DNA of 64,000 nucleotides from Dehalococcoidia bacterium (GTDB taxonomy: Bacteria > Chloroflexota > Dehalococcoidia > GIF9 > AB-539-J10). Under the pieces are notes generated by a model. That model saw only the letters and a list, made by a program, of their open reading frames with translations, did no database searches and had not been told where the DNA came from. Of this stretch, positions 1-64,000 are shown piece after piece (position 1 is the stretch's first letter; every line of letters starts with the position of its first letter). A program made the position numbers and the translations under genes. The stretch is taken from contig PWUU01000048.1 in NCBI GenBank assembly GCA_003562475.1, forward strand, positions 1-64,000, read 5' to 3'.

Positions 1-54
1 CATCTCCAGGACGATGGTGACCTTCTCCTCGTTGGACCACTTCCTTCGGTTCAT
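1..54 (-). CDS. IS3-type transposase OrfA, N-terminal 18 codons only
   Basis: The complement of the first 54 bases starts with ATG and reads MNRRKWSNEEKVTIVLEM before running off the window. A basic start followed by W-S-x-E-x-K-x-x-I-V-L-E is typical of the helix-turn-helix of IS3-family OrfA proteins, which bind the element ends. A GGAAAGGAAG stretch lies upstream as a possible ribosome site. Only the start is visible, so the subgroup cannot be named. Confidence 0.6.
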   Translation of the reverse strand, partial: MNRRKWSNEEKVTIVLEM

Positions 55-114
55 GCCACTTCCTTTCCCGTGGCCACACTATAACTTATTCATCCCTCCA
101 GTCTAAACGGGGTG
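1..114 (-). mobile_element. End of an IS3-like insertion sequence (partial, left edge)
   Basis: The transposase start reads leftward out of the window. About 60 bases upstream of its ATG, read on the minus strand, the sequence TGCACCCCGTTTAGACTGG has the TG-initiated look of an IS3-family terminal repeat. Immediately to the right begins a coding frame for a cysteine hydrolase that lacks its N-terminal half. The boundary near base 114 is therefore inferred from where host coding sequence resumes; the other end and any target duplication are outside the window. Confidence 0.45.
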
Positions 115-441
115 CATCTCACGATCATCGACGAGTTGAAGCCGACCGCCCAGGACATCGTTGTCGAAGGCAAGAGGACTCTCGATGCATTCCATTCGAG
201 CAACATCGATTTCATCTTGAGGTTGAACTGCATCAGAAACGTGGCTTTCTGCGGCTTCCTCACCAACGTCTGCGTAGAGGGGACTGCCAGGTCCGCATAC
301 GACAAGGGCTATAAGGTCTTCCTTCTGAAGGACTGCTGCGCCGCGCTATCGGCCGAGGAGCAGACGTACGTTGAGGAGCGCTTCTTCCCCTACATGGGCG
401 AGGTCTTGTCGCACAAGGAGTTCCTGGAGCGACTGGAGTAG
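112..441 (+). pseudogene. Isochorismatase-family cysteine hydrolase, 5'-truncated
   Basis: The 109-residue frame matches the C-terminal half of isochorismatase-like hydrolases, which hydrolyse amide or vinyl-ether bonds using a Cys nucleophile. The stretch GFLTNVCVEGTARSAYDKGY contains that Cys in the usual T-N-V-C-V-E-x-T-A context, and the frame continues to a normal C-terminal end. Family members are about 180-220 residues, so roughly 80-100 residues carrying the catalytic Asp and Lys are missing. The break coincides with the end of the IS3-like element, so the gene was probably cut by that insertion. The predicted ATG at 112 is unlikely to be a real start. Confidence 0.7.
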
Positions 442-479
442 TATCCCTCGGGTGTCGTGGGGACGGCACGTACGGTTGA

Positions 480-517
480 TACGCCTCCCATGCAGGAAAC
501 TGCGCATGGGAGGCGTA
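480..517 (+). terminator. Strong stem-loop 3' of the hydrolase fragment
   Basis: A perfect 14-base stem, TACGCCTCCCATGC pairing with GCATGGGAGGCGTA around a 10-base loop, lies 38 bases after the hydrolase stop. It lacks a clear T-run, so it may be a factor-assisted terminator or simply a palindrome. Confidence 0.4.
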
Positions 518-728
518 GTCCATGTCTGTTGTGGTCACTGGTGTTCACAGCAGATCTCACGTGGTCGTTGCGCCGAGGACGTGGCCTGTTGCACAGCTGA
601 GGGATGTCGGGACCACAGGAACAGGAACGGTGACATCATGAACAAGTGGTACGGCATGAGGGGCTTCAGTATCTCCGATATCCGCTAAGACTCTCTAGCC
701 CATTTCCTCGGCTGGTCTGGGCTGCAAC

Positions 729-885
729 CTAACAAACTAAACACTTTCCGCCCCACTATTAGCTGCTGCCACCTTGTTGCTTGCTGTCAATAAATAACGG
801 CTGCAAAAGCACTTAGTTTGTTTAGCTCCTGGCAGGAATGGTCGTTGACGACTAATGGGGGATTGGTTAGACTGGATACAGGAAA
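729..885 (+). repeat. Palindrome-plus-tail repeat, copy A
   Basis: Bases 729-826 form an imperfect inverted repeat with arms of about 35 bases (left arm CTAACAAACTAAACACTTT, right arm ending GCACTTAGTTTGTTTAGC) around a loop. Thirteen bases later comes the tail GGTCGTTGACGACTAATGG, which continues with recognisable similarity to the copies at 1747 and 38977. The spacing between palindrome and tail is the same 13-14 bases in all four full copies of the window. The element is more AT-rich than its surroundings. Confidence 0.75.
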
Positions 886-946
886 GCTTAGTCGGCGGTG
901 GCCTGTAACAGAAGGTAAAGGCCCCGTCTTCAGTGGATGAGGTTCA

Positions 947-1285
947 GTGAGCTGGTTTCGAAGACACCTGAATTGGACATGGATATTGGCCTTTCTTATC
1001 TGGCTACCTTTGAATGCCGCGCATGGTCTTGCAGTTCCGCTAATCGGTGCCGTCTTCGTTCTGTTTGTCGCAGGGTGGGTTATCAGACAGAAAGGCCGAA
1101 GCCTATGGTGGCTGCTTCTCACGCCGCTGTTTTCGCCGGTGTGGCTGGGCAATATCAAGAGAGGATTGACGCCACAACAAGTAGTAACCCCGCTGGATAC
1201 TCCAGGATACTTCTACGAATACGGAAACCCTGCGAGAAGAGCGAGAGCAGGTGAGAAGCTTCCTACCCAAGATCCTGACGATTAG
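947..1285 (+). CDS. Small predicted membrane protein, unknown
   Basis: The 112-residue product has two or three hydrophobic segments (about residues 9-45, and a Trp-rich segment near 53-68), followed by a polar tail rich in Pro, Arg and Asp. No family was recognised. The start is a GTG with only a weak purine-rich site ahead of it. It is the first gene after palindrome copy A and runs in the same direction as all other small genes of this stretch. An internal start or no expression at all remains possible. Confidence 0.5.
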   Translation: MSWFRRHLNWTWILAFLIWLPLNAAHGLAVPLIGAVFVLFVAGWVIRQKGRSLWWLLLTPLFSPVWLGNIKRGLTPQQVVTPLDTPGYFYEYGNPARRARAGEKLPTQDPDD

Positions 1286-1373
1286 AAGCATCAGGAACAA
1301 TAGGGTAAACCTGCACTTGAGTTGTTTGCAGTTGATTAAAAGCGGGCTCTATACGGCAATAGGGGATGACGAT

Positions 1374-1724
1374 ATGTCTTCTGGCAAAGGGATGCTGGAT
1401 GGAGGCGGTGTTCCGGTTTCGGGACGTGGAGTTGCAGGCAGCTTTGTCAGGTACCGTAACTTCGTTGGCTTGCGTCGTCTTCTTGAAGAAGGAATATGCT
1501 CAAGAGATGACGTCTTAGAGGCTCTGCGTGCTGGTATTGAGCGCGAGCAGGCTGACCCAGATAGCTCCCACAACATGGAGGCTGATGTCTTCACCCAACA
1601 GCATATGGACCTACGGAGCTGGGCAAATGAGTATGTGTGCAAACAACTGCTGGGCATGTCTTATAGGGAGGTTGCCGGAAGAGCATATGACGGACAAACG
1701 AGGTCATGGTTCGAACGTGAGTGA
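1374..1724 (+). CDS. Hypothetical protein, 116 aa
   Basis: The ATG at 1374 is preferred over the ORF-track start at 1251 because it has a GGGGA site upstream and avoids the overlap with the previous gene. The product begins with a Gly-rich segment, then has a mostly helical, charged body containing the phrase NFVGLRRLLEEGI. No domain was recognised. It lies 90 bases after the membrane protein and ends 22 bases before a solo copy of the GATCGTTGACGAC tail. A short hairpin (TACCC...GGGTA) sits between stop and tail. Confidence 0.5.
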   Translation: MSSGKGMLDGGGVPVSGRGVAGSFVRYRNFVGLRRLLEEGICSRDDVLEALRAGIEREQADPDSSHNMEADVFTQQHMDLRSWANEYVCKQLLGMSYREVAGRAYDGQTRSWFERE

Positions 1725-1746
1725 TACCCTTATCGGGGTATGCCTT

Positions 1747-1792
1747 GATCGTTGACGACTAGTGGGGGGTTGGCGAGAATGGAGACAGAGAG
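1747..1792 (+). repeat. Solo copy of the GATCGTTGACGAC tail
   Basis: The tail motif and about 30 following bases (GACTAGTGGGGGGTTGG and beyond) match the tails of palindrome copies A and D, but the 100-base palindrome is absent here. Only a small TACCC/GGGTA hairpin precedes it. Confidence 0.6.
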
Positions 1793-2273
1793 CGACTTCA
1801 GTAAGTAGCAAATTCACTGACCACCATGAGTCGCTGGGGGCTCTATAACTCGTACAAGCATCAAAGACTTGGGAAGGCCAGCCGCCATGAAGTCTCGTCT
1901 CGGAGTCGTCTTGTGTATAGTGCCTGAGTTCGACAGTTCGCCGGGATTGGACACAAGAACAGCTTCAAGATTAGGGGGTTGCGGAGAAGGCGTGTTTCTA
2001 TGAAGTCGGTTGAGTGACGGGCGTGGTTTCAATGAGGTGGAAGAAGGAAGGCTCAGAAACACCTAACTCTGACAGGTTCTTAGGGGAAAGTACGATCGAG
2101 GGGGACTACACTCGGCGTTAGATTGCCTGTCAACTTCGAGACGCTGGATCCGGGGTCAGCTGGAACCAGAGAGACTGCATAATGCTCCCAACCCTGTCCA
2201 TCCAACTCTAGGTGTGGCGCAATGCCAAGATCGCGGAGTGTGCGTTGGACAATTGGAATGAGGAGAAAATGAG
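1793..2273 (+). other. Gene-poor stretch with a possible transposase scrap
   Basis: No convincing gene fills these 480 bases. A 33-codon frame at 1826-1927 reads LYNSYKHQRLGKASRHEV, which loosely resembles the Y-N-x-x-R-x-H-x-x-L-G C-terminal signature of IS3/IS481 integrase-type transposases. The similarity is too short to call an element. The remainder shows no promoter or hairpin that I can support. Confidence 0.3.
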
Positions 2274-2846
2274 ATGAGCAAGAGAAGGCTATCAGTATCT
2301 GCTGAACGTACCATCTACACTTATTCTTACCTTCACAGCGCGGCACTCCAAGGCATTGAACAAGCAGAGAACAGTGAAGAAGGTGCATTCTACAACTGTA
2401 TGAGTTCAGTAGTTCTTTCGGCGTTTTGCATTGAGGCGTATCTTAACCATGTTGCTTGTAGGTTGCTGCCCTATTGGGATGACGAGGTAGAGAGAACTCT
2501 GAACGTACACAGCAAACTGAAGATCATAAGTGATCGAGTAGATGTCGAATTGGACTTCTCAAGACGACCTTTTCAGTCATTCAATGAAGTGATGAAGTTC
2601 CGAAATCTCTTGGCGCATGGCAAGACTACGACAATTGAGAAGCGAGATAATCAAAGAATGTGGGATGGAAAGCGTATTAGCTACCCGGATGCTTGGTGGG
2701 AGGAACATAGTACACTCGAGTTTGCTAAACGATGGCGTCATGATATTGAGGCAATAATTGAGAAGATCCATCAATCTGCGGGTCTAGGGACCTCTGCCTT
2801 TGGAATACACTCGATCGGCACCGCAAGTGGCCGGCTAAGCGAATGA
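2274..2846 (+). CDS. HEPN-like protein (possible RNase toxin or defence protein)
   Basis: The 190-residue protein is predicted to be mostly helical. Residues near 110-120 read FRNLLAHGK, which contains the R-N-x-x-x-H arrangement (R-x4-H) diagnostic of HEPN domains; in active members this motif cuts RNA. An earlier helix pair (AFCIEAYLNHV) fits the first half of the fold. The start ATG follows a GGAGAAAATGAG stretch. The gene stands alone between repeat copies without an adjacent nucleotidyltransferase antitoxin, so a toxin-antitoxin pair is not evident. The family call rests on the motif and fold pattern only. Confidence 0.55.
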   Translation: MSKRRLSVSAERTIYTYSYLHSAALQGIEQAENSEEGAFYNCMSSVVLSAFCIEAYLNHVACRLLPYWDDEVERTLNVHSKLKIISDRVDVELDFSRRPFQSFNEVMKFRNLLAHGKTTTIEKRDNQRMWDGKRISYPDAWWEEHSTLEFAKRWRHDIEAIIEKIHQSAGLGTSAFGIHSIGTASGRLSE

Positions 2847-2912
2847 CTATCTGGTGCCAATGACGAGACCTTACTACTTCCATTGCGATCGTCCCATTCC
2901 TGGGATCAACCA

Positions 2913-3045
2913 GCTAAACACTTTAAGCACTTTCTAACCATTATTAACCCAAAACATGCTTCCACTTCAGCTATATGCTAATAATGCTCCTCAAAATGCT
3001 TAGTTTGCTTAGCAGCTGCCAAGGGGTGATCGTTGAGTTGCACCC
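2913..3045 (+). repeat. Palindrome-plus-tail repeat, copy B
   Basis: The 101-base inverted repeat at 2913-3013 (left GCTAAACACTTTAAGCACTTT, right AATGCTTAGTTTGCTTAGC read outward) begins 66 bases after the HEPN-like stop codon. The tail GATCGTTGAG follows 14 bases after the right arm and then diverges from the other copies. Confidence 0.75.
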
Positions 3046-3172
3046 TGTTCAGAATTGCTGAATCTGGATCTGCTTAGGGTTGTTGTTAGCACTAGCTGAC
3101 CCGGAGTGACCGTGCTGTAAGATTATGCTGTTGACATTCCAGGGGTATGGCTAGGCATGAGGGAGGTACAGA

Positions 3173-3613
3173 ATGAATACAGACACCGATGCGAAGGAGA
3201 AACTGGAGGGACTTCTTAGGAGACTGACATCGTCGGGTCACACAGTAAGGGAAGTCAGCAAGAAGCCCCAGGTCTATTCGATCGATGGCCATCTTGTGAA
3301 CATCCGTAGCAGGGGAAAGCTCCGAAGAGCTGCGGAGGGGGACAGACAATTCTGGTACAGCGTCGCTTTCAGCGTGCTCGAGAAGGTGCAGTGGGTGATC
3401 TTCATGACAACTGAAGCAGACTACTTCGTGATGCTGCCGAGTGATTTGCTTGATAGCCTCAAAGACCGCATGTATCCTGACCGGAGCGCCGAAGGCCTCA
3501 AAGGTGTGTTTGACATAGATTGGGATCAGTTGGAGATCGTGTTGAGGGGAGGTGAGCGGGTATCAATCAATGATTACTATCAGAATCTCGACGAATTTAG
3601 TTTCCCTGCATGA
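3173..3613 (+). CDS. Hypothetical protein, 146 aa
   Basis: A GGGAGG site lies seven bases before the ATG, so translation is likely. The protein mixes a charged N-terminus with a beta-rich core (QFWYSVAFSVLEKVQWVIFM) and an acidic C-terminal part. No domain was recognised with confidence; the alternation of strands and a central helix could fit a small nuclease-like or binding fold, but no catalytic set is visible. It lies between palindrome copy B and a strong terminator. Confidence 0.6.
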   Translation: MNTDTDAKEKLEGLLRRLTSSGHTVREVSKKPQVYSIDGHLVNIRSRGKLRRAAEGDRQFWYSVAFSVLEKVQWVIFMTTEADYFVMLPSDLLDSLKDRMYPDRSAEGLKGVFDIDWDQLEIVLRGGERVSINDYYQNLDEFSFPA

Positions 3614-3762
3614 GTGCTTCGGTATTGCTGAGGTTTGTCACCCATACGTTGCCAGTCTAACCCCTTTACCCTGTCACCCAGGTATTGACACCCCTGTGCA
3701 CACACGCCAAAATGAACACAACTGCTTGGTGCGAATCCGCAGCATTGAGCAGCGTCACCACA

Positions 3763-3810
3763 GCGAGAGAGGACAAAGGGGAGCCGTCCTCTCTCGCGTT
3801 TTGTTTTGTC
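3763..3810 (+). terminator. Rho-independent terminator
   Basis: A perfect 12-base stem, GCGAGAGAGGAC pairing with GTCCTCTCTCGC, closes an 11-base loop and is followed at once by GTTTTGTTTTG. It lies 150 bases after the 146-residue gene and would end plus-strand transcription. Confidence 0.85.
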
Positions 3811-3837
3811 AGAAGATCAGAGGGGTGCAATTCAGAC

Positions 3838-3905
3838 TGGTTCTGGTTTCAGGAGGAAGGGCACATTGATACCGGCATGCGGACATTCTCGCTGAACAGT
3901 TAGGG
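3838..3905 (+). repeat. Solo insertion-sequence-like end, copy 1
   Basis: The block ends in GACATTCTCGCTGAACAGTT, which recurs exactly in inverted orientation near 37.97 kb as part of a 28-base identity. Weaker similarity extends back to a shared CTGGTTCYGG. The form resembles a transposon terminal repeat, but no transposase lies beside either copy. Confidence 0.55.
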
Positions 3906-4098
3906 AAGAACAGTATCGTAGACCATCTACAGGGGTTCTGGACAGGCTTGACGATTGGATGCGCTGACCATACCATAACGGTACCAAGGCCCAAGAGGGG
4001 CATGTCGGCCTTCTACGGGCTGATATGGGGAATCTCGGCTAAGACTGTTGTCGATAGTCTTTCGAGGTGGAGAATAGGCCACATATGAGGCGGTTCAA

Positions 4099-5262
4099 AT
4101 GGTTGCCCGTGAATACCGCTACTATGTGACGCTCAAGGTGGCTCGCGATGCAACGCCTGAACAGATCAAGGCCGCCTTCCGCAGACGTGCCAAAGAATGC
4201 CATCCTGATACCAATCCCGGCAACCCAGAGGCTGAGGCCAGATTCAGGGAGTTGAGCAAAGCCTATCAGGTTCTATCCGACCCACTTGAGCGTGCTCAAT
4301 ACGACCGTTCGGAGGCTGAGTGTCCTAAGTGTGGGACATACAAACTACTAGATGTAGGCAAGAGTACGTGGGAGTGTCGTCTCTGCGGATGCCAGTTTCA
4401 CGCACGAGGCCTCATCAAGAACGAACTTGTCTTAATAGCTGGCAAGAACCAAGGGCTGGATGCCAAGTTCTTTGAAGGGTTCCAAGCCACACGGTGCTCG
4501 TGGTGCGTGCGCTTCTACAGTCGTCCACGATCGTGTCCTCACGATGGTCTACGCAATCAATGCGTTAGCTTTCACCGCATGTCTGGTACCGAACGCACGA
4601 AGGAACTTCTGAATGATTATTGGCGGACACGTGCCATTGAGTACACACAGAAGGAGAACAGCAGCCGAAGGCTGCGACAGTGTGCGGATACCGACAAGTG
4701 TGGAGCATTGTGTCCTTCCAGTGCATTGGACCGTAGTCGCTGTTCACTATGTGGCAACCCCCTGAACTGGAAATGCCCCAACTGTGGTGCTGATCTTCTG
4801 TATTTTGACTTGAGTGTTGAGGCATTGCGATGCCCCAACAATCAATGCTCAGGACACAGGTGGCGTTTCGAGGCAGGCTCTGGTATTCGTACTGCTAGTA
4901 AGTCGCCCCGTACGGCCAGTAGTTCGAGCAAAGCGGCTGCTGGTGGTAGAACTCATACAAGTTACAAGAGCGATGCCAAGAGACCAAGGCAGCGACCGTC
5001 TTGCCTCAATTGTGGCAACGAGCTAGTTTTCAGCACTAATAGAAACCTATGGTCCTGTCCCCACTGCCGACACTACTATACGAAAGCCCAGGTGAAGATG
5101 CAGCCTGGAGATGTCGGTAGTTCGACGCAGCAAGACGCACCGCAGAACAGTAGACAGAATCACGCTGGAGGTCGTCGCTTACAGAAAGGGCTTATCATTA
5201 CCATAATCTGTGTATTGCTGTTGATAGCTGTGTTATTGCTGATCGAAACAATCAAGAGCTGA
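4099..5262 (+). CDS. J-domain protein with four zinc-ribbon segments and a C-terminal membrane anchor
   Basis: Residues 4-70 form a J domain with the HPD tripeptide (CHPDTNPG), the signal that stimulates Hsp70 ATPase. It is followed by cysteine pairs in zinc-ribbon spacing: CPKC/CRLC near 76-98, CSWC near 135, CSLC/CPNC near 215-230 and CLNC/CPHC near 305-325. Between them lies a Ser/Arg-rich linker. The last 25 residues (LIITIICVLLLIAVLLLIE) are a single membrane segment, so the protein is probably tail-anchored with the J domain in the cytoplasm. It has no DnaJ substrate-binding domains and is not the housekeeping dnaJ. Palindrome copy C begins 79 bases after its stop. Confidence 0.8.
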   Translation: MVAREYRYYVTLKVARDATPEQIKAAFRRRAKECHPDTNPGNPEAEARFRELSKAYQVLSDPLERAQYDRSEAECPKCGTYKLLDVGKSTWECRLCGCQFHARGLIKNELVLIAGKNQGLDAKFFEGFQATRCSWCVRFYSRPRSCPHDGLRNQCVSFHRMSGTERTKELLNDYWRTRAIEYTQKENSSRRLRQCADTDKCGALCPSSALDRSRCSLCGNPLNWKCPNCGADLLYFDLSVEALRCPNNQCSGHRWRFEAGSGIRTASKSPRTASSSSKAAAGGRTHTSYKSDAKRPRQRPSCLNCGNELVFSTNRNLWSCPHCRHYYTKAQVKMQPGDVGSSTQQDAPQNSRQNHAGGRRLQKGLIITIICVLLLIAVLLLIETIKS

Positions 5263-5341
5263 TTCTCCTTTGAGATCCCTCTGGTATCAGTCTCAACATG
5301 ACATGGCACCTTGACAAACGCCAAACGTCTCTCGGGCATGA

Positions 5342-5470
5342 ACTAAGCAAACTAAACGCTTTCTGGCCATTATTAACCTAGGATTTCAACTGCACGCTTG
5401 CAAGCTAATAATAATGGCTGAAAAGTACTTAATGTGTTTAGTAGCTACGAGACAGCGATCGACGTCTTAG
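5342..5470 (+). repeat. Palindrome-plus-tail repeat, copy C
   Basis: This copy has the cleanest palindrome: left arm ACTAAGCAAACTAAACGCTT, then GGCCATTATTA, mirrored by TAATAATGGCTG and an arm ending TTTAGT at 5442. The tail GATCGACGTC starts 14 bases later and is more diverged than in copies A and D. Confidence 0.75.
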
Positions 5471-5905
5471 CTAACTTGTCAGTCAACTCGTCTGTTGTTG
5501 ATCATTTGCTGTTATCTGCACACTCTTGAAAAGGCTTTAATTCGAATCAAATCTTACACATTTGACAATCTGAACATCTGAAAGCAGAAGAGCACTGCTT
5601 ATGAATTAAGAATACTGGCTGGCGGTTCGTGATCGTCATGCCATGGAGGGGCATGCCAGGATGTCTTAGACTCGCCCAGGCATTCACGAGACCAGTCAGG
5701 CTAATCCTCTCCCCGCACTCTGTTTGGCAACACTTGTGGCAAGGCAAATACAACCACGTGGTTTCAAACGTGAAAACAAGCAACTCTCAGAAAGTAATTC
5801 CTTGGGTCGCATATCACACAATACATTTACGCTGCAATTGACGACGCACTACTGTGCTTACTTATGACCCAGCAAAGCTGACATCACGAGACAGGAGGTC
5901 GTCAG
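5471..5905 (+). other. Intergenic stretch, no gene seen
   Basis: These 435 bases are relatively AT-rich and hold only short antiparallel open frames that I judge to be chance. A good ribosome site (AGGAGG) for the next gene lies at its right end. Confidence 0.5.
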
Positions 5906-6400
5906 ATGAGCAAGAAGTCCCGATTGAAGCAGGTAGAGGCACCACCTGCTGAGTCCCCACCTGAAGAGCTCACACCTGAAGAGCCAACGCCCGAGATTCC
6001 ACAGGAACCTGAAGCTCCACCTGCTGAACTCACACCTGAAGAGCAGGTCGAGACACCTGAGAGCCCACAGGAGCCTGAAGCTCCACCTGCTGAGCCAACA
6101 CCTGAAGAAGCACCTGAATACACCCAGGTGACTATCGCAGACATCTGGTCCATCCTCGGCACCGGATTGAGCTACCAGGTCAGAAGGCAGATCATCGAGC
6201 TGCTGGTCTCGCAGGTGAAGCTCACCACAATAGGTGAAGGTAGCCGCAGAACGATGGACGCCGAAGTGACGTTCGCAATTGACCCGGACGCAGTATGTCT
6301 TAGCTACACGGACACGCTTGCGGCTACGCCTACGTCTATCCGGCCACCAACCTGCACTACCCGCACGGCTATGCCATCGCCATCACCTTCCCGTACGTGA
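5906..6400 (+). CDS. Pro/Glu-repeat ORF joined to a recombinase-like tail, probably chimeric
   Basis: Translation should start well, because AGGAGG lies seven bases before the ATG. Residues 10-75 are tandem Pro/Glu-rich repeats around PEAPPAEPTPEE. Residues 80-125 (RRQIIELLVSQVKLTTIGEG, then AEVTF) resemble the segment near the C-terminus of large serine recombinases, which reads I-x-E-L-V-x-x-I and ends in a strand. After about base 6290 the frame becomes low-complexity Pro/Thr/Ser, because it overlaps an alcohol dehydrogenase remnant in another frame. I regard the first 125 residues as a degraded gene and the end as artefact. Confidence 0.4.
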   Translation: MSKKSRLKQVEAPPAESPPEELTPEEPTPEIPQEPEAPPAELTPEEQVETPESPQEPEAPPAEPTPEEAPEYTQVTIADIWSILGTGLSYQVRRQIIELLVSQVKLTTIGEGSRRTMDAEVTFAIDPDAVCLSYTDTLAATPTSIRPPTCTTRTAMPSPSPSRT

Positions 6401-6714
6401 CGGAGTACAACGCGCTGGCGCAGTTCGAGAAGCATGCCATGATCGCCGATGTTCTCGGTGAGGAGATAGAGGGACTGTCACTCCGCGATGCCGCATACCT
6501 CGCGCCTGTGGCGTTCAAGAAGCTGATGGAGGACCTTGAACTCCCCCTCTCTCTGCAGGAGGTCGGCGTCACCGAAGACATGATTCCGATAATCGCCCGC
6601 AACGTGCTGAAGAGCCCCAATCACTGCCGCCGCAACCCGCGAGAGGTCACCGAGGACGGGATGCTGGAGTTGTTCGCACGCGCTTACGAAGGCGCACTTG
6701 CCTGGGAGATCTAG
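6303..6714 (+). pseudogene. Iron-containing alcohol dehydrogenase, C-terminal remnant
   Basis: Starting just after an in-frame TAG, the frame reads LHYPHGYAIAITFPYVTEYN and continues to a stop at 6714. This is the metal-binding histidine region and helical C-terminal domain of group III Fe-dependent alcohol dehydrogenases, including the late SLQEVGV segment. About 130 of the usual 380-400 residues remain, and the NAD-binding N-terminal domain is absent. The join with the Pro/Glu ORF upstream looks like a deletion or insertion scar. Confidence 0.75.
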
Positions 6715-6728
6715 ACGGGGCAATCTGC

Positions 6729-6767
6729 AGAGCCACGGCCCGGACGGTCAGGCCGGGCCGCGGCTCT
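6729..6767. terminator. Bidirectional terminator hairpin
   Basis: A long GC-rich stem, AGAGCCACGGCCCGG pairing with CCGGGCCGCGGCTCT, is followed on the plus strand by TGTTGTCCTT. It lies between the convergent alcohol dehydrogenase remnant and the 3' end of the mazG-like gene, whose last codons it overlaps. Confidence 0.65.
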
Positions 6768-7170
6768 TGTTGTCCTTCGACTGCCCACGCAGCTCTGTGT
6801 ACTTGCGGTAGTTTCCCTTGACGAGGGCGGCGGGGTATTTCATGCGGTTCTTCGTCAGTTTGCGGCTGACCGTCTCCGCCACATCCAGGCCGGCCACCGA
6901 GGCGAGGTTCAGGCAGAGGAGGATGATATCTGCCAGTTCCTCGGCCAGTCGACAGCGTTTCTCATCGTCCTTCAGGAGCGAGGATATCTCATGTTCCCTG
7001 ACCCATTCGAACAGCTCCAGCAGTTCTCCCGCTTCGACATTTATCGCGATGGCGACATCTTTCGCGTTGTGATACTTCCCCCAGTCGCGTTCGTCGATGA
7101 ACTCCTGCACCAGGCGCTTGAGGTCGCCCGTGGTAGTGGTATCGTCCGACAGTGGTTGAATATCCGCCAT
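6748..7170 (-). CDS. MazG-like nucleotide pyrophosphohydrolase
   Basis: The 140-residue product fits the single-domain all-alpha NTP pyrophosphatases that hydrolyse non-canonical or excess (d)NTPs to NMP. The metal-binding acidic motif is visible as EAGELLELFEW followed by AEELADIILLCLNL, giving E-x-x-E and E-x-x-D pairs. The ATG at 7170 is chosen because GGGAGG lies seven bases upstream and because the longer ORF-track start would run into dnaE2. It is the last gene of the minus-strand SOS operon, 83 bases after dnaE2, which suggests dNTP pool cleaning during error-prone synthesis. That link is an inference from position. Confidence 0.85.
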   Translation of the reverse strand: MADIQPLSDDTTTTGDLKRLVQEFIDERDWGKYHNAKDVAIAINVEAGELLELFEWVREHEISSLLKDDEKRCRLAEELADIILLCLNLASVAGLDVAETVSRKLTKNRMKYPAALVKGNYRKYTELRGQSKDNKSRGPA

Positions 7171-7253
7171 CTGGAAACCTCCCTTCTCCGGAGTGGCACT
7201 CGCCGCGATAAGGGCCACGGTGTCCTTCACACTAGAACGAATCACTGGCGCTG

Positions 7254-10200
7254 TCAATGGGCGCGGGATGAAGGGCGGCGGCGTGGCCCGGTGCGTGCGG
7301 GCACTGGCCAATCACTGCCTGGACGCAGCGGGTGAATCGTGTGCGCCCGCACATTCAGCGTGCCGTCCCGCTTCTGCAGGATACCTTCCACCAGCAGCAA
7401 CGGGTTGAAGATGCACACCTGCCGGTACCGCTCATACACATCGGGCCGGATGACCACGTTGATCGTGCCATCCTCGTCCTCCATGGTAATGAAGGCAAAA
7501 CCCTTCGCAGTCGGAGGGCGCTGCTTCATTATCACGTAGCCTGCGATCTTCACCGATGCACCATCGCGCAGCCTGGAGAGGCCTGAACTTCTCACTAACC
7601 CATCGCCCGGTAGTTCCGCCCTGAGCACCTCCACCGGATGGTGGGTAATCGACATTTCCTGTACGGCGTAGTCGCACCGCATCTCCTCAAGCGAGCTCAT
7701 CACAGGGAGCGACACGGTGTCGCTGGACGACTGCAACGGCAGCTCCCCGGGGTGCCGCTTCTCCACTATGCCGAGTTGCCACAGCATCTCCCTGCGCATC
7801 CGCCCGCAGAAGTCGAAAGCTCCCGCGAGGATAAGGTTCTCCATCGCGCTGCCCGAAAGGCGGGTGCGGAAGGAAAAGTCCTCGAGCGACAGGTATACTC
7901 CTTGCGCCCGCTCCTTAAGAATGCGCGCAATCATCCGCTCTCCCATCCCTTTGACGTACCGGAACCCCAGGCGAATGCACCCTGCTTCAATGCCACACAC
8001 GGCCTCGCTCAGGTTCGCGTCGACCGGCAATATCTGAACACCGTGCCGTTGCGCGTCGTGGAGCACCACCTCCGGACGGTAGAAACCCATCGGCTGGTTG
8101 TTGAGCAGCGCACAGTAGAACTCGACAGGGTAGTGGTATTTCAGCCACGCGGACTGGTAGCAGATGAGGGCAAAGCCAGCCGCATGGCTCTTGCAGAACC
8201 CGTACTGGGCGAAGCCCTCCAGCGAGGCGAATACCCTCGCCGCACTCGCGGCATCAACGCCACCGGCGTGGGCACCCTGCATGAAGCGCTCCCGCATGTG
8301 CTCGATAGCCTCCACAGAGCGTTTGCGGCTCATGGCCCGCCGCAACTGATCCGCCTCGCCCGCAGAGAAACCGGCAAGCACAACGGCAGCCTGGATAACC
8401 TGTTCCTGAAACAGGATGACGCCAAGCGTCTCGCCGAGTACCGGTTCCAGCCTGGGATGGAGATACGTCACTTCCTCCAGCCCATTCCGCCTTCTTATGT
8501 AAGGATGCACCATGTTGCCCTGGATAGGGCCAGGACGAACAATGGAGACCTCAACTGTCAGGTCGTCAATCGACCGTGGCCGCGTGCGCGGAAGCGTCTG
8601 CATCTGGGCCCGGCTCTCTACCTGGAAGACACCAATGGTGTCGCAACGACAGATCATATCGTACACGGCGGGATCTTCCTGCGGCAGCGCCTCAAGATCA
8701 AGCGCCACACTGTGCTCCCGTTCCACGAGCACCCGTGCCTCTTCCAGCAGGGAGAGCATCCTCAGGCCAAGCAGGTCGAGCTTTATCAGTCCGGCATCGG
8801 CCACGCTGTCCTTGTCCCACTGGCAGACCACCCGGCCCGGCATGGCAGCACGCTCCAGCGGCACGATCTCGCTCAGGGGACATGAGGAGATGAGGATGCC
8901 GCCGTTGTGGATGGAAAGGTGCCGCGGGTGATCCTCGAGCTGCCGGCAGATGGAGAAGTACTCGTGGAACGTAACCCTGCCGAAGTACGGGGCGAACTCC
9001 TCTATGCCGGAGAATTCCTTCCTCATATCGCGCGAGCCATACCCGGACCACGATACCGACCTCGCCAGGCGGTCGATTACATGAACCGGGATGCCAAGCA
9101 CCTTGCCGACCTCGCGAAGCGCGTTGCGCGACTGGAACGTGATGTACGTGCAGACCATCGCCGTATGCTCCTGCCCGTACTTCTCGTACACGTACCGGAT
9201 GAGCTGTTCACGGTGGGCGGTGGACACATCGATGTCGATGTCCGGTATGGTTGACATCTCCTCGTTCAGGAAACGACCGAGGAAAAGCCGGTTCCTGATA
9301 GGGTCGACTTTCGTAATACCAAGCACGTAGGCGACGATGGAGTTCGCCGCGGAGCCACGTCCCTGTGCCGGGATGCCATGCCGCTCGGCGTACTCCATGA
9401 TGTCCCGTACGATGAGGAAATAGCCGGAAAGCCCGAGCCTGGCGATGAGGTCCAGTTCGTGCGCAATCTTCGATGCCACCTCTTCCGTCAACTCGCCATA
9501 ACGCTCACACGCCCTCGCATGGCATACCTGAGAGAGATAGCTCTCTGCCGTCTCTCCTTCAGGCAGCGCAAACTCTGGAAAGCGGTAGCCGGAGAACTCA
9601 AGCGTCACGTTACAGCGATCCGCCAGCTCGGCGGTCGCACGCACCGCCCCGGGGTACTCGCGGAACAGCGACTCCATCTCCTCGTGCGACTTCAGGTAGA
9701 ACTCGGCGTTCAGCTTCAACTCGGTGCAGTCGTCCAGCGTACTGCGGGTGCGGATGCAGGTCAGCACATCATGAAGCCGGTGTCCCTCCTTCCCCGCGTA
9801 GTGCACATTGTTGGTCGCCACATAGCCCACGCGGCACTCCTGTGCTACTGCTGCAAGCTCCGCACAGAGAACAGTGTCCTCCGCATACATCGTGTGCTGC
9901 AGCTCGACGAAGAACCTGTCCCTGCCAAAGATCTCGATGTAGCGGCCCGCGGCAGCGTACGCCTCGCGGGAACGTGAACCGCGCAGGAGACGGGCCAACT
10001 CGCCTTCCCTGCAGCCCGAGAGACAGATGAGTCCGCTGGCGTGGCTCGCCAGCATATCCCACGTCAGGACGGGACTTCCCTTCGCACCGGCGAGTTGCGC
10101 CGCCGTGATGACGCGACACAGGTTCGAGTATCCTGTCGCATCCATCGCCAGCAGCGTGACGTGGTAGTCGTCATCGAGGATGAGCTCAGCACCCACGATC

Positions 10201-10385
10201 GGCTTGACTCCCTCGCGCTCACACGCACGGACAAAACGCACCGCGCCATACAGGCCATCGTGATCGGTGAGCGCGAGCGCCGGCATGTCCAGCTCGGCCG
10301 CACGGCGCGCCAGCCCCTCGGGTAGAGAGGCGCCATCGAGCAACGAGAACGCTGAATGACAATGCAGCTCTACGTATCTTTCCAT
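7254..10385 (-). CDS. dnaE2: Error-prone DNA polymerase III alpha subunit, DnaE2/ImuC type
   Basis: The 1043-residue protein starts MERYVELHCHSAFSLLDGAS, the PHP-domain start typical of DnaE2. The palm carries PDIDID (near residue 400), giving the catalytic aspartates of C-family polymerases. The C-terminal OB-fold region follows a helix-hairpin-helix part. Length is normal for DnaE2 and shorter than replicative DnaE1. The start at 10385 is the conserved Met; the ORF-track start adds 34 non-homologous residues. It lies 31 bases after the DUF6504 gene in a lexA-led operon, so it is expected to be DNA-damage inducible and to do translesion synthesis with ImuB. Confidence 0.95.
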   Translation of the reverse strand: MERYVELHCHSAFSLLDGASLPEGLARRAAELDMPALALTDHDGLYGAVRFVRACEREGVKPIVGAELILDDDYHVTLLAMDATGYSNLCRVITAAQLAGAKGSPVLTWDMLASHASGLICLSGCREGELARLLRGSRSREAYAAAGRYIEIFGRDRFFVELQHTMYAEDTVLCAELAAVAQECRVGYVATNNVHYAGKEGHRLHDVLTCIRTRSTLDDCTELKLNAEFYLKSHEEMESLFREYPGAVRATAELADRCNVTLEFSGYRFPEFALPEGETAESYLSQVCHARACERYGELTEEVASKIAHELDLIARLGLSGYFLIVRDIMEYAERHGIPAQGRGSAANSIVAYVLGITKVDPIRNRLFLGRFLNEEMSTIPDIDIDVSTAHREQLIRYVYEKYGQEHTAMVCTYITFQSRNALREVGKVLGIPVHVIDRLARSVSWSGYGSRDMRKEFSGIEEFAPYFGRVTFHEYFSICRQLEDHPRHLSIHNGGILISSCPLSEIVPLERAAMPGRVVCQWDKDSVADAGLIKLDLLGLRMLSLLEEARVLVEREHSVALDLEALPQEDPAVYDMICRCDTIGVFQVESRAQMQTLPRTRPRSIDDLTVEVSIVRPGPIQGNMVHPYIRRRNGLEEVTYLHPRLEPVLGETLGVILFQEQVIQAAVVLAGFSAGEADQLRRAMSRKRSVEAIEHMRERFMQGAHAGGVDAASAARVFASLEGFAQYGFCKSHAAGFALICYQSAWLKYHYPVEFYCALLNNQPMGFYRPEVVLHDAQRHGVQILPVDANLSEAVCGIEAGCIRLGFRYVKGMGERMIARILKERAQGVYLSLEDFSFRTRLSGSAMENLILAGAFDFCGRMRREMLWQLGIVEKRHPGELPLQSSSDTVSLPVMSSLEEMRCDYAVQEMSITHHPVEVLRAELPGDGLVRSSGLSRLRDGASVKIAGYVIMKQRPPTAKGFAFITMEDEDGTINVVIRPDVYERYRQVCIFNPLLLVEGILQKRDGTLNVRAHTIHPLRPGSDWPVPARTGPRRRPSSRAH

Positions 10386-10416
10386 AAGGCACTCACACGG
10401 TTCGGAGTGAACCTTG

Positions 10417-10671
10417 CTAGTCGTAGACACGTTGAAGGCACCAGCGGTCCAGTGATCTGTCCCGGAACACCTCGCAGATAACCCCACCCTCCAGGCTCAC
10501 GCGAAAATAGTCCCGCTCCACCGGGCGTTTCCACCACTCCTGTGCAATTCTCCAGCGGCACAACACGTGCTCAACCCCCCGCCACTTCCCCTCGCACAGG
10601 ACGGCAAGTGGCTCGTGGGCAGGCGACTCGTTAACCTGCACCTCAGGTGGCTGCCACACGAGCTTGTTCAT
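10417..10671 (-). CDS. DUF6504 small protein of the mutasome operon
   Basis: This 84-residue gene is missed as a separate entry in the ORF track. Its ATG overlaps the imuB stop (ATGA), and a GGAGGAGC ribosome site lies inside the end of imuB. The sequence has the W-R-x-x-x-Y/H-x-V-x-x-x-L-x-R-W-R core and ends WCLQRVYD, as in DUF6504 proteins that often lie between imuB and dnaE2 in Actinobacteria and Chloroflexi. Its function is unknown; translational coupling to imuB suggests a stoichiometric partner of the polymerase complex. Confidence 0.8.
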   Translation of the reverse strand: MNKLVWQPPEVQVNESPAHEPLAVLCEGKWRGVEHVLCRWRIAQEWWKRPVERDYFRVSLEGGVICEVFRDRSLDRWCLQRVYD

Positions 10672-11855
10672 TGCTCCTCCACCTTGCACGACACGAAGGA
10701 GAACTGCTCCTCGGACAGCCTGACTCCCCGGCGGGTCGCGACCTTCTTCATCACATTCCTGCCGTACCGCTGCTGCAGCAACGCAACCGCCTCGCCGAAC
10801 TGCGAGTTCGACCTGCACGGACCATTGAGGAAGGAAGACTGACGCCCCTCCTCGGCACAGAGTCCGGAGGCCGTCAACTGCAACTCCTCCACCGGCGCCA
10901 CGATCGCAAGATGCTCGATGAAAGACGCGATCCGGCGATCCATCACCTCCCGAGAGGCAGTCGGCTCCTTGAAATGCAGCGTCTCCTGTCTCACTGCCCC
11001 GCTTTCGAGTCGCAGCAACACAGCGATACTACGACAGCACTGCCAGCGATCGCGCAACTGACAACACAGCGACGCGAGTGTTTCGCCCACTGCCTCGATC
11101 AACTCATCCCCACGGGCAACCGGCACGTCGAAGCACCTGGTCTGCACAATCTCGCGCACACCTTCCCACCGCTCCACATCCCGGACATCGACGCCACGAA
11201 CAAGCTCGAGGAGTCTCTGTCCCTCGCTGCCGAATTGCGCTTCGAGCGTGCCCGGGGGCAGACTCAGCAGATCGCCCACGCGCGTGATGCCGAAGAGATG
11301 CAGCCTGCGCACGGTGGCGTCGGATGCCGGAAGACGCACGACGGACAGTTCGTGCAAAAACGCCTGCTCCTCTTTCCCGGCAAGTACCAGCACCCCGCGT
11401 ATGTCCGCCTCCTCTGCAGCGAGACAGGCTGCAAACCGGGATGAGGCGATGCCGCAGGACACCTGGAAGCCGGTGTGCTGCACTGCAGACATCACGTCCT
11501 CGACGAAGCGACGCTCTTCGCGCTCATACCTGAGTCCCATAAGTACGCATGCGAGCGATACGGACTCCACGAGCGGGCAAAGCTGCGCTATCTGTGAGAG
11601 CACTACGGAGCAGGCCTCAGTGTACCTCTCTTCCTGGTACGGCAAGAATACACCGGACGGACAGAGTGAGTATGCATGCCGCAGCGGCATATCCTTCACT
11701 ATCCCGTACGCGGCCGCTTCCCTAGAGACCTCTCGCACCCGACCGATCTCATGGTAGTATCCCCCGATAATGAGCGGCCTGCCACAGAGGGCGGGACTTG
11801 CACGCCGCTCCACCTGGATGGCGAAGCCGGGCAGGTACAGGCATGCGATTCTCAT
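10668..11855 (-). CDS. imuB: ImuB-like inactive Y-family polymerase adaptor
   Basis: The 395-residue protein has the Y-family layout: N-terminal palm/fingers, thumb with helix-hairpin-helix (LHLFGITRVGDLLSLP near 205) and little-finger-like C-terminus. The catalytic residues are absent. The first motif reads CLYLPGFAIQVE where active polymerases have a D-x-D-x-F-F pattern, and the second reads VESVSLACV where S-x-D-E is expected. ImuB proteins are such inactive scaffolds that bring DnaE2 to the clamp. The start has GGAG nine bases upstream and lies 21 bases after lexA. Confidence 0.9.
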   Translation of the reverse strand: MRIACLYLPGFAIQVERRASPALCGRPLIIGGYYHEIGRVREVSREAAAYGIVKDMPLRHAYSLCPSGVFLPYQEERYTEACSVVLSQIAQLCPLVESVSLACVLMGLRYEREERRFVEDVMSAVQHTGFQVSCGIASSRFAACLAAEEADIRGVLVLAGKEEQAFLHELSVVRLPASDATVRRLHLFGITRVGDLLSLPPGTLEAQFGSEGQRLLELVRGVDVRDVERWEGVREIVQTRCFDVPVARGDELIEAVGETLASLCCQLRDRWQCCRSIAVLLRLESGAVRQETLHFKEPTASREVMDRRIASFIEHLAIVAPVEELQLTASGLCAEEGRQSSFLNGPCRSNSQFGEAVALLQQRYGRNVMKKVATRRGVRLSEEQFSFVSCKVEEQ

Positions 11856-11876
11856 CTACTCATCTCCGGAGAGCAC

Positions 11877-12509
11877 TCAGCGGGTAAACTTCCGAATCAC
11901 CGCTACCACCCGTCCCTGTATCATCACGTTCCCCGGATCCACATAGAGCGGCTCCATCTGCCGGTTGGCCGGCTGCAGCCGTATGTGGCTTCCTTCCTTG
12001 TAGATACGCTTGAGCGTGACCTCATGTTCGTCCTTGAGCCACACCGCCACCATGTCGCCATCGACAGCAACCTGCGTCGCCTCCATGACGACGATATCCC
12101 CATCCATTACACACGCATCGATCATGGATCTGCCACGAACCTTGAGCGCGAACAGGTTTTCCCCATCACCCACAAGCTCCCGGCTGAGGTCGAGCATCTC
12201 CTCGGCACTCTCAGTCCAGTTGTCGGATTCGGGCACGGGAATCGGAGAGCCCGCGGCTATCGCGCCAAGCAGCGGAACCTCCCTATTGGCTTTATGTACA
12301 AGTTGAATGCTGCGGAACACACCGGGCGTTCGCCGCAGTACGCCTTCGCGCTCGAGTACGTTCAGATGGTACTGGGCCAGGTTCGGCGAGCTCAGGCCAC
12401 ACCCTTCCACAATGTCACCCACCGAGGGAGAGTACCCCTTCGCCGCTATGAACGACCGTACAAACTGCAACACCCTGTCGCGAGTTCTGTTCGCACTTCT
12501 TCCGGACAT
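11877..12509 (-). CDS. lexA: LexA repressor, SOS regulator
   Basis: The 210-residue form starting MSGRSANRTRDRV is preferred, because GGAGG lies eight bases upstream. Residues 8-70 form a winged helix (GYSPSVGDIVEGCGLSS, then LEREGVLRR). The Ala-Gly cleavage site is in GAIAAGSPIPV, the nucleophile Ser in GRSMIDACVMDGD and the Lys in VTLKRIY, so self-cleavage should be intact. It leads a five-gene operon and has a palindromic operator on its own promoter, implying autoregulation and damage induction of imuB and dnaE2. Confidence 0.95.
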   Translation of the reverse strand: MSGRSANRTRDRVLQFVRSFIAAKGYSPSVGDIVEGCGLSSPNLAQYHLNVLEREGVLRRTPGVFRSIQLVHKANREVPLLGAIAAGSPIPVPESDNWTESAEEMLDLSRELVGDGENLFALKVRGRSMIDACVMDGDIVVMEATQVAVDGDMVAVWLKDEHEVTLKRIYKEGSHIRLQPANRQMEPLYVDPGNVMIQGRVVAVIRKFTR

Positions 12510-12529
12510 GACAGTTCCTCCACCTGGAT

Positions 12530-12547
12530 ATTGTACAAATATACAAT
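12530..12547. promoter_or_regulatory. lexA: Probable LexA operator
   Basis: ATTGTACAAATATACAAT is a perfect palindrome of six-base half-sites (ATTGTA and TACAAT) separated by six bases. It overlaps the -10 box of the lexA promoter, the usual position for repression. The half-site differs from the GAAC-N4-GTTC box of Gram-positive bacteria and the CTGT-N8-ACAG box of Escherichia coli. Assignment to LexA is by position. Confidence 0.75.
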
Positions 12548-12566
12548 CACCGGGGCGCAGTGTCAA
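12538..12566 (-). promoter_or_regulatory. lexA operon sigma-70 promoter
   Basis: On the minus strand TTGACA and TATATT are separated by exactly 17 bases. The promoter points into lexA and is overlapped by the palindromic operator. Confidence 0.85.
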
Positions 12567-12616
12567 CCGATGATGGCAAGGAATAAAACAGAGAGGCAGA
12601 CTGTGGGCGAAAGAAC

Positions 12617-12901
12617 CTAGTTCAGATCGTCAAGCGCCCGGCTGAGGAAACGCTCAAACTTGCCTTCAGCATCTGCAATCGCCGGTATCGCAGTCGAGTA
12701 AACGAGTTTTCGGCCATCCCGCCTCGACCTCACCAGGCCACCCGTTTCGAGGATGCCGAGGTGATAGGAGACCGTCTGGCGACGCACATGCAGCGACTGT
12801 TGCAACTCCACAGAGCTCATCTCCCTGCCGCGAAGCAGCTTGAGCACGCGCAACCGCGTGTCCGCTGACAGGGCCCGAACCACACTGACAACTTCGTCCA
12901 T
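12617..12901 (-). CDS. ArsR-family winged-helix regulator
   Basis: The 94-residue protein is a compact winged helix: LSADTRLRVLKLLRGREMSS, then the recognition helix RRQTVSYHLGILETGGLV and the wing RRDGRKLVYST. No metal-binding CVC motif is present, so it may sense something other than arsenite or thiophilic metals, or be a plain repressor. It lies upstream of the lexA promoter on the same strand and is divergent from plsX. The target is not evident. Confidence 0.85.
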   Translation of the reverse strand: MDEVVSVVRALSADTRLRVLKLLRGREMSSVELQQSLHVRRQTVSYHLGILETGGLVRSRRDGRKLVYSTAIPAIADAEGKFERFLSRALDDLN

Positions 12902-13249
12902 AGCGCACTACACAGAGAGCATTCGCTCCAGGCCGAATGCCTCCTGCACATCCTACTGCAGGCTTTCTCCTGCGTCAATTACCTGTACTCGTCCAGTAGA
13001 CTAGTGACACATCACGTCACCCCTACCATCGACCACGACAACATGGCAATCCCGGGTAAAGCAGCGACAATGTCACCCATGAGTCTCAGGTCTGGCGCGT
13101 CGCTCACACGGTCACATGCATCCCAACATAGTTGTTCGCAGCGGTCAGCAACGGATTGAACGAACAGATACAGTCACCACGACTTCGCGGCAAAATACCC
13201 GCCTCATGATTGCCGTTGGACTTGCATAGACTATTCACACAGGGTACGC
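12902..13249. other. Divergent intergenic region, ArsR gene / plsX
   Basis: These 348 bases separate the divergent regulator and plsX. No promoter matching the consensus well and no hairpin with a T-run could be supported. Confidence 0.4.
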
Positions 13250-14371
13250 TTGCATCTGTCAATCGTTCTATTGTCGCGAGATAGTCAATTGTCAAAGAGA
13301 GTCAGGATCGCGTTCGATGCTGCAGGTGGCGATCACGCACCGGCACATACGGTGAGAGGGGCGCTCCAGGCGGCCCGCAGGAACAACGCCGAGATACTGC
13401 TGGTGGGCCCGCCCCAGCAGCTTGAGCCCGAGATCGCACGGTGTGGCGGCCTCCCCGCAAATGCGCGGCTCGTGCCTTCGGCAGAGGCACTCAAAGAGGG
13501 GGAGCCGGCCACGCACGCACTGCGCCGCAAAGCCTCATGCTCGGTAGCAGTCGCAACCAGACTCGTGAGAGACGGTGAGGCCGATGCGATCGTGAGCGCC
13601 GGTTCCACCGGCGCTGCATCCGTGAGCGCCATATACCACCTGGGTATGCTGCCGGGCATTGGACGGCCAGCGGTGTGCGTGCCGCTGGTCGGCCTCGCCC
13701 CAAGGACCGTGCTGATCGACGGCGGCGCGAACGTCGACTGCAAACCGAATCACATGCTGTCGTTCGGCGCAATCGGAACCGTGTATGCACGGCGCATACT
13801 GGACGTCCCCAATCCTGCCGTCGCCCTTCTCAGCACCGGCGCAGAGCAAGGCAAAGGTTCCAGGACACTACAGGACAGCTATGCGCTGCTCAGCAAGAGC
13901 GGGCTCAACTTCATAGGCAACATCGAGGGTTACGACATCCTGAGTGGCAAGGCAAACGTCATCGTCTGCGACGGCATCGTCGGCAACGTGGTGCTCAAGT
14001 TCTACGAAAGCCTCGGGCCGCGGTTCACTCACTGGATGAAGGGCCGGCTCAACGGCAGACCGATTGTCGGTACCGGCCGCCGTCTCCTCTGTCAGATGAC
14101 ACGGTTCACAAGGCTGACACGCGCCGAGAGCACAGGCGGCGGCCTGCTCTGGGGCGTTAACGGCGTCGCCCAGATCATGCACGGCAATAGCAGAGCTCCC
14201 GACTTCGAGCGGGCAATCGGCCGCGCGATACAGGCAGTCGAGGCCGACGTAGTTGACGAGCTCCGGACAGAGTTCTCGGCCATCCAGGAGCGCTGTGGCG
14301 TCCACCTCGATACCGTCCCGATCACACCTCGCGACGGACTGATCGCGTTGGCCATGACGGCGCCACAGTGA
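13250..14371 (+). CDS. plsX: Phosphate acyltransferase PlsX
   Basis: PlsX makes acyl-phosphate from acyl-ACP for phospholipid synthesis, acting as a peripheral membrane enzyme. The family start R-I-A-F-D-A-A-G-G-D-H-A-P is visible, followed by IVSAGSTGAA, DGGANVDC and CDGIVGNVVLK. The track start is a TTG 13 codons before a second TTG (13289) that fits the family start better, so the true start is uncertain. Length of about 360 residues is normal. Its stop codon directly abuts the stop of the convergent TreT-like gene. The usual neighbours rpmF and fabH are absent here. Confidence 0.9.
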   Translation: MHLSIVLLSRDSQLSKRVRIAFDAAGGDHAPAHTVRGALQAARRNNAEILLVGPPQQLEPEIARCGGLPANARLVPSAEALKEGEPATHALRRKASCSVAVATRLVRDGEADAIVSAGSTGAASVSAIYHLGMLPGIGRPAVCVPLVGLAPRTVLIDGGANVDCKPNHMLSFGAIGTVYARRILDVPNPAVALLSTGAEQGKGSRTLQDSYALLSKSGLNFIGNIEGYDILSGKANVIVCDGIVGNVVLKFYESLGPRFTHWMKGRLNGRPIVGTGRRLLCQMTRFTRLTRAESTGGGLLWGVNGVAQIMHGNSRAPDFERAIGRAIQAVEADVVDELRTEFSAIQERCGVHLDTVPITPRDGLIALAMTAPQ

Positions 14372-15604
14372 TCAATGATGCGGCATGTTCAGCTTGTAAA
14401 CAGTCTCGAATGAGTTGAACAGGTCGAGGTACTGCTCCAGGTAGCGGCTCAGCAGGAACTTCTCTCGGACCGTCTCCTTGGCCTTAACACCGACATCTCG
14501 ACACATCTCAGGGTCCTTGAGCAGCGCTACTATCCTTGCCGCCGCCTCTTCAACAGACGACACGAGGAATCCGTTCACCCCGTCCTCTATCTGCAGCCGG
14601 ATTCCTCCCACGTTGCCGCCGATGACCGGGGTGCCCTTCCACATCGCCTCTGACACGGTCAGACCGAATCCCTCGCGCAAGGATTTCTGCAGTACCACCG
14701 CCGCTTTGCGCTGCAGTGCGTTGACGAGCGCACCATCCTGCTGGCTCATGATGAATATCTCGTCCGATTGCTGGCTCAGCAGCGACTCGTACACCTCAGG
14801 CCCCTCCGGGTCATCCGTAGCGACATTACCCAGCAACACCAGCCGGCATGGCACTTCCTGCCGCGCGATATTGAAAGCTTCAATAACGCCCTCAGGGTCC
14901 TTCCATCGATCGAACCGTGATATCTGCACCACGAGCGGCAGGTCCATCGGTATGCCGTAATGGGATATCCGCTCTTCACACTCGGCATCGCTCATCTCGT
15001 AGTTCACTATCGAGAACGGATCGATGGCTGGCATAAAGAACACCTGCGGTGTCTCGAGCTCTTGCGCGTACATCCTGCTGCTCAGGATGACGGCATCGTA
15101 GCGTTCAATGTACTGCGTCAGGTACGACCACAGCTCCCTGTGCGGCTCTTCAAGGTCGATATGGCAGCGCCATACCCAAGGTCCATCTTTGCGGTAGTGC
15201 GTGATCATTGGCAGCGGCTGCGGGTCATGCACAATGACAATATCGTGCGCCAGGTGGTTGAGAATGGCGTTCTGATGTACGACCGCCTCGTAGATCTCCT
15301 GCTTTCTCTTGCTCCAGTTGATAGTGCCGCTCTGGAGCGCATTGTGCATCTTCTTGGTCACGCTGAAGAAGTCAGGGGACCCGTGAATCGTACGCCAGCC
15401 TGTCTTGATACCGAGGCTGTTCATGAGGATGGTCAGCGAGCCCAGCAGCTGCGATACGCCGCCGCCGTAGTACGTCGAATTGATGTTGGCGATGTGAAGA
15501 TACTGGGCCGCTTTGGCCTTCTCCTTTATCCGGTCGACTGCCTCAGTTCCAATGTGCTGCTGATAATCATCGATGGTAAACAGGCCGTGATGGCGGTCCG
15601 TCAT
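14372..15604 (-). CDS. GT4 glycosyltransferase, TreT-like (trehalose synthase family)
   Basis: The 410-residue protein matches GT4 enzymes of the TreT type, which make trehalose from NDP-glucose and glucose. The N-terminal domain has STYYGGGVSQLLGSL and a conserved HDPQPLP segment. The C-terminal Rossmann domain has the E-x7-E nucleotide-sugar motif in REGFGLTVSEAMWKGTPVIGG. AAGGAGG lies before the ATG. It is 23 bases downstream of galT in a two-gene operon, so NDP-sugar supply and use are probably linked. Substrate is inferred from family resemblance. Confidence 0.8.
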   Translation of the reverse strand: MTDRHHGLFTIDDYQQHIGTEAVDRIKEKAKAAQYLHIANINSTYYGGGVSQLLGSLTILMNSLGIKTGWRTIHGSPDFFSVTKKMHNALQSGTINWSKRKQEIYEAVVHQNAILNHLAHDIVIVHDPQPLPMITHYRKDGPWVWRCHIDLEEPHRELWSYLTQYIERYDAVILSSRMYAQELETPQVFFMPAIDPFSIVNYEMSDAECEERISHYGIPMDLPLVVQISRFDRWKDPEGVIEAFNIARQEVPCRLVLLGNVATDDPEGPEVYESLLSQQSDEIFIMSQQDGALVNALQRKAAVVLQKSLREGFGLTVSEAMWKGTPVIGGNVGGIRLQIEDGVNGFLVSSVEEAAARIVALLKDPEMCRDVGVKAKETVREKFLLSRYLEQYLDLFNSFETVYKLNMPHH

Positions 15605-15627
15605 GCTTCCTCCTTAACGTGTACCTG

Positions 15628-16635
15628 TTATTCGGCCGACACCACTCCTCTCATGAATTGTGCCGTGTCCTCAGGAACACTTGTATTGATGTGGACGCCG
15701 GAACCTATCTCAAACCCGGCCACTGCCGTGAGCCGGGGGTAGATGCGCAGGTGCCAGCAGAAGTGAGGTTCGTTTTCATCTCCCAGGGCTGCAGTATACA
15801 GTACGTGATTGAAGTCGGGGTCGTTGAGCCCCACAAACAGGCCGTGAAGCGCGTCGCGCAAGGCGCAACCAAACTGCCGCAGTTCATCATCCACCACCTC
15901 GGCGAATGACGCGCGCGGGCTCTTCGGCACTATCCAGGTCTCAAATGGACGTCGCGATGCGTACGGGTGCATCTCCACGAACGAGCAAGTTTCGCGAACT
16001 ACACGCACCCCCCGCTCGAGTTCAAACTCGACCATTTCCATGTAGAGGTTCCGGCCACGCTCATCGTAGTGCTGCACCGCCACATCGTACTGGTGCCGCC
16101 GGTGGCGTGGCACTACCGGCGAGGCGACGATTTGCGAGTGCGGGTGCTCGAGCGACGTACCGGCAGACGGACCGTGGTTCTTGAAAATGATGACCTGTCT
16201 CACATAGTCGTGGGTGTACATATCGCGAAGGCGGTCGCGATAGGCCCTCACGACGTCGAAGACCTCATCGTCCTCCATCTGGGCGAGGAGTCGATTGTGC
16301 AGGGCGGACTCAACCAGCACCTCATGAATGCCCACACCTTTCACGCTGAGTGCGAGCGGATGGTCCTGAAACCTGTCTGCCGTCCCATCAGGACGAACCG
16401 CAGGGAACTTGTTCTCGAACGCCCTCACACGCCACAAGCCGGTGACAGGGTCGAGATACGAAGCAGTCTCACCGGTGGTCTGTGCCTCGTTGCCCGGACA
16501 GAAGGGACAGTCTGCCACATGCGCTTCCGAAGGCGGGTGCGGCGCGCGGGAAACGAGGTCACGCGGGCGTTTAGCCCGCTCGGTGGCTATGATGACCCAC
16601 TCCCGCGTCGTAGGGTCAAGTCGCAACTCCGACAT
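15628..16635 (-). CDS. galT: Galactose-1-phosphate uridylyltransferase family protein
   Basis: The HIT-superfamily enzyme moves a nucleotidyl group between hexose phosphates through a uridylyl-histidine. The catalytic HPH is in SLEHPHSQI, and zinc ligands start at CPFCPGNE. The second domain has the conserved HLRIYPR. The start MSELRLDP is chosen over a Met seven codons earlier because it is the family start. Pairing with a TreT-like transferase raises the possibility that it handles glucose-1-phosphate; some bacterial GalT-like proteins are NDP-glucose phosphorylases. At 335 residues it is a normal length. Confidence 0.85.
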   Translation of the reverse strand: MSELRLDPTTREWVIIATERAKRPRDLVSRAPHPPSEAHVADCPFCPGNEAQTTGETASYLDPVTGLWRVRAFENKFPAVRPDGTADRFQDHPLALSVKGVGIHEVLVESALHNRLLAQMEDDEVFDVVRAYRDRLRDMYTHDYVRQVIIFKNHGPSAGTSLEHPHSQIVASPVVPRHRRHQYDVAVQHYDERGRNLYMEMVEFELERGVRVVRETCSFVEMHPYASRRPFETWIVPKSPRASFAEVVDDELRQFGCALRDALHGLFVGLNDPDFNHVLYTAALGDENEPHFCWHLRIYPRLTAVAGFEIGSGVHINTSVPEDTAQFMRGVVSAE

Positions 16636-16937
16636 ACATCCCCCCGATTGGCACATCCTCCCAATGGATGCGTCGCCGGGGACAGCTTACCTGACGGACG
16701 GACCGCGCTCAAGCGTCACGCTGTTTCGCACGTATCTGCCACGATCACCCCTCATGCTGCTGCCGGTACTCCTGAGCTCACCCTACTCGAACCACCGTCG
16801 AGTGCTTCGCCTGCAATCCGCGGCCTCCCAACGGACCGCAATGGACTGGCGCCTCGCGACGGAAAGGTGTAACGTCACTTGTGAGGAGTCGACGGACACA
16901 TTGCCATCGACTGGAATGGGATGATACGGTGCTGCTG

Positions 16938-17729
16938 ATGCCCGACAACGGTGCTCCCATATTGAAGCCACTCAGGTGGTACAAGAAGCTGGCCACGAGG
17001 AAGGGGCGGCTGGAGTCCGGAGCGTTTCTGGTCGAGGGTGACAGAGCCATCGCGCAGATGGTCGACAACAACCCCGGAGAGGTGCTCGAGCTACTCTCAA
17101 CACAGGAGGTGCCGCCTCGCTATCGTGACATCCCACAGCGTCAGATCACCGAGAGTCAGCTCCACTCCATTTCCTCGACAAAGACCCCTCAGGGCATCAT
17201 CGCTGTCATCCGCCTCCCTTTGGAGGTGTACTCCGACCATCTGCCGGACAGTGCCGGCAATCGAATCGTGCTGCTCGAAGACGTACAGGACCCGGGAAAC
17301 GTAGGCACGCTCATCCGCACCGCCGTCGCGTTCGGTTACTCAGGCGTCATCCTGACGGAGGAATGCGCCGACCCGTTCTCACCAAAGTGCGTGCAGTCGA
17401 CCGCCGGCACGGTATTGTCGCTGTGGGTCCGCAGGACCTCCCGTTACCTTGCCCTCATCAGACAACTGAGACGGTCGGGCCATTGTCTCGTAGCCGCAGA
17501 CATCGACGGCCCGCAGGGGCCCTCGATACTACAGGAACAGGGCAGGCTTGTGCTGGCGCTGGGCAACGAGGCATCCGGTCTATCGAGGTCCGTGCTGAGT
17601 ATCTCCGACCACCGGATCAGGATACCTACCGTGCGAGAGAGAGCCGAATCGCTCAACGTCGCGGCGTGCGGCGCCATCTGCATGTACGTGAGCTACCACA
17701 GCGTAATGAGCATCGAGGTGTCACAATGA
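16938..17729 (+). CDS. SpoU/TrmH-family RNA 2'-O-methyltransferase
   Basis: The protein has an N-terminal substrate-binding domain (KLATRKGRLESGAFLVEGDR) and a C-terminal knotted SPOUT domain. All three motifs are present: motif 1 QDPGNVGTLIRTA, motif 2 LALGNEASGLS and motif 3 IPTVRERAESLNVAACGAI. This is typical of rRNA methyltransferases such as RlmB or TsnR-like proteins; the exact nucleotide cannot be assigned. The start may be the GTG at 16929 or ATG at 16938. Its stop overlaps the next start (ATGA), so the two genes are translationally coupled. Confidence 0.9.
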   Translation: MPDNGAPILKPLRWYKKLATRKGRLESGAFLVEGDRAIAQMVDNNPGEVLELLSTQEVPPRYRDIPQRQITESQLHSISSTKTPQGIIAVIRLPLEVYSDHLPDSAGNRIVLLEDVQDPGNVGTLIRTAVAFGYSGVILTEECADPFSPKCVQSTAGTVLSLWVRRTSRYLALIRQLRRSGHCLVAADIDGPQGPSILQEQGRLVLALGNEASGLSRSVLSISDHRIRIPTVRERAESLNVAACGAICMYVSYHSVMSIEVSQ

Positions 17730-18523
17730 GAGAGAACAGGTACTTTCTTCCAGCGCTCAACACGATAGGCTATGTCATCGTGATCGCATTCAACGCGCTC
17801 GCCAATATCCTCCCCATCGCCGGGGTAACCACCGGGGAGGTGTCGGACCGGTACGATAACCTGTTCGTGCCTGCCGGATTGACCTTCTCAATCTGGGGGG
17901 TCATCTACCTGCTACTTGCCATCTTTGTCGTGTACCAGTGGGTAGTTGCGCGACACGAAACCCCGGCTGCATCATTCGTTGGTAAAGTGGGCGCCTGGTT
18001 CTTCGTCTCGTGCCTCGCCAATGCAAGCTGGATAGTCGCCTGGCACCACGAGGTGCTGCCGCTGACGCTCGTACTGATGCTTGTACTGCTCGGCAGCCTG
18101 CTGGCTATCTACCTGAGGCTGGGAACAGGAGTGCAATACGTCACCCGGGCGGAGCAGTATTTCGTCCACGTGCCGTTCAGCATCTACCTCGGCTGGATCA
18201 CCATCGCCACCATCGCAAACGTCTCTGCCCTGTTGATCTCCATCCGGTGGGACACCCTCGGATTGGGTCCGCAGTTCTGGGCGGTCCTGGCAATCGCGGT
18301 TGGGACAACCCTCGCGCTGATTATGGCGTTCAAGCGACACGACGTATTCTTCTCCCTCGTGGTCGTTTGGGCACTACTGGGCATACTACTGAAGAGGTTG
18401 GCCGACCCGACCACGCCGGACCAGGCGGTCGTCGCCGCCGCCATCGCCGGCATCACGCTGGTCGCCATCGCCACCATCGTCCAGTTGGTCCGCAAACGCG
18501 TCTATCAGCCTGCGATTACCTAG
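17726..18523 (+). CDS. TspO/MBR-related multi-pass membrane protein
   Basis: The 265-residue protein is hydrophobic throughout with about eight predicted membrane segments. The first part, with FVPAGLTFSIWGVIYLLLAI and the later SCLANASWIVAWHHE, matches long bacterial TspO-related proteins (tryptophan-rich sensory protein family). These bind porphyrin-like ligands in better-studied members, but the function here is unknown. It overlaps the methyltransferase stop by four bases. The ORF track places the start too far upstream. Confidence 0.65.
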   Translation: MRENRYFLPALNTIGYVIVIAFNALANILPIAGVTTGEVSDRYDNLFVPAGLTFSIWGVIYLLLAIFVVYQWVVARHETPAASFVGKVGAWFFVSCLANASWIVAWHHEVLPLTLVLMLVLLGSLLAIYLRLGTGVQYVTRAEQYFVHVPFSIYLGWITIATIANVSALLISIRWDTLGLGPQFWAVLAIAVGTTLALIMAFKRHDVFFSLVVVWALLGILLKRLADPTTPDQAVVAAAIAGITLVAIATIVQLVRKRVYQPAIT

Positions 18524-18595
18524 CGCGTCACGAACTGTCAGGCCACGCGACAGCGCACCACAACAAAGGTCAGTGGCCTCCTCATTTGGGCGGTG

Positions 18596-18650
18596 AGTCG
18601 TGTGATGTCCCCACAATACTCCCGGCAGTTCGTGTACACTATCGCATCTT
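18596..18650 (+). promoter_or_regulatory. Leader-like element before the epimerase gene
   Basis: GATGTCCCCACAATAC is followed by GTGTACACTAT, the same order of a GTCCCC-CA block and a TACACT box seen upstream of the zinc-ribbon and phosphorylase genes. It may contain the epimerase promoter. The match is short. Confidence 0.3.
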
Positions 18651-18812
18651 GCATGAGATGTGCCGCAAGATAACAGCGCTTTGCCGGCAGACAAGAGGGG
18701 AGCGAGGGCTTGCGTCCACGTACCGGCCCTCCCTCACGATCCGGCACGAGCTTCAGTTCATCGTGTGAGTCAACAGGGCCGCGAGCCCTCAACAAATGGG
18801 AGGTGCATCGGT

Positions 18813-19781
18813 ATGCCAAAACTCGTTACAGGAGGCACAGGATTCATCGGCGCGTGCCTGGTAGACCAGCTTCTTGAACGCGGCGAAGAGATAGTGGTTC
18901 TCGACAAGGTTCAGTCCAATCGCTGGGATACTACCGATGGCAAAGTGAAAGTCGTCACCGCTGATATCGCGAACTGGCCTGAGGTGATGAACGTATTCAA
19001 GGAGAACGAGTTCGACTGCGTGTTTCACCTCGCAGCTATGCTAAGCCTCCCTTCGGAGGCCAATCCCTGGGCGGCTTTCCAGGTCAACGTAGTGGGGACC
19101 ATGAACATGCTGGAGGCCGTCAGGCTATTTGGCCCCAACAAGCTCATCCTTGCCAGCACTACGGGCACCTACGGCCTGGACATCATGGATGAGCCGATCA
19201 TTACAGACAAGACGCTGCAACGGCCGACTACGATGTATGGAAGCTGCAAGGTGTACAACGAACTGCTTGGCAGGTTCTACCGCAAGAAGTTCGGTACCGA
19301 CTTCCGCTCAGTACGCATTCCTTCTCTCGTTGGTCCCGGCATCAAGACGCGAGCCATCGGTCAGTACAACTCGTGGATGATCCAGGAAACCGCTCTCGGC
19401 AGGCCGTACGAGTGCTACGGGCCGCCGGATCGAGGGTTGCCGCTGATCTACTTCAAGGACACCGCCGCTGCGTTCTGCGCCGTAGCAGACGCCGACATGT
19501 CCCGCATCAAGACCGTGAACTACAACATTGCCGGGGTGAATGTCTCGGTCCCACCAAGGGCAATCGAAGAGGCTGTCAAGAAGGTGATCCCGGAGGCAGT
19601 CATAACATACAACCCTGACCCGGTTGTCGTGAACTACTTCGAAACCATGCGGTTTGACGCACTTGACGACACGCCGGCGCGTGAGGACTGGGATTGGCAA
19701 CCGACATACGACAGCGTCGACGCCATCGTGCAGGACTTCGTGTCAGAAGTGCGGGAGCACCGAGACCGCTACGGACTCTAG
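18813..19781 (+). CDS. NAD-dependent epimerase/dehydratase (extended SDR)
   Basis: The 322-residue Rossmann protein starts MPKLVTGGTGFIGACLVDQL, giving the G-x-x-G-x-x-G NAD motif, after a GGGAGGTG ribosome site. The active site is visible as ILASTTGTYG (Ser/Thr) and YGSCK (Y-x3-K). Members include UDP-sugar 4-epimerases and NAD-dependent L-threonine dehydrogenases. The segment PIITDKTLQRPTTMYGSCK is closer to the threonine-dehydrogenase-like branch, but the substrate is not certain. It stands alone, with gaps of 289 and 835 bases to its neighbours. Confidence 0.85.
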   Translation: MPKLVTGGTGFIGACLVDQLLERGEEIVVLDKVQSNRWDTTDGKVKVVTADIANWPEVMNVFKENEFDCVFHLAAMLSLPSEANPWAAFQVNVVGTMNMLEAVRLFGPNKLILASTTGTYGLDIMDEPIITDKTLQRPTTMYGSCKVYNELLGRFYRKKFGTDFRSVRIPSLVGPGIKTRAIGQYNSWMIQETALGRPYECYGPPDRGLPLIYFKDTAAAFCAVADADMSRIKTVNYNIAGVNVSVPPRAIEEAVKKVIPEAVITYNPDPVVVNYFETMRFDALDDTPAREDWDWQPTYDSVDAIVQDFVSEVREHRDRYGL

Positions 19782-20121
19782 CTATAGGAGCCGCTGGACA
19801 ACCGTCCTGTTGTTACTCCGTCTGAACGCGTCAGGCACCGGCACAGCGTGCCTGGGTGAATGGCCACTGTGGGGAGCAGGCATTTCGCTTCCCGGAGGGA
19901 CAATGCCGCCGGCAATCACAGGCGTGCTCGGAATATCGAACCCGGGACCGCTCGTGGTCAGAGGTGCGCATGCGGCTCTCGGCGACTGCGCGGCACCGAT
20001 CCGTCCTGATGCGCCATGGGTCAAGCGCCGGAGATGCGCCGATTGCGAGATTCTGTTCAGGAAAGCCGCGGCTGGCGACGGACGTGAGCGACTGCTTATG
20101 ATGCGGGGGTTCCCTGTCGGG

Positions 20122-20358
20122 AAAAAGAAGCGCCCCAGATAGCCTCACAGCTTCTATTTCGACTCAGTCTCCCGAGGGTTCCTGTCTTCCTTAGTCCCTT
20201 AACTTGGAGGTCTCAGGACTCGTTCCGACTCTCATTCCTCGGGATGTCTGGCCCTTTATCGCCGCTCGGTAACCTGGGGCACCACATACGTTATCGCACC
20301 GAAACACAGGCTGTCAAGGTTTCATTCACTCACAAAAAGAGAATTCGCATGCGATTCT
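20122..20358 (+). repeat. Dispersed ~235 bp repeat R2, copy 1
   Basis: This stretch aligns end to end with 57268-57502 at roughly 70 percent identity by eye. Shared islands include AAAAAGAAG-GCCCCAGAT, TCCTGTCTTCCTT, CTGTCAAGG and ATGCGATT. No conserved reading frame is apparent across the copies. It lies in the 835-base gap before the binding-protein gene; the rest of that gap (19782-20121 and 20359-20616) shows no gene. Confidence 0.7.
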
Positions 20359-20616
20359 TCCCCGGGGATACCTGTCCACGCCGGTCAGGCATTGTCAGTG
20401 CGCGGTCAGAGTACCCGCACGCCAGGATCCCCGTGCGTCCCCTCGAAACCTCACCACAGGACCATGCCTCCTTCTGCGACACTATTTCCAGCGCCTCGAC
20501 CGACACATGGTAGAATGTGTGGCAACCAGCCTATCGAGAAATGCGGGGGCCGCTCTCCTCATCGCCCCTGTCATCCCCACGGCTGGCCCCCTATCCGGGT
20601 GAATCCGTGATGCGAT

Positions 20617-21942
20617 ATGACACGAAATAATCTGGCCTCGACAATTATCTTGTTCTTGATCCTGTTCACCATGGTGGGCTGTGTTCCGGCTGAACCCGCA
20701 CGCGAGCCCCCGATAAGGATCGGTGTGATCGGTCCCATGGAGTCCATTCACGGACAACACCACTGGTACGGCGCAACCATGGCCGCTGACGAGATAAACA
20801 AGGATGGCGGCATACGCGTGGGAAAGGCGAGGAGAGAGATAGAGTTGCTGAAGATCGATTCCAATGAGCTGAAAAGCGTGCAGGACGCCCGGACAGCCAT
20901 GGAGCGCGCGATTACGGTTGAACAAGTGGACTTCGTAGTTGGCGGCTTCGAGATTATGGCAGCCCTGGAGATGCAGGACGTCATCGCGGACCACGAGACA
21001 ATCTGGCTCGGCTGCGGTGTGGCAGTCTCAGACATGTGCCGCCGAGTGGGAAGAGACTACGAGAGGTACAAATACTGGTTCAGGGCAGGCCCGGTGAACT
21101 CGTGGAACATTGGGCAAACAAACATCGCCATCCTGGAAATGATACGGGATACTCTGAGAGAGGAGCTTGGAGTCGAAAGGCCGAGGGTGGCCATACTCGC
21201 GGAGGATGCCCCCTGGGTGGATCAGTTTGGCTTACTTGAGTTCTACCACGCGTTCGTACCCGACCTCAATATGGAAATAGTCGGGGTGTGGCGACCCGCG
21301 CCTGACGCCACCGACCTCACCACAGAACTCGGAGAGGTCATAGACAGCAAAGCTCATATCATACTGTTCAACGCCCAGGGGCCCGTAGGAGTCGACTATG
21401 CCCGGCAGTGGGTTGAGCTCGAGGTCCCGGCGGCCTCAACCGGCATTCACTTCGAAGCCATGAAGTCCGACTTCTTCGAGGCAACCGGTGGAAAGGCCGA
21501 CTACATCACGTGCTGGCATGCCATTGCGCGTGTCGAGATGACCCGGAAGACCATTCCCTTCTATGATGCATTTGTGGAGCAATTCGGTGAACAGCCGCTC
21601 TTCACGGCCACGACTTACGACGGCGTGTTTCTTCTGAAAGAAGCAATCGAGAAGGCGGGAACGCTGGATGCAAAACCGATTATCGCCGAGCTCGAGGACA
21701 TAGACTACGCGGGTGCCTTCGGCAGAATCAGATTTACGCCTCGCGGCTTCCTGCAGATGGGTGATGAAATTCCTCACGACTTGACCTGGGGACCGGACTA
21801 CGCGACCTCGGTGGGTGTACAGTGGCAGGACGGAGAGCCCCGATGTGTGTGGCCATGGGAATGGAACGGCCTGACTTACGAAAACTCCGTCCGTTATGAG
21901 CTCCCGCCCTGGGTCATCGACTACTGGCGGGATACCGGCTAA
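20617..21942 (+). CDS. Periplasmic-binding lipoprotein, Leu/Ile/Val-type (Peripla_BP_6)
   Basis: The 441-residue protein starts with a signal ending in the lipobox TMVGC at about residue 22, so it should be lipid-anchored outside the membrane. The mature part begins PIRIGVIGPMESIHGQHHWY and continues with AADEINKDGG, as in type I periplasmic-binding proteins for amino acids, amides or related solutes. No ABC permease or ATPase lies nearby, so it may act with a distant transporter or as a sensor. It is coupled by a one-base stop/start overlap to an Lgt-like enzyme that would lipidate such proteins. Confidence 0.85.
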   Translation: MTRNNLASTIILFLILFTMVGCVPAEPAREPPIRIGVIGPMESIHGQHHWYGATMAADEINKDGGIRVGKARREIELLKIDSNELKSVQDARTAMERAITVEQVDFVVGGFEIMAALEMQDVIADHETIWLGCGVAVSDMCRRVGRDYERYKYWFRAGPVNSWNIGQTNIAILEMIRDTLREELGVERPRVAILAEDAPWVDQFGLLEFYHAFVPDLNMEIVGVWRPAPDATDLTTELGEVIDSKAHIILFNAQGPVGVDYARQWVELEVPAASTGIHFEAMKSDFFEATGGKADYITCWHAIARVEMTRKTIPFYDAFVEQFGEQPLFTATTYDGVFLLKEAIEKAGTLDAKPIIAELEDIDYAGAFGRIRFTPRGFLQMGDEIPHDLTWGPDYATSVGVQWQDGEPRCVWPWEWNGLTYENSVRYELPPWVIDYWRDTG

Positions 21943-22772
21943 TGAGCATCAACATAGATCCGTATCTGCTCAGAGACCCCTTCCCGCTCAGCTGGTATGA
22001 GGTAACAATCCTCATTGGCCTCGGCACCAGCTTGCTGTTGTTCTGGAAGCTCGCCGACAGATACGAACTCAACTCCTCCCGAGTTCTTCGTCTGGCCCTG
22101 GTTTCACTACCTGGAGGAATCGTTGGAGCCCGGCTGCTCCACGTCATCGACAGCTTCGATTACTATTCCGCACACCCGAACCTTGTGCTCCGCTTCTGGG
22201 AGGGCGGTTTCGCGCAGTACGGTATGATCCTGGGATGGCTGGGCACTGCCCTGGCAGTGAACGCTTTGTGGGTCAAGCTTCCGTCGACCAGGTTCCTGGA
22301 TCTACTGCCAGCGCCATTGCTGGTAGGATTCGCCATCGGCAGGATCGGTTGCATCACGTATGGATGCTGCTATGGAAGCCCTACGGATCTTCCCTGGGGT
22401 GTCGTCTTCAGCCATCCGGACAGTCTTATCAACGCGGCCGCCCCCCACCTTCGCGGAGTTGCGGTTCACCCCGTTCAAATCTATGAGATGGCGTTCTTCC
22501 TCATTCTGGCTCTCATCCTGTTAGGTCTGCAGCGTCGACTTCAGCCCGGGAGTGGGGCGATCTTCATGGTATTCCTTTTCGCGCATTCCGTCGAGCGGTT
22601 TCTGATCACTTTCCTCAGGGGTGATTACGTTGAGTTGCAGAGACTAGCATGGCTGACTCAGTCGCAGATAATTGCCCTGTGTCTCGCATTGGTACCCGTC
22701 TTCTGGCTCGCAAGTCGCTTCCGGAAGGTCGGAAAAAGTACCGAACACTCCTTCGCATCACCGGATGAGTAG
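21942..22772 (+). CDS. Prolipoprotein diacylglyceryl transferase (Lgt) family, variant
   Basis: Lgt attaches diacylglycerol to lipobox cysteines at the membrane. The 276-residue protein has about seven membrane segments and the family signature region GRIGCITYGCCYGSPTDLPW plus HPVQIYE. The signature is of the G-C-C-Y-G type and lacks the Asn found in the Escherichia coli segment GRLGNFINGELWG, so it belongs to a divergent branch whose activity is less certain. The start overlaps the upstream stop by one base, implying co-translation with the lipoprotein. Confidence 0.8.
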   Translation: MSINIDPYLLRDPFPLSWYEVTILIGLGTSLLLFWKLADRYELNSSRVLRLALVSLPGGIVGARLLHVIDSFDYYSAHPNLVLRFWEGGFAQYGMILGWLGTALAVNALWVKLPSTRFLDLLPAPLLVGFAIGRIGCITYGCCYGSPTDLPWGVVFSHPDSLINAAAPHLRGVAVHPVQIYEMAFFLILALILLGLQRRLQPGSGAIFMVFLFAHSVERFLITFLRGDYVELQRLAWLTQSQIIALCLALVPVFWLASRFRKVGKSTEHSFASPDE

Positions 22773-23026
22773 GACTCCACATCGCCGCGAGTCAAGATTG
22801 TCTCCACCAACATGCGAAATGAGCATGGTTGTCCCCACACCTCCCGAACGGTCTTGTAACACCGGTTCCGCATTCGATATGATGGGACTCTATCACTGCT
22901 GGCCGGGCAGCAACGAAGCACTCTTCCAACGGCACGTGCTACTGCGTTCCGCCAGGTTTGCAGCAATCCGACAAGACGACGTAACGATTACGCTGTTGCT
23001 ACAGTTATGAGACAGGGAGTGTCGCG

Positions 23027-24385
23027 TTGAAGAAGCCCGAGATTCGCTCCGAGATATCGGAGGTCGTCGAGAGTACTCCTCCCCGCCCGGTCTGGACTTC
23101 GCAACGCGCCTATATACTCGCATCAATCGCCGGGGTTGTCGGCCTGGGAAACCTGTGGCGGTTCCCCTACATGACCGGAGAAAACGGCGGGGGCGTGTTT
23201 CTTCTGGCGTACGTAATCTGCGCGCTCACCATAGGCCTCTCCCTGCATGTTCTGGAGACCAGTGCCGGCAAGCTCGCCCAGGGAGGACCGGTAGGGCTGT
23301 TTAGAAGAATAAACGCGAGGTGGGGTCCGTGGTTCGGATGGTTTCTGGTCGTATTGTTGACTTTCATTATGAGCTACTACATTGTTGTCAGTGGCTGGAC
23401 GCTGGGCTACGCCGTTGATTCCATCCGGCTTGACCTGAAACCATTCGATGAATTTACGGCCGGGTACGCGACGCTGTGGTTCTTCCTGGCAACATCGGCT
23501 CTAGTCTTCCTCGTGTTGCTGCGGGGCATCAAGGGTCTCGAACAGACGAGCAAAATACTGCTCCCCATGCTCGTCGTTGTCGTAGGTGGTCTGGCTATCT
23601 ACTCACAGACTCTTCCAGGAGCCAGTGAGGCTCGCCAGTTCTACTTGAGCGTTGACCCCGAAGGCCTGTTGCAGCCTCGGCTCTGGCGAATGGCGGCAGC
23701 CCAGGCCTTCTACTCGCTGGGAGTCGGACAGGGCTTGCTGATCGCATACGGAAGCTATTCTCCCAAACACTTCAACAAGGTCGCATCATCCTCGGCGGTA
23801 GCGGCGACCAACACCTCGATATGCTTCCTCTCCGGTCTCATGGTGTTCCCCATCGTCTTCACCTTCGCCATCGCCCCCGATACCGGGAGTCATCTCTCTT
23901 TTGTGGCATTGCCCCTGATGCTGGATCAGCTACCTGGTGGGCAGTTCGTCGGCATCGCCTTCTATGTCCTCCTATTCGTAGCGGCATTCACTTCTTGCAT
24001 CGGAGGAATGGCCGCAATACTGGCTCCGATGAAGGATCAGCTCCGTCTATCCCGACGGAAGGCCGCCGCAGCAGTAACTGTGATCACTGCCGCCCTGGGC
24101 ATTCCCTCAGCGCTGAGTTTCACTCCTGTGGAGTTGAGCGTTGGTGGTATGCCGTTTCTTGACGCAATGGACCAGTTGACCGGATCCGGCATCGTGATCG
24201 TGGCAGGTATCGCCGGTGCCTGCTTGATCTCCTGGCTGCTGCCCGGGCAACGTCTTCTTGAGGCGATCAACTCACCGACCAGGAGAGTTGGACCAATTGT
24301 GGTTTCCGCAAGCTGGATAGTCATGGTAGGCCGTTATCTGCCGATAGTCGCGGTAATCGTCATGCTGACCACTTACCTGATCTAA
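23027..24385 (+). CDS. Sodium-dependent transporter, NSS/SNF family
   Basis: The 452-residue protein has 11-12 membrane segments and the NSS signature GNLWRFPYMTGENGGGVFLLAY near residue 45, which forms sodium and substrate sites in LeuT-like transporters. It should import amino acids or related small molecules with sodium. The start is TTG with GGGAG upstream. The region before it (22773-23026) carries a partial copy of the GAAATGA-NN-ATGG-GTCCCC-CA leader element. It is not coupled to the binding lipoprotein upstream. Confidence 0.9.
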   Translation: MKKPEIRSEISEVVESTPPRPVWTSQRAYILASIAGVVGLGNLWRFPYMTGENGGGVFLLAYVICALTIGLSLHVLETSAGKLAQGGPVGLFRRINARWGPWFGWFLVVLLTFIMSYYIVVSGWTLGYAVDSIRLDLKPFDEFTAGYATLWFFLATSALVFLVLLRGIKGLEQTSKILLPMLVVVVGGLAIYSQTLPGASEARQFYLSVDPEGLLQPRLWRMAAAQAFYSLGVGQGLLIAYGSYSPKHFNKVASSSAVAATNTSICFLSGLMVFPIVFTFAIAPDTGSHLSFVALPLMLDQLPGGQFVGIAFYVLLFVAAFTSCIGGMAAILAPMKDQLRLSRRKAAAAVTVITAALGIPSALSFTPVELSVGGMPFLDAMDQLTGSGIVIVAGIAGACLISWLLPGQRLLEAINSPTRRVGPIVVSASWIVMVGRYLPIVAVIVMLTTYLI

Positions 24386-24710
24386 GAGCCGGCATCACTC
24401 GAACATCCGGGCAGACCACTCGGTCACGCGTGTACGTGGAGCCCGTCTCGACCGGCCCCTTTCGATGCGCTACTCGTCACACCGTACCTCCAGCCCTGGC
24501 TGGCGGGTGTCACTGAACGACATCCCGTCCTGGTGCTGGATTTCAGGACTATCGCGAAAAGCACAGCGCAGTCTGCTGTGAGGGTGGATTTCCATATCGA
24601 GCCAGAAACCCGGGGGAGTTGCCTATCCCGTCACCCATCACCCGCCACCTGCTCCGACTCGTCTCGTCTCTTCTGCGCTCGAGCGCTTCGGCCGTGTGCC
24701 GGCCAACTCG
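24386..24710. other. Intergenic stretch, no gene seen
   Basis: These 325 bases between the sodium transporter and a convergent small gene contain no credible gene or clear terminator. Confidence 0.4.
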
Positions 24711-24992
24711 TTAGTCGCTACCTGGAAACTCAGATCTCTGGCCGGCCAGCTCGGAACTGGGAACCTGCCTGCGCCGCGACTGAGTGAGCTTATGGAAGCA
24801 CTCCTCAACGTCACCATCGACACGGAGCTCGCCTTTGGACACAGCGGCGGCAAGGCCGCAGTACACGAACCGGAAACTCAGGATGTATTTCCTCGCATGA
24901 TCCTCATCTCTCAGACGGGCACGCGAACTGCCCAACAGGCTCATTGTGGCATCAATCAGTCTCACCTGGACACTGGGATCGAGTTGCGTCAT
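24711..24992 (-). CDS. Hypothetical protein, 93 aa
   Basis: The ATG at 24992 has AAGGAG seven bases upstream, which decides the start and supports translation; the ORF-track start is 41 codons too long. The product is predicted helical, with a Cys-containing centre (FVYCGLAAAVSKGEL) and a basic tail. No family was recognised. Confidence 0.55.
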   Translation of the reverse strand: MTQLDPSVQVRLIDATMSLLGSSRARLRDEDHARKYILSFRFVYCGLAAAVSKGELRVDGDVEECFHKLTQSRRRQVPSSELAGQRSEFPGSD

Positions 24993-25356
24993 GTCATTCT
25001 CCTTCCACTGAGTCGCTCGCTTGTTCTGTCGCGTGAGTGTAACGCGAATCCCGTCTTCAGCAAAGCGCAGGAGCAGTCCCAAGGCGGGCGCAGCGGTCCT
25101 TGAGGCATCGACCACTTCCCGACCATGGATGAGTTCCAGTTTCAGACCCTGGAGTCATTGGCACGACGCCACCATCATCGTGCTTCGGGGAATGTCGGGC
25201 AGCCCGCGCCAGCGCCAAACGTACGGAAAGCACACACGGGGGTCTGTCCATCCCCCGCCAGCATTCTTGACTGTGCGACTACGAAGTATAGACACCCTCC
25301 TCTTCTAAGGGCCAACACAGACGCTGGAGTGGCAGACATCGCCGTGCGCACGTGAG
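24993..25356. other. Intergenic stretch, no gene seen
   Basis: These 364 bases lie between the small helical gene and a gene remnant next to the ISL3 element. Open frames here are short, overlapping and without ribosome sites. Confidence 0.4.
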
Positions 25357-25562
25357 TCAGGCATCGAGTGCCGCATCGTACGGATCGACGACATCCAATC
25401 TCCAGGCGACCGTGGCAACGTCGCGGTGTATGGCGTCTTCCGTGACGTGATGGACAAGAGTGTGCACCATTCCGGCGTCACCAGGGGTCAGGCAACCGTG
25501 GAGCGACAGGATGATCGTGTGATCGTGTGCATCAGTAACAGGCCAGGCATCATCGAAGAGTA
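25357..25562 (-). pseudogene. 3' part of an unknown gene cut by the ISL3 element
   Basis: Reading leftward from the left end of the insertion sequence, an uninterrupted 67-codon frame (LFDDAWPVTDAHDHTIILSL, ending DPYDAALDA) runs to a TGA. It has no start of its own. On the other side of the element a short frame MKISLSNAVTR reads up to the right end, and could be the original 5' end, though no ribosome site is seen. The family was not recognised. Confidence 0.4.
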
Positions 25563-26904
25563 GGTTCTACGTCAATAAGTGTGATCTCCCTCATGCAGCG
25601 ATAGGCTGAGCCTCCTGTCTGCTGGCGAGCAGTATTCTCTGTCTGAAGTTGTTGGGGTTGCGGTGGCCGTAGGCCATTCGCTTGATGACCTTGATGCGAT
25701 TGTTCTTGCCTTCGAGGAAGCCGTTGGTGTAGGGAGGGATATCGAAGTAGTTGAGGGATCTCTTTTCTCCAGAGCCGCAGCACGGGGCAGAGGGCCCGGA
25801 ACGGGGCAGGGCCTTGCTCCCGTACCGAGTGCTCCCACTGGGTCAGCCTTGCCTCTGCCACTGCCCTGCTGTGAGGGCGATACCAGGTTCTGAAGGACTC
25901 TTTGAGCAGCCACGCGCGACGCAGTTGGGGATAACGCCCCAGCAGTTCCATGAGCCGGGCACGTGACTCCGGCACCAACCGCTCCTGCGCTTTCAGCAGC
26001 AGATACCGGGCACGGAACAGCTCTCCCCGCTTTCCTTGCCGTGGTTCCAGACTGGTGCGGACCTGATCCAGCGCCCGGTGCACGTGCAGCAGCACATGGA
26101 ACTTGTCCACTACCACCCGGGCCTGTGGCAAGCAGGGTGCCACCGCCTGGCGGAACGGCTCGTGCATGTCCATGACCACCACCTTCGCCGCCTTCGCATA
26201 GGGCAGCGCGGTGAAGAACGCAGCCACCTCCCGTTGCCGGTGCCCGCTGACTACTCCGATGACCTCCTTGTGCTCCAAGTCTACTATCGCGGTGTCGTAC
26301 ATCTGTCCTTTCCTGATGGAGACCTCGTCCAGCCCCAGCACCCTGGCCGGGCGGGTGAGGACTCGCTGCGGCACCCAGCAACCTCCTTGCCTCCTCGGTC
26401 ACACAGCCCCGCACCAGCGACTCACCCATCCCTTCCTTCCGCGCCACCTGCCGCACCGTCTGGTCTATCGCCTCCCGCCCCAGATAGCTGCGGAACCGCT
26501 GACTCGTCCGTCTCCTCATCCCGAACACCGGGTCAGGCTCGCTGAACACCCTGCCACACGCACCACACCGGAAGCGCCGCTTCGTCAATTCCAAGTATAC
26601 CGGCTTGTCCCATAACCTCCTGTCCCGCTTCACCTGCACCTTCCTGCTGTGCACCCTCGCCGCCTTCTCGCCACATTCCGGACATTCCGCATCGCTCACC
26701 CGGTACTCCACCTGTACCTTGATGCCCCAGTCCGTCTCCTCCTCACCCCTCACCCGCAACTCGCGCAGCCCCAACGCCACAGTGATACAATCATCTCGCA
26801 CCTGCTTCTCCTCCTTTCTTTGCGTGGTTTCATTACCCAAAGCTACAGAGGAAAGCAGGTGCTTTCAACTCACCCCGCCCCATCACACTTAAGAGTGTAG
26901 AGCC
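25563..26904 (-). mobile_element. ISL3-family insertion sequence, decayed
   Basis: The 1342-base element is bounded by inverted repeats of 23 bases: GGTTCTACGTCAATAAGTGT at 25563-25585 and GGCTCTACACTCTTAAGTGT read inward at 26882-26904, with about 17 matches. The only gene is an ISL3 transposase with two frameshifts. The flanking 8 bases (GAAGAGTA and GCCGGGTC) do not match, so any target duplication has been lost or a rearrangement occurred. Confidence 0.8.
25591..26840 (-). pseudogene. ISL3-family transposase with two frameshifts
   Basis: The N-terminal frame has a zinc finger (CPECGEKA, then CGACGRVFSE) and an HTH-like region. The middle frame has the first DDE aspartate in GLDEVSIRKGQMYDTAIVDL and the second in VVMDMHEPFRQAV. 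The C-terminal frame has the Glu in NGFLEGKNNRIKVIKRMAYG. These three parts lie in different frames, with shifts near 26375 and 25765. Joined, they give a protein of normal length (about 415 residues), so only small indels separate it from an active enzyme. Confidence 0.85.
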
Positions 26905-27147
26905 GCCGGGTCACGGCATTTGACAGGGATATCTTCATATGCAACAATTGTTGTTGGGCACATTCATCAACGCGAAGCCGATAACTAAGTCCAGTTGCTT
27001 GCGTGAAAACGTGGACAGTTGGGCGAGGAGTTGGACAAGGCGAAGGTGAGTGTGCCCTTCTCTTCTGCCCCGAATGTGCTGGTGACCCTACCCCCAGTCA
27101 AGGCCCATGCTGTTCGGATGATTGCAGACGGGAGAACGCGGACCTCC
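26905..27147. other. Gap right of the ISL3 element
   Basis: Apart from the possible 11-codon 5' remnant at 26905-26938 described with the cut gene, no gene or signal was identified here. Confidence 0.3.
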
Positions 27148-27340
27148 GCGTCCGCCCGTCCGGTGAAGGGTGGATGGGCATTCTGATGTAGGGGTCGTTC
27201 GTGAACGACCCGCCCAGGACACGACGGCAAAACCAGCACAGGCACCCACCTCACCTACGAAATGAGGATGGTGTCCCCGCATTCCGCAGCACACGACGAA
27301 CGTCGACTTGTGCGAAACGTCGCCAGGGAGTACACTGACA
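27148..27340 (+). repeat. Leader module L1, upstream of zinc-ribbon/RRM genes
   Basis: This block aligns with 29256-29440. Shared landmarks in order are GTCCGCCCG, GGGCATTCTG, AACGACCCG, TACGAAATGA, ATGGTG-CCCC-CATT and TACACT near the right end. It contains a perfect palindrome GGGTCGTTC/GAACGACCC at 27192-27211. A TTGTGC-17-TACACT promoter-like pair lies at its right end, 120 bases before the zinc-ribbon start, so the module may carry the promoter. Confidence 0.65.
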
Positions 27341-27454
27341 CTGGTAGTTGAAGTACAGGCCTTTTCAGTCCTCGTTCGTGCCCTCCATTGCATCCGAGCC
27401 CTGAATGACCGTAACTCAATTGAACCAGAACTAACGTCTAGAGGAGGTCATCCA

Positions 27455-27637
27455 GTGAGCTATCAAGACAAGTCGATCAAGTGCCGCGATTGCGGTCACG
27501 GCTTCGCCTTCACGGCATCGGAACAGCAGTTCTTCGCCGAGAAAGGTTTCACCAATGAGCCCAAGCGATGTCCGGCCTGCCGCCGCACCAAGCGCGACAG
27601 CATGTCGTCCATGCCGGGCAGCCAGCGAACCTGGTAG
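27455..27637 (+). CDS. Small zinc-ribbon protein (zf-trcl type)
   Basis: The 60-residue protein reads IKCRDCGHGFAFTASEQQFF then GFTNEPKRCPACRR, giving the two C-x2-C knuckles of the probable zinc-binding domain family often found beside cold-shock or RNA-binding genes. The start is GTG with GAGGAGG seven bases upstream, which the ORF track misses. It is followed 75 bases later by an RRM protein in the same direction; a short CGCCGC/GCGGCG hairpin lies between. The likely role is nucleic-acid-related, by context only. Confidence 0.8.
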   Translation: MSYQDKSIKCRDCGHGFAFTASEQQFFAEKGFTNEPKRCPACRRTKRDSMSSMPGSQRTW

Positions 27638-27712
27638 CGTGTCGCCGCCATCGTGCGGCGCCGCTTAGTGCACACTGCGCACGCGCAGAATCAGCATAAG
27701 GGAGTTTGTAAG

Positions 27713-28015
27713 TTGAAGATCTACGTAGGCAATCTATCATTTGAGACCAGACATGACGACCTGACACGAGAGTTCGCCGTATTCGGCGAGGTCGCGTCCT
27801 CCAATGTGGTGAGCGACCGTGATACCGGCCGGTCGAGGGGCTTCGGCTTCGTCGACATGCCCTCGGACACTGAGGCCAAGGCTGCGATCGCGGCCCTCAA
27901 TGGCAAGGACATGATGGGCAGGACATTGACGGTCAACGAGTCTCGCCCCCGAGAGAACAGCGGCGGATTTGGCGGTAGCCGCGGTGGCGGTGGTGGCGGC
28001 AGCCGACGGTACTAG
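27713..28015 (+). CDS. RRM-domain RNA-binding protein with Gly-rich tail
   Basis: The 100-residue protein is a single RRM with RNP2 (IYVGNLSF) and RNP1 (RGFGFVDM), followed by a GGFGGSRGGGGGG-type tail. This is the bacterial cold-inducible RNA-binding protein type found in Cyanobacteria and Chloroflexi. The start is TTG with GGGAG upstream; the track start is 20 codons too long. A strong terminator follows at 28088. Expression together with the zinc-ribbon gene is likely. Confidence 0.9.
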   Translation: MKIYVGNLSFETRHDDLTREFAVFGEVASSNVVSDRDTGRSRGFGFVDMPSDTEAKAAIAALNGKDMMGRTLTVNESRPRENSGGFGGSRGGGGGGSRRY

Positions 28016-28087
28016 AATCGGCATTGACCCAGTGCAGATGCCGGCGTGCCGATGACGGCACAACGTGCACAGAGGCTGTCGACGCAC

Positions 28088-28128
28088 AGAGAGGGAAAGC
28101 CCCCACAAAGGGCTCTCCCTCTTGTTCT
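28088..28128 (+). terminator. Rho-independent terminator of the RRM gene
   Basis: AGAGAGGGAAAGCCC pairs with GGGCTCTCCCTCT across a short loop, followed by TGTTCTGT. It lies 73 bases after the RRM stop. Confidence 0.8.
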
Positions 28129-28745
28129 GTCATGGATAGAGGACGACCTGATGTGTTCTCGTGAGGCCTCACCGAAGATGGTGGCGCGGCGGTCGCTGCC
28201 CTGGGAATCCCCGTAACTCGCAACGCCGCTTTTGCTGGCCTACTCAAGCACTCAAGTACTCAAGCACTCCCGCCCCTATCCGGCATGATGTCCCCGCATT
28301 TCCCATGCTTTTGAAACTTGACGCCGAGGGTGGTCGCATGCGAGCATGCCCGTGGGCGTGCCGGTCGATGCCGGTTCTCTGACCTGACCAGGCTGGTATG
28401 CGCCACATGAAGGAGACAACGGTAGGACTCAGACTGGCGTTGGCCTCGACCATCGGGTGAGGTCACTAACCCTGCCTGGCCGACCGCACGGGTGCAGTCC
28501 GGGAGTGATCAACGGGAAGTATTGGCTCGTCAGGGGTCAGGATTGCGCAGGGCCTTGTTGGAGAGTGGGAATTCAGTCCCGAATGAGGAGGGTTCAACAG
28601 GCGGAGGCGGCTCGGAAGGGGATTGACAACCTTGTGGCAAAGGAATAGCGTCATGACCACGGCCAACGATGGATGGTGATCGATCAGTCGCGAGTTGAAA
28701 TGTGAAATTCCGGATAGAGTGCGAATAGTACTGGAGGTGTCTGAA
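28129..28745. other. Gap with partial leader-module remnants
   Basis: The stretch contains CTCAAGCACTCAAGTACTC and GGCATGATGTCCCCGCAT, both related to sequences near leader module L2 and to the 50-51 kb repeats. No gene is credible until the small charged protein at 28746. Confidence 0.45.
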
Positions 28746-29021
28746 ATGGAAACACAGGAAGCAGGAGCTCAGAACGCGCAGACTCACGAGGAAGCAAGGA
28801 AACTGCGGGACGAGGCCTGGGATCGAGCTACGAAGGTCTACAAAGAGGCCAAGGGGCAAGCGGACATAGTCTATGACGACGCTAAGAAGGCGGCTGTCGA
28901 TAAGGAAGCCAGGAAGCGGGCGGATGAAGCCCACAAGGAAGCCATAGAGGAAGCGAAGAAACTCCGTGACGCCATTACGAATGTGGCCGAGGCGGTCTTC
29001 TCTGATTTCTGGAGGAAATAG
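28746..29021 (+). CDS. Small highly charged helical protein, 91 aa
   Basis: The ATG at 28746 has GGAGG eight bases upstream. The protein is almost entirely Ala, Glu, Lys, Asp and Arg, with recurring 11-residue-like patterns (KLRDEAWDRATKVYKEAKGQ), so it should form one long amphipathic helix. This composition recalls apolipoprotein-like or late-embryogenesis-abundant stress proteins, but no family can be named. It stands alone before the phosphorylase leader. Confidence 0.65.
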   Translation: METQEAGAQNAQTHEEARKLRDEAWDRATKVYKEAKGQADIVYDDAKKAAVDKEARKRADEAHKEAIEEAKKLRDAITNVAEAVFSDFWRK

Positions 29022-29255
29022 GAACTACAGGGACACTGACTTCCCCCGAAACCAGTGCCGGCAAACGAGTGGCAATCCCCTGACGGACCGACGAAGCGAG
29101 AGGAGGGCTCGCCCACAGCCAGGACACCGACCAGCGGACCGACGTCACGTCCAGAGGTTAAGGACGGTTTCCCCGGCATCCCCGCAACTCGCAACCCAGC
29201 GTCCGTCGGCCTACGCAAGCACTCAAGAACTCAAGCGCGCAAGCACTTCGGCTCA

Positions 29256-29440
29256 CGTGTCCGCCCGCAGGGGGACGGCGGGGCATTCTGCGGGAGGCAC
29301 CTTCCATCAACGACCCGGCAGGGACACGAGGTCAATGCTGGCGCGACTATCCTCTTCACGTACGAAATGACTATGGTGCCCCCACATTACCTGAGCCCGC
29401 TCCAGTATGCCAGGCGGACCGAAAAGGGTACACTGTTAGT
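29256..29440 (+). repeat. Leader module L2, upstream of glucan phosphorylase
   Basis: Second copy of the module at 27148-27340, with the same order of landmarks (GTCCGCCCG, GGGGCATTCTG, AACGACCCG, TACGAAATGA, ATGGTGCCCCCACATT). It ends in GGTACACTG about 40 bases before the phosphorylase ATG, consistent with a -10 box. The palindrome in its middle is degraded relative to L1. Confidence 0.65.
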
Positions 29441-29476
29441 GGTCTGATTCACTCCAGTTCAACAGGGGTTCACGTC

Positions 29477-31243
29477 ATGAGTGATTACCATAGTAAGAAC
29501 CAGGAGCAGAAAGCGCAATCCGTAATCGCCTACTTCACCATGGAGGTGGGTATTGATCCCAAGATGCCCACGTATAGCGGCGGCCTTGGTATCCTGGCGG
29601 GAGACACCCTGCGTGCCGCCGCCGATTTAGGTGCACCCATGATTGGAATGACACTGTTGCACCGCAAGGGCTATTTCCGCCAGCACTTGGATTCTAACGG
29701 CAACCAGTCTGAGAGCCCTTCTGAGTGGTCTCCACAAGAGCTTCTGGAACCCGTGGAACCACGGGCGGCCGTGACTGTTGAAGGACGCACTGTAGAAATA
29801 CGAGCCTGGCGTTATGCCGTCCAGGGCATCAATGGCCATGTCGTACCCGTCTATTTCCTGGATACATCTCTTCCGGAGAATAGCGACTGGGACCGGGAAC
29901 TAACCGACCACTTATACGGTAGAGATGACCACTACCGTCTGTGCCAGGAGGTAGTCCTTGGCATGGGTGGCATAGCCATGCTGCGTGCTCTTGGCTGTAA
30001 GGAGATGCAGTCCTACCATATGAACGAAGGGCACTCCGCCTTGCTGACCCTTGCACTTCTGGAGGAATACACTCGGAAGAGTGGCTCTCCTACTCCTACC
30101 GAGGTAGAGAAAGAAGCGGTACGCCAGCATTGTGTCTTTACAACGCATACACCGGTGCCTGCTGGTCACGACAGATTCTCACTGGGTCTGGCACGCCAGG
30201 TGCTGGGTGAAGAACGAGTCAATACTCTGACATCTGCTGACTGCTGTGTGGGCGGGATGCTGAATATGACTCATCTTGCCTTGTCCTTATCGCGCTACAT
30301 TAACGGGGTAGCCATGCGTCACGGACAGATATCTCGTGACATGTACCCCAGCTATCCCATCAACTCCATTACCAACGGGGTGCATGCCGGAACCTGGGCA
30401 GCAGTGTCTTTTCAGCGTCTTTACGACAGTTACATCCCCGAATGGCGCCGCGATCACCACTATCTGCGGTACGCGATAACCATCCCGCTCGACGAAATCC
30501 GGCAGGCGCATGCTGAGGCAAAGCGAAATCTGTTGGCCGAGGTTGAGCGACGGGCTGGTATCCACCTGGATCCGACCGCGATGACCCTTGGCTTTGCCCG
30601 CCGCGCCTCGACCTATAAGAGAGCCGACCTGTTACTCTCTGAGCCGGATCGCCTCAAGAGAATAGTCCGTCAGGTAGGTCCTTTGCAGATTATCTACGGA
30701 GGCAAGGCTCATCCCCGCGATGAAGGTGGAAAAGACCTCATCCGTCGCGTTCTTCGAGCTGCCGCGGCTGTGAGAGATCTAGTGCACATTGTGTATCTCG
30801 AAGACTACGATATGGCGCTGGGTCATTACCTTTGCGCCGGAGTTGATTTGTGGGTAAACACTCCACAGAAGCCCCAGGAAGCTTCCGGGACAAGTGGAAT
30901 GAAGGCCGCACTCAACGGAGTGCCCAGTCTGAGCGTGCTCGACGGATGGTGGATTGAAGGACACCTGGAAGGAGTGACCGGGTGGTCGATTGGGGATAGC
31001 TGGCGAACAGCCAGCGTTTCTGCGGTAGAGGCAGCTTCGCTCTACGACAAGCTGGAGTATCTGATACTGCCCACTTTCTACAGGAGACCCGACGCCTTTG
31101 CCGAAATCATGCGGTATGCCATTGCAGTGAACGGCTCCTTTTTCAACGCACAGCGCATGGTCGCTCAGTATGTCAAAAATGCTTACCTTCACCCCGCAAG
31201 TGAGGCGGACCCCATCTTCAGGACAGGACAGAGGCAAGACTAA
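29477..31243 (+). CDS. glgP: Alpha-glucan phosphorylase, short GT35 form
   Basis: The enzyme cleaves alpha-1,4-glucan with phosphate to glucose-1-phosphate using pyridoxal phosphate. The 588-residue length fits the short bacterial/archaeal form. The start VIAYFTMEVGIDPKMPTYSG is typical, as are FTTHTPVPAGHDRF and the PLP-lysine region EASGTSGMKAALNG. It is plus-strand, with the GH15 glucoamylase and GT4 genes convergent and about 1 kb away, so glucan breakdown is a theme here. Its product could feed the GalT-like enzyme at 15.6 kb (inference). Confidence 0.95.
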   Translation: MSDYHSKNQEQKAQSVIAYFTMEVGIDPKMPTYSGGLGILAGDTLRAAADLGAPMIGMTLLHRKGYFRQHLDSNGNQSESPSEWSPQELLEPVEPRAAVTVEGRTVEIRAWRYAVQGINGHVVPVYFLDTSLPENSDWDRELTDHLYGRDDHYRLCQEVVLGMGGIAMLRALGCKEMQSYHMNEGHSALLTLALLEEYTRKSGSPTPTEVEKEAVRQHCVFTTHTPVPAGHDRFSLGLARQVLGEERVNTLTSADCCVGGMLNMTHLALSLSRYINGVAMRHGQISRDMYPSYPINSITNGVHAGTWAAVSFQRLYDSYIPEWRRDHHYLRYAITIPLDEIRQAHAEAKRNLLAEVERRAGIHLDPTAMTLGFARRASTYKRADLLLSEPDRLKRIVRQVGPLQIIYGGKAHPRDEGGKDLIRRVLRAAAAVRDLVHIVYLEDYDMALGHYLCAGVDLWVNTPQKPQEASGTSGMKAALNGVPSLSVLDGWWIEGHLEGVTGWSIGDSWRTASVSAVEAASLYDKLEYLILPTFYRRPDAFAEIMRYAIAVNGSFFNAQRMVAQYVKNAYLHPASEADPIFRTGQRQD

Positions 31244-31299
31244 GGTGGGGCTCTGGTGTCCTTGGGGCTCCCTTCGATACTATCAGACTCACAGGGTCG

Positions 31300-31545
31300 T
31301 TATCCAGGCGACTTGGGTTGTACACTGCGGCTGGCGTACAAGCAGCCCAACGCCTTCTTCCACGCAGTCACCAGGTTCGGATGGACCTCAAACCGGCTGG
31401 CCAGCTGCGCCACCGTCTCTTCTCCCTTGAGCGCTTCCATGGCGCGACCCTGGCCTTGAATGCCGGGCTGTGCTTCCTCCGGTTCCGTTTCACGTCCTGC
31501 TCCTTCCATAGCTCCCTCTGTCTTAGGAGCAGAATGACATCATGA
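31300..31545 (-). pseudogene. IS3-family OrfA remnant, frameshifted
   Basis: On the minus strand, a start region reading [16 protein letters not shown] shifts frame into [29 protein letters not shown]. Together they are the helix-turn-helix of IS3-family OrfA. A one-base deletion (or two-base insertion) separates the halves, and OrfB is absent. It is not the same subgroup as the element at the left edge of the window. Confidence 0.75.
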
Positions 31546-31615
31546 AGAGAGCCATACTACTGCTACCCGGGGTGGCTCAGAAACCGAACGGCGTTCCGTC
31601 CGTTGCCCCCACATA

Positions 31616-32044
31616 TCAGGCAGTTTTCTCCTTGACCGCGCCTTCAAGCTTCAGCCAGGCCTTGACGACGCCGTCGATGATGGCCTCTGGACGGGGAGGA
31701 CATCCGTGGACGTACACGTCAACCGGGATTATCTGGTCGATCGGTCCGACCAGGTTGTAGGACTCCTGGAACACACCGCCCTCGGCTCCGCAGTTGCCGA
31801 TGACTATCACGACTTTGGGGTCGGGTGTCTGGGCATAGATACGCCTCATCCTCGGCTCCATTTGACGTGTCACCGGGCCGGTCACCAGCAGGACGTCTGC
31901 GTGTCTCGGAGAGCCGACTAGTTTGATGCCGAATCGCTCGAGGTCGTACCGGGGAGTGAGCGCGGCGACAATCTCGATGTCACACCCGTTGCACGAACCC
32001 GTGTTGAGGTGATACACCCAGAGCGCCAGCTTGAATGAATCCAT
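31616..32044 (-). CDS. NuoB-like [4Fe-4S] subunit (group 4 hydrogenase / complex I small subunit)
   Basis: The 142-residue protein carries the N2-cluster ligands: SCNGCDIEIV, then GNCGAEGG and VHGCPPRPEAI. It is close to the small subunits of energy-converting hydrogenases and related formate or ferredoxin complexes (HyfI/EchC type) as well as NuoB. It should sit on the cytoplasmic side of a membrane complex. The rest of the complex is missing, except for a truncated antiporter-like tail just upstream, so it is probably an orphan and may be non-functional. The frame itself is intact. Confidence 0.8.
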   Translation of the reverse strand: MDSFKLALWVYHLNTGSCNGCDIEIVAALTPRYDLERFGIKLVGSPRHADVLLVTGPVTRQMEPRMRRIYAQTPDPKVVIVIGNCGAEGGVFQESYNLVGPIDQIIPVDVYVHGCPPRPEAIIDGVVKAWLKLEGAVKEKTA

Positions 32045-32067
32045 GCCGATATGTGTTGTTCCCCCCT

Positions 32068-32235
32068 CTAGTCCAGGCCCGCCACGAACACCGCAATGCC
32101 TGCCACTGCGGTCAGAGCCAGAAGCCAGATAAGATAGTCGTTCACAATACCCGTATGGGCATGCACAGTGGGCTCATAGTAGCGCTTCATCGCGTCGAAG
32201 AAGCCCCAGTACATGTTGTGTGCGCGAATGGGTCC
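32068..32235 (-). pseudogene. NuoL/HyfB-like antiporter subunit, C-terminal 55 codons
   Basis: The frame GPIRAHNMYWGFFDAMKRYY, then HAHTGIVNDYLIWLL, ends 23 bases before the NuoB-like start on the same strand. It resembles the extreme C-terminus of large proton-pumping subunits of complex I-like enzymes. A TGA interrupts the frame at 32236, seven bases from the stop of the GH15 gene. The rest of the operon has been deleted or displaced, and the join abuts a carbohydrate gene. Confidence 0.65.
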
Positions 32236-32242
32236 TCAATCA

Positions 32243-34255
32243 TCAGTGAGCGGACCATGGAACATCTTGCCTGCGGTGTAGCTGTGCTTGGAGTTCATGG
32301 TACTTGTCAATGTATTCGTGAATCGCTATCACCACGGCGGCATGGCTCCAGGTCAGTGGTGATACACTGAGCGGGGTATGGCTGTGCGGGTCAACCTGCT
32401 CGGCGAGAACACCACTAGGGAGAGCACAGTGCTGAGCCCAGGTGAGAGCCTGGAGGGCTGGCTTTAGGTCGCCCAGTGATTGAGCTCTGGCGATATGGTA
32501 TTGAGCTACCCACATGGTGCAAATGAACCAGGGATTACCGGGGATATTAGTGATGTCCTGACTAACTTGCTGATAGCGGTCGTTCTCATAGCGGGCGACG
32601 CCTCCCACCGTGGATTTGCACCAAAGCCGGTCTATAAGGGCCGCCATCGTGTTCTCAATAAGGGGGTCAGCAACCTCGAACATACCGACAACAAAAGGGC
32701 CGCAAATACTGCTATCGATGGTGTAGTCTGGTTCCACCACACCGTCAGCGCTAACCGTGATCGAGCGCAAGAAGCGTCCCAATTTCTTATCAAAGAGGTA
32801 CTTAATAGCAGCCTCTTTTATCTCAGCCGCCGCCTGACGGTACTGCTTCGTGAGTGTCATCTCGCCGAATACTTCCGTGAAGTTGGCCGCCGCTTGTAGG
32901 CCTGCCCAGACCGCAGCAACCGTAAAAGAGTGGATGCCACGGCGTTCCTCCCAAAGGTCATATGAAGGTGCTGGAAGGTTGGTATGAGGCTCTCTATAGC
33001 TAGCCATAAAGTCGGCAGCGTTCATAATCAGTGTTCGATAAAGGGAACGGATGAACTCTACATTGCGGAACTTGTTGTAGTGATACCAAAGGCTGTGTAT
33101 GACTAGAGCAGTCTCATCTTCTTCAATTGGCAGTTGCGGCTTGCCCTCCTCGTCTGCCCACGGCATCCACTGGCCTGCCAGAGAACCATCGGAGTTATAC
33201 TTGTGAAGGAGGTAGCCTTCACTAGTGATGGTATTGGCGCAAAACCCGAAGAACGCGTGACTGATTTCGTTATAGTTGGCCATGTCGAGGGCTTTAGCTA
33301 CGAAGGCCCCATCACGACCCCACACATAAGAATAGGTGTCCCCCAAGACCTCGGTAATGTCGGAGTCAGTGCCGGCGATGATAGCACCACGGTTATCGAT
33401 CTGCACGCGCATAGTGAGCAAGCTGCGTCGGTACAAGCTGAGTATGGACGCCGGCAGGTCGGCACAGTCCAGCGATTCCTTGTTCACCCACGCTCGCCAG
33501 TAATCACGGGTACGGATGATGAATGACTCAGGTCCGCGTTCACGAATCAGAGTCTCGAGTTCCTCGATTCCGTGGAAGCGGGTGCTTGCCGCCAGCCAGT
33601 GGTACATGGTTGAGCTTCCTCCAGCGGGCACAGTCTTGTCATAGAGCCCGATGACTCCCTCAGCAAACCCACAAGTAAGAGGCACCTTCGCCAATTGGCC
33701 ATCTTCGGCATCGCGCCATGCACTTTTTCTATCTCCTGATCTTGTGCTTCCGGTTGTCCAGTCGTCGAGGCCAATTATTCCATTTACTTGGGCACCGGCC
33801 AGGAAGTAACGCTGCTCCTTGTACATCACCAAGGCTCTCAGTCTTGGGTGGTAGTAGATAGTATCGCCTATTGCCCTGCCTAGAATCCGCAGCGCGTAAT
33901 GGAAGAACAGGCGTACGTCGCGGGGGTGGTCTCGGTGATTGGCGATATTGACCCGCCTGAAGAGGATGTCCCGGTGAAAGTCCACGAGGTCAGAAAAGAT
34001 GAGGGTGAGTCCTATCTCACGATTAGTCGCCGTAACACGGGTGACCAAGCTCTCACTTTCATAGACCATTTCCCTCTGCCACTGGGGACTGTCAATCCAG
34101 GTGAAGTTGCCATCAACCCAGACGCCAGTACGTGATACACAACCTTCGGTATGGTTCTCCTTACCTACATAAGGATAGTAGATGTCCCGGAGGTTGTAGT
34201 TGGTGTCAAAATTGACGTGCAGGTTGCCATTGCCTACAGGTACGTCTCTAGGCAT
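32243..34255 (-). CDS. Glycoside hydrolase family 15 (glucoamylase-like)
   Basis: The 670-residue protein has an N-terminal beta-sandwich domain (residues 1-260) and an (alpha/alpha)6 barrel. The general acid region reads YDLWEERRGIHSFTVAAVW and the base region GVLAEQVDP, followed by SVSPLTWSHA. Family members release glucose from starch, glucan or trehalose-like substrates. No signal peptide is seen, so it is probably intracellular. It lies 56 bases downstream of a GT4 transferase in a two-gene operon. Its 3' end abuts a hydrogenase-operon remnant. Confidence 0.9.
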   Translation of the reverse strand: MPRDVPVGNGNLHVNFDTNYNLRDIYYPYVGKENHTEGCVSRTGVWVDGNFTWIDSPQWQREMVYESESLVTRVTATNREIGLTLIFSDLVDFHRDILFRRVNIANHRDHPRDVRLFFHYALRILGRAIGDTIYYHPRLRALVMYKEQRYFLAGAQVNGIIGLDDWTTGSTRSGDRKSAWRDAEDGQLAKVPLTCGFAEGVIGLYDKTVPAGGSSTMYHWLAASTRFHGIEELETLIRERGPESFIIRTRDYWRAWVNKESLDCADLPASILSLYRRSLLTMRVQIDNRGAIIAGTDSDITEVLGDTYSYVWGRDGAFVAKALDMANYNEISHAFFGFCANTITSEGYLLHKYNSDGSLAGQWMPWADEEGKPQLPIEEDETALVIHSLWYHYNKFRNVEFIRSLYRTLIMNAADFMASYREPHTNLPAPSYDLWEERRGIHSFTVAAVWAGLQAAANFTEVFGEMTLTKQYRQAAAEIKEAAIKYLFDKKLGRFLRSITVSADGVVEPDYTIDSSICGPFVVGMFEVADPLIENTMAALIDRLWCKSTVGGVARYENDRYQQVSQDITNIPGNPWFICTMWVAQYHIARAQSLGDLKPALQALTWAQHCALPSGVLAEQVDPHSHTPLSVSPLTWSHAAVVIAIHEYIDKYHELQAQLHRRQDVPWSAH

Positions 34256-34311
34256 CTTAGTTTTGGATTATTCTCCTCTTTGGGTATATACACTATTATG
34301 GGCCTCCAGGA

Positions 34312-35562
34312 TTATCTGAGATGCTCGATCGTGTGACAGTCTCTCGGCGGTCTCTCGGGCATGTCCAGCCGTAGCCTTTGTAAGTCCGGCCCATACAATA
34401 CAGTATTATAGACCTCCAAAGTTTTCTGAGCTGCCTGATCCCATGAGTGTTCTTCTGCAGTTTCCCTGGCACGCTCACCTATCGTCTTTCTGAGTGCAGC
34501 ATTTGAAAGCAGCAACTCGATTTTTGCTGCCAGGTCGTTGACATCGGAGGAGGCTCTAAGTAGGAGGCCATTTACCCCATCGATAATGATATCAGCAGCT
34601 CCGGCAACTCTGCTGGTGATTACAGGCAAGCCGCTGGCCATAGCCTCGACGATGACTAGGCCAAAGGGCTCATACATAGTGGGAAAAACGAATATATCGC
34701 TAGCAGCATAGTATTCCCAAAGACTGCTGCTGTGGGGGACAAAGATTATCCTCTCCCTCACCCCCCTTAGCTCCGCAAGCTGGCCGTAGAATTTCTCGTC
34801 TCCGCTACCAATAATGATGAGTGTTACGGTTCTGTTCGAAAGCAGTGGAAGTGCTTCTACAATATACCGAACTCCCTTCCTTTCCCAATCGCCTCCAGCA
34901 AACATCAGTAATGGATCACTACGGGATACACCATGCTTTTGCCTGATCTGGTCCCTATAGAGTGGCCGATTAGTCGGGTGGAATCTGAGAGTATCTACTC
35001 CATTAGGGATTACGATGATGTTTTTGGCGGCATCACCGTAATGACGGGCGAACTCTTCTTGCATAGCCTGAGAAACTATAATGCACGCTCTAGAGTTGCT
35101 GCGGCTAATTATCAGCCCCTCAAGAAAGCATACCAGGCAGCGATACAGCCTGTGGTCCCATGCTTTCAGTTTTTGCCAGACACTCCTGCAAGGTATCTCA
35201 ATTATGTTAGCCTCTTCGAGACGGCGACACTCCCTCTCACAGAAATGAGAGGTGATAACGTTTGAAGAAAAGGCGGAGTCATACCCTGTCGAATGGATGA
35301 TGTCAAAGTCTGTTTTTCTAAGAAAAGAAAGAACAGCAAGGAGTACGGTACTGGATATCAAGAAGGTAATGTGTGCCAAAGGCTTGGGACATCTGAGTGC
35401 TGGCACCTTATAGTGCTGAACTTTGAGTAAGTCAATCCCATCTATGGTATTAGAACAAACCGAAACCTGATGGTCCCCGGAAAGCCTCTCGACCAGGTGA
35501 GCGGTGACCGTTGCTGGCCCCGTTTTGAAGTTAACATGATGCGCAACGAAAGCGATCTTCAA
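34312..35562 (-). CDS. GT4 glycosyltransferase
   Basis: The family start LKIAFVAHHVNFKTGPATV is encoded from a TTG at 35562; an ATG start at 35697 would add 45 non-homologous residues and cannot be excluded. The C-terminal domain has FAGGDWERKGVRYIVEALPL and the E-x7-E motif in EPFGLVIVEAMASGLPVI. At about 416 residues it is normal for the family, which transfers sugars from NDP- or phospho-sugar donors. Pairing with a glucoamylase suggests glucan or glycoside synthesis; donor and acceptor are unknown. Confidence 0.85.
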   Translation of the reverse strand: MKIAFVAHHVNFKTGPATVTAHLVERLSGDHQVSVCSNTIDGIDLLKVQHYKVPALRCPKPLAHITFLISSTVLLAVLSFLRKTDFDIIHSTGYDSAFSSNVITSHFCERECRRLEEANIIEIPCRSVWQKLKAWDHRLYRCLVCFLEGLIISRSNSRACIIVSQAMQEEFARHYGDAAKNIIVIPNGVDTLRFHPTNRPLYRDQIRQKHGVSRSDPLLMFAGGDWERKGVRYIVEALPLLSNRTVTLIIIGSGDEKFYGQLAELRGVRERIIFVPHSSSLWEYYAASDIFVFPTMYEPFGLVIVEAMASGLPVITSRVAGAADIIIDGVNGLLLRASSDVNDLAAKIELLLSNAALRKTIGERARETAEEHSWDQAAQKTLEVYNTVLYGPDLQRLRLDMPERPPRDCHTIEHLR

Positions 35563-36226
35563 GCCGACATACGGAAGCTGCCTTCGGCGAGACTTCCGGC
35601 ATCTCCAACTGTTCCCTTTGAGGTATTCATCGCAATCTTGTCCACGAATGTGTTTAACGATCACCTCCTTAGAACTTCCACTCGGCAAATCCTCCAAGAT
35701 ACTCGGGTTCTCACTCCTATGATTATGCTCCTTCTGCCAGTTATGGGGCCTCTTACTTCAGAGCCCTTGTGACCTTCCCCGTTTTGGGCTGAGGAGCCTT
35801 ACACTCTAGACACAGGTTTGCTTGGGGAACCGGTTCTAGCCGGTGAATGAAAGAGAGTCGTGACAGTGCCCGTCGAGGCGCACACAGTAGAGGGTATTGT
35901 GCCCGCCACAACCAGCGTAAGGGCATCTCCAGAGAACCAATGTCCCAGCCACCTGCCACAAACCACATTTACCCCCCCGAGGATGATCCTCGCCCAAAAG
36001 CCCTCAGAGTTCCCAACCTGATGAATGACAATGCAACAAAGTGAGGGGAATCAGTCACACACAAAGCAACCAGTGGATCTCCCGAGCGCATCACGCCGAA
36101 ATACCACCTAAGAAGGAGCAAACCTAATCTAGCACCTTCCCAGAGGAAAGGCAAAACCCGTATAAGAGGTAGCTCAAGCTCTGCGGCGGTTATCCAGTCG
36201 ACCACTGTATGCCGCTGCGGCTCTTA
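35563..36226. other. Intergenic stretch with a duplicated 50 bp segment
   Basis: No gene is convincing here. Bases 36108-36157 match 37876-37926 near the rpoD promoter region (CAGAGGAAAGGCAAA and flanks). On the minus strand both copies are open and translate to a shared P-F-L-W-x-G-A-x-L pattern, which may be chance preservation. Confidence 0.4.
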
Positions 36227-37687
36227 CTACAGGTAGTCCTTGAGCTTTCGGCTGATGCTCGGGTGCCGCAGCTTGCGGAGTGCCTTGGCCTCTATCTGGC
36301 GTATACGCTCACGGGTCAGGCTAAACTCCTGTCCCACTTCCTCGAGAGTACGTGCGTGTCCGTCCTTGAGTCCGAAACGGAGTTGAAGCACTTTCTTCTC
36401 CCTGGGTGTGAGTTCGTCGAGGACTCTGTCGATCTGTTCCTTCAGTAGTTCCTGGGTGGCCACTTCGGATGGCGCAGGACTTGTCTGGTCCTCAATGAAG
36501 TCCCCCAAGCATGTGTCGCCATCCTCGCCGACGGGTAATTCCAGGGAGATGGGTTGCTGGTGGAACAGGGTCATAACCTTTTCAACGCGATCAGGAGTCA
36601 TGTTGAGTCGGAGCCCGATCTCTTCAGAACTCGGTTCTCGTTTGAGCTCGTAGCTCAACTGGCGTGTGGTGCGCATGAGCCGGTTCATCATCTCGACCAT
36701 GTGCACGGGAATACGAATCGTGCGTGCCTGATCGCCAATTGACCTGGTGATTCCCTGCCGAATCCACCATGTCGCGTACGTGCTGAACTTGTACCCTTTC
36801 CGGTGACGGAACTTCTGTACCGCGCGCATCAAACCGATGTTGCCTTCCTGGAAAAGGTCAAGGAGGGGCATGCCATAGAAGGTGTATTTCTTGGCGATGC
36901 TCACCACAAGACGCAGATTTGCTCGTGTGAGGTGGGTTTCCGCATCCTCAGCCGCCCGATTCACTTCATCGTAGTGCTGGCGCAACTCGTCTTCGTAGGG
37001 CTCCAGTAGCGTTGTTAGCCTCCCGTCTGCTATCTGTTCACGCAATTCGTCGAGAGACTCAGTCGACAACAATCCTATGGCATGTGGGGGCAGTAGATTG
37101 CTGTTCACGGACATACTCACGATTGTTTTCTGCGCTGCGGGAGTCACCTGGTTGGTCCCATCTGCGATGGCGGCGATGAGTTCTGGCTTGATCCTGTTGT
37201 TGATGGCCACGCGGAGTCCGTCGACGCACAGAAGCTGCCCCACACTGAGCCCGTCTTCGATATCGAGTTCCTGTCTGATGACCTCGAGCACTGGATAAGC
37301 CCTCACAATGTGTCCGAGGAGATCCACGGTCAGCTCAACTGCGGTAGGCTGTGTCCGGTACTTCCTGAAGTGCACCTCTTCAAGCCAGGCGAGGTGGCGC
37401 CCGCGCTCTATCTTGCTGGAGAGAACTCGCTCCTCCGCAGACTTCAGCAGGGGCACCTGCCCTATTTCACGCAGGTACATGCCGACAGAATTATCGATGG
37501 CCTCGTCAGCGAACAGACCTAATGGCGCCTTCACCTCGTCCGCGACAAGCGCGAGTCCAGGTTCGTCAGGGCCTTCACTCTTGGATCGGGTATCCGCCTC
37601 GTTGGACTCCTCGTCGTATCCGTCGTGTGCCACAGTGGGCGACTCATCCTGAATGTCCGATGAACCAGTGTCTCGAATGATATCCAT
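36227..37687 (-). CDS. rpoD: Primary-type sigma factor RpoD/SigA
   Basis: The 486-residue protein has region 1.2 ([17 protein letters not shown], near 66), region 2 with the -10-melting segment [20 protein letters not shown], region 3 and region 4.2 with [21 protein letters not shown] non-conserved insert of about 110 residues lies between 1.2 and 2.1. The acidic N-terminus is consistent with a short region 1.1. This is the housekeeping type or a close paralogue, and recognises TTGACA/TATAAT promoters such as those of the lexA operon and the 43.6 kb cluster. It appears monocistronic. Confidence 0.95.
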
Positions 37688-37875
37688 GTGTTAGCCTCTG
37701 CCCTCGGCCTTGCCATCCGCCACGAACTGCGCTTGCCCTTTGCCTGAAGACGCTTCCGGCTGAAGCAAGCTTTCGAGCTTCCCACGCCGAGAAATGACCA
37801 TCCACGAAAGCGAACGGGCATCAGTCAACTGGAACGTCACCACCGGGACTCGCAGCAGAGCCCGCCGCGACGCTA

Positions 37876-37926
37876 TGAGAAGGACGAACAAGGCTAGGTT
37901 AGCACCATTCCAGAGGAAAGGCAAAG
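37876..37926. repeat. Second copy of a ~50 bp segment, upstream of rpoD
   Basis: The segment matches 36108-36157 (shared TAGCACC, CAGAGGAAAGGCAAA), with about 37 of 50 identities by eye. It lies about 190 bases upstream of the rpoD start, so it could carry a control site, but the first copy has no gene in that relation. Confidence 0.5.
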
Positions 37927-37965
37927 CTACGAATTGCCTCCGTTGATGTTCTGCGATTTAGTCCT

Positions 37966-38045
37966 CCGTTAACTGTTCAGCGAGAATGTCCGCATGCAGG
38001 AGATGCTGACATTTCGCATCCGGAACCAGGTGGGCACAGTTTCGT
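37966..38045 (-). repeat. Solo insertion-sequence-like end, copy 2 (inverted)
   Basis: Read on the minus strand this has GACATTCTCGCTGAACAGTT in the same 28-base identity as the copy at 3838-3905, with weaker similarity reaching a CTGGTTCCGG. The two copies are about 34 kb apart in opposite orientation, without a transposase. Confidence 0.55.
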
Positions 38046-38250
38046 GTGACTGACCACCAATCTGCAGCCGATCAACATTCACCCCTCAATTCCCCAGCCT
38101 TGTTGGCATTTTTTACGGTAAGAAGGATTCAACCGTGCAGTTACGAATGCAGATGATCAAGGCGCACGCGGGCAAGGCGTTGACCATGATCATTGGCGCA
38201 TGACACTGCCGCTTGTGGTACAGTGACGTTGACATCACGGAGGGGGGGTC

Positions 38251-38796
38251 GTGGCAATCATCATTCGCACTCTCTACAACAACCAGAAGTGGACAGCTCC
38301 ATGCGCCAGGCCAGACAGTGACCCTCTGTGTTGGCGATGCATGAGGCAGCCTAGTGTCAAAGTCGACCGGCCAAGCCCCGGAGTCATCTTGTGCGATGGC
38401 CATTGCTGGGAACAGTCTCTCTGCACCTTCTACGAGTGGGGATGTACGCCACAGGGCCGTATCTGGAGCCCACGGGCGCATATTGATGATCGGGTGTTCT
38501 TCGTGTACCAGCTACCTCCAACTGGCTCCCGGCTGTCGTACGCCATCTGGGGGTGTACACACGTGGTCAGGATCGACAGGTTTATGCGCCAGAGAAATGT
38601 CGACCATTGGGATGCCTACGCGTACTCGTTCCTAGTAGTGGAGCCGTTCACACCGATACCGCTGTTCAGTCGACCTTCGAACCTGTCGGCTGACGAGCTT
38701 GTCGGCAAACCCTGGGGTTCTGGAGCCTATCAATTTATCGATGACGACCGTGAAGAAAGATTGCTGAGCCTCATTCCTGAGGAGTACCGCGCCTGA
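38251..38796 (+). CDS. Hypothetical protein, 181 aa
   Basis: A GGAGGGGGGG stretch precedes the GTG start, so translation is likely. The protein has several Cys and Trp residues in its first half (CWRCMRQPS near 30, CDGHCWEQSLC near 50) and a beta-rich middle (RVFFVYQLPP). No domain was recognised; the cysteine pairs could bind zinc. Like the genes at 2274 and 4099, it is plus-strand and ends 65 bases before a palindrome repeat. Confidence 0.6.
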   Translation: MAIIIRTLYNNQKWTAPCARPDSDPLCWRCMRQPSVKVDRPSPGVILCDGHCWEQSLCTFYEWGCTPQGRIWSPRAHIDDRVFFVYQLPPTGSRLSYAIWGCTHVVRIDRFMRQRNVDHWDAYAYSFLVVEPFTPIPLFSRPSNLSADELVGKPWGSGAYQFIDDDREERLLSLIPEEYRA

Positions 38797-38861
38797 CCAA
38801 GCGTCGATCAGGAGCATCAGTACCAAGAGAGAGAATCATTCGCGGTGTAGGCCGGGTGCCA

Positions 38862-39015
38862 ACTAAACACTTTAAATACTTTGTGGCCATTAATTAGTGC
38901 TATCTAGAAGCACCATTATGCTCAATACATAATAATGGCTGCAAAGCACTTAGTGTGCCTAGCTTGCGGCAGGCATGATCGTTGACGACCAATGAGGAGT
39001 TGGCCGGGCTGGATG
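38862..39015 (+). repeat. Palindrome-plus-tail repeat, copy D
   Basis: The 102-base palindrome at 38862-38963 (left ACTAAACACTTTAAATACTT, centre-facing GGCCATTA and TAATAATGGC, right ending GTGCCTAGC) is followed 13 bases later by GATCGTTGACGACCAATG. It is a close match to copy A across the tail. An IS256 transposase remnant begins about 60 bases after the tail. Confidence 0.75.
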
Positions 39016-39069
39016 ACGGGATTGTCAGTGCTGTCGCGAAGCGCCAGCTAGCTTCGGCAAAGGTAGGTT

Positions 39070-39318
39070 CCAATCGCCACTGGCATCAGATCTGGTCCAA
39101 CAACCCGCTAGAGCGGCTGAACAAGGAGATACGGCGCAGAACGGGACGTCGTCGGCATCTTCCCGAACCGGGCGGCTGCCGTGCGTCTCATCGGCGCCGT
39201 ACTGAGCGAGCAGCATGACGAATGGCAGGTGAGCCGGCGCTACCTGCCCCAGGTGTCCGACGCCACGAGCGCCGACGACCAGCTGCAGGAGGTGGCTCTA
39301 CCGGTAGGCATACACTGA
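39070..39318 (+). pseudogene. IS256-family transposase, C-terminal remnant with frameshift
   Basis: [20 protein letters not shown] is the conserved C-terminal signature of IS256/mutator-type transposases. After one extra base the frame continues as [20 protein letters not shown] and ends at a TGA. Only about 80 residues of roughly 400 remain, so the catalytic domain is gone. No terminal repeat was identified. Confidence 0.8.
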
Positions 39319-39390
39319 CGGATGGCTGATGGTGATGACGGACTCATACACCACTTGACGGGACGTGACCCGTGTCGCCACGCCTGGAGA

Positions 39391-40529
39391 TCATCTGTCG
39401 AGGTCAAGCGGCTGCACGTCTTCCGCGAAGTAACAATGAAACTCGCGTGGCAAACTGTGGTAGTCGATGGATTCAATCACGCTGGAGAAATCTCTCGAGT
39501 TGACTGTGTTCCAGAACAGCAGTGTCTTGTCTTGCACCCTGCCGCTTCTCGCATCATTTACGAGCGCGGCCAGCGTCTTCCCCGTGTAGGTGCCCTCCAG
39601 CTTGATGCCTTCAGACTCGTCCATCAGAGACACTGCCTCCATCCCCTCCCTCGTGAACTGTGCGTATCGTTCGCCAGATAGTCCCGCCGCATGTTGATTG
39701 ATTCCGGCGGACAGTCGAAGGTGGGGAAGGAGTCGTCCAGGGAATGCAGGAACGCGCTGGTCCTGTTGACGAGTCTGCTCATCCCCGAGGAGCTCACGAT
39801 TTTCCCGCTCGTCACGAGCACCGAGACAACCCGGCTGTTCAGGCTCGCTGCCTTGAGTCCAAGCAGCAACCCTGCTACGGTGCCCATCGAGCCGCACGCC
39901 ACATAGATCAGGCCCGGTTCGGGCAGTTCGCCATCTGCTATCTGTCGCTTCAGTTCGAATGCGGCATTGACGTATCCGGCAACGCCCGCGATGGAGGTGC
40001 CTCCCGGAGGAATGAGGCGAGGTACGCGGCCACTCTTTGCCCTGCGTCGCAGGATTTCTCTCAGGGTCGCCAGGTAGACCAGCGGTCTGGTTCTCCGGCA
40101 TTCGAGCTCTGCACCGCACAGGTGCAACTCCGCGCCATGGTGATAGCTCAACAGCAGGTTGCGACGCACGTAGAGAGCATTCGGCTGGGGCATCAGCATC
40201 GAGATGCTCTTCAAGCCGACCTGCCGGGCGTAGATAGTGGTAGCCAGGGCATGGTTTGACCCGGCACAGCCGAAGGTCAGCACTTCTCGTGCCTCTGAGC
40301 GCACGGCATCTGCCAGAATGAACTCCAGCTTTCATGGCTTGTTGCCGCCGTACTCACTGGCGCTCAGGTCATCGCGTTTCACATACAGCCGGCTTGTGTT
40401 CAGGGCGTTTCCCAATCGGTCGGCCTTCTGTACAGGAGTGGGCAGTGTGCCAAGCCGAATGTACGGGAGCTTCTCCTTCAGAGCCGGATATTCTTCGAAC
40501 AGCGGAATTGCTGACATCCGTTCCTCCAC
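39391..40529 (-). pseudogene. PLP-dependent D-cysteine desulfhydrase / ACC deaminase family, disrupted
   Basis: The gene reads in one frame from MEERMSAIPLFEEYPALKEK through YGGNKP, which holds the PLP lysine. It then meets an in-frame TGA where Arg is normal (GGNK-x-R-K-L-E-F), and continues KLEFILADA, FGCAGSNHA and the phosphate-binding region. A one-base deletion near 39680 shifts the C-terminal part (GERYAQFTREGMEAVSLMDE) into another frame. Joined, the product is about 378 residues, normal for fold-type II desulfhydrases or deaminases. One nonsense change plus one frameshift argue for a young pseudogene. Confidence 0.85.
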
Positions 40530-40844
40530 CGGCCTCGGGCAGTGATGCTCCCTGCTGTCCGGGAGACCGTGCTAGCACCAACAGTCACCCGGCGCCAGCC
40601 ATGCCGGGGGAGTCGTGGTTTGAGTGAAGGACGTCCCCCGAGATTGCCCGCTGAAGGCACCCGCGCCGCCATCCATGTGTATCTGTGTACCACAGGCGGG
40701 CGACCTCGCCTCGTGAAGTTCTGCAATCGCGGGGTGCGTGTATGGTGCCCCGGGGATTTGCAGCAGGTCCCATCCAGTGCATGAGACGAGGGCTTCTGCA
40801 CCCGGTGTACAATGGTCCGACGAATCTGAGCAGGAGGTAATCAG

Positions 40845-42065
40845 GTGAAAGAGTACGGCGACTTCGTCAGCGAAGCGGACCGGATGATGATCGCGTCACT
40901 TCGTGAGTATGTCAGGGGCGAGATACTCCCCTACCGGCAGCAACTAGATGTTGATGAAGACCGGGTACACGTGCACCGCGTGCTGAATGGCCTCGCCGCA
41001 ATGGGCCTGCATAAGCGAGGGCTTCCCGAGTCGCTCGGTGGCATCCGCACGGGGGCGGTCTCGTTCGTAGCCGGCTATGAGGAAATTGCGCGGGGCGACT
41101 GCGGCATTGCGCTAACGCTGAGCGTGCCGGCCTGGGTATTCGGCGCGGCCGTCCGCTCCCGCAACGAGCGCGTGCTTGAGGATCTGTGTCGGCCGTTCTG
41201 CGGCGACACGTTCGTTGAGGCATGTCTTGCGATGACGGAGCCGGAGGGTGGCTGCAACGTCGAGAGCGCCGAGTATCGTGGGAAGGCGATTCACACCAGG
41301 GCGCAGCTCGAGGGCGACCACTGGGTCATTAACGGCGCCAAGCAGTTCCCCAGTGGCGCCGGCGTATCGGACGTGTATCTCATCGCCTGCACTACGGATC
41401 CCGAACTGGCTGAAGAGGGCATCGCGCTCATCTACGTGCCAGCCAACACGCCCGGACTGTCGTTCGGCACGCCGGAAGATAAGATGGGAATGAGGTACAC
41501 CGATGTGAACGCCTCGGTGTACCTCGATGATGTGCGAGTCCCTATGGAATACCGCGCGTCGATGGAACCGGGAAAAGATGCGGAGAGTTTCAGAAACCTC
41601 CTCGCCTGGGGCAGGCTCTCCAGTGCTGCATTCTCCGTCGGCGTAGCGCAGGCGGCACTCGACATCGCCCTGGACTTCACGGGACAACGCCACTACGGTG
41701 GCAAACAGGTCCGACAGCACACGTTGCAGACGGCGATGCTTGCCGACATGATGATCGGTGTCGAGAGTGCGCGCTTCTACTACTTGACGGTCGCGAGCAT
41801 GTTCGACAATCGCAAGGTGTACGGTCACCACTACAGCGATGAGCAACTCGCCCGTGCGTCCGGGGCCAAGGTGTACGCCTCTGAGATGGCACTGAAAGTC
41901 TGCAATATGGCGATGGAGCTTACAGGCTCGTACGGCTACATGAGGGACTACCACATCGAGAAGTACCTCCGTGATGTAAAAATCATTCAACTGTGGGAGG
42001 GCGGCGCCCAGCTTGGCCGCATCGATGTCGCGAGGGGTCGTTACCCGATGGTTCCGTACGTCTAG
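40845..42065 (+). CDS. Acyl-CoA dehydrogenase
   Basis: The 406-residue FAD enzyme introduces a double bond into acyl-CoA and passes electrons to ETF. The FAD/substrate motif LAMTEPEGGCNVES is near residue 130, the middle beta-domain follows, and the C-terminal catalytic region reads IIQLWEGGAQLGRIDVARG with the Glu in the usual place. The GTG start has AGGAGG seven bases upstream. It is a single gene here. It could work with the branched acyl-CoA mutase at 52-54 kb (short or branched acyl-CoA substrate), but this is inference. Confidence 0.9.
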   Translation: MKEYGDFVSEADRMMIASLREYVRGEILPYRQQLDVDEDRVHVHRVLNGLAAMGLHKRGLPESLGGIRTGAVSFVAGYEEIARGDCGIALTLSVPAWVFGAAVRSRNERVLEDLCRPFCGDTFVEACLAMTEPEGGCNVESAEYRGKAIHTRAQLEGDHWVINGAKQFPSGAGVSDVYLIACTTDPELAEEGIALIYVPANTPGLSFGTPEDKMGMRYTDVNASVYLDDVRVPMEYRASMEPGKDAESFRNLLAWGRLSSAAFSVGVAQAALDIALDFTGQRHYGGKQVRQHTLQTAMLADMMIGVESARFYYLTVASMFDNRKVYGHHYSDEQLARASGAKVYASEMALKVCNMAMELTGSYGYMRDYHIEKYLRDVKIIQLWEGGAQLGRIDVARGRYPMVPYV

Positions 42066-42674
42066 TGCCCGGGTCTGCACCAGGCTGAACCGACTGCCAT
42101 CACGACGCGGCGTCACGCCTCGATTTCCCGGAAGTCTTCCACTTTGCAAGAATCTATGCGCCGAGGTTGACGCTTCGCGGCTTTGGTTTCAGTCACACGA
42201 TGAATACCACCCCCGTCTTCTCAATCGGCGGCGCGGCACCTGCGAGCAAGGCGACGGCTCCAGCTTCCTGCTGGTCCGTTCAAGAGCACGAGGGCTTCGT
42301 CATCCGGACAATCCGGACCCCTGTCAGCGTCATGTCTCCCGAACATGTGACCGGAGTACGCACACTAAATGAGCATGAATCACCGCATCTGCGGATTCGC
42401 GGGCTGCCCTGGTGATCTCTCAACTCCCGGCGTCCTGAAGGCCTCTCACAGGTAGGGCCCCGGTGCCGTCCCCCCTCGTGTGCGGACATCCGGGTATTGA
42501 CCGTGAGGTCTGTCCACAGGATGATTGCCTGTCCCGGGAGTGCCGACAGCCATGAGCAGACAACCGGGACCCGGGAGCAACGTTGTGGGGACTGACTGAC
42601 CCGACTTTGACAGTTTCGTAGCTAGAATGAGGCGTTTTCCACTACAGGTGTTGGTTCCCGTGGGCGGGCGGCGG
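42066..42674. other. Intergenic stretch, no gene seen
   Basis: Six hundred bases hold only weak overlapping frames. A TTGACA occurs near 42608 but lacks a well-placed -10. Nothing further could be supported. Confidence 0.4.
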
Positions 42675-43109
42675 TCAGTTACGCCGGCAAGGGCTGAACT
42701 CGGGGCGGTGGACGGAGTCCGGCGGCGGCAAAGGCTTTCTGTGCCAGGGGAGACAGGTCCGTCCGCGTCGGGAAGACCTGCCCTTCTTCTTCGGGACCAG
42801 CTGGCACTGCCAGCCGGCCTGCTCGATGTTGCCTCCCTCGGACCAGAACAGGATGAGGGAGTTCTCGGTCAGGATGGCCTTGCCGCCATGCTCCTCGGCT
42901 GCGGCGATGACCGCCTGGCGCAGCTCCTCGGATGAGGCGTTGAGGATGTGTTGGAACGCCTTCTCGGCCTCCTCCAGCGCCGTTCTCCGCGCTTCCTCAG
43001 CCAGCATGCGCTGCCGCTGGAGCTCCTGTCGTGCCCTGGCAAGTACCGCCTCGGGTGCCTCAGGTGCCGTGTACGGCGCCGCACTCGTCTGCTGTGTCTT
43101 TGCTGTCAT
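42675..43109 (-). CDS. Hypothetical coiled-coil protein, 144 aa
   Basis: The ATG at 43109 has AAGGAG seven bases upstream. Residues 20-75 are a charged helix (RARQELQRQRMLAEEARRTA) likely to form a coiled coil. The next part (GKAILTENSLILFWSEGG) is strand-like, and the C-terminus is very basic. No family was recognised. It is divergent from the 43.6 kb unknown cluster. Confidence 0.55.
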   Translation of the reverse strand: MTAKTQQTSAAPYTAPEAPEAVLARARQELQRQRMLAEEARRTALEEAEKAFQHILNASSEELRQAVIAAAEEHGGKAILTENSLILFWSEGGNIEQAGWQCQLVPKKKGRSSRRGRTCLPWHRKPLPPPDSVHRPEFSPCRRN

Positions 43110-43603
43110 GTCACGCTCCTTGTTGCGCCGCATGACTCAGAGACACACGTGAAGCCTTCCACGAGCCATATTCGTGGCCGGGACCTGCGGGACGCCCCGA
43201 CGTGGGGGGCGTCCTGTGGACCCCGCCGGCCACGGGGACATCATGGCACAGAATGCCGATTCTCTTTAGCCTATAGACTTAGCCTGCGCCACGAGCGTGC
43301 CACACGTGCGGCGCCCGTGTGACAGTGCCGGTCCCGGGAGTAACCCGCGGCAGAGGCTGCTGGGCGGCTGGAGATGGAGAGCACACCGTATGGTCATCGA
43401 GTGGTGAGGCAATGCGGGTCGGTTGTCATGGTATGGAGAACGACGGCGAAGATGGAGACCGAGATGCCTGAATCGGCGCCGAAGGTGATCAGGTCGCCTG
43501 TTGGCAATGAAGTCTATGGCACCGGGGATGGTCGCGCGACAAGCTTTGGTGCGTTGAAGGTCTTGCCGACTGCCTGAATCCTGCAGCAATTGGCGGCCAC
43601 TAG

Positions 43604-43631
43604 TTGACAAAGTAGCAAGTCTTAGTATAAT
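43604..43631 (+). promoter_or_regulatory. Consensus sigma-70 promoter of the unknown cluster
   Basis: TTGACA and TATAAT both match consensus perfectly with a 16-base spacer. Because transcription would start near 43638, the ORF-track start at 43632 is excluded. Confidence 0.85.
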
Positions 43632-43670
43632 ATGAGGCTTAGATATGGAGCCATCAAAAGATGGGAACAC

Positions 43671-44447
43671 ATGGATAGCAACGCAATTCACATAATGAGC
43701 CTCGAAATTACCGGGTATCTCACTCACTGTGCCAATAGGCTCGCCGTGGCGGGCCGTGAGTTCAACGAACACCTGGTGCGGCAGTTCCAGTCGTGGGACA
43801 CTGAGGCCGAGAGTGTGATGGTTAAACCCAACTTGCCTGCAGAGCACGTGTCATTCCTCAAGGCTGTCGCCTTCACACTGGGTTGGCTCGAGCAGAGCGT
43901 CGCAGTATCCGACGTGGTTGATGAGACGAACCGAACGAAACTGCTCTATCTACCGAAGCTGTATCTGCAGTGCCTGCTGGAGCAGAAGGCCGGCGTTACC
44001 GGCAGCATCGAAGCGCGGTTTGATGAGCTGCTACAGGAAGCTCAGACAGGTATGCCGCTTAGGCGACCCCGACGCCTTACGGGGGTCATTGCCGGGCTCG
44101 ACACCTGGGCCAAAGTGAATCTTGATGTCGCCACATCGCCCAACGGAAGCCTGGATCTTGAGACGCTCCAGGACCTGGCGCTGAAAGCAGGCAAACGCGC
44201 CAGGTGGACGGCGCTTGCTCCTGTCAAAATGGGCTCGCTCCTGCGCGGAAGTGCGCCCAGGTCGCTCTTTCCTCCCGTTGGCAGTGCCGTATCTCGAGGG
44301 ATAGAGAGACTGTTGGGCTTCTCTCTCTCTGAGTCTGAGAATGACTATACCATCGCGCGAGGACTGCACCTACGGCTGGCGGATCTCGCTCAGGCATCGG
44401 TAGTTGACATCAACAGCGGGCTGTATCGTTTGGGGGGCGGAAGCTGA
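43671..44447 (+). CDS. Unknown protein 1 of the 43.6 kb cluster, 258 aa
   Basis: The start at 43671 is the first ATG compatible with the promoter; 43695 is an alternative. The protein is predicted mainly helical. Residues 20-55 (GYLTHCANRLAVAGREFNEH) and 70-95 are amphipathic, a basic segment RRPRRLTG lies near 140, and the C-terminus ends with a helical LHLRLADLAQASVVDINSGL. No family was recognised. Its stop overlaps the next ATG (TGATG), so the two products are made together and perhaps interact. Confidence 0.65.
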   Translation: MDSNAIHIMSLEITGYLTHCANRLAVAGREFNEHLVRQFQSWDTEAESVMVKPNLPAEHVSFLKAVAFTLGWLEQSVAVSDVVDETNRTKLLYLPKLYLQCLLEQKAGVTGSIEARFDELLQEAQTGMPLRRPRRLTGVIAGLDTWAKVNLDVATSPNGSLDLETLQDLALKAGKRARWTALAPVKMGSLLRGSAPRSLFPPVGSAVSRGIERLLGFSLSESENDYTIARGLHLRLADLAQASVVDINSGLYRLGGGS

Positions 44448-45139
44448 TGGCGATGCGCCCGTCCGCTGCAAAGACACTGAAGGTTCACAGGCTGATATCT
44501 GGGCCTCCCACGCCGTTCGACGGGTGGCCAGGCGATGGTGGAGGTGGTGGAGGCTGCGTGTGTTTCGTGTGTGGCAGGTCGGTGGGCGGGGAAGAACCTA
44601 TCGTGGTCGTTTCTCGACTGTGGCAAGCGAGTCCAACTGGCGAGGAGAGGCTGAAGAAGGTGTTCTGCGCCACATCCTCACTGCAGGTATGTGTCTCATG
44701 CACAGTTAAGGCTGCGAATTGCAGAGTCAGGTTTACACACACTCCCCGGCTCGTAAGTCCGGAGCTTGCGGCGTTCTACTGCTACGCGCGTGCCTTCGCC
44801 CACGGTCTCGCCGCGGCACGGTCCGATACGCGCGTGGAGCGCGTCATACCGATGAACAACCTGCTTGCGTTACCGGAACACCGGTTATCGCCACTGTCCG
44901 GCTCGGATCGGCACCTGGACAAGCGACTCAGTGTCGTTGGCGAGGACAAGTGCTATCGCTGCGGCGGTGACATAGCGCCTGGGACGAGGCACATGCTTAT
45001 CGAACTAGCAGTGCACAGCGACTTCCGTCGGGCCGTGAATCTCAGCAATATCTGGCCGGTAAGCAAGCACTGTCGTGGCTGCTCAATCCGACTGTTCCCA
45101 ATCGATAGTAATGATCGCCTTGACCCTAACGTGTGGTAG
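44447..45139 (+). CDS. Unknown zinc-ribbon protein 2 of the 43.6 kb cluster, 230 aa
   Basis: Two cysteine pairs, CFVCGR near 39-42 and CVSC near 80, and a second set, CYRCGG near 168 and CRGC near 208, suggest two zinc knuckles separated by a helical segment. A glycine run (GDGGGGGGC) precedes the first knuckle. No known family was recognised. It is translationally coupled to the upstream gene, and the HhH-like gene starts 54 bases downstream. HNH endonucleases also have paired knuckles, but no H-N-H triad is seen. Confidence 0.6.
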   Translation: MAMRPSAAKTLKVHRLISGPPTPFDGWPGDGGGGGGCVCFVCGRSVGGEEPIVVVSRLWQASPTGEERLKKVFCATSSLQVCVSCTVKAANCRVRFTHTPRLVSPELAAFYCYARAFAHGLAAARSDTRVERVIPMNNLLALPEHRLSPLSGSDRHLDKRLSVVGEDKCYRCGGDIAPGTRHMLIELAVHSDFRRAVNLSNIWPVSKHCRGCSIRLFPIDSNDRLDPNVW

Positions 45140-45193
45140 TTTCACTGAGATATTCTGGCGGAGTGACTTCTCAACGGTGAAGGAGGGTGACTG

Positions 45194-45919
45194 ATGTGCG
45201 CAGATGTAGAGAATCTCACACCCAGGACTATTGAAGCGGTCTGGGCCGTGGCCTGGCAGTGCGCTCAGAATGACGAGCGAGTGTGGGCTGATGTTGAGCG
45301 AGCACGAGGACTTGATCCTGCCCAGACGAGCGAGTGTGACTTCATGCGGGAGTGTGCCTGGGCCATATTTGGGGCTGCGTTTGACTCTGAGACGCTCGCA
45401 AAGTTGTGGCCAGTTCTTGAGGAAGCATTCTGCAACTGGTGTGTCGCTGATATCGTGGCACAACGCGAAATCGTAAGAGCCCGCGCCCTCGAAGTTTTCA
45501 ACCATGAGAAAAAAGTGGATGCCGTCCTCGAAATCGCACAATGGCTCTATGCACAGAAGTGGTCTGATGTCCGCGATACGCTGCTCAGCCTCTGCGAGAG
45601 GGATAGACGTGGGGATCTAGTGGTCACGGATAGACTCATCAGGTGGTTGGACGAGCGCCGTTACGTTGGACCGACTCTGGCGGCATACATCGCCAAGGAC
45701 GTAGGTATCGGCAGCGTGAAGGATGACAGGGTTATGCGCCGACTTGCCAAGTATCTCGGCTACAGTCCTGACGAGGCCGGTGTCCGGCGAATGGCTCGTG
45801 ATGTGCAGTCATTTGTCAATGAGAAGCTTAATGTCATCGACACGGTGCTCTGGAACTGGGCGATGGAGCAAGAATGGCTGAAGGATTCGGAAGGTTGCGA
45901 CTCCGCGTCATCATCCTGA
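45194..45919 (+). CDS. HhH-GPD-like protein, possible DNA N-glycosylase
   Basis: The 241-residue helical protein has, in its second half, a helix-hairpin-helix-like segment YVGPTLAAYIAKDVGIG followed by VKDDRVMRRLAKYLGY. This is the order of the HhH and catalytic-Asp region in HhH-GPD base-excision glycosylases (AlkA/Ogg type). The catalytic Lys of bifunctional enzymes is not evident. The N-terminal half (residues 1-120) is unrecognised, and no iron-sulfur cysteines are present at the end. It is the third gene of the cluster; a role in damaged or modified DNA recognition is an inference. Confidence 0.55.
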   Translation: MCADVENLTPRTIEAVWAVAWQCAQNDERVWADVERARGLDPAQTSECDFMRECAWAIFGAAFDSETLAKLWPVLEEAFCNWCVADIVAQREIVRARALEVFNHEKKVDAVLEIAQWLYAQKWSDVRDTLLSLCERDRRGDLVVTDRLIRWLDERRYVGPTLAAYIAKDVGIGSVKDDRVMRRLAKYLGYSPDEAGVRRMARDVQSFVNEKLNVIDTVLWNWAMEQEWLKDSEGCDSASSS

Positions 45920-46015
45920 ACCGGAGCAGACTGTACCCTTCGCTGGCACGAAGCGACGGGTGTGTTCTCATAGTCGCATCTTGAACCGGAGGATCTGCCT
46001 TGGAGGTGTCGTGCA

Positions 46016-46258
46016 ATGTTGGAGATCTGCCTTGGGATAGTCGCATTGGTTATTCTTAGCATCCCAGTACTCACTGTTCTGCTGGCGGCTCTCTACGTAG
46101 TACTGCTGCTCTTGAGCCTGGGGCTTTGGCTTGTTGAGAAGGCCATTGAGTTAACGATCCCTGAAGAGGTCAAGCGATGGGCCGAGGATGGTCCTGATCA
46201 AGAAGAGATGAGGTTGATTGAGGACGAGATCGCCAAAGGAAATCTCAGTCTCGATTGA
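46016..46258 (+). CDS. Small membrane protein, 80 aa
   Basis: The first 48 residues are almost fully hydrophobic (VALVILSIPVLTVLLAALYV and onward), giving one or two membrane segments. They are followed by an acidic cytoplasmic-type tail. TTGGAGG precedes the ATG. It is the last gene in the plus-strand run at 43.6-46.3 kb, 96 bases after the HhH-like gene; membership of the same operon is uncertain. Confidence 0.6.
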   Translation: MLEICLGIVALVILSIPVLTVLLAALYVVLLLLSLGLWLVEKAIELTIPEEVKRWAEDGPDQEEMRLIEDEIAKGNLSLD

Positions 46259-46622
46259 CTGAGCCCCAGAGCGAACGGTACCAGTCTTCCCCTGATCGTG
46301 GAAGCAGGTTATGGCGAGAGAATGAGGTAGCGCATGCGCTTCTCCTTGTTCAAGCTGCCGCGACAGAATCAGAGGAGCAATCGGCCGCCGAGTAGTCAGG
46401 ACAAAGCTCAGTAGCGTTGCAGAAACCCTTCACGCTATCCCTTACACTAATCCGTGGTAGCCTGGGAATAGCACGCTCGTTGCGGCAGCTCCAGAGCCAC
46501 CCTGCCTGTTCCGTCGTACTGCCAGCATCTCACCTTCTTCATGTCAGTCTCCTTCCTCTATCCTCTGTTCTTCCGGCAGCGTATGGCAGTGCACCACCGT
46601 GTGGTGTACGGTCACATTCTGG
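46259..46622. other. Convergent intergenic stretch
   Basis: No gene longer than about 26 codons is credible in these 364 bases between convergent genes, and no strong terminator was found. Confidence 0.4.
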
Positions 46623-47927
46623 CTATGAAGACCTTTGCTCAAACCCTACCTTTCCTCCATTGCTGCGCTTCACGTGCCGCAGTGCCATCTGGACGGCGGA
46701 TGCGGAGAAGACGGTGGACCAGTAGTTGGGGGACTCCGGGGGCACGGGCGACTCGATGGCGGCGCTGTGCACCACCTCCTGTATCTGCGCCGGGGTGAGA
46801 CCTGCCGTTCTCTCGACCAGGTGCTCCACAATGTCTGGCGGTAGGGGGAGCTGTCGGGCAAGATAGTTGAGGTAGTTGCGGCGTTGATCGGCGTCGGGCG
46901 GGTCGATGTTGATGACGCGGTCGAAGCGCGACGGCCGGTCTTTCAGCGCCTCGTCCAGTATCTCCAGCCAGTTGGTGGTGGCGACGGTGACGACGTTGCG
47001 GCAGTTCTGGACGCCGTCGAGGGCGAAGAGCAGCCGGGAGAGGGCATCGGCCGAGCTGTAGTGGGAGCGGATGCGCCCCTGTCCGACGAGGTCGATGTCC
47101 TCGAGAAAGACGATGCTGGGACTGAGGTCGGCGGCCACCTTGTAAAGTTCGTCCACGAAGAGCGGGTGCGTCAGGGCCCCCGTGTGTGCCACGATGCAGG
47201 TGACGCCGGGACTGGTGTTCATGAGCGCCTTGCAGACGAGGGTCTTGCCGGTGCCGGGCTTGCCGGTGAGCAGCAGGCCGCGGCGAGGCGAGATGCCGTG
47301 TGGCTCGAGGTTCGGTGCCCAGGAGAGGAACCTCGTAGTGTGGGCGATGACGGCGTCTCTGGTGCCGTCGGGCAGGGCGATGTCCTCCCACGTCCTGGGA
47401 GCCAGCTCGAGGAAGGTCATGGTGCCTGAGAACTCGATGTTCTGGCCGCGGTACAGCTGCTTGGCGGCGAGCCTTGCGTCAAGGGCACGGGCGAAGGCGA
47501 CGGCGTGGCGGAGGTGCTCCTCCGAGGCAACCACCACCACGTCAGCTTTGTCGGTGGGGTCGAGGTCGACGTAAACCACGAGGGGGATACCGCGGCGCTT
47601 GAGGAAGAGTATGCCACCCTGCAGCAGTACCTCAGTCTTGCCCGGGGCCACGCTGACGCTCGTGTAACGGGCCTGGCGGATGCCATGGCCGATGACCTGC
47701 TCGGTCTTCCATCCGCCCTTCCGGCGCTGCCGATCGAGCGCCCAGGTCATGAGGTCGCAGTAGTAACGCGGCGCGCTTAAGGGGATGTCGAGGATGTGCT
47801 CGCTCCCGAGGAAGGCCTCGACGGTGCGGCGCGTCTGCCGTGAGGCGGGCTGCTCGCCGTCGTCATCCGATTCCACCAACGCTCCGAAATCGATCTCCTT
47901 GTAGTCATCATGCAGGTGAGGTCCCAT
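46623..47927 (-). CDS. AAA+ ATPase (CDC48/FtsH-like ATPase core) with unknown N-terminal domain
   Basis: The 434-residue protein has an N-terminal region of about 190 residues that is strand-rich and unrecognised (GIPLVVYVDLDPTDKADVVV). The AAA module follows: Walker A GKPGTGKT near 225, Walker B SIVFLEDIDL near 275, sensor 1 VATTNW, arginine-finger segment DRPSRFDR and the sensor-2 domain. GGAGGAGAAAGG precedes the ATG. Such single-ring ATPases remodel or unfold a partner. The gene stands next to a CxxCxGxG zinc protein; the partner is unknown. Confidence 0.85.
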   Translation of the reverse strand: MGPHLHDDYKEIDFGALVESDDDGEQPASRQTRRTVEAFLGSEHILDIPLSAPRYYCDLMTWALDRQRRKGGWKTEQVIGHGIRQARYTSVSVAPGKTEVLLQGGILFLKRRGIPLVVYVDLDPTDKADVVVVASEEHLRHAVAFARALDARLAAKQLYRGQNIEFSGTMTFLELAPRTWEDIALPDGTRDAVIAHTTRFLSWAPNLEPHGISPRRGLLLTGKPGTGKTLVCKALMNTSPGVTCIVAHTGALTHPLFVDELYKVAADLSPSIVFLEDIDLVGQGRIRSHYSSADALSRLLFALDGVQNCRNVVTVATTNWLEILDEALKDRPSRFDRVINIDPPDADQRRNYLNYLARQLPLPPDIVEHLVERTAGLTPAQIQEVVHSAAIESPVPPESPNYWSTVFSASAVQMALRHVKRSNGGKVGFEQRSS

Positions 47928-48031
47928 TCCTTTCTCCTCCCATCGTTTTCGCGAAGCATGACGGATGGCTGTGACAACTGTGCGTCAAGACGCTGTTTGG
48001 CCCAGTGGTTGGTCGATTGTAGGTCTCCGGA

Positions 48032-48319
48032 CTACTCAGAATACTCATTGGTAGCAGAATCCTCGCGAGTGTTTGAGGCGCTGCGCGGAGGTGGCATGAA
48101 GCCGTATCCGTTACACTCGTTGCAGGTGAATTGACCAATGAGTGGTCCCAACTGACCCCATCCATCGCAGTTTTCGCATCGGATCCATTGTGCCTTCGCG
48201 CTGGTGACCTCGCCTCGTCCGTCGCACGTAGGGCAGGTCTTCCGTCTTCGGAACCCCGGAGCTACGCACCTCGGCCCCTTGATTTCCTTTCGTCCCAGAC
48301 AGTTCGGGCATATGTCCAT
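48032..48319 (-). CDS. DnaJ-type CxxCxGxG zinc-binding protein, 95 aa
   Basis: The protein is built of cysteine repeats as in the DnaJ central domain: CPNCLGRKEIKG, CPTCDGRGEV, CENCDGWGQLG and CNECNGYGFM. There is no J domain. Such stand-alone modules can hold unfolded protein or act as thiol chaperones. AAGGAGG lies before the ATG. It is upstream of and on the same strand as the AAA+ ATPase, 104 bases away, so the pair may form a small protein-remodelling operon. Confidence 0.8.
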   Translation of the reverse strand: MDICPNCLGRKEIKGPRCVAPGFRRRKTCPTCDGRGEVTSAKAQWIRCENCDGWGQLGPLIGQFTCNECNGYGFMPPPRSASNTREDSATNEYSE

Positions 48320-48871
48320 CTAATACCTCCTTCTTGCTTCACTCCCTGTTTGTGACAGGCAAACCTCCCTTATATGACGGCGACCGTGAAAAATGCAAGT
48401 CGGATGGACTGCAAGTCACGATTGGTGCAGCTTTGATGGGAAATCCTCCCCGCAGATTCAGCCTTTCAAACATCGGCTCTGCGGGGTAAGTAGAGATCCA
48501 GGAAGTTGTGTAGGAGGTGACTGGCAAGAAAGAGAGGTCACTGCGCCACCATCATCATTAAGACCAGAACGAAACTATAGAGGTGACGACAGTGACCGAG
48601 GAAAGCATGGAGCTGGCTAGGCCTCTTGACCTTCCTCCCGTAATCAGTACGAGTCCGAATTAGCGTCCTCCGATCGACTGACGCTGGCAGTGGCGGACTC
48701 GGAACTGCACGCAAGCCGTGCACGGAAGGACAGATAAGCGGGGTGCTTCAGGAGGCCGAAGTTGGCACGAAGGAGCCGGATCTATGCCGGAACACGAACA
48801 CTATTGACCGAGTAATCGCGCTCTTGCGACCATTGTGGAAACGCCTTGGCGTGCTCAATTCGTGGTCAGGC
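48320..48871. other. Intergenic stretch, no gene seen
   Basis: These 550 bases contain only short frames without ribosome sites. No repeats matching the other families were noted. Confidence 0.4.
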
Positions 48872-49657
48872 TTAGGACCGGTTCAGGATTGCGACCAGCA
48901 AGTGAGCAAACTCCGTCTCGCTGCCTGCAGCACGAGGCTTGTGTTTCAGAAATTTGATGCACATCTGATCACATTGCTCCATGATCTTGTTCCACGGCAC
49001 AGTTCGCCAGGTCCTGCTACCTACCGCTGGCTGATAGTTGCGCAGGCTATTGACCAACCTCAAACGAGAATGCTTGCTCGAAAGAGGGCCCGACCAGGTG
49101 CCGTTCCTAAGCCGGGTGTTGGGCCGTTTTTCTCTCTGCCACTCATACTTTGTCACGTGCAGCCAGATCCAGATGCCTGTGTGAACAGCTTGCCACCTAT
49201 CGTGATTCTGACTCGTCTCGGCCTTATAGGGCAGGCGGAGTGATTCAAAGTCTTTGACCCAAGGGCCGTGGTCTTCCGCCAGGGCACTCGGCACAACTCC
49301 TGCGGCATTACTTGGCCGGGTGAACTTGAACTCAAACCAGGCACAACGACCCCCAGAACCCTTGCCACGTGCACATTCGTGCGCTGGTCGCCAGACCATG
49401 AGATCTGCTCGCCTCAATCGTGTCTCTTGAGGCCGGAAATAGGGAAAGTCCAAGAAAGGAATGTAGTCCGGGCCGGATGCCAAGACGTTGGCCATCTCGT
49501 GCTCGAGATGGCGTTCCGTGAGGTCTGCCAAGGTTTCTACGCCTCTGTCAGCCGCTTTGTTAAGGTTCTCCCGCATACTGTTGACGGCGTTGCAGCCATG
49601 TTTGAGCACATCGGCAGCGTTCACAGGATTCGATAGCCAATCAACGTTCCGTTTCAT
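48872..49657 (-). CDS. Unknown protein with PD-(D/E)XK-like motif, 261 aa
   Basis: AGGAGG lies 11 bases before the ATG. Residues 80-110 read RRADLMVWRPA and then CAWFEFKFT, giving an Asp followed about 25 residues later by E-x-K on a strand, as in PD-(D/E)XK nucleases. The remainder is helical and basic, and the C-terminus is Arg/Lys-rich. The similarity is only at motif level. Many unrelated host or defence nucleases share this pattern, and a non-enzymatic role is possible. The SNF2-helicase remnant lies directly upstream on the same strand. Confidence 0.5.
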   Translation of the reverse strand: MKRNVDWLSNPVNAADVLKHGCNAVNSMRENLNKAADRGVETLADLTERHLEHEMANVLASGPDYIPFLDFPYFRPQETRLRRADLMVWRPAHECARGKGSGGRCAWFEFKFTRPSNAAGVVPSALAEDHGPWVKDFESLRLPYKAETSQNHDRWQAVHTGIWIWLHVTKYEWQREKRPNTRLRNGTWSGPLSSKHSRLRLVNSLRNYQPAVGSRTWRTVPWNKIMEQCDQMCIKFLKHKPRAAGSETEFAHLLVAILNRS

Positions 49658-49767
49658 CCTATCACTATCCTCCTATTAAGTGGACTGAAACAACCTAGCA
49701 TCACGACTCCGATGCCCATTGTGAGTGTTCATTATCAGTCCGAGTTGTCCGGGTGTCGTATAACAGC

Positions 49768-50445
49768 TCATGGTTGCACGATCTTCCCTAGCACCTCTTC
49801 AATCTGCCTCTTGAGGGCCTCGAGTCGCTTCCTCAGATTATCAAGCGACGCATCCTGCAGGGTTGTCCAGTCTGGGTCGGTGGGGGATGGTCTGATACCT
49901 TCCGTGCCCACCATACGGATCAGTGGGGCGAACGGGTAACCGTGTCGGCGAAGGTTGAGTACTGCCTCTTCGGTGAAACCTGCGAGATTAGCGTGGTCGA
50001 ACAGTCCACGTAGGCTCGACATTGCCAGGTCGACGTATGTTGCCCTAAGCAATAACAGTCGAGCCCGTTCATATATGGCAGCCTGCTCAGCCTGATGTCT
50101 GCTCCTTTCCACAGCAGCCTGCTGCTCCCTTATAGACTCAACCTCCTCCTCGAACGTGCGTGTAGCTTCAGCGCGGCGTTCCTCGTCAAATCCTAGGGCC
50201 TTCTGCTCCAGGGCTGCTCTGACGTCACTCAGGCTCCGAATATGCTCGATGCCGCTCTCTGTCATGCGGAAGTAGCTGCAGAGGAGAGGGTCCTGGGAGG
50301 TCAGTCTGATGATCCATGGGGGCAACGTCTGCTCGGCCACCGCTGGCTCCACACCGACGAGACTCTCGAACAATTCCTCCCCGTAGCTCAGCAGCCGCAC
50401 GCTCTCCGGCTTCTCATCAAATAGCCGGGGATCGAAGGTCACCGG
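49768..50445 (-). pseudogene. SNF2-type helicase, C-terminal remnant
   Basis: From about 50442 leftward the minus-strand frame reads VTFDPRLFDEKPESVRLLSY then GEELFESLVG and continues as a long helical, Glu/Arg-rich tail. This matches the region after the helicase core in large bacterial SNF2/RapA-like (DrmD-type) proteins. Residues further upstream in the same frame are encoded by repeat sequence (V-S-P-E-F from GGGGGACACC repeats), so the ORF-track start at 50814 is not real. Roughly 225 residues of a protein normally around 900-1000 remain. Confidence 0.6.
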
Positions 50446-50453
50446 GGGGAATT

Positions 50454-51045
50454 CGGGGGACACCACACTTAATTCTGACTCACGTTCAGAGTCGGCTCTC
50501 GCTGCTCCTTCGTGATGTCTACCAAATTCGGGGGACACCTTACTTCTCTCCATCGCCAGCTGCGGTTGCGAATGAGCGAGTTGCGGGTCCACCGCCTGAC
50601 TTAAGGGGACACCACACCTAATTCGCAGACAGTGACGAGCGTGGTCCACGCGATCTGACGTCGCCCGTCGCGAGACGCGGGTGGCGGCGTTCACGGGACC
50701 GATCACCACACGAACCAACGGGCGGGCGGGATGTATCCCGCCCCTTCCTATACCCCTCCCCGCATTACCGCCGGACCGGTGTGGGAACCGGCACCCTACG
50801 ACAACCCAGGCCACTTGTTCTGCGGGTCGATGTGGGAATCGACCCCTACGCCGGACCGCCCGACGCCACCCGCCCGGCGGATCGATGTGGGAACCGGTAC
50901 CCTACGTTAACCCAGGCCACTTGTCCTGCGGGTCGATGTGGGAATCGACCCCTACGCCGGACCGCCCGACACCATCCACATCCCCGGACCACACCAATTC
51001 GGGGACATCATGCTTAATTAAGGGGACATCATACTTAGTTCCACC
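50454..51045. repeat. Cluster of GGGGACAYCA-TTAATT repeats and tandem palindromes
   Basis: Five copies of a motif near GGGGACACCACACTTAATTC occur at about 50455, 50529, 50604, 51001 and 51021. Between them, 50781-50886 and 50887-50978 form a tandem duplication of 106 bases. Each unit holds a GGTCGATGTGGGAATCGACC palindrome followed by CCTACG. The ORF track shows only frames created by the repeats. These have the look of REP elements and transposon footprints, without a transposase in the window. Confidence 0.75.
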
Positions 51046-51289
51046 AACGGACGGAAACTGACAGAATCGCTAATCACTTAGCCCTGACATTTTCCCTCGA
51101 CGCCGACATTGCGTCCAGCGTCCTGACCCTCCAATTATCTGGCCGAGAGACTATATTTTGAGTATGAATTGCGAGATATGGTCTTCGAGTCAGTGCGCGG
51201 CACAATCCCCGATGCCGCGACGATCTTACCTTCGCAATTGCGGATGGAGACCTCCGGCAACGGCCCTGCCTTCTGCACAACGCTACGTA

Positions 51290-52240
51290 CTACTCCGGCC
51301 CGATCAGCTGCTTCATAATCTCTGAAGCCGCTGCCTGGGGATTAGTCTTCTTCCGCACCAGGGCGTCCACGATCTTATCCTGAGTGGCCCTATCAATGCC
51401 GGAGCTTATGTAGTCCTTGAGAGCGCTTTCGATGGCTTCGGTCAGTTCCAGTCGGGCTCTCTCCCGCTCACGTCTTTCCAGTCCGCCCTCAGCAGCGAGG
51501 AACTCGCGGTGCTTCACGATCTCCTCTGCCAGATCCTCGATGCCTTTGCCGTTCACCGCTTCAGTCAGGATTACCGGCGGCTGCCGCTCGTCAGGCAGGC
51601 TGTTCGTCATGCTCAGCATCGCCTGCAACTCTCTCTTCACGCGGCTGGCGCCCTCCAGGTCTGCCTTGTTGATTACAAAGATGTCCGCCACCTCCAGGAT
51701 GCCGGCCTTCATCATCTGAATAGCGTCTCCCGACCCTGGAGTCAGGACGAAGACGGACGTGTGCGCCAGGCGGGTCACATCTACTTCCTGCTGCCCGATA
51801 CCCACAGTCTCCACCAGCACGATACGTTTGCCCATGGCATCCATGATGTGAATGATCCCCACCGCTGCCCGGGCCAGTCCACCCAGCCATCCACGTGTGG
51901 CCACACTGCGGATGAACACCTCCTGATCGGTGCAGTGCTTCTGCATACGCACCCGGTCCCCGAGTATCGCTCCGCCGCTCAGCGGACTTGTAGGGTCAAT
52001 GGCCACCACGCCAATCGTGATGCTCCTCTGCCGGAAAACGCCTATCAGGGCGTCAACCAGGGTGCTCTTACCACCTCCGGGCGCACCGGTAATCCCTACT
52101 ACGTGGGCTCTGCCGGTGTGAGGATAAAGCTTATCCAGCGTCTTCAGGGCCTCGCGGTCGCCATCCTCGATGCCTCTCATCAGCCGCGCAGCAGACCGAA
52201 CATCACCGGCCAGAATCCCCTTGACCAGGTCGGGAGTCAC
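51290..52240 (-). CDS. meaB: MeaB/ArgK-type G-protein chaperone of a B12 mutase
   Basis: MeaB loads and protects adenosylcobalamin mutases using GTP. The 316-residue protein has the P-loop [14 protein letters not shown], the switch segment [11 protein letters not shown] and NKAD. The start GTG at 52240 overlaps the stop of the small-subunit gene (GTGA), which is preferred to the longer ORF-track start. It is the last of three coupled minus-strand genes, encoding mutase large subunit, B12-binding subunit and chaperone. Confidence 0.95.
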
Positions 52241-52665
52241 GGTTCGGTCACCTCGCGCCTGTGCGCAGGCCTGACGTTGTCTTCGGTCCACTTCCATATC
52301 TCATCGAGAGAAGTCCCGGGCAGGAACACCTCCTTGATTCCCACTTCCTTGAGGCGGGGGATATCCTCTTCCGGGATGATTCCACCGCCAACCACCGTAA
52401 TATCACCGGCGCCTCTCTCCCTTAATTGCCTGACCACCTCGCTGAAGAGAAACATGTGAGCACCGGAAAGGCAGCTCAAGCCAACCAGGTCGACATCTTC
52501 CTGGATGGCGGCATTGACTATCTGTTCCGGCGTTTGATGCACACCGGTGTAGACCACTTCATAGCCGGCATCCCGGAAGCCCCGGGCTATCACCTTTACC
52601 CCACGGTCATGTCCGTCCAACCCCGGTTTGGCAACGAGCACTCTCAGCCTGGTTCTTGGACTCAT
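52237..52665 (-). CDS. Cobalamin-binding small subunit of acyl-CoA mutase
   Basis: The 142-residue B12-binding domain has the D-x-H-x-x-G signature ([11 protein letters not shown]) that supplies the lower axial His, and the later [11 protein letters not shown] and [10 protein letters not shown] segments. It pairs with the large subunit encoded 48 bases upstream. Separate subunits are usual in archaea, Chloroflexi and isobutyryl-CoA mutase systems. Confidence 0.95.
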
Positions 52666-52713
52666 TTCTCACTGCTCCCGCATACTACAGCTTATCTTCC
52701 CGCCTGTGGCCGC

Positions 52714-54390
52714 CTAGTAAAAGCCCGGATCCTGATAGACCCCGAAAACGTCACGGTAGACATCACAGATCTCCTGCTCCGTGGCATAGGCTTTGACGGC
52801 CTCGAGCACGTAGGGCATCACGTTCTCACTGCTCTTACAGGCTCGACGGACACCGTCAAGCGTTTGTACAACCTTCCGATTGTCCCTGGTCCGCTTCACC
52901 TCGTTCAAGCGCTTGATCTGCTCTTCTTCAAGTGTTTCGTCTATCTTGAGTATCTCAATCGGTGCCTTTTCCTCTGACAGATACTTGTTGACCCCCACCA
53001 GTGTCTTCGCCCCGGTATCCAGCTGCCGCTGGTAATGGTAGGCGGCCTCGGCGATCTCAATCTGGGGAAATCCCTGCTCAATCGCGACCATCATGCCGCC
53101 CATCTTGTCTATCTTCTCAATATACTCGCAGGCTTTTTCTTCCATCTCACTGGTCAAAGCCTCGACGAAGTAGGACCCGGCCAGCGGGTCGACAGTATTA
53201 ATCACCCCGGTCTCATCAGCAATGATCTGCTGGGTGCGAAGCGCAACCGTAACCGCCTGATCAGAGGGTAGCGCCAGGGTCTCATCGTAGGAGTTCGTGT
53301 GAAGCGACTGCGTTCCGCCCAGGGCCGCTGCCAGCGCCTGAGTGGCTACCCGGACAGTATTGTTCAGTGGTTGCTGTGCAGTAAGCGAGACACCCGCTGT
53401 CTGCGTATGGAACCTCATCCACCAGGACCGCGGGTTCTTCGCCTTGAACCGGTCTCTCATTATCCTCGCCCATATCCTTCGGGCCGCCCGGAACTTGGCT
53501 ATCTCCTCGAAGAAATCGATATGAGAGTCGAAGAAGAATGAAAGCCGGGGAGCAAAGGCATCGACTTCCAGGCTGGTGTGGTCGAGGACATCCTGCACAT
53601 AGGCAATGCCATCAGCCAGCGTAAAGGCCAGCTCCTGGACCGCCGTCGCGCCCGCCTCCCGCATGTGGTAGCCACTGATGCTGACCATATTCCACCGGGG
53701 GACATGCTTCGTACCGAACTCGATGGTGTCGCGGACAATCCTGACCGATGGCTCAAGCGGGCACATGAAGGTCTTCTGGGCAATGAACTCCTTGAGCATG
53801 TCATTCTGAATAGTGCCGCCCACCCTGTCCCAGCTCACTCCCTGTTTGTCGGCCAGCGCCAGGTTCATCGCCCAGGTAATGCTGGCCGGGGGATTGATGG
53901 TATGGGACACGGTCACCTCACCCAGGGGGATCCTGTCCATGAGGACTTCGAAGTCGGCCAGGGTATCAATAGCCACGCCACACTTGCCAATCTCAGCGCG
54001 GGCGCGGGGTGAATCGCTGTCATATCCCATCAGGGTAGGATAATCATAGGCAATGCTCAAACCGGTCTCACCGTGCCTCAACAACTGATGATACCGGCGG
54101 TTGGTGTCCTCGGCGCCGCCAAAGCCGGAGAACATCCGAAAGGTCCACAGCCGGCCACGATACATATCCGGCTGGCACCCCCGCGTGAAGGGGTAAGATC
54201 CGGGATAGCCGATCTTCTCCTCGTAGTCCAGGTCTTTGATGTCCTGAGGGGTATATACAGGGTTGATTTCCAGGTCAGAGACTGTGGAAAAACGCTTTCC
54301 TTCTTCAGCACTGCCGGGGTCCCCTTTAACCTTCTCCCTCCACTCCACCATCCCATCCCGCACCTGCTTTAGCGTCTTCTCGTCGAACAT
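52714..54390 (-). CDS. Adenosylcobalamin-dependent acyl-CoA mutase large subunit, isobutyryl-CoA-type signature
   Basis: The 558-residue protein is a complete TIM-barrel mutase subunit ([48 protein letters not shown]). At the substrate-specifying positions it has Phe87 (in RMFSGFG) and Gln205 (in EFIAQKTF). Methylmalonyl-CoA mutase has Tyr89 and Arg207 there and isobutyryl-CoA mutase Phe80 and Gln198; the spacing of 118 residues is identical in all three. This points to isobutyryl/n-butyryl-CoA interconversion or a related neutral acyl-CoA, although automatic annotation would say methylmalonyl-CoA mutase. First gene of a three-gene operon. Confidence 0.9.
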
Positions 54391-54605
54391 GCTTCCCTCC
54401 GCGGTCGAACCTCAAGAGCTACACCGGCAATCTATGGTCTGGTAGAGTGGTGCTCGTGTGGTGACAATGGCGTTCCTGGCCAAGCGGATTGTACCCGAAG
54501 TGAGTCATGTCCCGTCAATCTGCCGTGACGGCCCCGACGCAGACTGCCATGGATGAGAATGGCGCTGCGACTCATGGCCGGGTAGAGTCACAGGAGACAA
54601 ACATT

Positions 54606-55418
54606 GTGACAATGAGACTCCCGGAGCGCGTGTACGGTGTCGACTTCAGTGGCGGGAAGAACGCCGGAGACAGGATATCGATCGCCATTGGCACCACCAC
54701 AGGCGATGTCCTGGAGATCATCGATTGTCGTCGGGCAAGAGATCTGCTGGGGGTTGCTGAGAGAGACCGGTGCCTGCGCACACTCCGCGACTTCGTCGCC
54801 ACGCAGACATCCTGTGCCTTCGGCTTTGACTTCCCCTTCGGTCTCCCCTACAACGTCGTTCAGGCGGATAGCTGGGAGGAATTCGTCCTGTCCTTCAGCC
54901 ATCGTTACCCGTCTCCCGAGCAGTTCAGGGAGGCCTGCTGGATAGCTGCCGGCAATCGCGAAGAGAGGCGACTGACCGACAGGGAGAGCAAGACGCCGTT
55001 CTCCCCGTACAACCGGCGGCTCTTTCGACAAACCTACTACGGCATCCGTGATGTCCTTGCTCCGCTGGTGAGGGACCATCTCGCATCGGTCCTGCCGATG
55101 CAGTCTGCATCGTCGGACGGTCCGTGGCTCCTTGAGATCTGTCCCGCGTCGACGCTGAAGCGAATGGGACTGCCCCAGAGCTATAAGGGGAACGGCGGGG
55201 TCGTGGACAGGAGAGGGATCCGCGCTTTCATCCTTGATGAACTCGAGAAGGCCGGCCTGGCCATCCAGTCCGCAGAACTACGGTCAGCGATCCTGCGTGA
55301 CAGGAATGGCGATGCGCTCGACAGCGTCGTCGCCGCCTTCGCCACCTTCCGCGCGGTCTGCAGCGCGGCACCCGGCCTCACGCGGGAACACCTTCTTGAG
55401 GGTTATGTCTATCTCTAG
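54606..55418 (+). CDS. DUF429-family protein
   Basis: The 270-residue form starting at GTG 54606 is preferred, because AGGAG lies nine bases upstream and the conserved part follows directly (YGVDFSGGKNAGDRISIAIG). Members have an RNase-H-like fold with an N-terminal Asp, then FGFDFPFGLP and a C-terminal EICPAS and D-A-x-x-x-A segment (GDALDSVVAAFATF). The function of the family is not established; nuclease activity is suspected from the fold. It is divergent from the mutase operon, with a gap of about 215 bases. Confidence 0.8.
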   Translation: MTMRLPERVYGVDFSGGKNAGDRISIAIGTTTGDVLEIIDCRRARDLLGVAERDRCLRTLRDFVATQTSCAFGFDFPFGLPYNVVQADSWEEFVLSFSHRYPSPEQFREACWIAAGNREERRLTDRESKTPFSPYNRRLFRQTYYGIRDVLAPLVRDHLASVLPMQSASSDGPWLLEICPASTLKRMGLPQSYKGNGGVVDRRGIRAFILDELEKAGLAIQSAELRSAILRDRNGDALDSVVAAFATFRAVCSAAPGLTREHLLEGYVYL

Positions 55419-55566
55419 GTGCAGAGTGGGGTAACGGCAACCGTGCTACCGCATGCTGTCGCGGCCGTGCAACTGGAGAAGCGTCGCGGTCAGTAAACGC
55501 AGATTATTCTCATGCGACTATTTGGATGGTACAATTGAAGGAGGTATGGAGGGACAGACCGCATAG

Positions 55567-55842
55567 ATGACGCTCCCCGTCCAGAGAGACATCGGTGATG
55601 CGCCATATCAGTTAGTCCACCGGACTGCGTCCGCGCTGATCCTGGCGGAAAGGTTCCGCGCTCCCGTCGCGGTCATGCTAGTCCATTCATTCAGCCCTGA
55701 CAACGAATGGTTCGACGTATTCGCGAGCTTTGCTAGAGTAATGGGTGCCGATGCACGGCCAAACCAACTGGCAGAGGCAAGACATGTTCGGCATACACTC
55801 CTATTCCTCGGTTGGGCGAGAGATACAGATGCCGGACACTGA
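55567..55842 (+). CDS. Possible fragment of a DUF6946-like protein, 91 aa
   Basis: The frame YQLVHRTASALILAERFRAP then AVMLVHSFSPDNEWFDVFAS, ending LLFLGWARD, resembles the C-terminal half of uncharacterised proteins of about 190 residues. A TAG lies immediately before the ATG, and the nearest GGAGGG is too far upstream, so the gene is probably 5'-truncated. Function unknown. Confidence 0.4.
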   Translation: MTLPVQRDIGDAPYQLVHRTASALILAERFRAPVAVMLVHSFSPDNEWFDVFASFARVMGADARPNQLAEARHVRHTLLFLGWARDTDAGH

Positions 55843-56128
55843 AGCCCAGTGGTCGTGGAAACCGGACGATACGGGGCTGGGGAGGCATCCTCCGTTTTCG
55901 GGGACGCCATACCTGATTGAGCAGGCAACCGTCGTACTAGCACATACGCGAAGCCCGGCGCCGGAACCTCGCTTGTCACCATTGGCACTGTGCCCCGATG
56001 GCGGACAGGGCCCGCCATCCTCAATTCATTTCACTTCCGGAATCGGCGAGAGGGAGGCTCTCCGACCCTCAGTGTCGCGGTGAGGGCTTTGGCGAGAGAT
56101 GCGCGAATGTCCCGGAATCAGGACCGGG
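55843..56128. other. Short gap, no gene seen
   Basis: Convergent space between the DUF6946-like fragment and the Dph6-like gene; no hairpin or conserved frame was found. Confidence 0.3.
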
Positions 56129-56800
56129 TCAGGAACGGGGTATCAGGTCGCAGAAGACGAAGCGGTTATCACAGCAGACGCTCACCCCAGGTACGCACGA
56201 TAGCCCTTCCCGAAATATCGGGCCATCATACACGAACGTGTGGAATTCCCCGTTCTCACCGGAGGGGTCAACGCCGGGTGGCAATTCCGACAGAAACCGC
56301 TCGTCGAAGGGTCGCCCCACGAATCCCCTGTCAAGTACGGATGAATCAACACACGTAACGACAGCCTTGAAGCCCAGGGCTATGAATGTACGGGCAAGCT
56401 CTGCAGTGTCTCTTCCCCACAGGGGGAAGGCGGCCGTCATTCCCATTCTCGAAAGATTCTCCTCCCGATGTCTTCTTACTTCTTCCAGCACGACGTCTCC
56501 AAATGCTACGAGGCGAACGCCCGCCTGCACGTATCTTTGGAGAGTCTCCCGCATTCTCGCTTCGTACTCTTCGTTAGAGGCACTCTTTGAGATAGGCACC
56601 TCTTCAAGGCAATAACCCAGCGACTCTGCCTGTTGCTGGAGCAACGTTCGCCGCACACCATGCATGCTGATTCGATCATAGTCTTTCGTCACCGTCGTCA
56701 GCAGGGCCAATATCCGAAAATTTCCGGCCTTCCGAAGCTCGTAGAGGGCCAGCGCACTGTCCTTGCCGCCACTCCAGGTGAAGAGAACCTTCTCCGTCAT
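56129..56800 (-). CDS. Dph6-like PP-loop ATPase (diphthine-ammonia ligase family)
   Basis: The 223-residue protein begins MTEKVLFTWSGGKDSALALY, the PP-loop that activates a substrate with ATP. The middle has SMHGVRRTLLQQQAESLGYC and the end contains ENGEFHTFVYDGPIF, the signature of the MJ0570/Dph6 family. Bacteria lack diphthamide, so bacterial members have another, unknown substrate. The ATG at 56800 has GGAGAG nine bases upstream; the ORF-track start is a GTG seven codons earlier. Single gene. Confidence 0.9.
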   Translation of the reverse strand: MTEKVLFTWSGGKDSALALYELRKAGNFRILALLTTVTKDYDRISMHGVRRTLLQQQAESLGYCLEEVPISKSASNEEYEARMRETLQRYVQAGVRLVAFGDVVLEEVRRHREENLSRMGMTAAFPLWGRDTAELARTFIALGFKAVVTCVDSSVLDRGFVGRPFDERFLSELPPGVDPSGENGEFHTFVYDGPIFREGLSCVPGVSVCCDNRFVFCDLIPRS

Positions 56801-57267
56801 TTCAATGCGCTCTCCGTTCACTAGCCGACATCACTAGAGTATCTCACGAAAAGAGTGACGTGAGCGGAACACCTCCAACTGTAGCGTTCGATTGATCCCC
56901 GCCCGCGCGACGGATACCACATGCGGCATCTTCACGGCATCACGCACCCCGCAATTGCAGGGCCGAGTAGCAACCGCCCGCTACGGAGAAGCGTAACAGC
57001 ATCGTGCACCTGGTATTCAACGCCGAGACGGGAGACAACGGCGTGCAGACGCAGAGATCCGCGCCCTGTAATGACCACGTCCACCCTGACGGGCACGAGG
57101 CATCGTCGTGCCCCTCCCGGCGGACAATCCCCACCCCAGTTGCGTGAAGGTTTGAAACCCAACGCTGCGGCGCACTGCCAGGCCCCACATGCGACAGGCA
57201 AATATGAACTGAATGCGAGCCCGGAAGGAGAGAATCGTCGACGTGAATGGAATGACTACCGTAGGGA

Positions 57268-57502
57268 CCAAAAAGAAGTGCCCCAGATGTCCTCGCAGCT
57301 TGTACTCACGCGACCACCCCCAAGTTCTCCTGTCTTCCTTGTCCCTCAACTTGTGGTCTTGGGAGTCGAATGACACTACCCCTCAGGAATCAAGCCCTTT
57401 CTTGCTGCTCAGTGACCTGGGGCAAATAGTAAGATAGCCTATGGCGATAGGGGCTGTCAAGGACGTTTCACTCGTGGAGAGACAGATCGAATGCGATTAT
57501 CT
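57268..57502 (+). repeat. Dispersed ~235 bp repeat R2, copy 2
   Basis: This copy aligns with 20122-20358 (shared AAAAAGAAG, GCCCCAGAT, TCCTGTCTTCCTT, CCTGGGGCA, CTGTCAAGG, ATGCGATT). The surrounding gap 56801-57627 shows no gene. The two copies are in the same orientation, 37 kb apart. Confidence 0.7.
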
Positions 57503-57627
57503 CTGGTTTTCCGCCCGTGCGCCGTCCGGTGCGGCGGAGTCCAGGTACGCACACAGAAATGCCATGCCACAACCGCCACGAGGCGCAACAGGCGACGGCC
57601 ACGAGTCAATCGGGAACGACTGAACGG

Positions 57628-58023
57628 TCACTGACTCTTGCGATTGACAAGCAACTGCACGACGCCACCGGCGACTCCCCACAGGACAACCGAGACCAGA
57701 CCGTACACCTGGGGGACTCTCAGCAACCACGGTATCGTATAGTGCGCCTGCGGCGAGGAGGGGTCACCGAGCAGCCTGATCGACACATCGTACGCGAGGT
57801 CGCCAAGTACCACCCCCGGCAGGTTCACCAGGATTACCGAGTCGTTGGGCCAGAGCCGTATCGCCAGCACTCCGGCGACCAGTCCAGCGCAAAGACAACT
57901 CGCGAGTATCCTCGTCCGGGAGAGCATCGCAAACCACCCCAGCAGCTTGGCAACGACAGCGGCGAGCAGCGTGTATACCAGCTGGGGCACCACGACCGCA
58001 ATGAGCATGCCCGACGTATTCAT
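57628..58023 (-). CDS. Hypothetical membrane protein, 131 aa
   Basis: Four hydrophobic segments are visible (about 5-27, 38-56, 62-75 and 105-125), with short polar loops (SRTR, NPxS-like turns). The segment ending LLVNRKSQ is the cytoplasmic-type basic tail. No family was recognised. It is divergent from the quinone-reductase gene. Confidence 0.6.
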   Translation of the reverse strand: MNTSGMLIAVVVPQLVYTLLAAVVAKLLGWFAMLSRTRILASCLCAGLVAGVLAIRLWPNDSVILVNLPGVVLGDLAYDVSIRLLGDPSSPQAHYTIPWLLRVPQVYGLVSVVLWGVAGGVVQLLVNRKSQ

Positions 58024-58118
58024 AGTCCTGAAAGCATTCTATCCGGTTTCACGCAGGGGATGGAATGCGATAGCATGATGATGTCCACCATCACTGCGTG
58101 ACAAGGAAGGCCAACCCG

Positions 58119-58721
58119 ATGAGAGTATCCGTGATACTTGCCCACCCGTCCGCCTCCAGCTTCAATCATGCCATAGCCGCTGTCGCCATTCGGGCGCTGC
58201 GCGGGAACGGGCACGAGGTCCGCTTCCACGATCTGTATGAAGAGGAATTCGATCCCTTGCTGCGGGCCGGGGAAATCCCCCCGGATGCGACGTTGACCGC
58301 CGAGATTGCGAGGCACTGCGAGGAGATCGCAGAAGCCGATAGCATCATCGTCGTCCACCCGAACTGGTGGGGACAGCCGCCTGCCATCCTGAAGGGCTGG
58401 ATCGACAGAGTCATTCGCCCTGGTGTGGCGTACGAGTTCCTGGAAGGCGATGGAGGAGAAGGTATACCCCACGGACTCCTGAATGCGAAGACGGCTATCG
58501 TCTTCAATACATCCAATACGGAGCCTGAACGGGAGAAGCGAGTCTTCGGCGATCCCCTTGAGACCCTGTGGAAAAACTGCATCTTCGGGCTGTGCGGCGT
58601 CGACAGCTTCTATCGCAGGACATTCAGCATCGTCATCGTCAGTTCCGAGGTTCAGCGAAAGGAGTGGCTCGCCGAGGTTTGGCAGACCATTGATGAGCGG
58701 TTTCCGAAAGCGAACATCTGA
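58119..58721 (+). CDS. NAD(P)H-quinone reductase / flavodoxin-fold family (KefF/MdaB-like)
   Basis: The 200-residue protein starts MRVSVILAHPSASSFNHAIA with AGGAAGG upstream, and carries the FMN/FAD-binding pattern of the flavodoxin_2 family. IIVVHPNWWGQPPAILKGWI is the conserved second motif. Members reduce quinones or act as subunits of potassium-efflux systems; none of the latter is nearby. It is convergent with the glycyl-radical activase, 65 bases away; GCACGACG/CGTCGTGC in the gap could be a weak terminator. Confidence 0.85.
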   Translation: MRVSVILAHPSASSFNHAIAAVAIRALRGNGHEVRFHDLYEEEFDPLLRAGEIPPDATLTAEIARHCEEIAEADSIIVVHPNWWGQPPAILKGWIDRVIRPGVAYEFLEGDGGEGIPHGLLNAKTAIVFNTSNTEPEREKRVFGDPLETLWKNCIFGLCGVDSFYRRTFSIVIVSSEVQRKEWLAEVWQTIDERFPKANI

Positions 58722-58786
58722 GGAGCACGACGGCCGGACGGGTCCACGTCGTGCGTTGCCGCCCACCAGCAGGTCGGTCAACTCCT

Positions 58787-59716
58787 TCAACAGACGCAGA
58801 CTTCCAGATCGAAGGACGCCAGCATATCCCTGATCGAGCTGATCTTACTCACACCCTCTTCGTCCGAAGCTAACGCCTTACAGGTGTCCAGGGCATAGCT
58901 TCGAGACAGACGAAAGTACTTGTCCCTGCCCAACTGGTGGAAGGGCATAAGGTCGACTTCCTTCACACTTCTCAAGCTTGCTACAAACTCGCACGTCTTC
59001 CGAATGTTGTCCGCATCAAGGTTGAATCCCGGAATCAACGGCAACCTGATCACAATGGGGACTCCGCTCCTGCAGAGCTCTACTGCATTGCTCAAGATCA
59101 ACTCGTTGGAAACGCCTGTTCGATCCCTGTGCTTCACAGGATCCATGTGTTTGATATCCAGAAGCACCGAGTCCAGGTAGGGGATCACTCTTTCGAAGCA
59201 GTCCCACGGAGCGTGTCCACAGGTCTCTAGGACTGCACTGATGTGCGAATCGTAGCTTCGCCTGAGTAGTTCGTGAGCAAACTCAAGTTGATGGAGAGGT
59301 TCGCCACCGGATAGCGTCAGGCCGCCATCAGATACAGTGTGAAAGCATCTGTCCTTGTCGACCTCTCCCAGGATATCTTCAACTGTGACGACCTTGCCAG
59401 CATAAACCAGCGCTTCGCTCACGCAGCCTTCTACGCATCTCCCACATTCGTTGCACAGCTTCCTATCGATCTTGAATCCGCTCTCCACTTCCAGATCAGG
59501 ATTGACGGCCTTCGGCCGGCATGCCTCCACACAAGCGCCACATCTAACGCATCGCGAGCGATAGAACTCAATCTCTATGTGCGGGCTCTGGCATTCAGGA
59601 TTACAGCACCAGTCGCATACGAGCGGACACCCTTTCAGGAATACAAGTGTTCGTATGCCTGTGCCGTCGTGAAGCGAGTAAGGCTGGATGTGAGTGATGG
59701 TTCCGCGTGTCTTCAT
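58787..59716 (-). CDS. Glycyl-radical enzyme activating protein (radical SAM)
   Basis: The 309-residue enzyme has the radical SAM motif C-x3-C-x2-C in FLKGCPLVCDWCCNPE, then two extra [4Fe-4S] sites, CVRCGACVEAC and CNECGRCVEGC, which are found in activases of non-PFL glycyl radical enzymes. The later segment VSDGGLTLSGGEPLHQLEFA binds SAM. The ATG at 59716 is chosen over a TTG 13 codons upstream that has no ribosome site. It follows the glycyl-radical enzyme gene by 120 bases, and would install the radical on its C-terminal glycine. Confidence 0.95.
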   Translation of the reverse strand: MKTRGTITHIQPYSLHDGTGIRTLVFLKGCPLVCDWCCNPECQSPHIEIEFYRSRCVRCGACVEACRPKAVNPDLEVESGFKIDRKLCNECGRCVEGCVSEALVYAGKVVTVEDILGEVDKDRCFHTVSDGGLTLSGGEPLHQLEFAHELLRRSYDSHISAVLETCGHAPWDCFERVIPYLDSVLLDIKHMDPVKHRDRTGVSNELILSNAVELCRSGVPIVIRLPLIPGFNLDADNIRKTCEFVASLRSVKEVDLMPFHQLGRDKYFRLSRSYALDTCKALASDEEGVSKISSIRDMLASFDLEVCVC

Positions 59717-59836
59717 CTTGACCTGAACTCCCGCGGACAGTCCCGGAAGACTCAAGGAGTCTTCAATGGCGCAATTTCCGGCAAGCCAAACCCGACAGTG
59801 AAGCGTGAATCCCGCCCGCCCCGAGTCTCCATCAGA

Positions 59837-62410
59837 CTAGAAGTGGTGTTCAGTTCTGCTGATAATGGTGTCCTGAACTTCTTTGTCCAACTCGACAAAG
59901 ATCGCACTATATCCGCCAGTTCTTACCACAAGGTCTTTGTACTCATCCGGATGTTTCTGCGCCTCCTTTAACGCATCAGTGTCCATAACAGTGTACTGGA
60001 CCGTCTGTCCCCTCATGAGTACGTAGGCCCTGACCAGGTCAGCCCACTTGCTCAACTCCCTTTCGCCGGACACAGCGGCTGTGGTGAAGCGACAGTTGAA
60101 CAGTATGCCGTTGGTAGCTCTCCAGGTGTCGAGCTTTGCTGCCGACTTATGCAGCCTGGTGGGACCTTCCAGGTCTGCACCCGCTGACGGGTCTATCGCG
60201 GAAGACAAGGGCTCTCCTATGCCTCTCCCCTCCGGTGTTGCCCAGGTGTCATAACCCATGTACACATAGTTGGTCAGTGAGAAGAACCCGCCAACGAAGT
60301 TGCCGCCATGAGGTGTCCTGTGTCTTTCGTACGCATCCATCCAGGCGTTGGAGAGTCTCACCGCCCACTTGTCAGCATAGTCATCATCGTTGCCATATTT
60401 GGGTGCCTTGCGACATCTTTCCCTGATGTGTTCGTAGCCCACCCAATTGTTGTCCATTGCCTCTACGAGTTCATCCCAGGTGATCTCTTTCCTGTCATAG
60501 ACCAGATACTCGATTGCCGCCAGCGAGTCAGCACCGGTGCTCAACCCCACACCTATTGCCCCGGTCCAGTTGTATTTGCACCCCCCATCCATGTAGTCCA
60601 CGCCCTTATGCCTCGGGCCGGGGTGCAGCAGGTCCAGTACCGGCACAGGATGCCAGGTCTTCCATGCCCAGTCCATCAGGTTGTTGTAGATGCAATTCAA
60701 GCGCACAGTGTGGTCGATTTGTTTCTTGACGGCAGCGAAGAAGTCTTCCATGGTCTTGAAGTCCCCGGGGTTGCCGGTCTCCACTCCGGCCCGGTCTCCA
60801 CTTTTCTTCTCTATGCCGTTGTATATTGCCAGGTGCACCAACTTAGCCAGATTGAAGTACCCTGCGTTCGCCCGCGGGTTTGTATCTACGCCACTGGTAT
60901 TGGGATCGGTCGCATTCTCCTGGCAACCGAGGTCAGCGTAGTTTCTGGCCTCAGCAAGAGACACTCCCCGATTCATCAGCGACGGCACAATGGCCTCGTC
61001 GTTGACTATATGTGGAATGCCGGTACTGAGACGCAGTACCTCAAGGACGGCTTTGAGGATGTCGTTTGGGGTGTTCTTGTGAACCCTGAAGGAGATGCCC
61101 GGATCATTCAGGTGAACGTGAGCGTGAGCCTCCAGCACCATGTACGACAATTCGTTCGTGGCATCCTGACCATGCTCATCCATGCCGGAAATGGCCATCT
61201 TGTCATTGGTGCTGAAGCTGGGGACTCTTCTTGCCCTGTGGTATTCCTGCAGGTACTTTCTCTCCCTGATCTTAATGAAGAGACACTCCAGCAGGAATTG
61301 TGCCAATTGCCTGGAGGTCTTCCCACTCTCCAGGTCTCTCCTGAGGTACGGATACATGTACTGGTCGAACCTGCCGGCAGAATGCGAATCGCCACCATCA
61401 CACAGGTGAATCGCATTGTGGAGGAAATGCCAGCACTGCACCGCTTCCCACCAGGAATCAGCGGGATACTCGGGCACCCTGCGGCACACCCGCGACATGT
61501 CCTGCAGTTCTGCCCTCCGCTTCTGACTCGTCTCTCCGGCGGCCATTTCGGCGGCTAAGTCAGCACAGCGATTCGCGTAGATAATGATGGCGTCGGCGGC
61601 TATGAGCATACCCCTGTAGACGTTTAGCCTGTCGAGTTCAGCATGAGATGAAACATCGGAGCCATCAATTCTCTCCATTTCAGCCCGAATCTCTTCTTTG
61701 AGCTCCTTCAGGCCCTTCCTCAGAACAGTCGCGTAGTCAGCGATTGTATGGGACACGCCAAAGCCGATGAGCGGATGGGACATCTTGCCCGGGAAGTGTC
61801 CGTTGTGGAAGCCTACATAGGGGAAATTCTCGTCCAATTGCTTTTGTATGATGGCAGGGTGACAGATATCTCGCCAGTACGGGATGATCTCCTCTTTAAG
61901 AGCTTTGTAGTCGTTTTCATCCACCACCCAGGCTTCAACTCCCCTGACTCTGAGAGCGTCCAGCTCGCTCATGTGCTCGCCAACTTCCTCAACGAACACC
62001 GACCTTTCCAGCCAGGTGCTCATGAACTCCGGCTCGACTTCTGTCCCCAGCAGGTAAGCACTGGGATCACCCATCAAGAGCTGGTATTCATCGCAGATTA
62101 GTGGGATGAATTGACAGATGTGTTTCAGCCCCTTCGCCTTCCTGATGATTGGGGGCTCGCCTTCAGTCTGCTGATAACTCTCCGTCAGTAGTTTCCCGCG
62201 CCAGATTGAGAGATAGCCTCTCTTTCCGTCCGGCCTTTCGAGCAGCATTTCCCTCAGCGTCTGAATGCGCTGCTCCTCTTCGTCATCTCCCTTCAGAATC
62301 ATCCGGTCAAAGATCGAACCCCGCCACATCTTGCCGTAACTCCTGGAACGTTCCCACCATGGAATGACTCTGTCAGCGTTCTTCTGCTTCGCGCCAACAC
62401 TGCCGGCCAT
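59837..62410 (-). CDS. Glycyl radical enzyme (non-PFL type), substrate unknown
   Basis: With GGGAGG upstream of ATG 62410, the product is 857 residues. The thiyl cysteine is Cys496 in ADLGCQEN, a single Cys as in lyases and decarboxylases rather than the double Cys of pyruvate formate-lyase. The radical site is Gly833 in VRTGGYSA, where Thr replaces the more common Val. The segment ISRTEH follows, as usual. The usual Cys context G-C-V-E is G-C-Q-E here. Substrate is undecided: dehydratase, decarboxylase and C-S or C-N lyase groups all remain possible. It forms a pair with the activase. Confidence 0.9.
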   Translation of the reverse strand: MAGSVGAKQKNADRVIPWWERSRSYGKMWRGSIFDRMILKGDDEEEQRIQTLREMLLERPDGKRGYLSIWRGKLLTESYQQTEGEPPIIRKAKGLKHICQFIPLICDEYQLLMGDPSAYLLGTEVEPEFMSTWLERSVFVEEVGEHMSELDALRVRGVEAWVVDENDYKALKEEIIPYWRDICHPAIIQKQLDENFPYVGFHNGHFPGKMSHPLIGFGVSHTIADYATVLRKGLKELKEEIRAEMERIDGSDVSSHAELDRLNVYRGMLIAADAIIIYANRCADLAAEMAAGETSQKRRAELQDMSRVCRRVPEYPADSWWEAVQCWHFLHNAIHLCDGGDSHSAGRFDQYMYPYLRRDLESGKTSRQLAQFLLECLFIKIRERKYLQEYHRARRVPSFSTNDKMAISGMDEHGQDATNELSYMVLEAHAHVHLNDPGISFRVHKNTPNDILKAVLEVLRLSTGIPHIVNDEAIVPSLMNRGVSLAEARNYADLGCQENATDPNTSGVDTNPRANAGYFNLAKLVHLAIYNGIEKKSGDRAGVETGNPGDFKTMEDFFAAVKKQIDHTVRLNCIYNNLMDWAWKTWHPVPVLDLLHPGPRHKGVDYMDGGCKYNWTGAIGVGLSTGADSLAAIEYLVYDRKEITWDELVEAMDNNWVGYEHIRERCRKAPKYGNDDDYADKWAVRLSNAWMDAYERHRTPHGGNFVGGFFSLTNYVYMGYDTWATPEGRGIGEPLSSAIDPSAGADLEGPTRLHKSAAKLDTWRATNGILFNCRFTTAAVSGERELSKWADLVRAYVLMRGQTVQYTVMDTDALKEAQKHPDEYKDLVVRTGGYSAIFVELDKEVQDTIISRTEHHF

Positions 62411-62726
62411 GCGGACCTCCCTCAATACTGCTCATCACAGTTGACGTGTGGCTACGCTAGCATCGCGTCTGACCGCTGTCAACGTGGAGCGGATTCCGGC
62501 CACACCATGCGTATCTCTGCCCGAAGCGAGACTGACGGCTTGACCGGTTGCAGGCCGGAGTCCCCCGGGTGACAGGGTGGAGATCACCACCTCGCACGCA
62601 CCAGGGCAGTATGGTTTGGAACCGTCCCCTACCAGCAGATGGTCCACACAAGGTCAGTCGCACATCAATTGCACCACGGCAACCCTGGTTATGCACAGGC
62701 ACATCCGGCTGCGCTAGAACGCGGCG
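62411..62726. other. Intergenic stretch upstream of the glycyl radical enzyme
   Basis: About 316 bases without a gene. It must carry the promoter of the glycyl-radical operon, but no consensus pair was clear. Confidence 0.4.
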
Positions 62727-63464
62727 TCAGAACCGGTCCTTTCTACGACGTATCTCTGCGAACACCTCGACGTCACCGGCTCCTTCCATGCCAACGACGC
62801 GCTTCATCGCGGGCTCACCGGAACGCAGGAAGGGATTGGTTTCACGCTCCGCGGCAATTGTTGATGGCACCGTGACGCTCCCGTCGGCGGCCAGGGCACG
62901 CGCCTCTTCGAGTCGCGTCCTTACCGCCTGGTTCGCAGGTTCCAGTGTCACTGCGAACTCGTAGTTCTCGAGCATGTAGTCGTGGCCACAGAACACACGC
63001 GTCTGCTGAGGCAGCGCCGCCAGCTTCTGCAGTGAGGCCCACATCGCCTCCGGGGAGCGGGTAAACAGTCGACCGCATCCGCCACAGAACAGCGTATCTC
63101 CGGTGAAGACATCGCCAGGCTGCCCGTCAGTTGCCGGCAGATAGAGGCAGACGGAGTCTGCGGAATGACCGGGGGTTCTCAGCACGGTGAACGCAAACGG
63201 ACCTATCGCCAGGGCTGTGTCCCCGGTCGACGCCTCGGGCAACAGCACTTTGCAGCCGGTGCGATGGGCCAGCTCCTCGTTGCCACCGGTATGATCGAAA
63301 TGGCCGTGCGTACAGACTGCCGCGAGCAGCCGGGCGCCCGAGACGCCAAGTGCTCGTAGTACGGGAGAAGCCTCACCCGGGTCTATGACCACCGCCTCAT
63401 TCTTCGACTCCACCAGGTACGTGTAGTTGTCCGCGAGCGTGCCAAGCGTCATCACCGTGTGCAT
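62727..63464 (-). CDS. Glyoxalase II-like metallo-beta-lactamase hydrolase
   Basis: The 245-residue protein has the binuclear metal motif THGHFDHTGG, then TPGHSADS and the later GDTLFCGGCGR and FCGHDYMLENYEFA, typical of hydroxyacylglutathione hydrolases including the C-terminal helical domain. It hydrolyses thioesters such as lactoyl-glutathione or, in organisms without glutathione, other low-molecular-weight thiol esters. It lies 38 bases after the M20 peptidase on the same strand. Confidence 0.9.
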   Translation of the reverse strand: MHTVMTLGTLADNYTYLVESKNEAVVIDPGEASPVLRALGVSGARLLAAVCTHGHFDHTGGNEELAHRTGCKVLLPEASTGDTALAIGPFAFTVLRTPGHSADSVCLYLPATDGQPGDVFTGDTLFCGGCGRLFTRSPEAMWASLQKLAALPQQTRVFCGHDYMLENYEFAVTLEPANQAVRTRLEEARALAADGSVTVPSTIAAERETNPFLRSGEPAMKRVVGMEGAGDVEVFAEIRRRKDRF

Positions 63465-63502
63465 GCGTCTCTCGTCTCCTTGCTGGTCGTTCCGCCGGCG
63501 GA

Positions 63503-64000
63503 TCAGGCTACCGAGCGTCCGATATTCAGATACAGATCGGCTGCTGCCACAACATCAGAGAATAAGACTCCCTCGTCCTGGCTGTGGGCCAGGTCGAGCC
63601 GCCCGGGCCCGAGAACGATGGGGTCGATGCCCGCCGCCCACAGGACGTTGCCATCGGAGTGACTCCGGAACTGCTGCGGGTTCCATTCGCGTGCCATCGA
63701 TTCGTACACCTTCCTCAGTCGTTTCACGAACGCACGGTCGGGCGATATCTCGTAGCCGGCGTACGTGTCCTCGAACCGCATGTAGAGGTCGAGCGACGAT
63801 AGGCCCACTGCATCCGGGCCGACTATGTTCTCGAGGTCGGCCTTGAGCGAATCAACTCGCATGTCCGGGGGCAGATGGAAGTCGAGCCACGCCTCGCACA
63901 GGTCCGGTACCACAAAGCCCGACGGAAGTCCGGAGAGCTCACGAATGTTGTAGACGAGGCGCGACCCTTCGGACGTCGCAAAATCCGTAACGTGGAGCAG
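63503..64000 (-). CDS. M20-family peptidase/deacylase, C-terminal part (runs off the window)
   Basis: The frame is open to the right edge, so only the last 165 or so residues are visible. The part seen, VPDLCEAWLDFHLPPDMRVD, is the dimerisation-domain strand of M20 enzymes (ArgE/DapE/CPG2 type), and GPGRLDLAHSQDEGV with SHSDGNVLW carries the late metal-binding His and conserved residues. The ORF-track start at 63913 is internal. It probably forms an operon with the glyoxalase II-like gene. Confidence 0.85.
   Translation of the reverse strand: MLHVTDFATSEGSRLVYNIRELSGLPSGFVVPDLCEAWLDFHLPPDMRVDSLKADLENIVGPDAVGLSSLDLYMRFEDTYAGYEISPDRAFVKRLRKVYESMAREWNPQQFRSHSDGNVLWAAGIDPIVLGPGRLDLAHSQDEGVLFSDVVAAADLYLNIGRSVA

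Follow-up and report, generated by a model that had tools for sequence, protein, structure and literature searches.

Intergenic palindromes in a Dehalococcoidia genome: probable relics of a small MITE-like element family

Palindromes and tails in the window

The window analyzed here comprises bases 1–64,000 of the 116-kb contig C57 in a Dehalococcoidia MAG (Chloroflexota; 2.46 Mb, 133 contigs, 95% complete), designated G000. It contains four imperfect palindromes on the plus strand: E1 at 724–829 (73.5 bits and E = 4.5e-14 with our covariance model R1), E2 at 2910–3016 (80.3 bits), E3 at 5339–5445 (107.7 bits), and E4 at 38859–38966 (89.2 bits). E1 consists of two imperfect inverted arms of ~37 nt around a loop of ~33 nt, and its orientation was chosen by the higher model score on the plus strand. 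These palindromes had been pointed out in a sequence-only reading of the window and were recovered by R1 at E = 1e-14 to 1e-22 (~73–108 bits), scores that are partly given by construction as the model was trained on eight copies including E1–E4. Independent support for a family was provided by a plain blastn match between E1 and E4 (E = 2e-13), and by copies from congeneric genomes, none of which entered R1. The AT-richness described earlier was confirmed, with 36–44% G+C in the palindromes versus 57.5% in the window. Folded as single-stranded DNA, E1 (z = -0.8) and E2 (z = -0.1) were no better than shuffled sequences, and E3 (z = -2.0) and E4 (z = -2.6) were better.

E2, E3, and E4 start 63–77 bases past the stop codons of plus-strand ORFs, as had been noticed in the first reading, and the nearest convincing stop codon to E1 is 283 bases away. 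Among the genes concerned, the one at 4099–5262 indeed carries a DnaJ domain and zinc-ribbon-like stretches (Pfam), and the 181-aa ORF described as of unknown function has no Pfam match. For the gene at 2274–2846, called HEPN-like, a HEPN match exists but lies below threshold (E = 0.05, Pfam).

The palindromes had also been described as followed by a common tail. This tail is real after E1, E2, and E4, where its core TGATCGTTGACGA is matched at 12/13, 10/13, and 13/13 positions, but not after E3, where 7/13 matches correspond to chance level and a different tail resembles that of the copy in congener G001. The type-1 tail of E1 (839–881, plus strand) is 84% identical to a solo type-1 tail located at 1746–1788 on the same strand, without palindrome, which the earlier reading had placed at 1747 and which does lie 22 bases past the stop at 1724. 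The core after E2 is degenerate (TGATCGTTGAGTT, 3027–3039, plus strand; as good a match in 0/1000 shuffles), and the type-1 tail of E4 (38976–39018, plus strand) is 72% identical to 839–881. A promoter scan detected TTGACG-17-TAGACT at 845–873 inside the E1 tail and TTGACG-17-GAGAAT at 1752–1780 inside the solo tail; in the E4 tail, the second hexamer is lost. With the copy on contig C104, which also has a tail, the pattern TTGACG-17/18-TAGACT/GAGAAT is present in three type-1 tails (E1, solo, C104), which may be promoters judging from this consensus match. Right flanks were divided into four groups: T1 (E1, E4, C104, and the solo tail), T2 (C57e, C99, C28, C16, C51), T3 (G005), and T4 (E3 and G001). 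Genome-wide, the tail occurs at 4–5 places versus at least 8 palindrome copies. Thus, palindrome and tail do not form a fixed unit, and the tail is an optional, separate flanking module.

Family size, distribution and gene context

The sequence-only reading had proposed to search the complete genome and its relatives with a covariance model, and this search revealed more copies, so that the family is real. Beyond the window, G000 holds 4 strong copies, and 4 or more that are weak or partial. Strong copies of this genome are carried by contigs C57 (five), C99, C104, and C16, and weak or partial ones by C49, C51, C41, C37 (two), C28, and C67; the C28 copy is truncated by deletion of its loop and the C67 copy by loss of its right arm. 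Copies were found in 3 of 6 congeners, with five in G005, where an insertion interrupts a sixth, one in G001, and one in G004. R1 detected no palindromes in G002, G003, and G006, and in 18 genomes from outside the genus its sole match, at E 0.82, is not credible. Copies of G000 are only ~65–80% identical to each other, and recent movement is therefore not indicated. A phage or plasmid origin was rejected, as the exact tail and arm patterns were absent from viral contigs, and blastn of E4 against phage records and plasmids returned nothing. The relatives of the RpoD-type sigma factor of G000 belong to Dehalococcoidia MAGs, the nearest being labeled CSSed, CSMAG, and B1Sed, which we take to designate soda-lake sediments; Dehalococcoidia MAGs are mentioned in soda-lake papers (PMC6146748, PMC6704655). 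A literature search for miniature inverted repeats in combination with Dehalococcoid turned up no paper combining both, and the family has apparently not been described before.

Based on simple home-made gene calls, all 22 copies examined are intergenic, versus ~31% of positions drawn at random from these loci (~69% genic). For 17 copies both neighbors were called: 14 are located in tandem gaps, 2 in convergent gaps, and 1 in a divergent gap (1/17, null 26%). Within tandem gaps, 10/14 copies are closer to the stop (null 50%). This lean toward 3′ ends is mild (p about 0.04–0.09, our own binomial estimate), and several copies precede a gene or are inverted relative to it. One of the two proposals made earlier, a mobile palindrome preferring 3′ ends, is retained in its first part, as a MITE-like element fits best, but the 3′ preference is weak at the genome scale. 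The pattern in the window, with palindromes following plus-strand genes, would arise mostly because the genes of the island at 1–6300 are nearly all on the same strand.

Arms, boundaries and shared blocks

Both arms of all copies follow one common consensus, about AACTAAGCACACTAAGYRCTTTCTGGCCATTATTA, and the whole element measures 99–110 bp in all model matches with a nearly constant arm-to-arm spacing. In G000, the likeness between the two arms of a copy is 7.9, versus 8.3 when arms are permuted between copies (p = 0.6), and covariation in the eight strong copies of this genome is at the shuffle mean. In congeners, the corresponding values are 9.2 and 6.2 (p = 0.016), and from this comparison some upkeep of arm pairing is possible. 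The arms are kept as sequence, each decaying independently, as expected of relic terminal inverted repeats.

These data bear on the idea that the palindrome is a host regulatory module, i.e., a large intergenic hairpin acting in transcription end or RNA stability, after which would come the promoter of the gene downstream. The slight preference for gene 3′ ends and the promoter-like hexamers of the type-1 tails (E1, solo, C104) agree with such a role, but it is sequence and not pairing which is conserved, the module is missing in three congeners, tails vary between copies, and no Rfam family is matched. We consider this explanation quite unlikely. A conserved RNA was also rejected, as Rfam gave nothing at gathering score and only chance sub-threshold matches at E 3.8–8.6.

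The other proposal made earlier was a recombination site carried with each gene, comparable to integron attC, in which case each gene would travel with its 3′ palindrome and a site-specific recombinase would carry out exchanges there. An attC site is also an imperfect palindrome, of 57–141 bp, located downstream of genes of varied function (PMC3053210). Genes and palindromes alternate in the window island and in G005:C138, which is consistent with such cassettes, as are the edges of shared blocks that fall in or at the palindrome (C57e/C99; C37a/C37b). However, attC sites are recognized by their structure although their sequence is diverse (PMC3053210), whereas the present family shows the reverse, keeping sequence and not pairing. 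The core boxes RYYYAAC and GTTRRRY (GTTRRRY/RYYYAAC) stand at the feet of 1/19 copies, in agreement with the earlier remark that the canonical core is not conserved, arm covariation is lacking, and some copies precede genes, point the opposite way, or occupy a divergent gap. In G000, no integron integrase exceeds the cut-off (TIGR02249, best 56.6 bits versus 265). A convincing one (348 bits, cut-off 265) was detected in G002 (G002:C218:2832–3707), possibly on a contaminant contig, yet this genome has zero palindromes, so that integrase and palindromes are in different genomes; given incomplete assemblies and the contaminating contigs that G002 may hold, integrase absence is good but not absolute evidence. 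Integron attC was therefore rejected, core boxes, covariation, and integrase all being against, and the claim of a recombination site carried with each gene is not supported on the same points. Any attC-like cassette site appears very unlikely to us. Highly improbable, too, is an integron-like cassette system driven by an unknown recombinase, perhaps linked to the large serine recombinases of the islands, in which exchange would take place at the palindrome and blocks would be joined inside it, its two arms thereby stemming from different cassettes. Here, resemblance to attC at the end of uncharacterized genes does not imply gene cassettes, and a false lead is thus removed.

The boundaries of the element were examined by comparison of related loci. 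C53b, a DUF5679 paralogue without repeat, aligns with C37b up to CATCA, exactly at the arm start ACTAAG, a sharp foot seen on one side of this one locus only. C57e and C99 have ~390 bases in common to the right, 96% identical from the tail onward, and their palindromes are unlike. On either side of the DUF5679 genes of C37a and C37b stand outward-facing arms (3702-/3944+ and 6957-/7208+); loop, right arm, gene, and opposite arm are common to both (79% from loop to opposite arm), and this ~310-bp unit is duplicated, arms included. In both pairs, the right arm and flank are common while the left arm is not. In G005, two copies 90% alike define a unit of 237 bp with a palindrome at its center. 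More generally, similarity commonly extends beyond the palindrome on one side, tails reaching R+40–55. Shared blocks that start in or at palindromes can be produced by homologous recombination or by composite movement between repeats; that homology breaks inside palindromes remains an oddity. An orthologous empty site was sought downstream of the sigma factor and none was obtained: the contigs of relatives end there or carry no repeat, and the sigma gene close to C49 and G001:C19 turned out to be another paralogue, the second one.

Alternatively, the arms could be the ends of larger cargo transposons, the 107-bp palindrome being two such ends meeting, or a remnant after loss of the cargo. The duplicated C37 units, with DUF5679 genes between outward-facing arms, would be explained in this way, and within tail groups the right arm and tail are better conserved than the left arm. 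Nevertheless, the spacing remains at 99–110 bp in all model matches, and no transposase-bearing element was found between such arms. DNA between two MITE copies can be mobilized (PMC10969869), and composite mobilization by two flanking copies fits the DUF5679 units equally well. We regard cargo transposons as an unlikely origin.

MITE-like origin and surrounding islands

The palindromes are probably (we estimate about 0.6) relics of a small, old, genus-limited family of non-autonomous MITE-like elements. They are short elements with terminal inverted repeats and no ORF of their own, their copies are dispersed over several contigs of G000 with unrelated flanks, and the comparison of C53b with C37b indicates a discrete boundary on one side. 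Bacterial MITEs are likewise short, ORF-less, and multicopy, with terminal inverted repeats, intergenic locations, and truncated and nested copies (PMC10969869, PMC2229807). As an example of nesting, the loop of G005:C138:15396 (15360–15765) holds a ~165-bp insertion whose inverted ends of 12 bp, GAGCCTGTCGGA, match perfectly and which is accompanied by a CTAG duplication. In contrast with bacterial MITEs, the palindromes are strongly diverged, their subgroups have common flanking tails, and they show neither a detectable target duplication nor a known parent IS. The target-site score was 3.26 on average versus 3.25 by chance, in copies so old that duplications may have decayed. A search with the arm pattern in 7 genomes, all MAGs that are incomplete and in which IS copies are commonly lost during assembly, found no arms other than those of palindromes and solo remnants, and no parent transposase with matching inverted repeats. 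As target duplication and parent transposase were not found, the MITE membership is putative.

The ancestral element would have been ~107 bp long, with two terminal inverted repeats of ~37 nt around a variable loop of ~33 nt. It would once have been scattered by a transposase that acted on the arms in trans, after which the copies would have decayed, persisting between genes since insertions into genes would be removed. The tail is probably a promoter region duplicated along with some copies. REP/BIME-type palindromes are also intergenic, palindromic, and commonly located after genes, but the present arms are much longer and the copies few.

Two islands surround several of these palindromes. 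In the window, a large serine recombinase is represented by its C-terminal portion at 5906–6313 (43% over 106 aa when compared with the recombinase of G005), and 6309–6714 encodes the C-terminus of an Fe-alcohol dehydrogenase. Only this C-terminus is present here while the gene is full-length in G004:C164, which suggests that the island-like region 1–6308 was integrated into the dehydrogenase gene. The island of G005:C138 includes a large serine recombinase, a gene for an AriA/OLD-like ATPase (75 bits to AriA), and several palindrome copies. G000 and G004 have expanded sets of DUF5679 zinc-ribbon genes (6 and 5, respectively), with one in each of G002, G005, and G006; some of the extra copies are located close to IS remnants and palindromes.

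The palindromes add a repeat family to a little-studied Dehalococcoidia genus rich in intergenic miniature repeats. Other short intergenic repeats are abundant in the genus; for example, a ~60-bp repeat located at 3872–3932 and 37937–38000 of the window has dozens of matches across it, and apparently belongs to a miniature element whose ends read GGGCACA. Also, the first 120 bases of the window (1–121) recur unchanged at the beginning of contigs C102 and C23, which corresponds to an assembly break at a repeat, and an isochorismatase gene without its N-terminal part adjoins this break.

Follow-up and report, generated by a model that had tools for sequence, protein, structure and literature searches.

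A lexA-headed mutasome operon was identified in a 64,000-nucleotide stretch of a Dehalococcoidia genome (hereafter the window), an assignment that was borne out by gene content, gene order and family matches. The operon is likely to form a self-contained, damage-inducible mutagenesis unit, in which the only LexA detected would bind TTGT-N8-ACAA at its own promoter and would have no other target. The source genome is a draft of 2.46 Mb in 133 contigs and is ~95% complete.

Genes of the mutasome cassette

The genes lexA (11877..12509; 210 aa), imuB (10668..11855; 395 aa), a gene for a DUF6504 protein (10417..10671; 84 aa), dnaE2 (imuC; 7254..10385; 1043 aa) and a mazG-like gene (6748..7170) were all located on the minus strand. 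The coordinates agreed with the preliminary description, in which the first four genes were packed with gaps of 21, -4 and 31 bases and mazG followed 83 bases further on. The stretch that it had delimited, 6748-12566, was correct in gene order, strand and gaps; its end at 12566 marks where the -35 box begins rather than a start codon. The start of lexA was the ATG at 12509, downstream of AGGTGGAGGAA.

The imuB product is a Y-family polymerase without catalytic acidic residues. Alignment to Pol IV showed MDAF replaced by LPGF and IDEA by LACV, and the catalytic segments were free of acidic residues in six genomes of the genus. A candidate RecA-NT-like segment at the C-terminus, AVALLQQRYGRNVMKKV, resembled AIEQIEREFGRGSLMRL of RecA, with a score that was reached by 4-15% of shuffles. 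When genome contigs were searched, close relatives of this ImuB were found solely in metagenome-assembled genomes (MAGs) labelled Dehalococcoidia and the other matches were distant Bacillota polymerases; a search of plasmids for close relatives returned distant DinB/ImuB proteins only.

The DUF6504 protein of the window matched its Pfam family with 14.9 bits (E=0.032), below the gathering score of 24.2, while some homologues in the class exceeded that score. When a profile of 30 DUF6504 proteins was compared by hhalign with one of five ImuB C-termini, the probability was 96.8% (E 2.7e-10), and PF20114 matched the C-terminus of Rhizobium ImuB with a score exactly at the cut-off. Judged by these profile matches, DUF6504 is the ImuB-C domain encoded as a separate protein. 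The predicted structure was all-beta (pLDDT 87.6), and a fold search of the PDB returned no solved relative (best E 0.87); this search left the proposed SH3-like fold neither confirmed nor excluded. DUF6504 was named in none of the papers in the literature searched, which covered few subscription papers.

The product of dnaE2 is an error-prone C-family polymerase of the PRK05672 subfamily (1141 bits against a cut-off of 939). The gap between the DUF6504 gene and dnaE2 is 31 bases in the window and ~50 in G005. In the other four of the six genomes (G001-G004) the two are interrupted by a gene on the opposite strand, whose product is a hydrophobic-tailed XRE-type HTH protein, so co-transcription from imuB to dnaE2 is not general in the genus; no LexA box was found ahead of dnaE2 in these split genomes. 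The absence of imuA, which had also been claimed, held in a search with the ImuA profile NF033429. Its best match was RecA itself (44 bits against a cut-off of 150), followed by a weak second RecA-like ORF; as the profile passed its cut-off in 0 of 14 controls, a divergent ImuA may have escaped this search.

LexA and its putative operator

Identification of the window LexA was based on alignment and on Pfam and NCBIfam matches (PF01726 and PF00717; TIGR00498 with 175 bits against a cut-off of 111). The cleavage site A86-G87 and the dyad S128/K167 were invariant among 16 aligned LexAs, and were also aligned to solved LexAs. A single LexA was found in the window's genome, and the family's second LexA, linked to rpsT, was not detected in the genus. 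One member of the genus, G006, was without lexA, imuB and the box, all three together.

The lexA promoter consists of a -35 hexamer TTGACA (12561..12566, minus strand), identical in six of six genus genomes, and a -10 hexamer TATATT (12538..12543, minus strand) that lies within a palindrome. That a TTGACA-17-TATATT promoter is overlapped by ATTGTA-N6-TACAAT could thus be confirmed, with a promoter score of 11/12. Across the six genomes TTGACA was followed by 17 or 18 bases and a -10 within RTTGTATNNNNRTACAAY. The palindrome, a putative LexA operator with the sequence ATTGTATATTTGTACAAT (12530..12547, minus strand; core TTGT-N8-ACAA at 12531-12546), was kept in all five genus relatives having lexA, with one broken position, that is one mismatch, in G001; all of these operator sequences come from draft MAGs that are 82-95% complete and belong to one genus. 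When the six genomes were aligned on the box, pairwise identity was 0.93 in the right arm TACAA, a part not shared with the -10, against 0.51-0.55 in the flanks, and the palindrome lay a constant 28-30 bases from the lexA start. The exact form ATTGTA-N6-TACAAT was present as a single copy in the window and in the whole genome.

Comparison of the sequences suggests that TTGT-N8-ACAA is the better reading of the palindrome, with the half-site spacing and the inner TGT/ACA of the E. coli LexA operator CTGT-N8-ACAG (PMC8565304) and with outer T/A for C/G. The preliminary view that the operator is unlike known boxes was correct with respect to the GAAC box of the clade and overstated with respect to CTGT, from which it differs in one outer base per half-site.

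The operator change was accompanied by a change in the recognition helix. LexAs of the genus carry SSPNLAQYH (with a VQYH variant in one), whereas relatives of the same order carry SSTAVVQHH and have GAAC-N4-GTTC or near forms of it just downstream of the -10; the two changes thus co-occur. At the aligned position E. coli LexA has SPNAAEEH, so that SPN begins the helix in both, and its DNA contacts include Ser39, Asn41, Ala42, Glu44 and Glu45 (PMC13416735). The genus keeps Ser and Asn, and has Gln and Tyr in place of Glu44 and Glu45. We infer that the replacement of the Glu residues goes with the loss of the outer C in the operator. The E. coli variant LexA408, altered at residues 40-42, has an altered operator specificity, which fits such a pairing of helix and operator.

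Probable extent of LexA control

In the seven genomes of the genus the exact pattern TTGTA-N6-TACAA was counted 1, 2, 1, 1, 1, 1 and 0 times, for the most part at lexA, and a reversed control pattern occurred once in all seven. The sole exact copy in G001 lies away from lexA. The extra exact copies in G004 and G001 fell within an aminotransferase-like gene and into a stretch flanked by non-SOS genes. Allowing one mismatch gave counts at background when set against the control (24/20, 21/18, 15/18, 28/32, 26/24, 22/18 and 12/9). Twenty of the one-mismatch sites of the window's own genome were fetched, and none stood ahead of an SOS gene. A genome scan for copies of the palindrome near recA and other SOS genes had been proposed as a check, and none were found there: recA comes after two other genes in its cluster, whose intergenic regions contained neither TTGT-N8-ACAA nor GAAC-N4-GTTC, and neither box was seen upstream of dinB outside ORFs. 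A site with one mismatch, 950 bases ahead of dinB, was rejected as a LexA target, as it lies inside the upstream ORF and has two mismatches in relatives, which indicates coding conservation. The lack of a further box near SOS genes points to a single-operon regulon and is no argument against LexA binding. On the best reading of these patterns, LexA would repress only its own mutasome operon, a regulon of one operon in comparison with the ~40 genes in E. coli. In several organisms the imu cassette is likewise the only unit under LexA (PMC3323433).

It is rather unlikely, in our judgment, that the LexA of the genus still governs a larger set of SOS genes by way of degenerate boxes, the one-operon regulon then being a product of how the motif was defined. 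The motif derives from a single promoter taken from six genomes, imperfect sites occur in genuine regulons, and a consensus search could miss LexA targets that have a weak half-site. Two-mismatch matches to ATTGTA-N6-TACAAT were also in excess in the window's own genome (36 at up to two mismatches against 15 for the reversed control), but this candidate sign of a wider regulon was rejected: the shorter pattern is about as frequent as its control, and the sites that were fetched lie in coding sequence (19 of 20 inside ORFs) or, in the remaining case, between non-SOS genes. One-mismatch sites were enriched in none of the seven genomes, and the regions before recA and dinB also speak against degenerate boxes. 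A second alternative, which has very little probability, is that a regulator other than LexA binds the palindrome, for instance the ArsR-type protein whose gene lies just upstream of lexA (12617..12901, minus strand), with LexA binding elsewhere or not at all. The arsR-type gene is a same-strand neighbour and was near lexA in five genomes, yet its own promoters in the window, G001, G003, G004 and G005 are conserved and without the palindrome, and ArsR was rejected on this ground. Moreover, the gap between arsR and lexA ranges from ~110 to ~780 bases while the palindrome stays fixed relative to the lexA start, and the family f46, in which no arsR was seen at that place, has a different palindrome at the same promoter position. 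The arsR-type gene is therefore probably unrelated to the lexA operon.

The mazG-like gene matched PF12643 (54 bits), and its nearest solved relatives were dCTP pyrophosphatase 1 proteins (E 3e-21). The preliminary description had placed it at the end of a single transcription unit and had suggested that a dNTP pyrophosphatase may be co-induced. The gene is separated from dnaE2 by 83-91 bases and adjacent to it in four of five genomes with data, and the gap holds no terminator-like site; some read-through may occur. However, a separate promoter, TTGACA-N17-TAGTGT (7229..7257, minus strand), was present before mazG, an outcome that the preliminary description had itself named as counting against this part; its -35 overlaps the dnaE2 stop codon, its end lies 58 bases from mazG, and it has no LexA box. 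Both hexamers were identical in five of five genomes, in flanks that were ~0.4 identical. A consensus scan had missed this promoter because TAGTGT matches TATAAT at only three positions. In G005 dnaE2 and mazG are split by ~7.4 kb of sequence that has a 40-base direct repeat at its flanks, and the promoter stayed with mazG, ~7.5 kb away from dnaE2. No mazG was seen downstream of dnaE2 in the operons led by LexA in g10 (G147) and f46 (G182, G213). That mazG is the last, co-induced gene of the LexA-controlled unit is thus quite improbable, and we regard it as a neighbour of the operon.

For the lexA operon itself we infer LexA binding, cleavage, induction and a working mutasome. LexA would bind the putative operator across the -10 and shut off lexA-imuB-imuB-C(DUF6504)-dnaE2. 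Once DNA is damaged, RecA filaments would induce LexA to cleave itself at Ala86-Gly87 and the promoter would open. The inactive polymerase ImuB and the detached ImuB-C would then bring DnaE2 to lesions, with RecA probably substituting for ImuA, and mazG would be transcribed from its own promoter. Repression over the -10, RecA-triggered cleavage and recruitment of DnaE2 are proposed on account of the protein families and the intact residues.

LexA clades and related cassettes

Elsewhere in the class, imuB-DUF6504 operons without a neighbouring lexA were preceded by GAAC-N4-GTTC, perfect in 18 of 23 and with one mismatch in 5 of 23 (chance 0.3%), which makes LexA control of the cassette the rule. 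Most of 30 sampled stand-alone lexA genes also had a perfect GAAC-N4-GTTC; the helix start SSTSVV was seen in all and imuB beside none, in a sample that consists of the highest TIGR00498 scores and is biased to canonical members. The LexA of the window differs from these stand-alone proteins, with their invariant helix start, in its operator. Every lexA found leading imuB-DUF6504-dnaE2 fell into one distinct LexA clade (25 of 66 rows, SH-aLRT 99). Within it, lexA-imuB-DUF6504-dnaE2 of f46 had GGTACA-TT-TGTACC or RGTACA-TT-TGTACY covering the -10 at the corresponding position, and the exact GGTACA form, where present, occurred once or twice per genome, with the lexA promoter always among its sites. 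Two GGTAA-N4-TTACC-like boxes were found in one f64 genome, GAAC-N4-GTTA in two f1 genomes and a GAAC-type box in f2. In G026 and G029 the gene after lexA was that for DUF6504, with neither imuB nor dnaE2, an apparent remnant of the cassette. In G160 (f46) lexA stood alone with a GTACA-type operator, so linkage to the cassette is not strictly required. From these comparisons, the cassette-bound clade appears to carry at least three unrelated operators, whereas the sampled stand-alone LexAs keep GAAC-N4-GTTC.

The cassette architecture, LexA leadership, the absence of imuA and a single-target LexA are of known kinds, and two of them had been put forward as new. LexA-led imu cassettes are known, for example lexA2-imuA-imuB-dnaE2 of Pseudomonas putida, in which lexA leads and controls one mutasome operon (PMC3901139, PMC5261740, PMC3765255). 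P. putida has LexA1 for the general regulon, plus imuA; in the genome of the window no LexA was detected besides that of the cassette, no imuA was found and ImuB-C has a gene of its own. Cassettes without imuA, with a standalone ImuB-C beside an inactive PolY and DnaE2 and often with lexA, have also been described (PMC6511836, PMC3765255). This Kyrpidia tusciae type has the same gene content, and its polymerase carries the RecA-NT-like motif for which the window ImuB has a candidate segment; the window differs in belonging to Chloroflexota, in its own operator and LexA clade, and in that ImuB-C is tied to Pfam DUF6504. The operator-helix pair, the Chloroflexota setting and the variety of operators within one clade were not found in the literature searched, which took in few subscription papers. 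As far as searched, the pair TTGT-N8-ACAA/SSPNLAQYH in Chloroflexota and one LexA clade with varied operators are new.

LexA is known to change its binding motif, and a route has been proposed in which lexA is duplicated and diverges, the primary copy is lost and the network is then recaptured (PMC8565304). We tentatively suggest, at somewhat less than even confidence, that a lexA captured by the mutasome operon is released from the rest of the SOS network, so that a single-target operator and its helix may drift together, giving TTGT-N8-ACAA, GTACA-N2-TGTAC or GGTAA-N4-TTACC by lineage. The genus of the window seems to represent a stage at which the primary LexA has been lost and recA has not yet been recaptured. 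Close outgroups flank the switch on either side, which makes co-evolution of operator and helix testable by swapping few residues, and Pfam DUF6504 would gain a function-bearing identity as ImuB-C.

Genes lying in and beside the operon

In four genomes of the genus, the interval between DUF6504 and dnaE2 holds an opposite-strand gene (L083, 9663-10250; L084, 2230-2896; L085, 9120-9779; L086, 1388-2051). It encodes an XRE-type HTH protein whose C-terminal part has hydrophobic segments. No XRE-type HTH gene was present in this interval in the window and in the genus relative G005. In G005 (L087), dnaE2 and mazG are separated by a segment of ∼7.4 kb that contains TRAP-transporter-like genes and has a 40-base direct repeat on both sides; the mazG promoter has its -35 within this repeat. 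The plus strand of the window carries an ORF at 5906-6400 with Pro/Glu-rich repeats at its beginning (EEPTPEIPQEPEAPPAE).

lexA promoters of two other families

The -10 of the lexA promoters in family f46 is covered by a GTACA-N2-TGTAC palindrome (loci L196, L198, L199 and L202-L204, together with L195, L197 and L200). Its exact GGTACA form occurred in one or two copies per genome in the genomes having that form. In G177 of family f64, two neighbouring GGTAA-N4-TTACC-like boxes precede the lexA-imuB-DUF6504 cluster (L138 and L219).

Possibly damaged or reduced lexA loci

The LexA-like frames of G197 (L220) and G265 (L221) carry stop codons within their N-terminal part. The DNA upstream is identical in the two genomes, and the frames are possibly damaged copies. 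At L088 (7792-8700) and L089 (7212-8127), DUF6504 directly follows lexA, imuB and dnaE2 are missing, and this pair appears to be what remains of the cassette.
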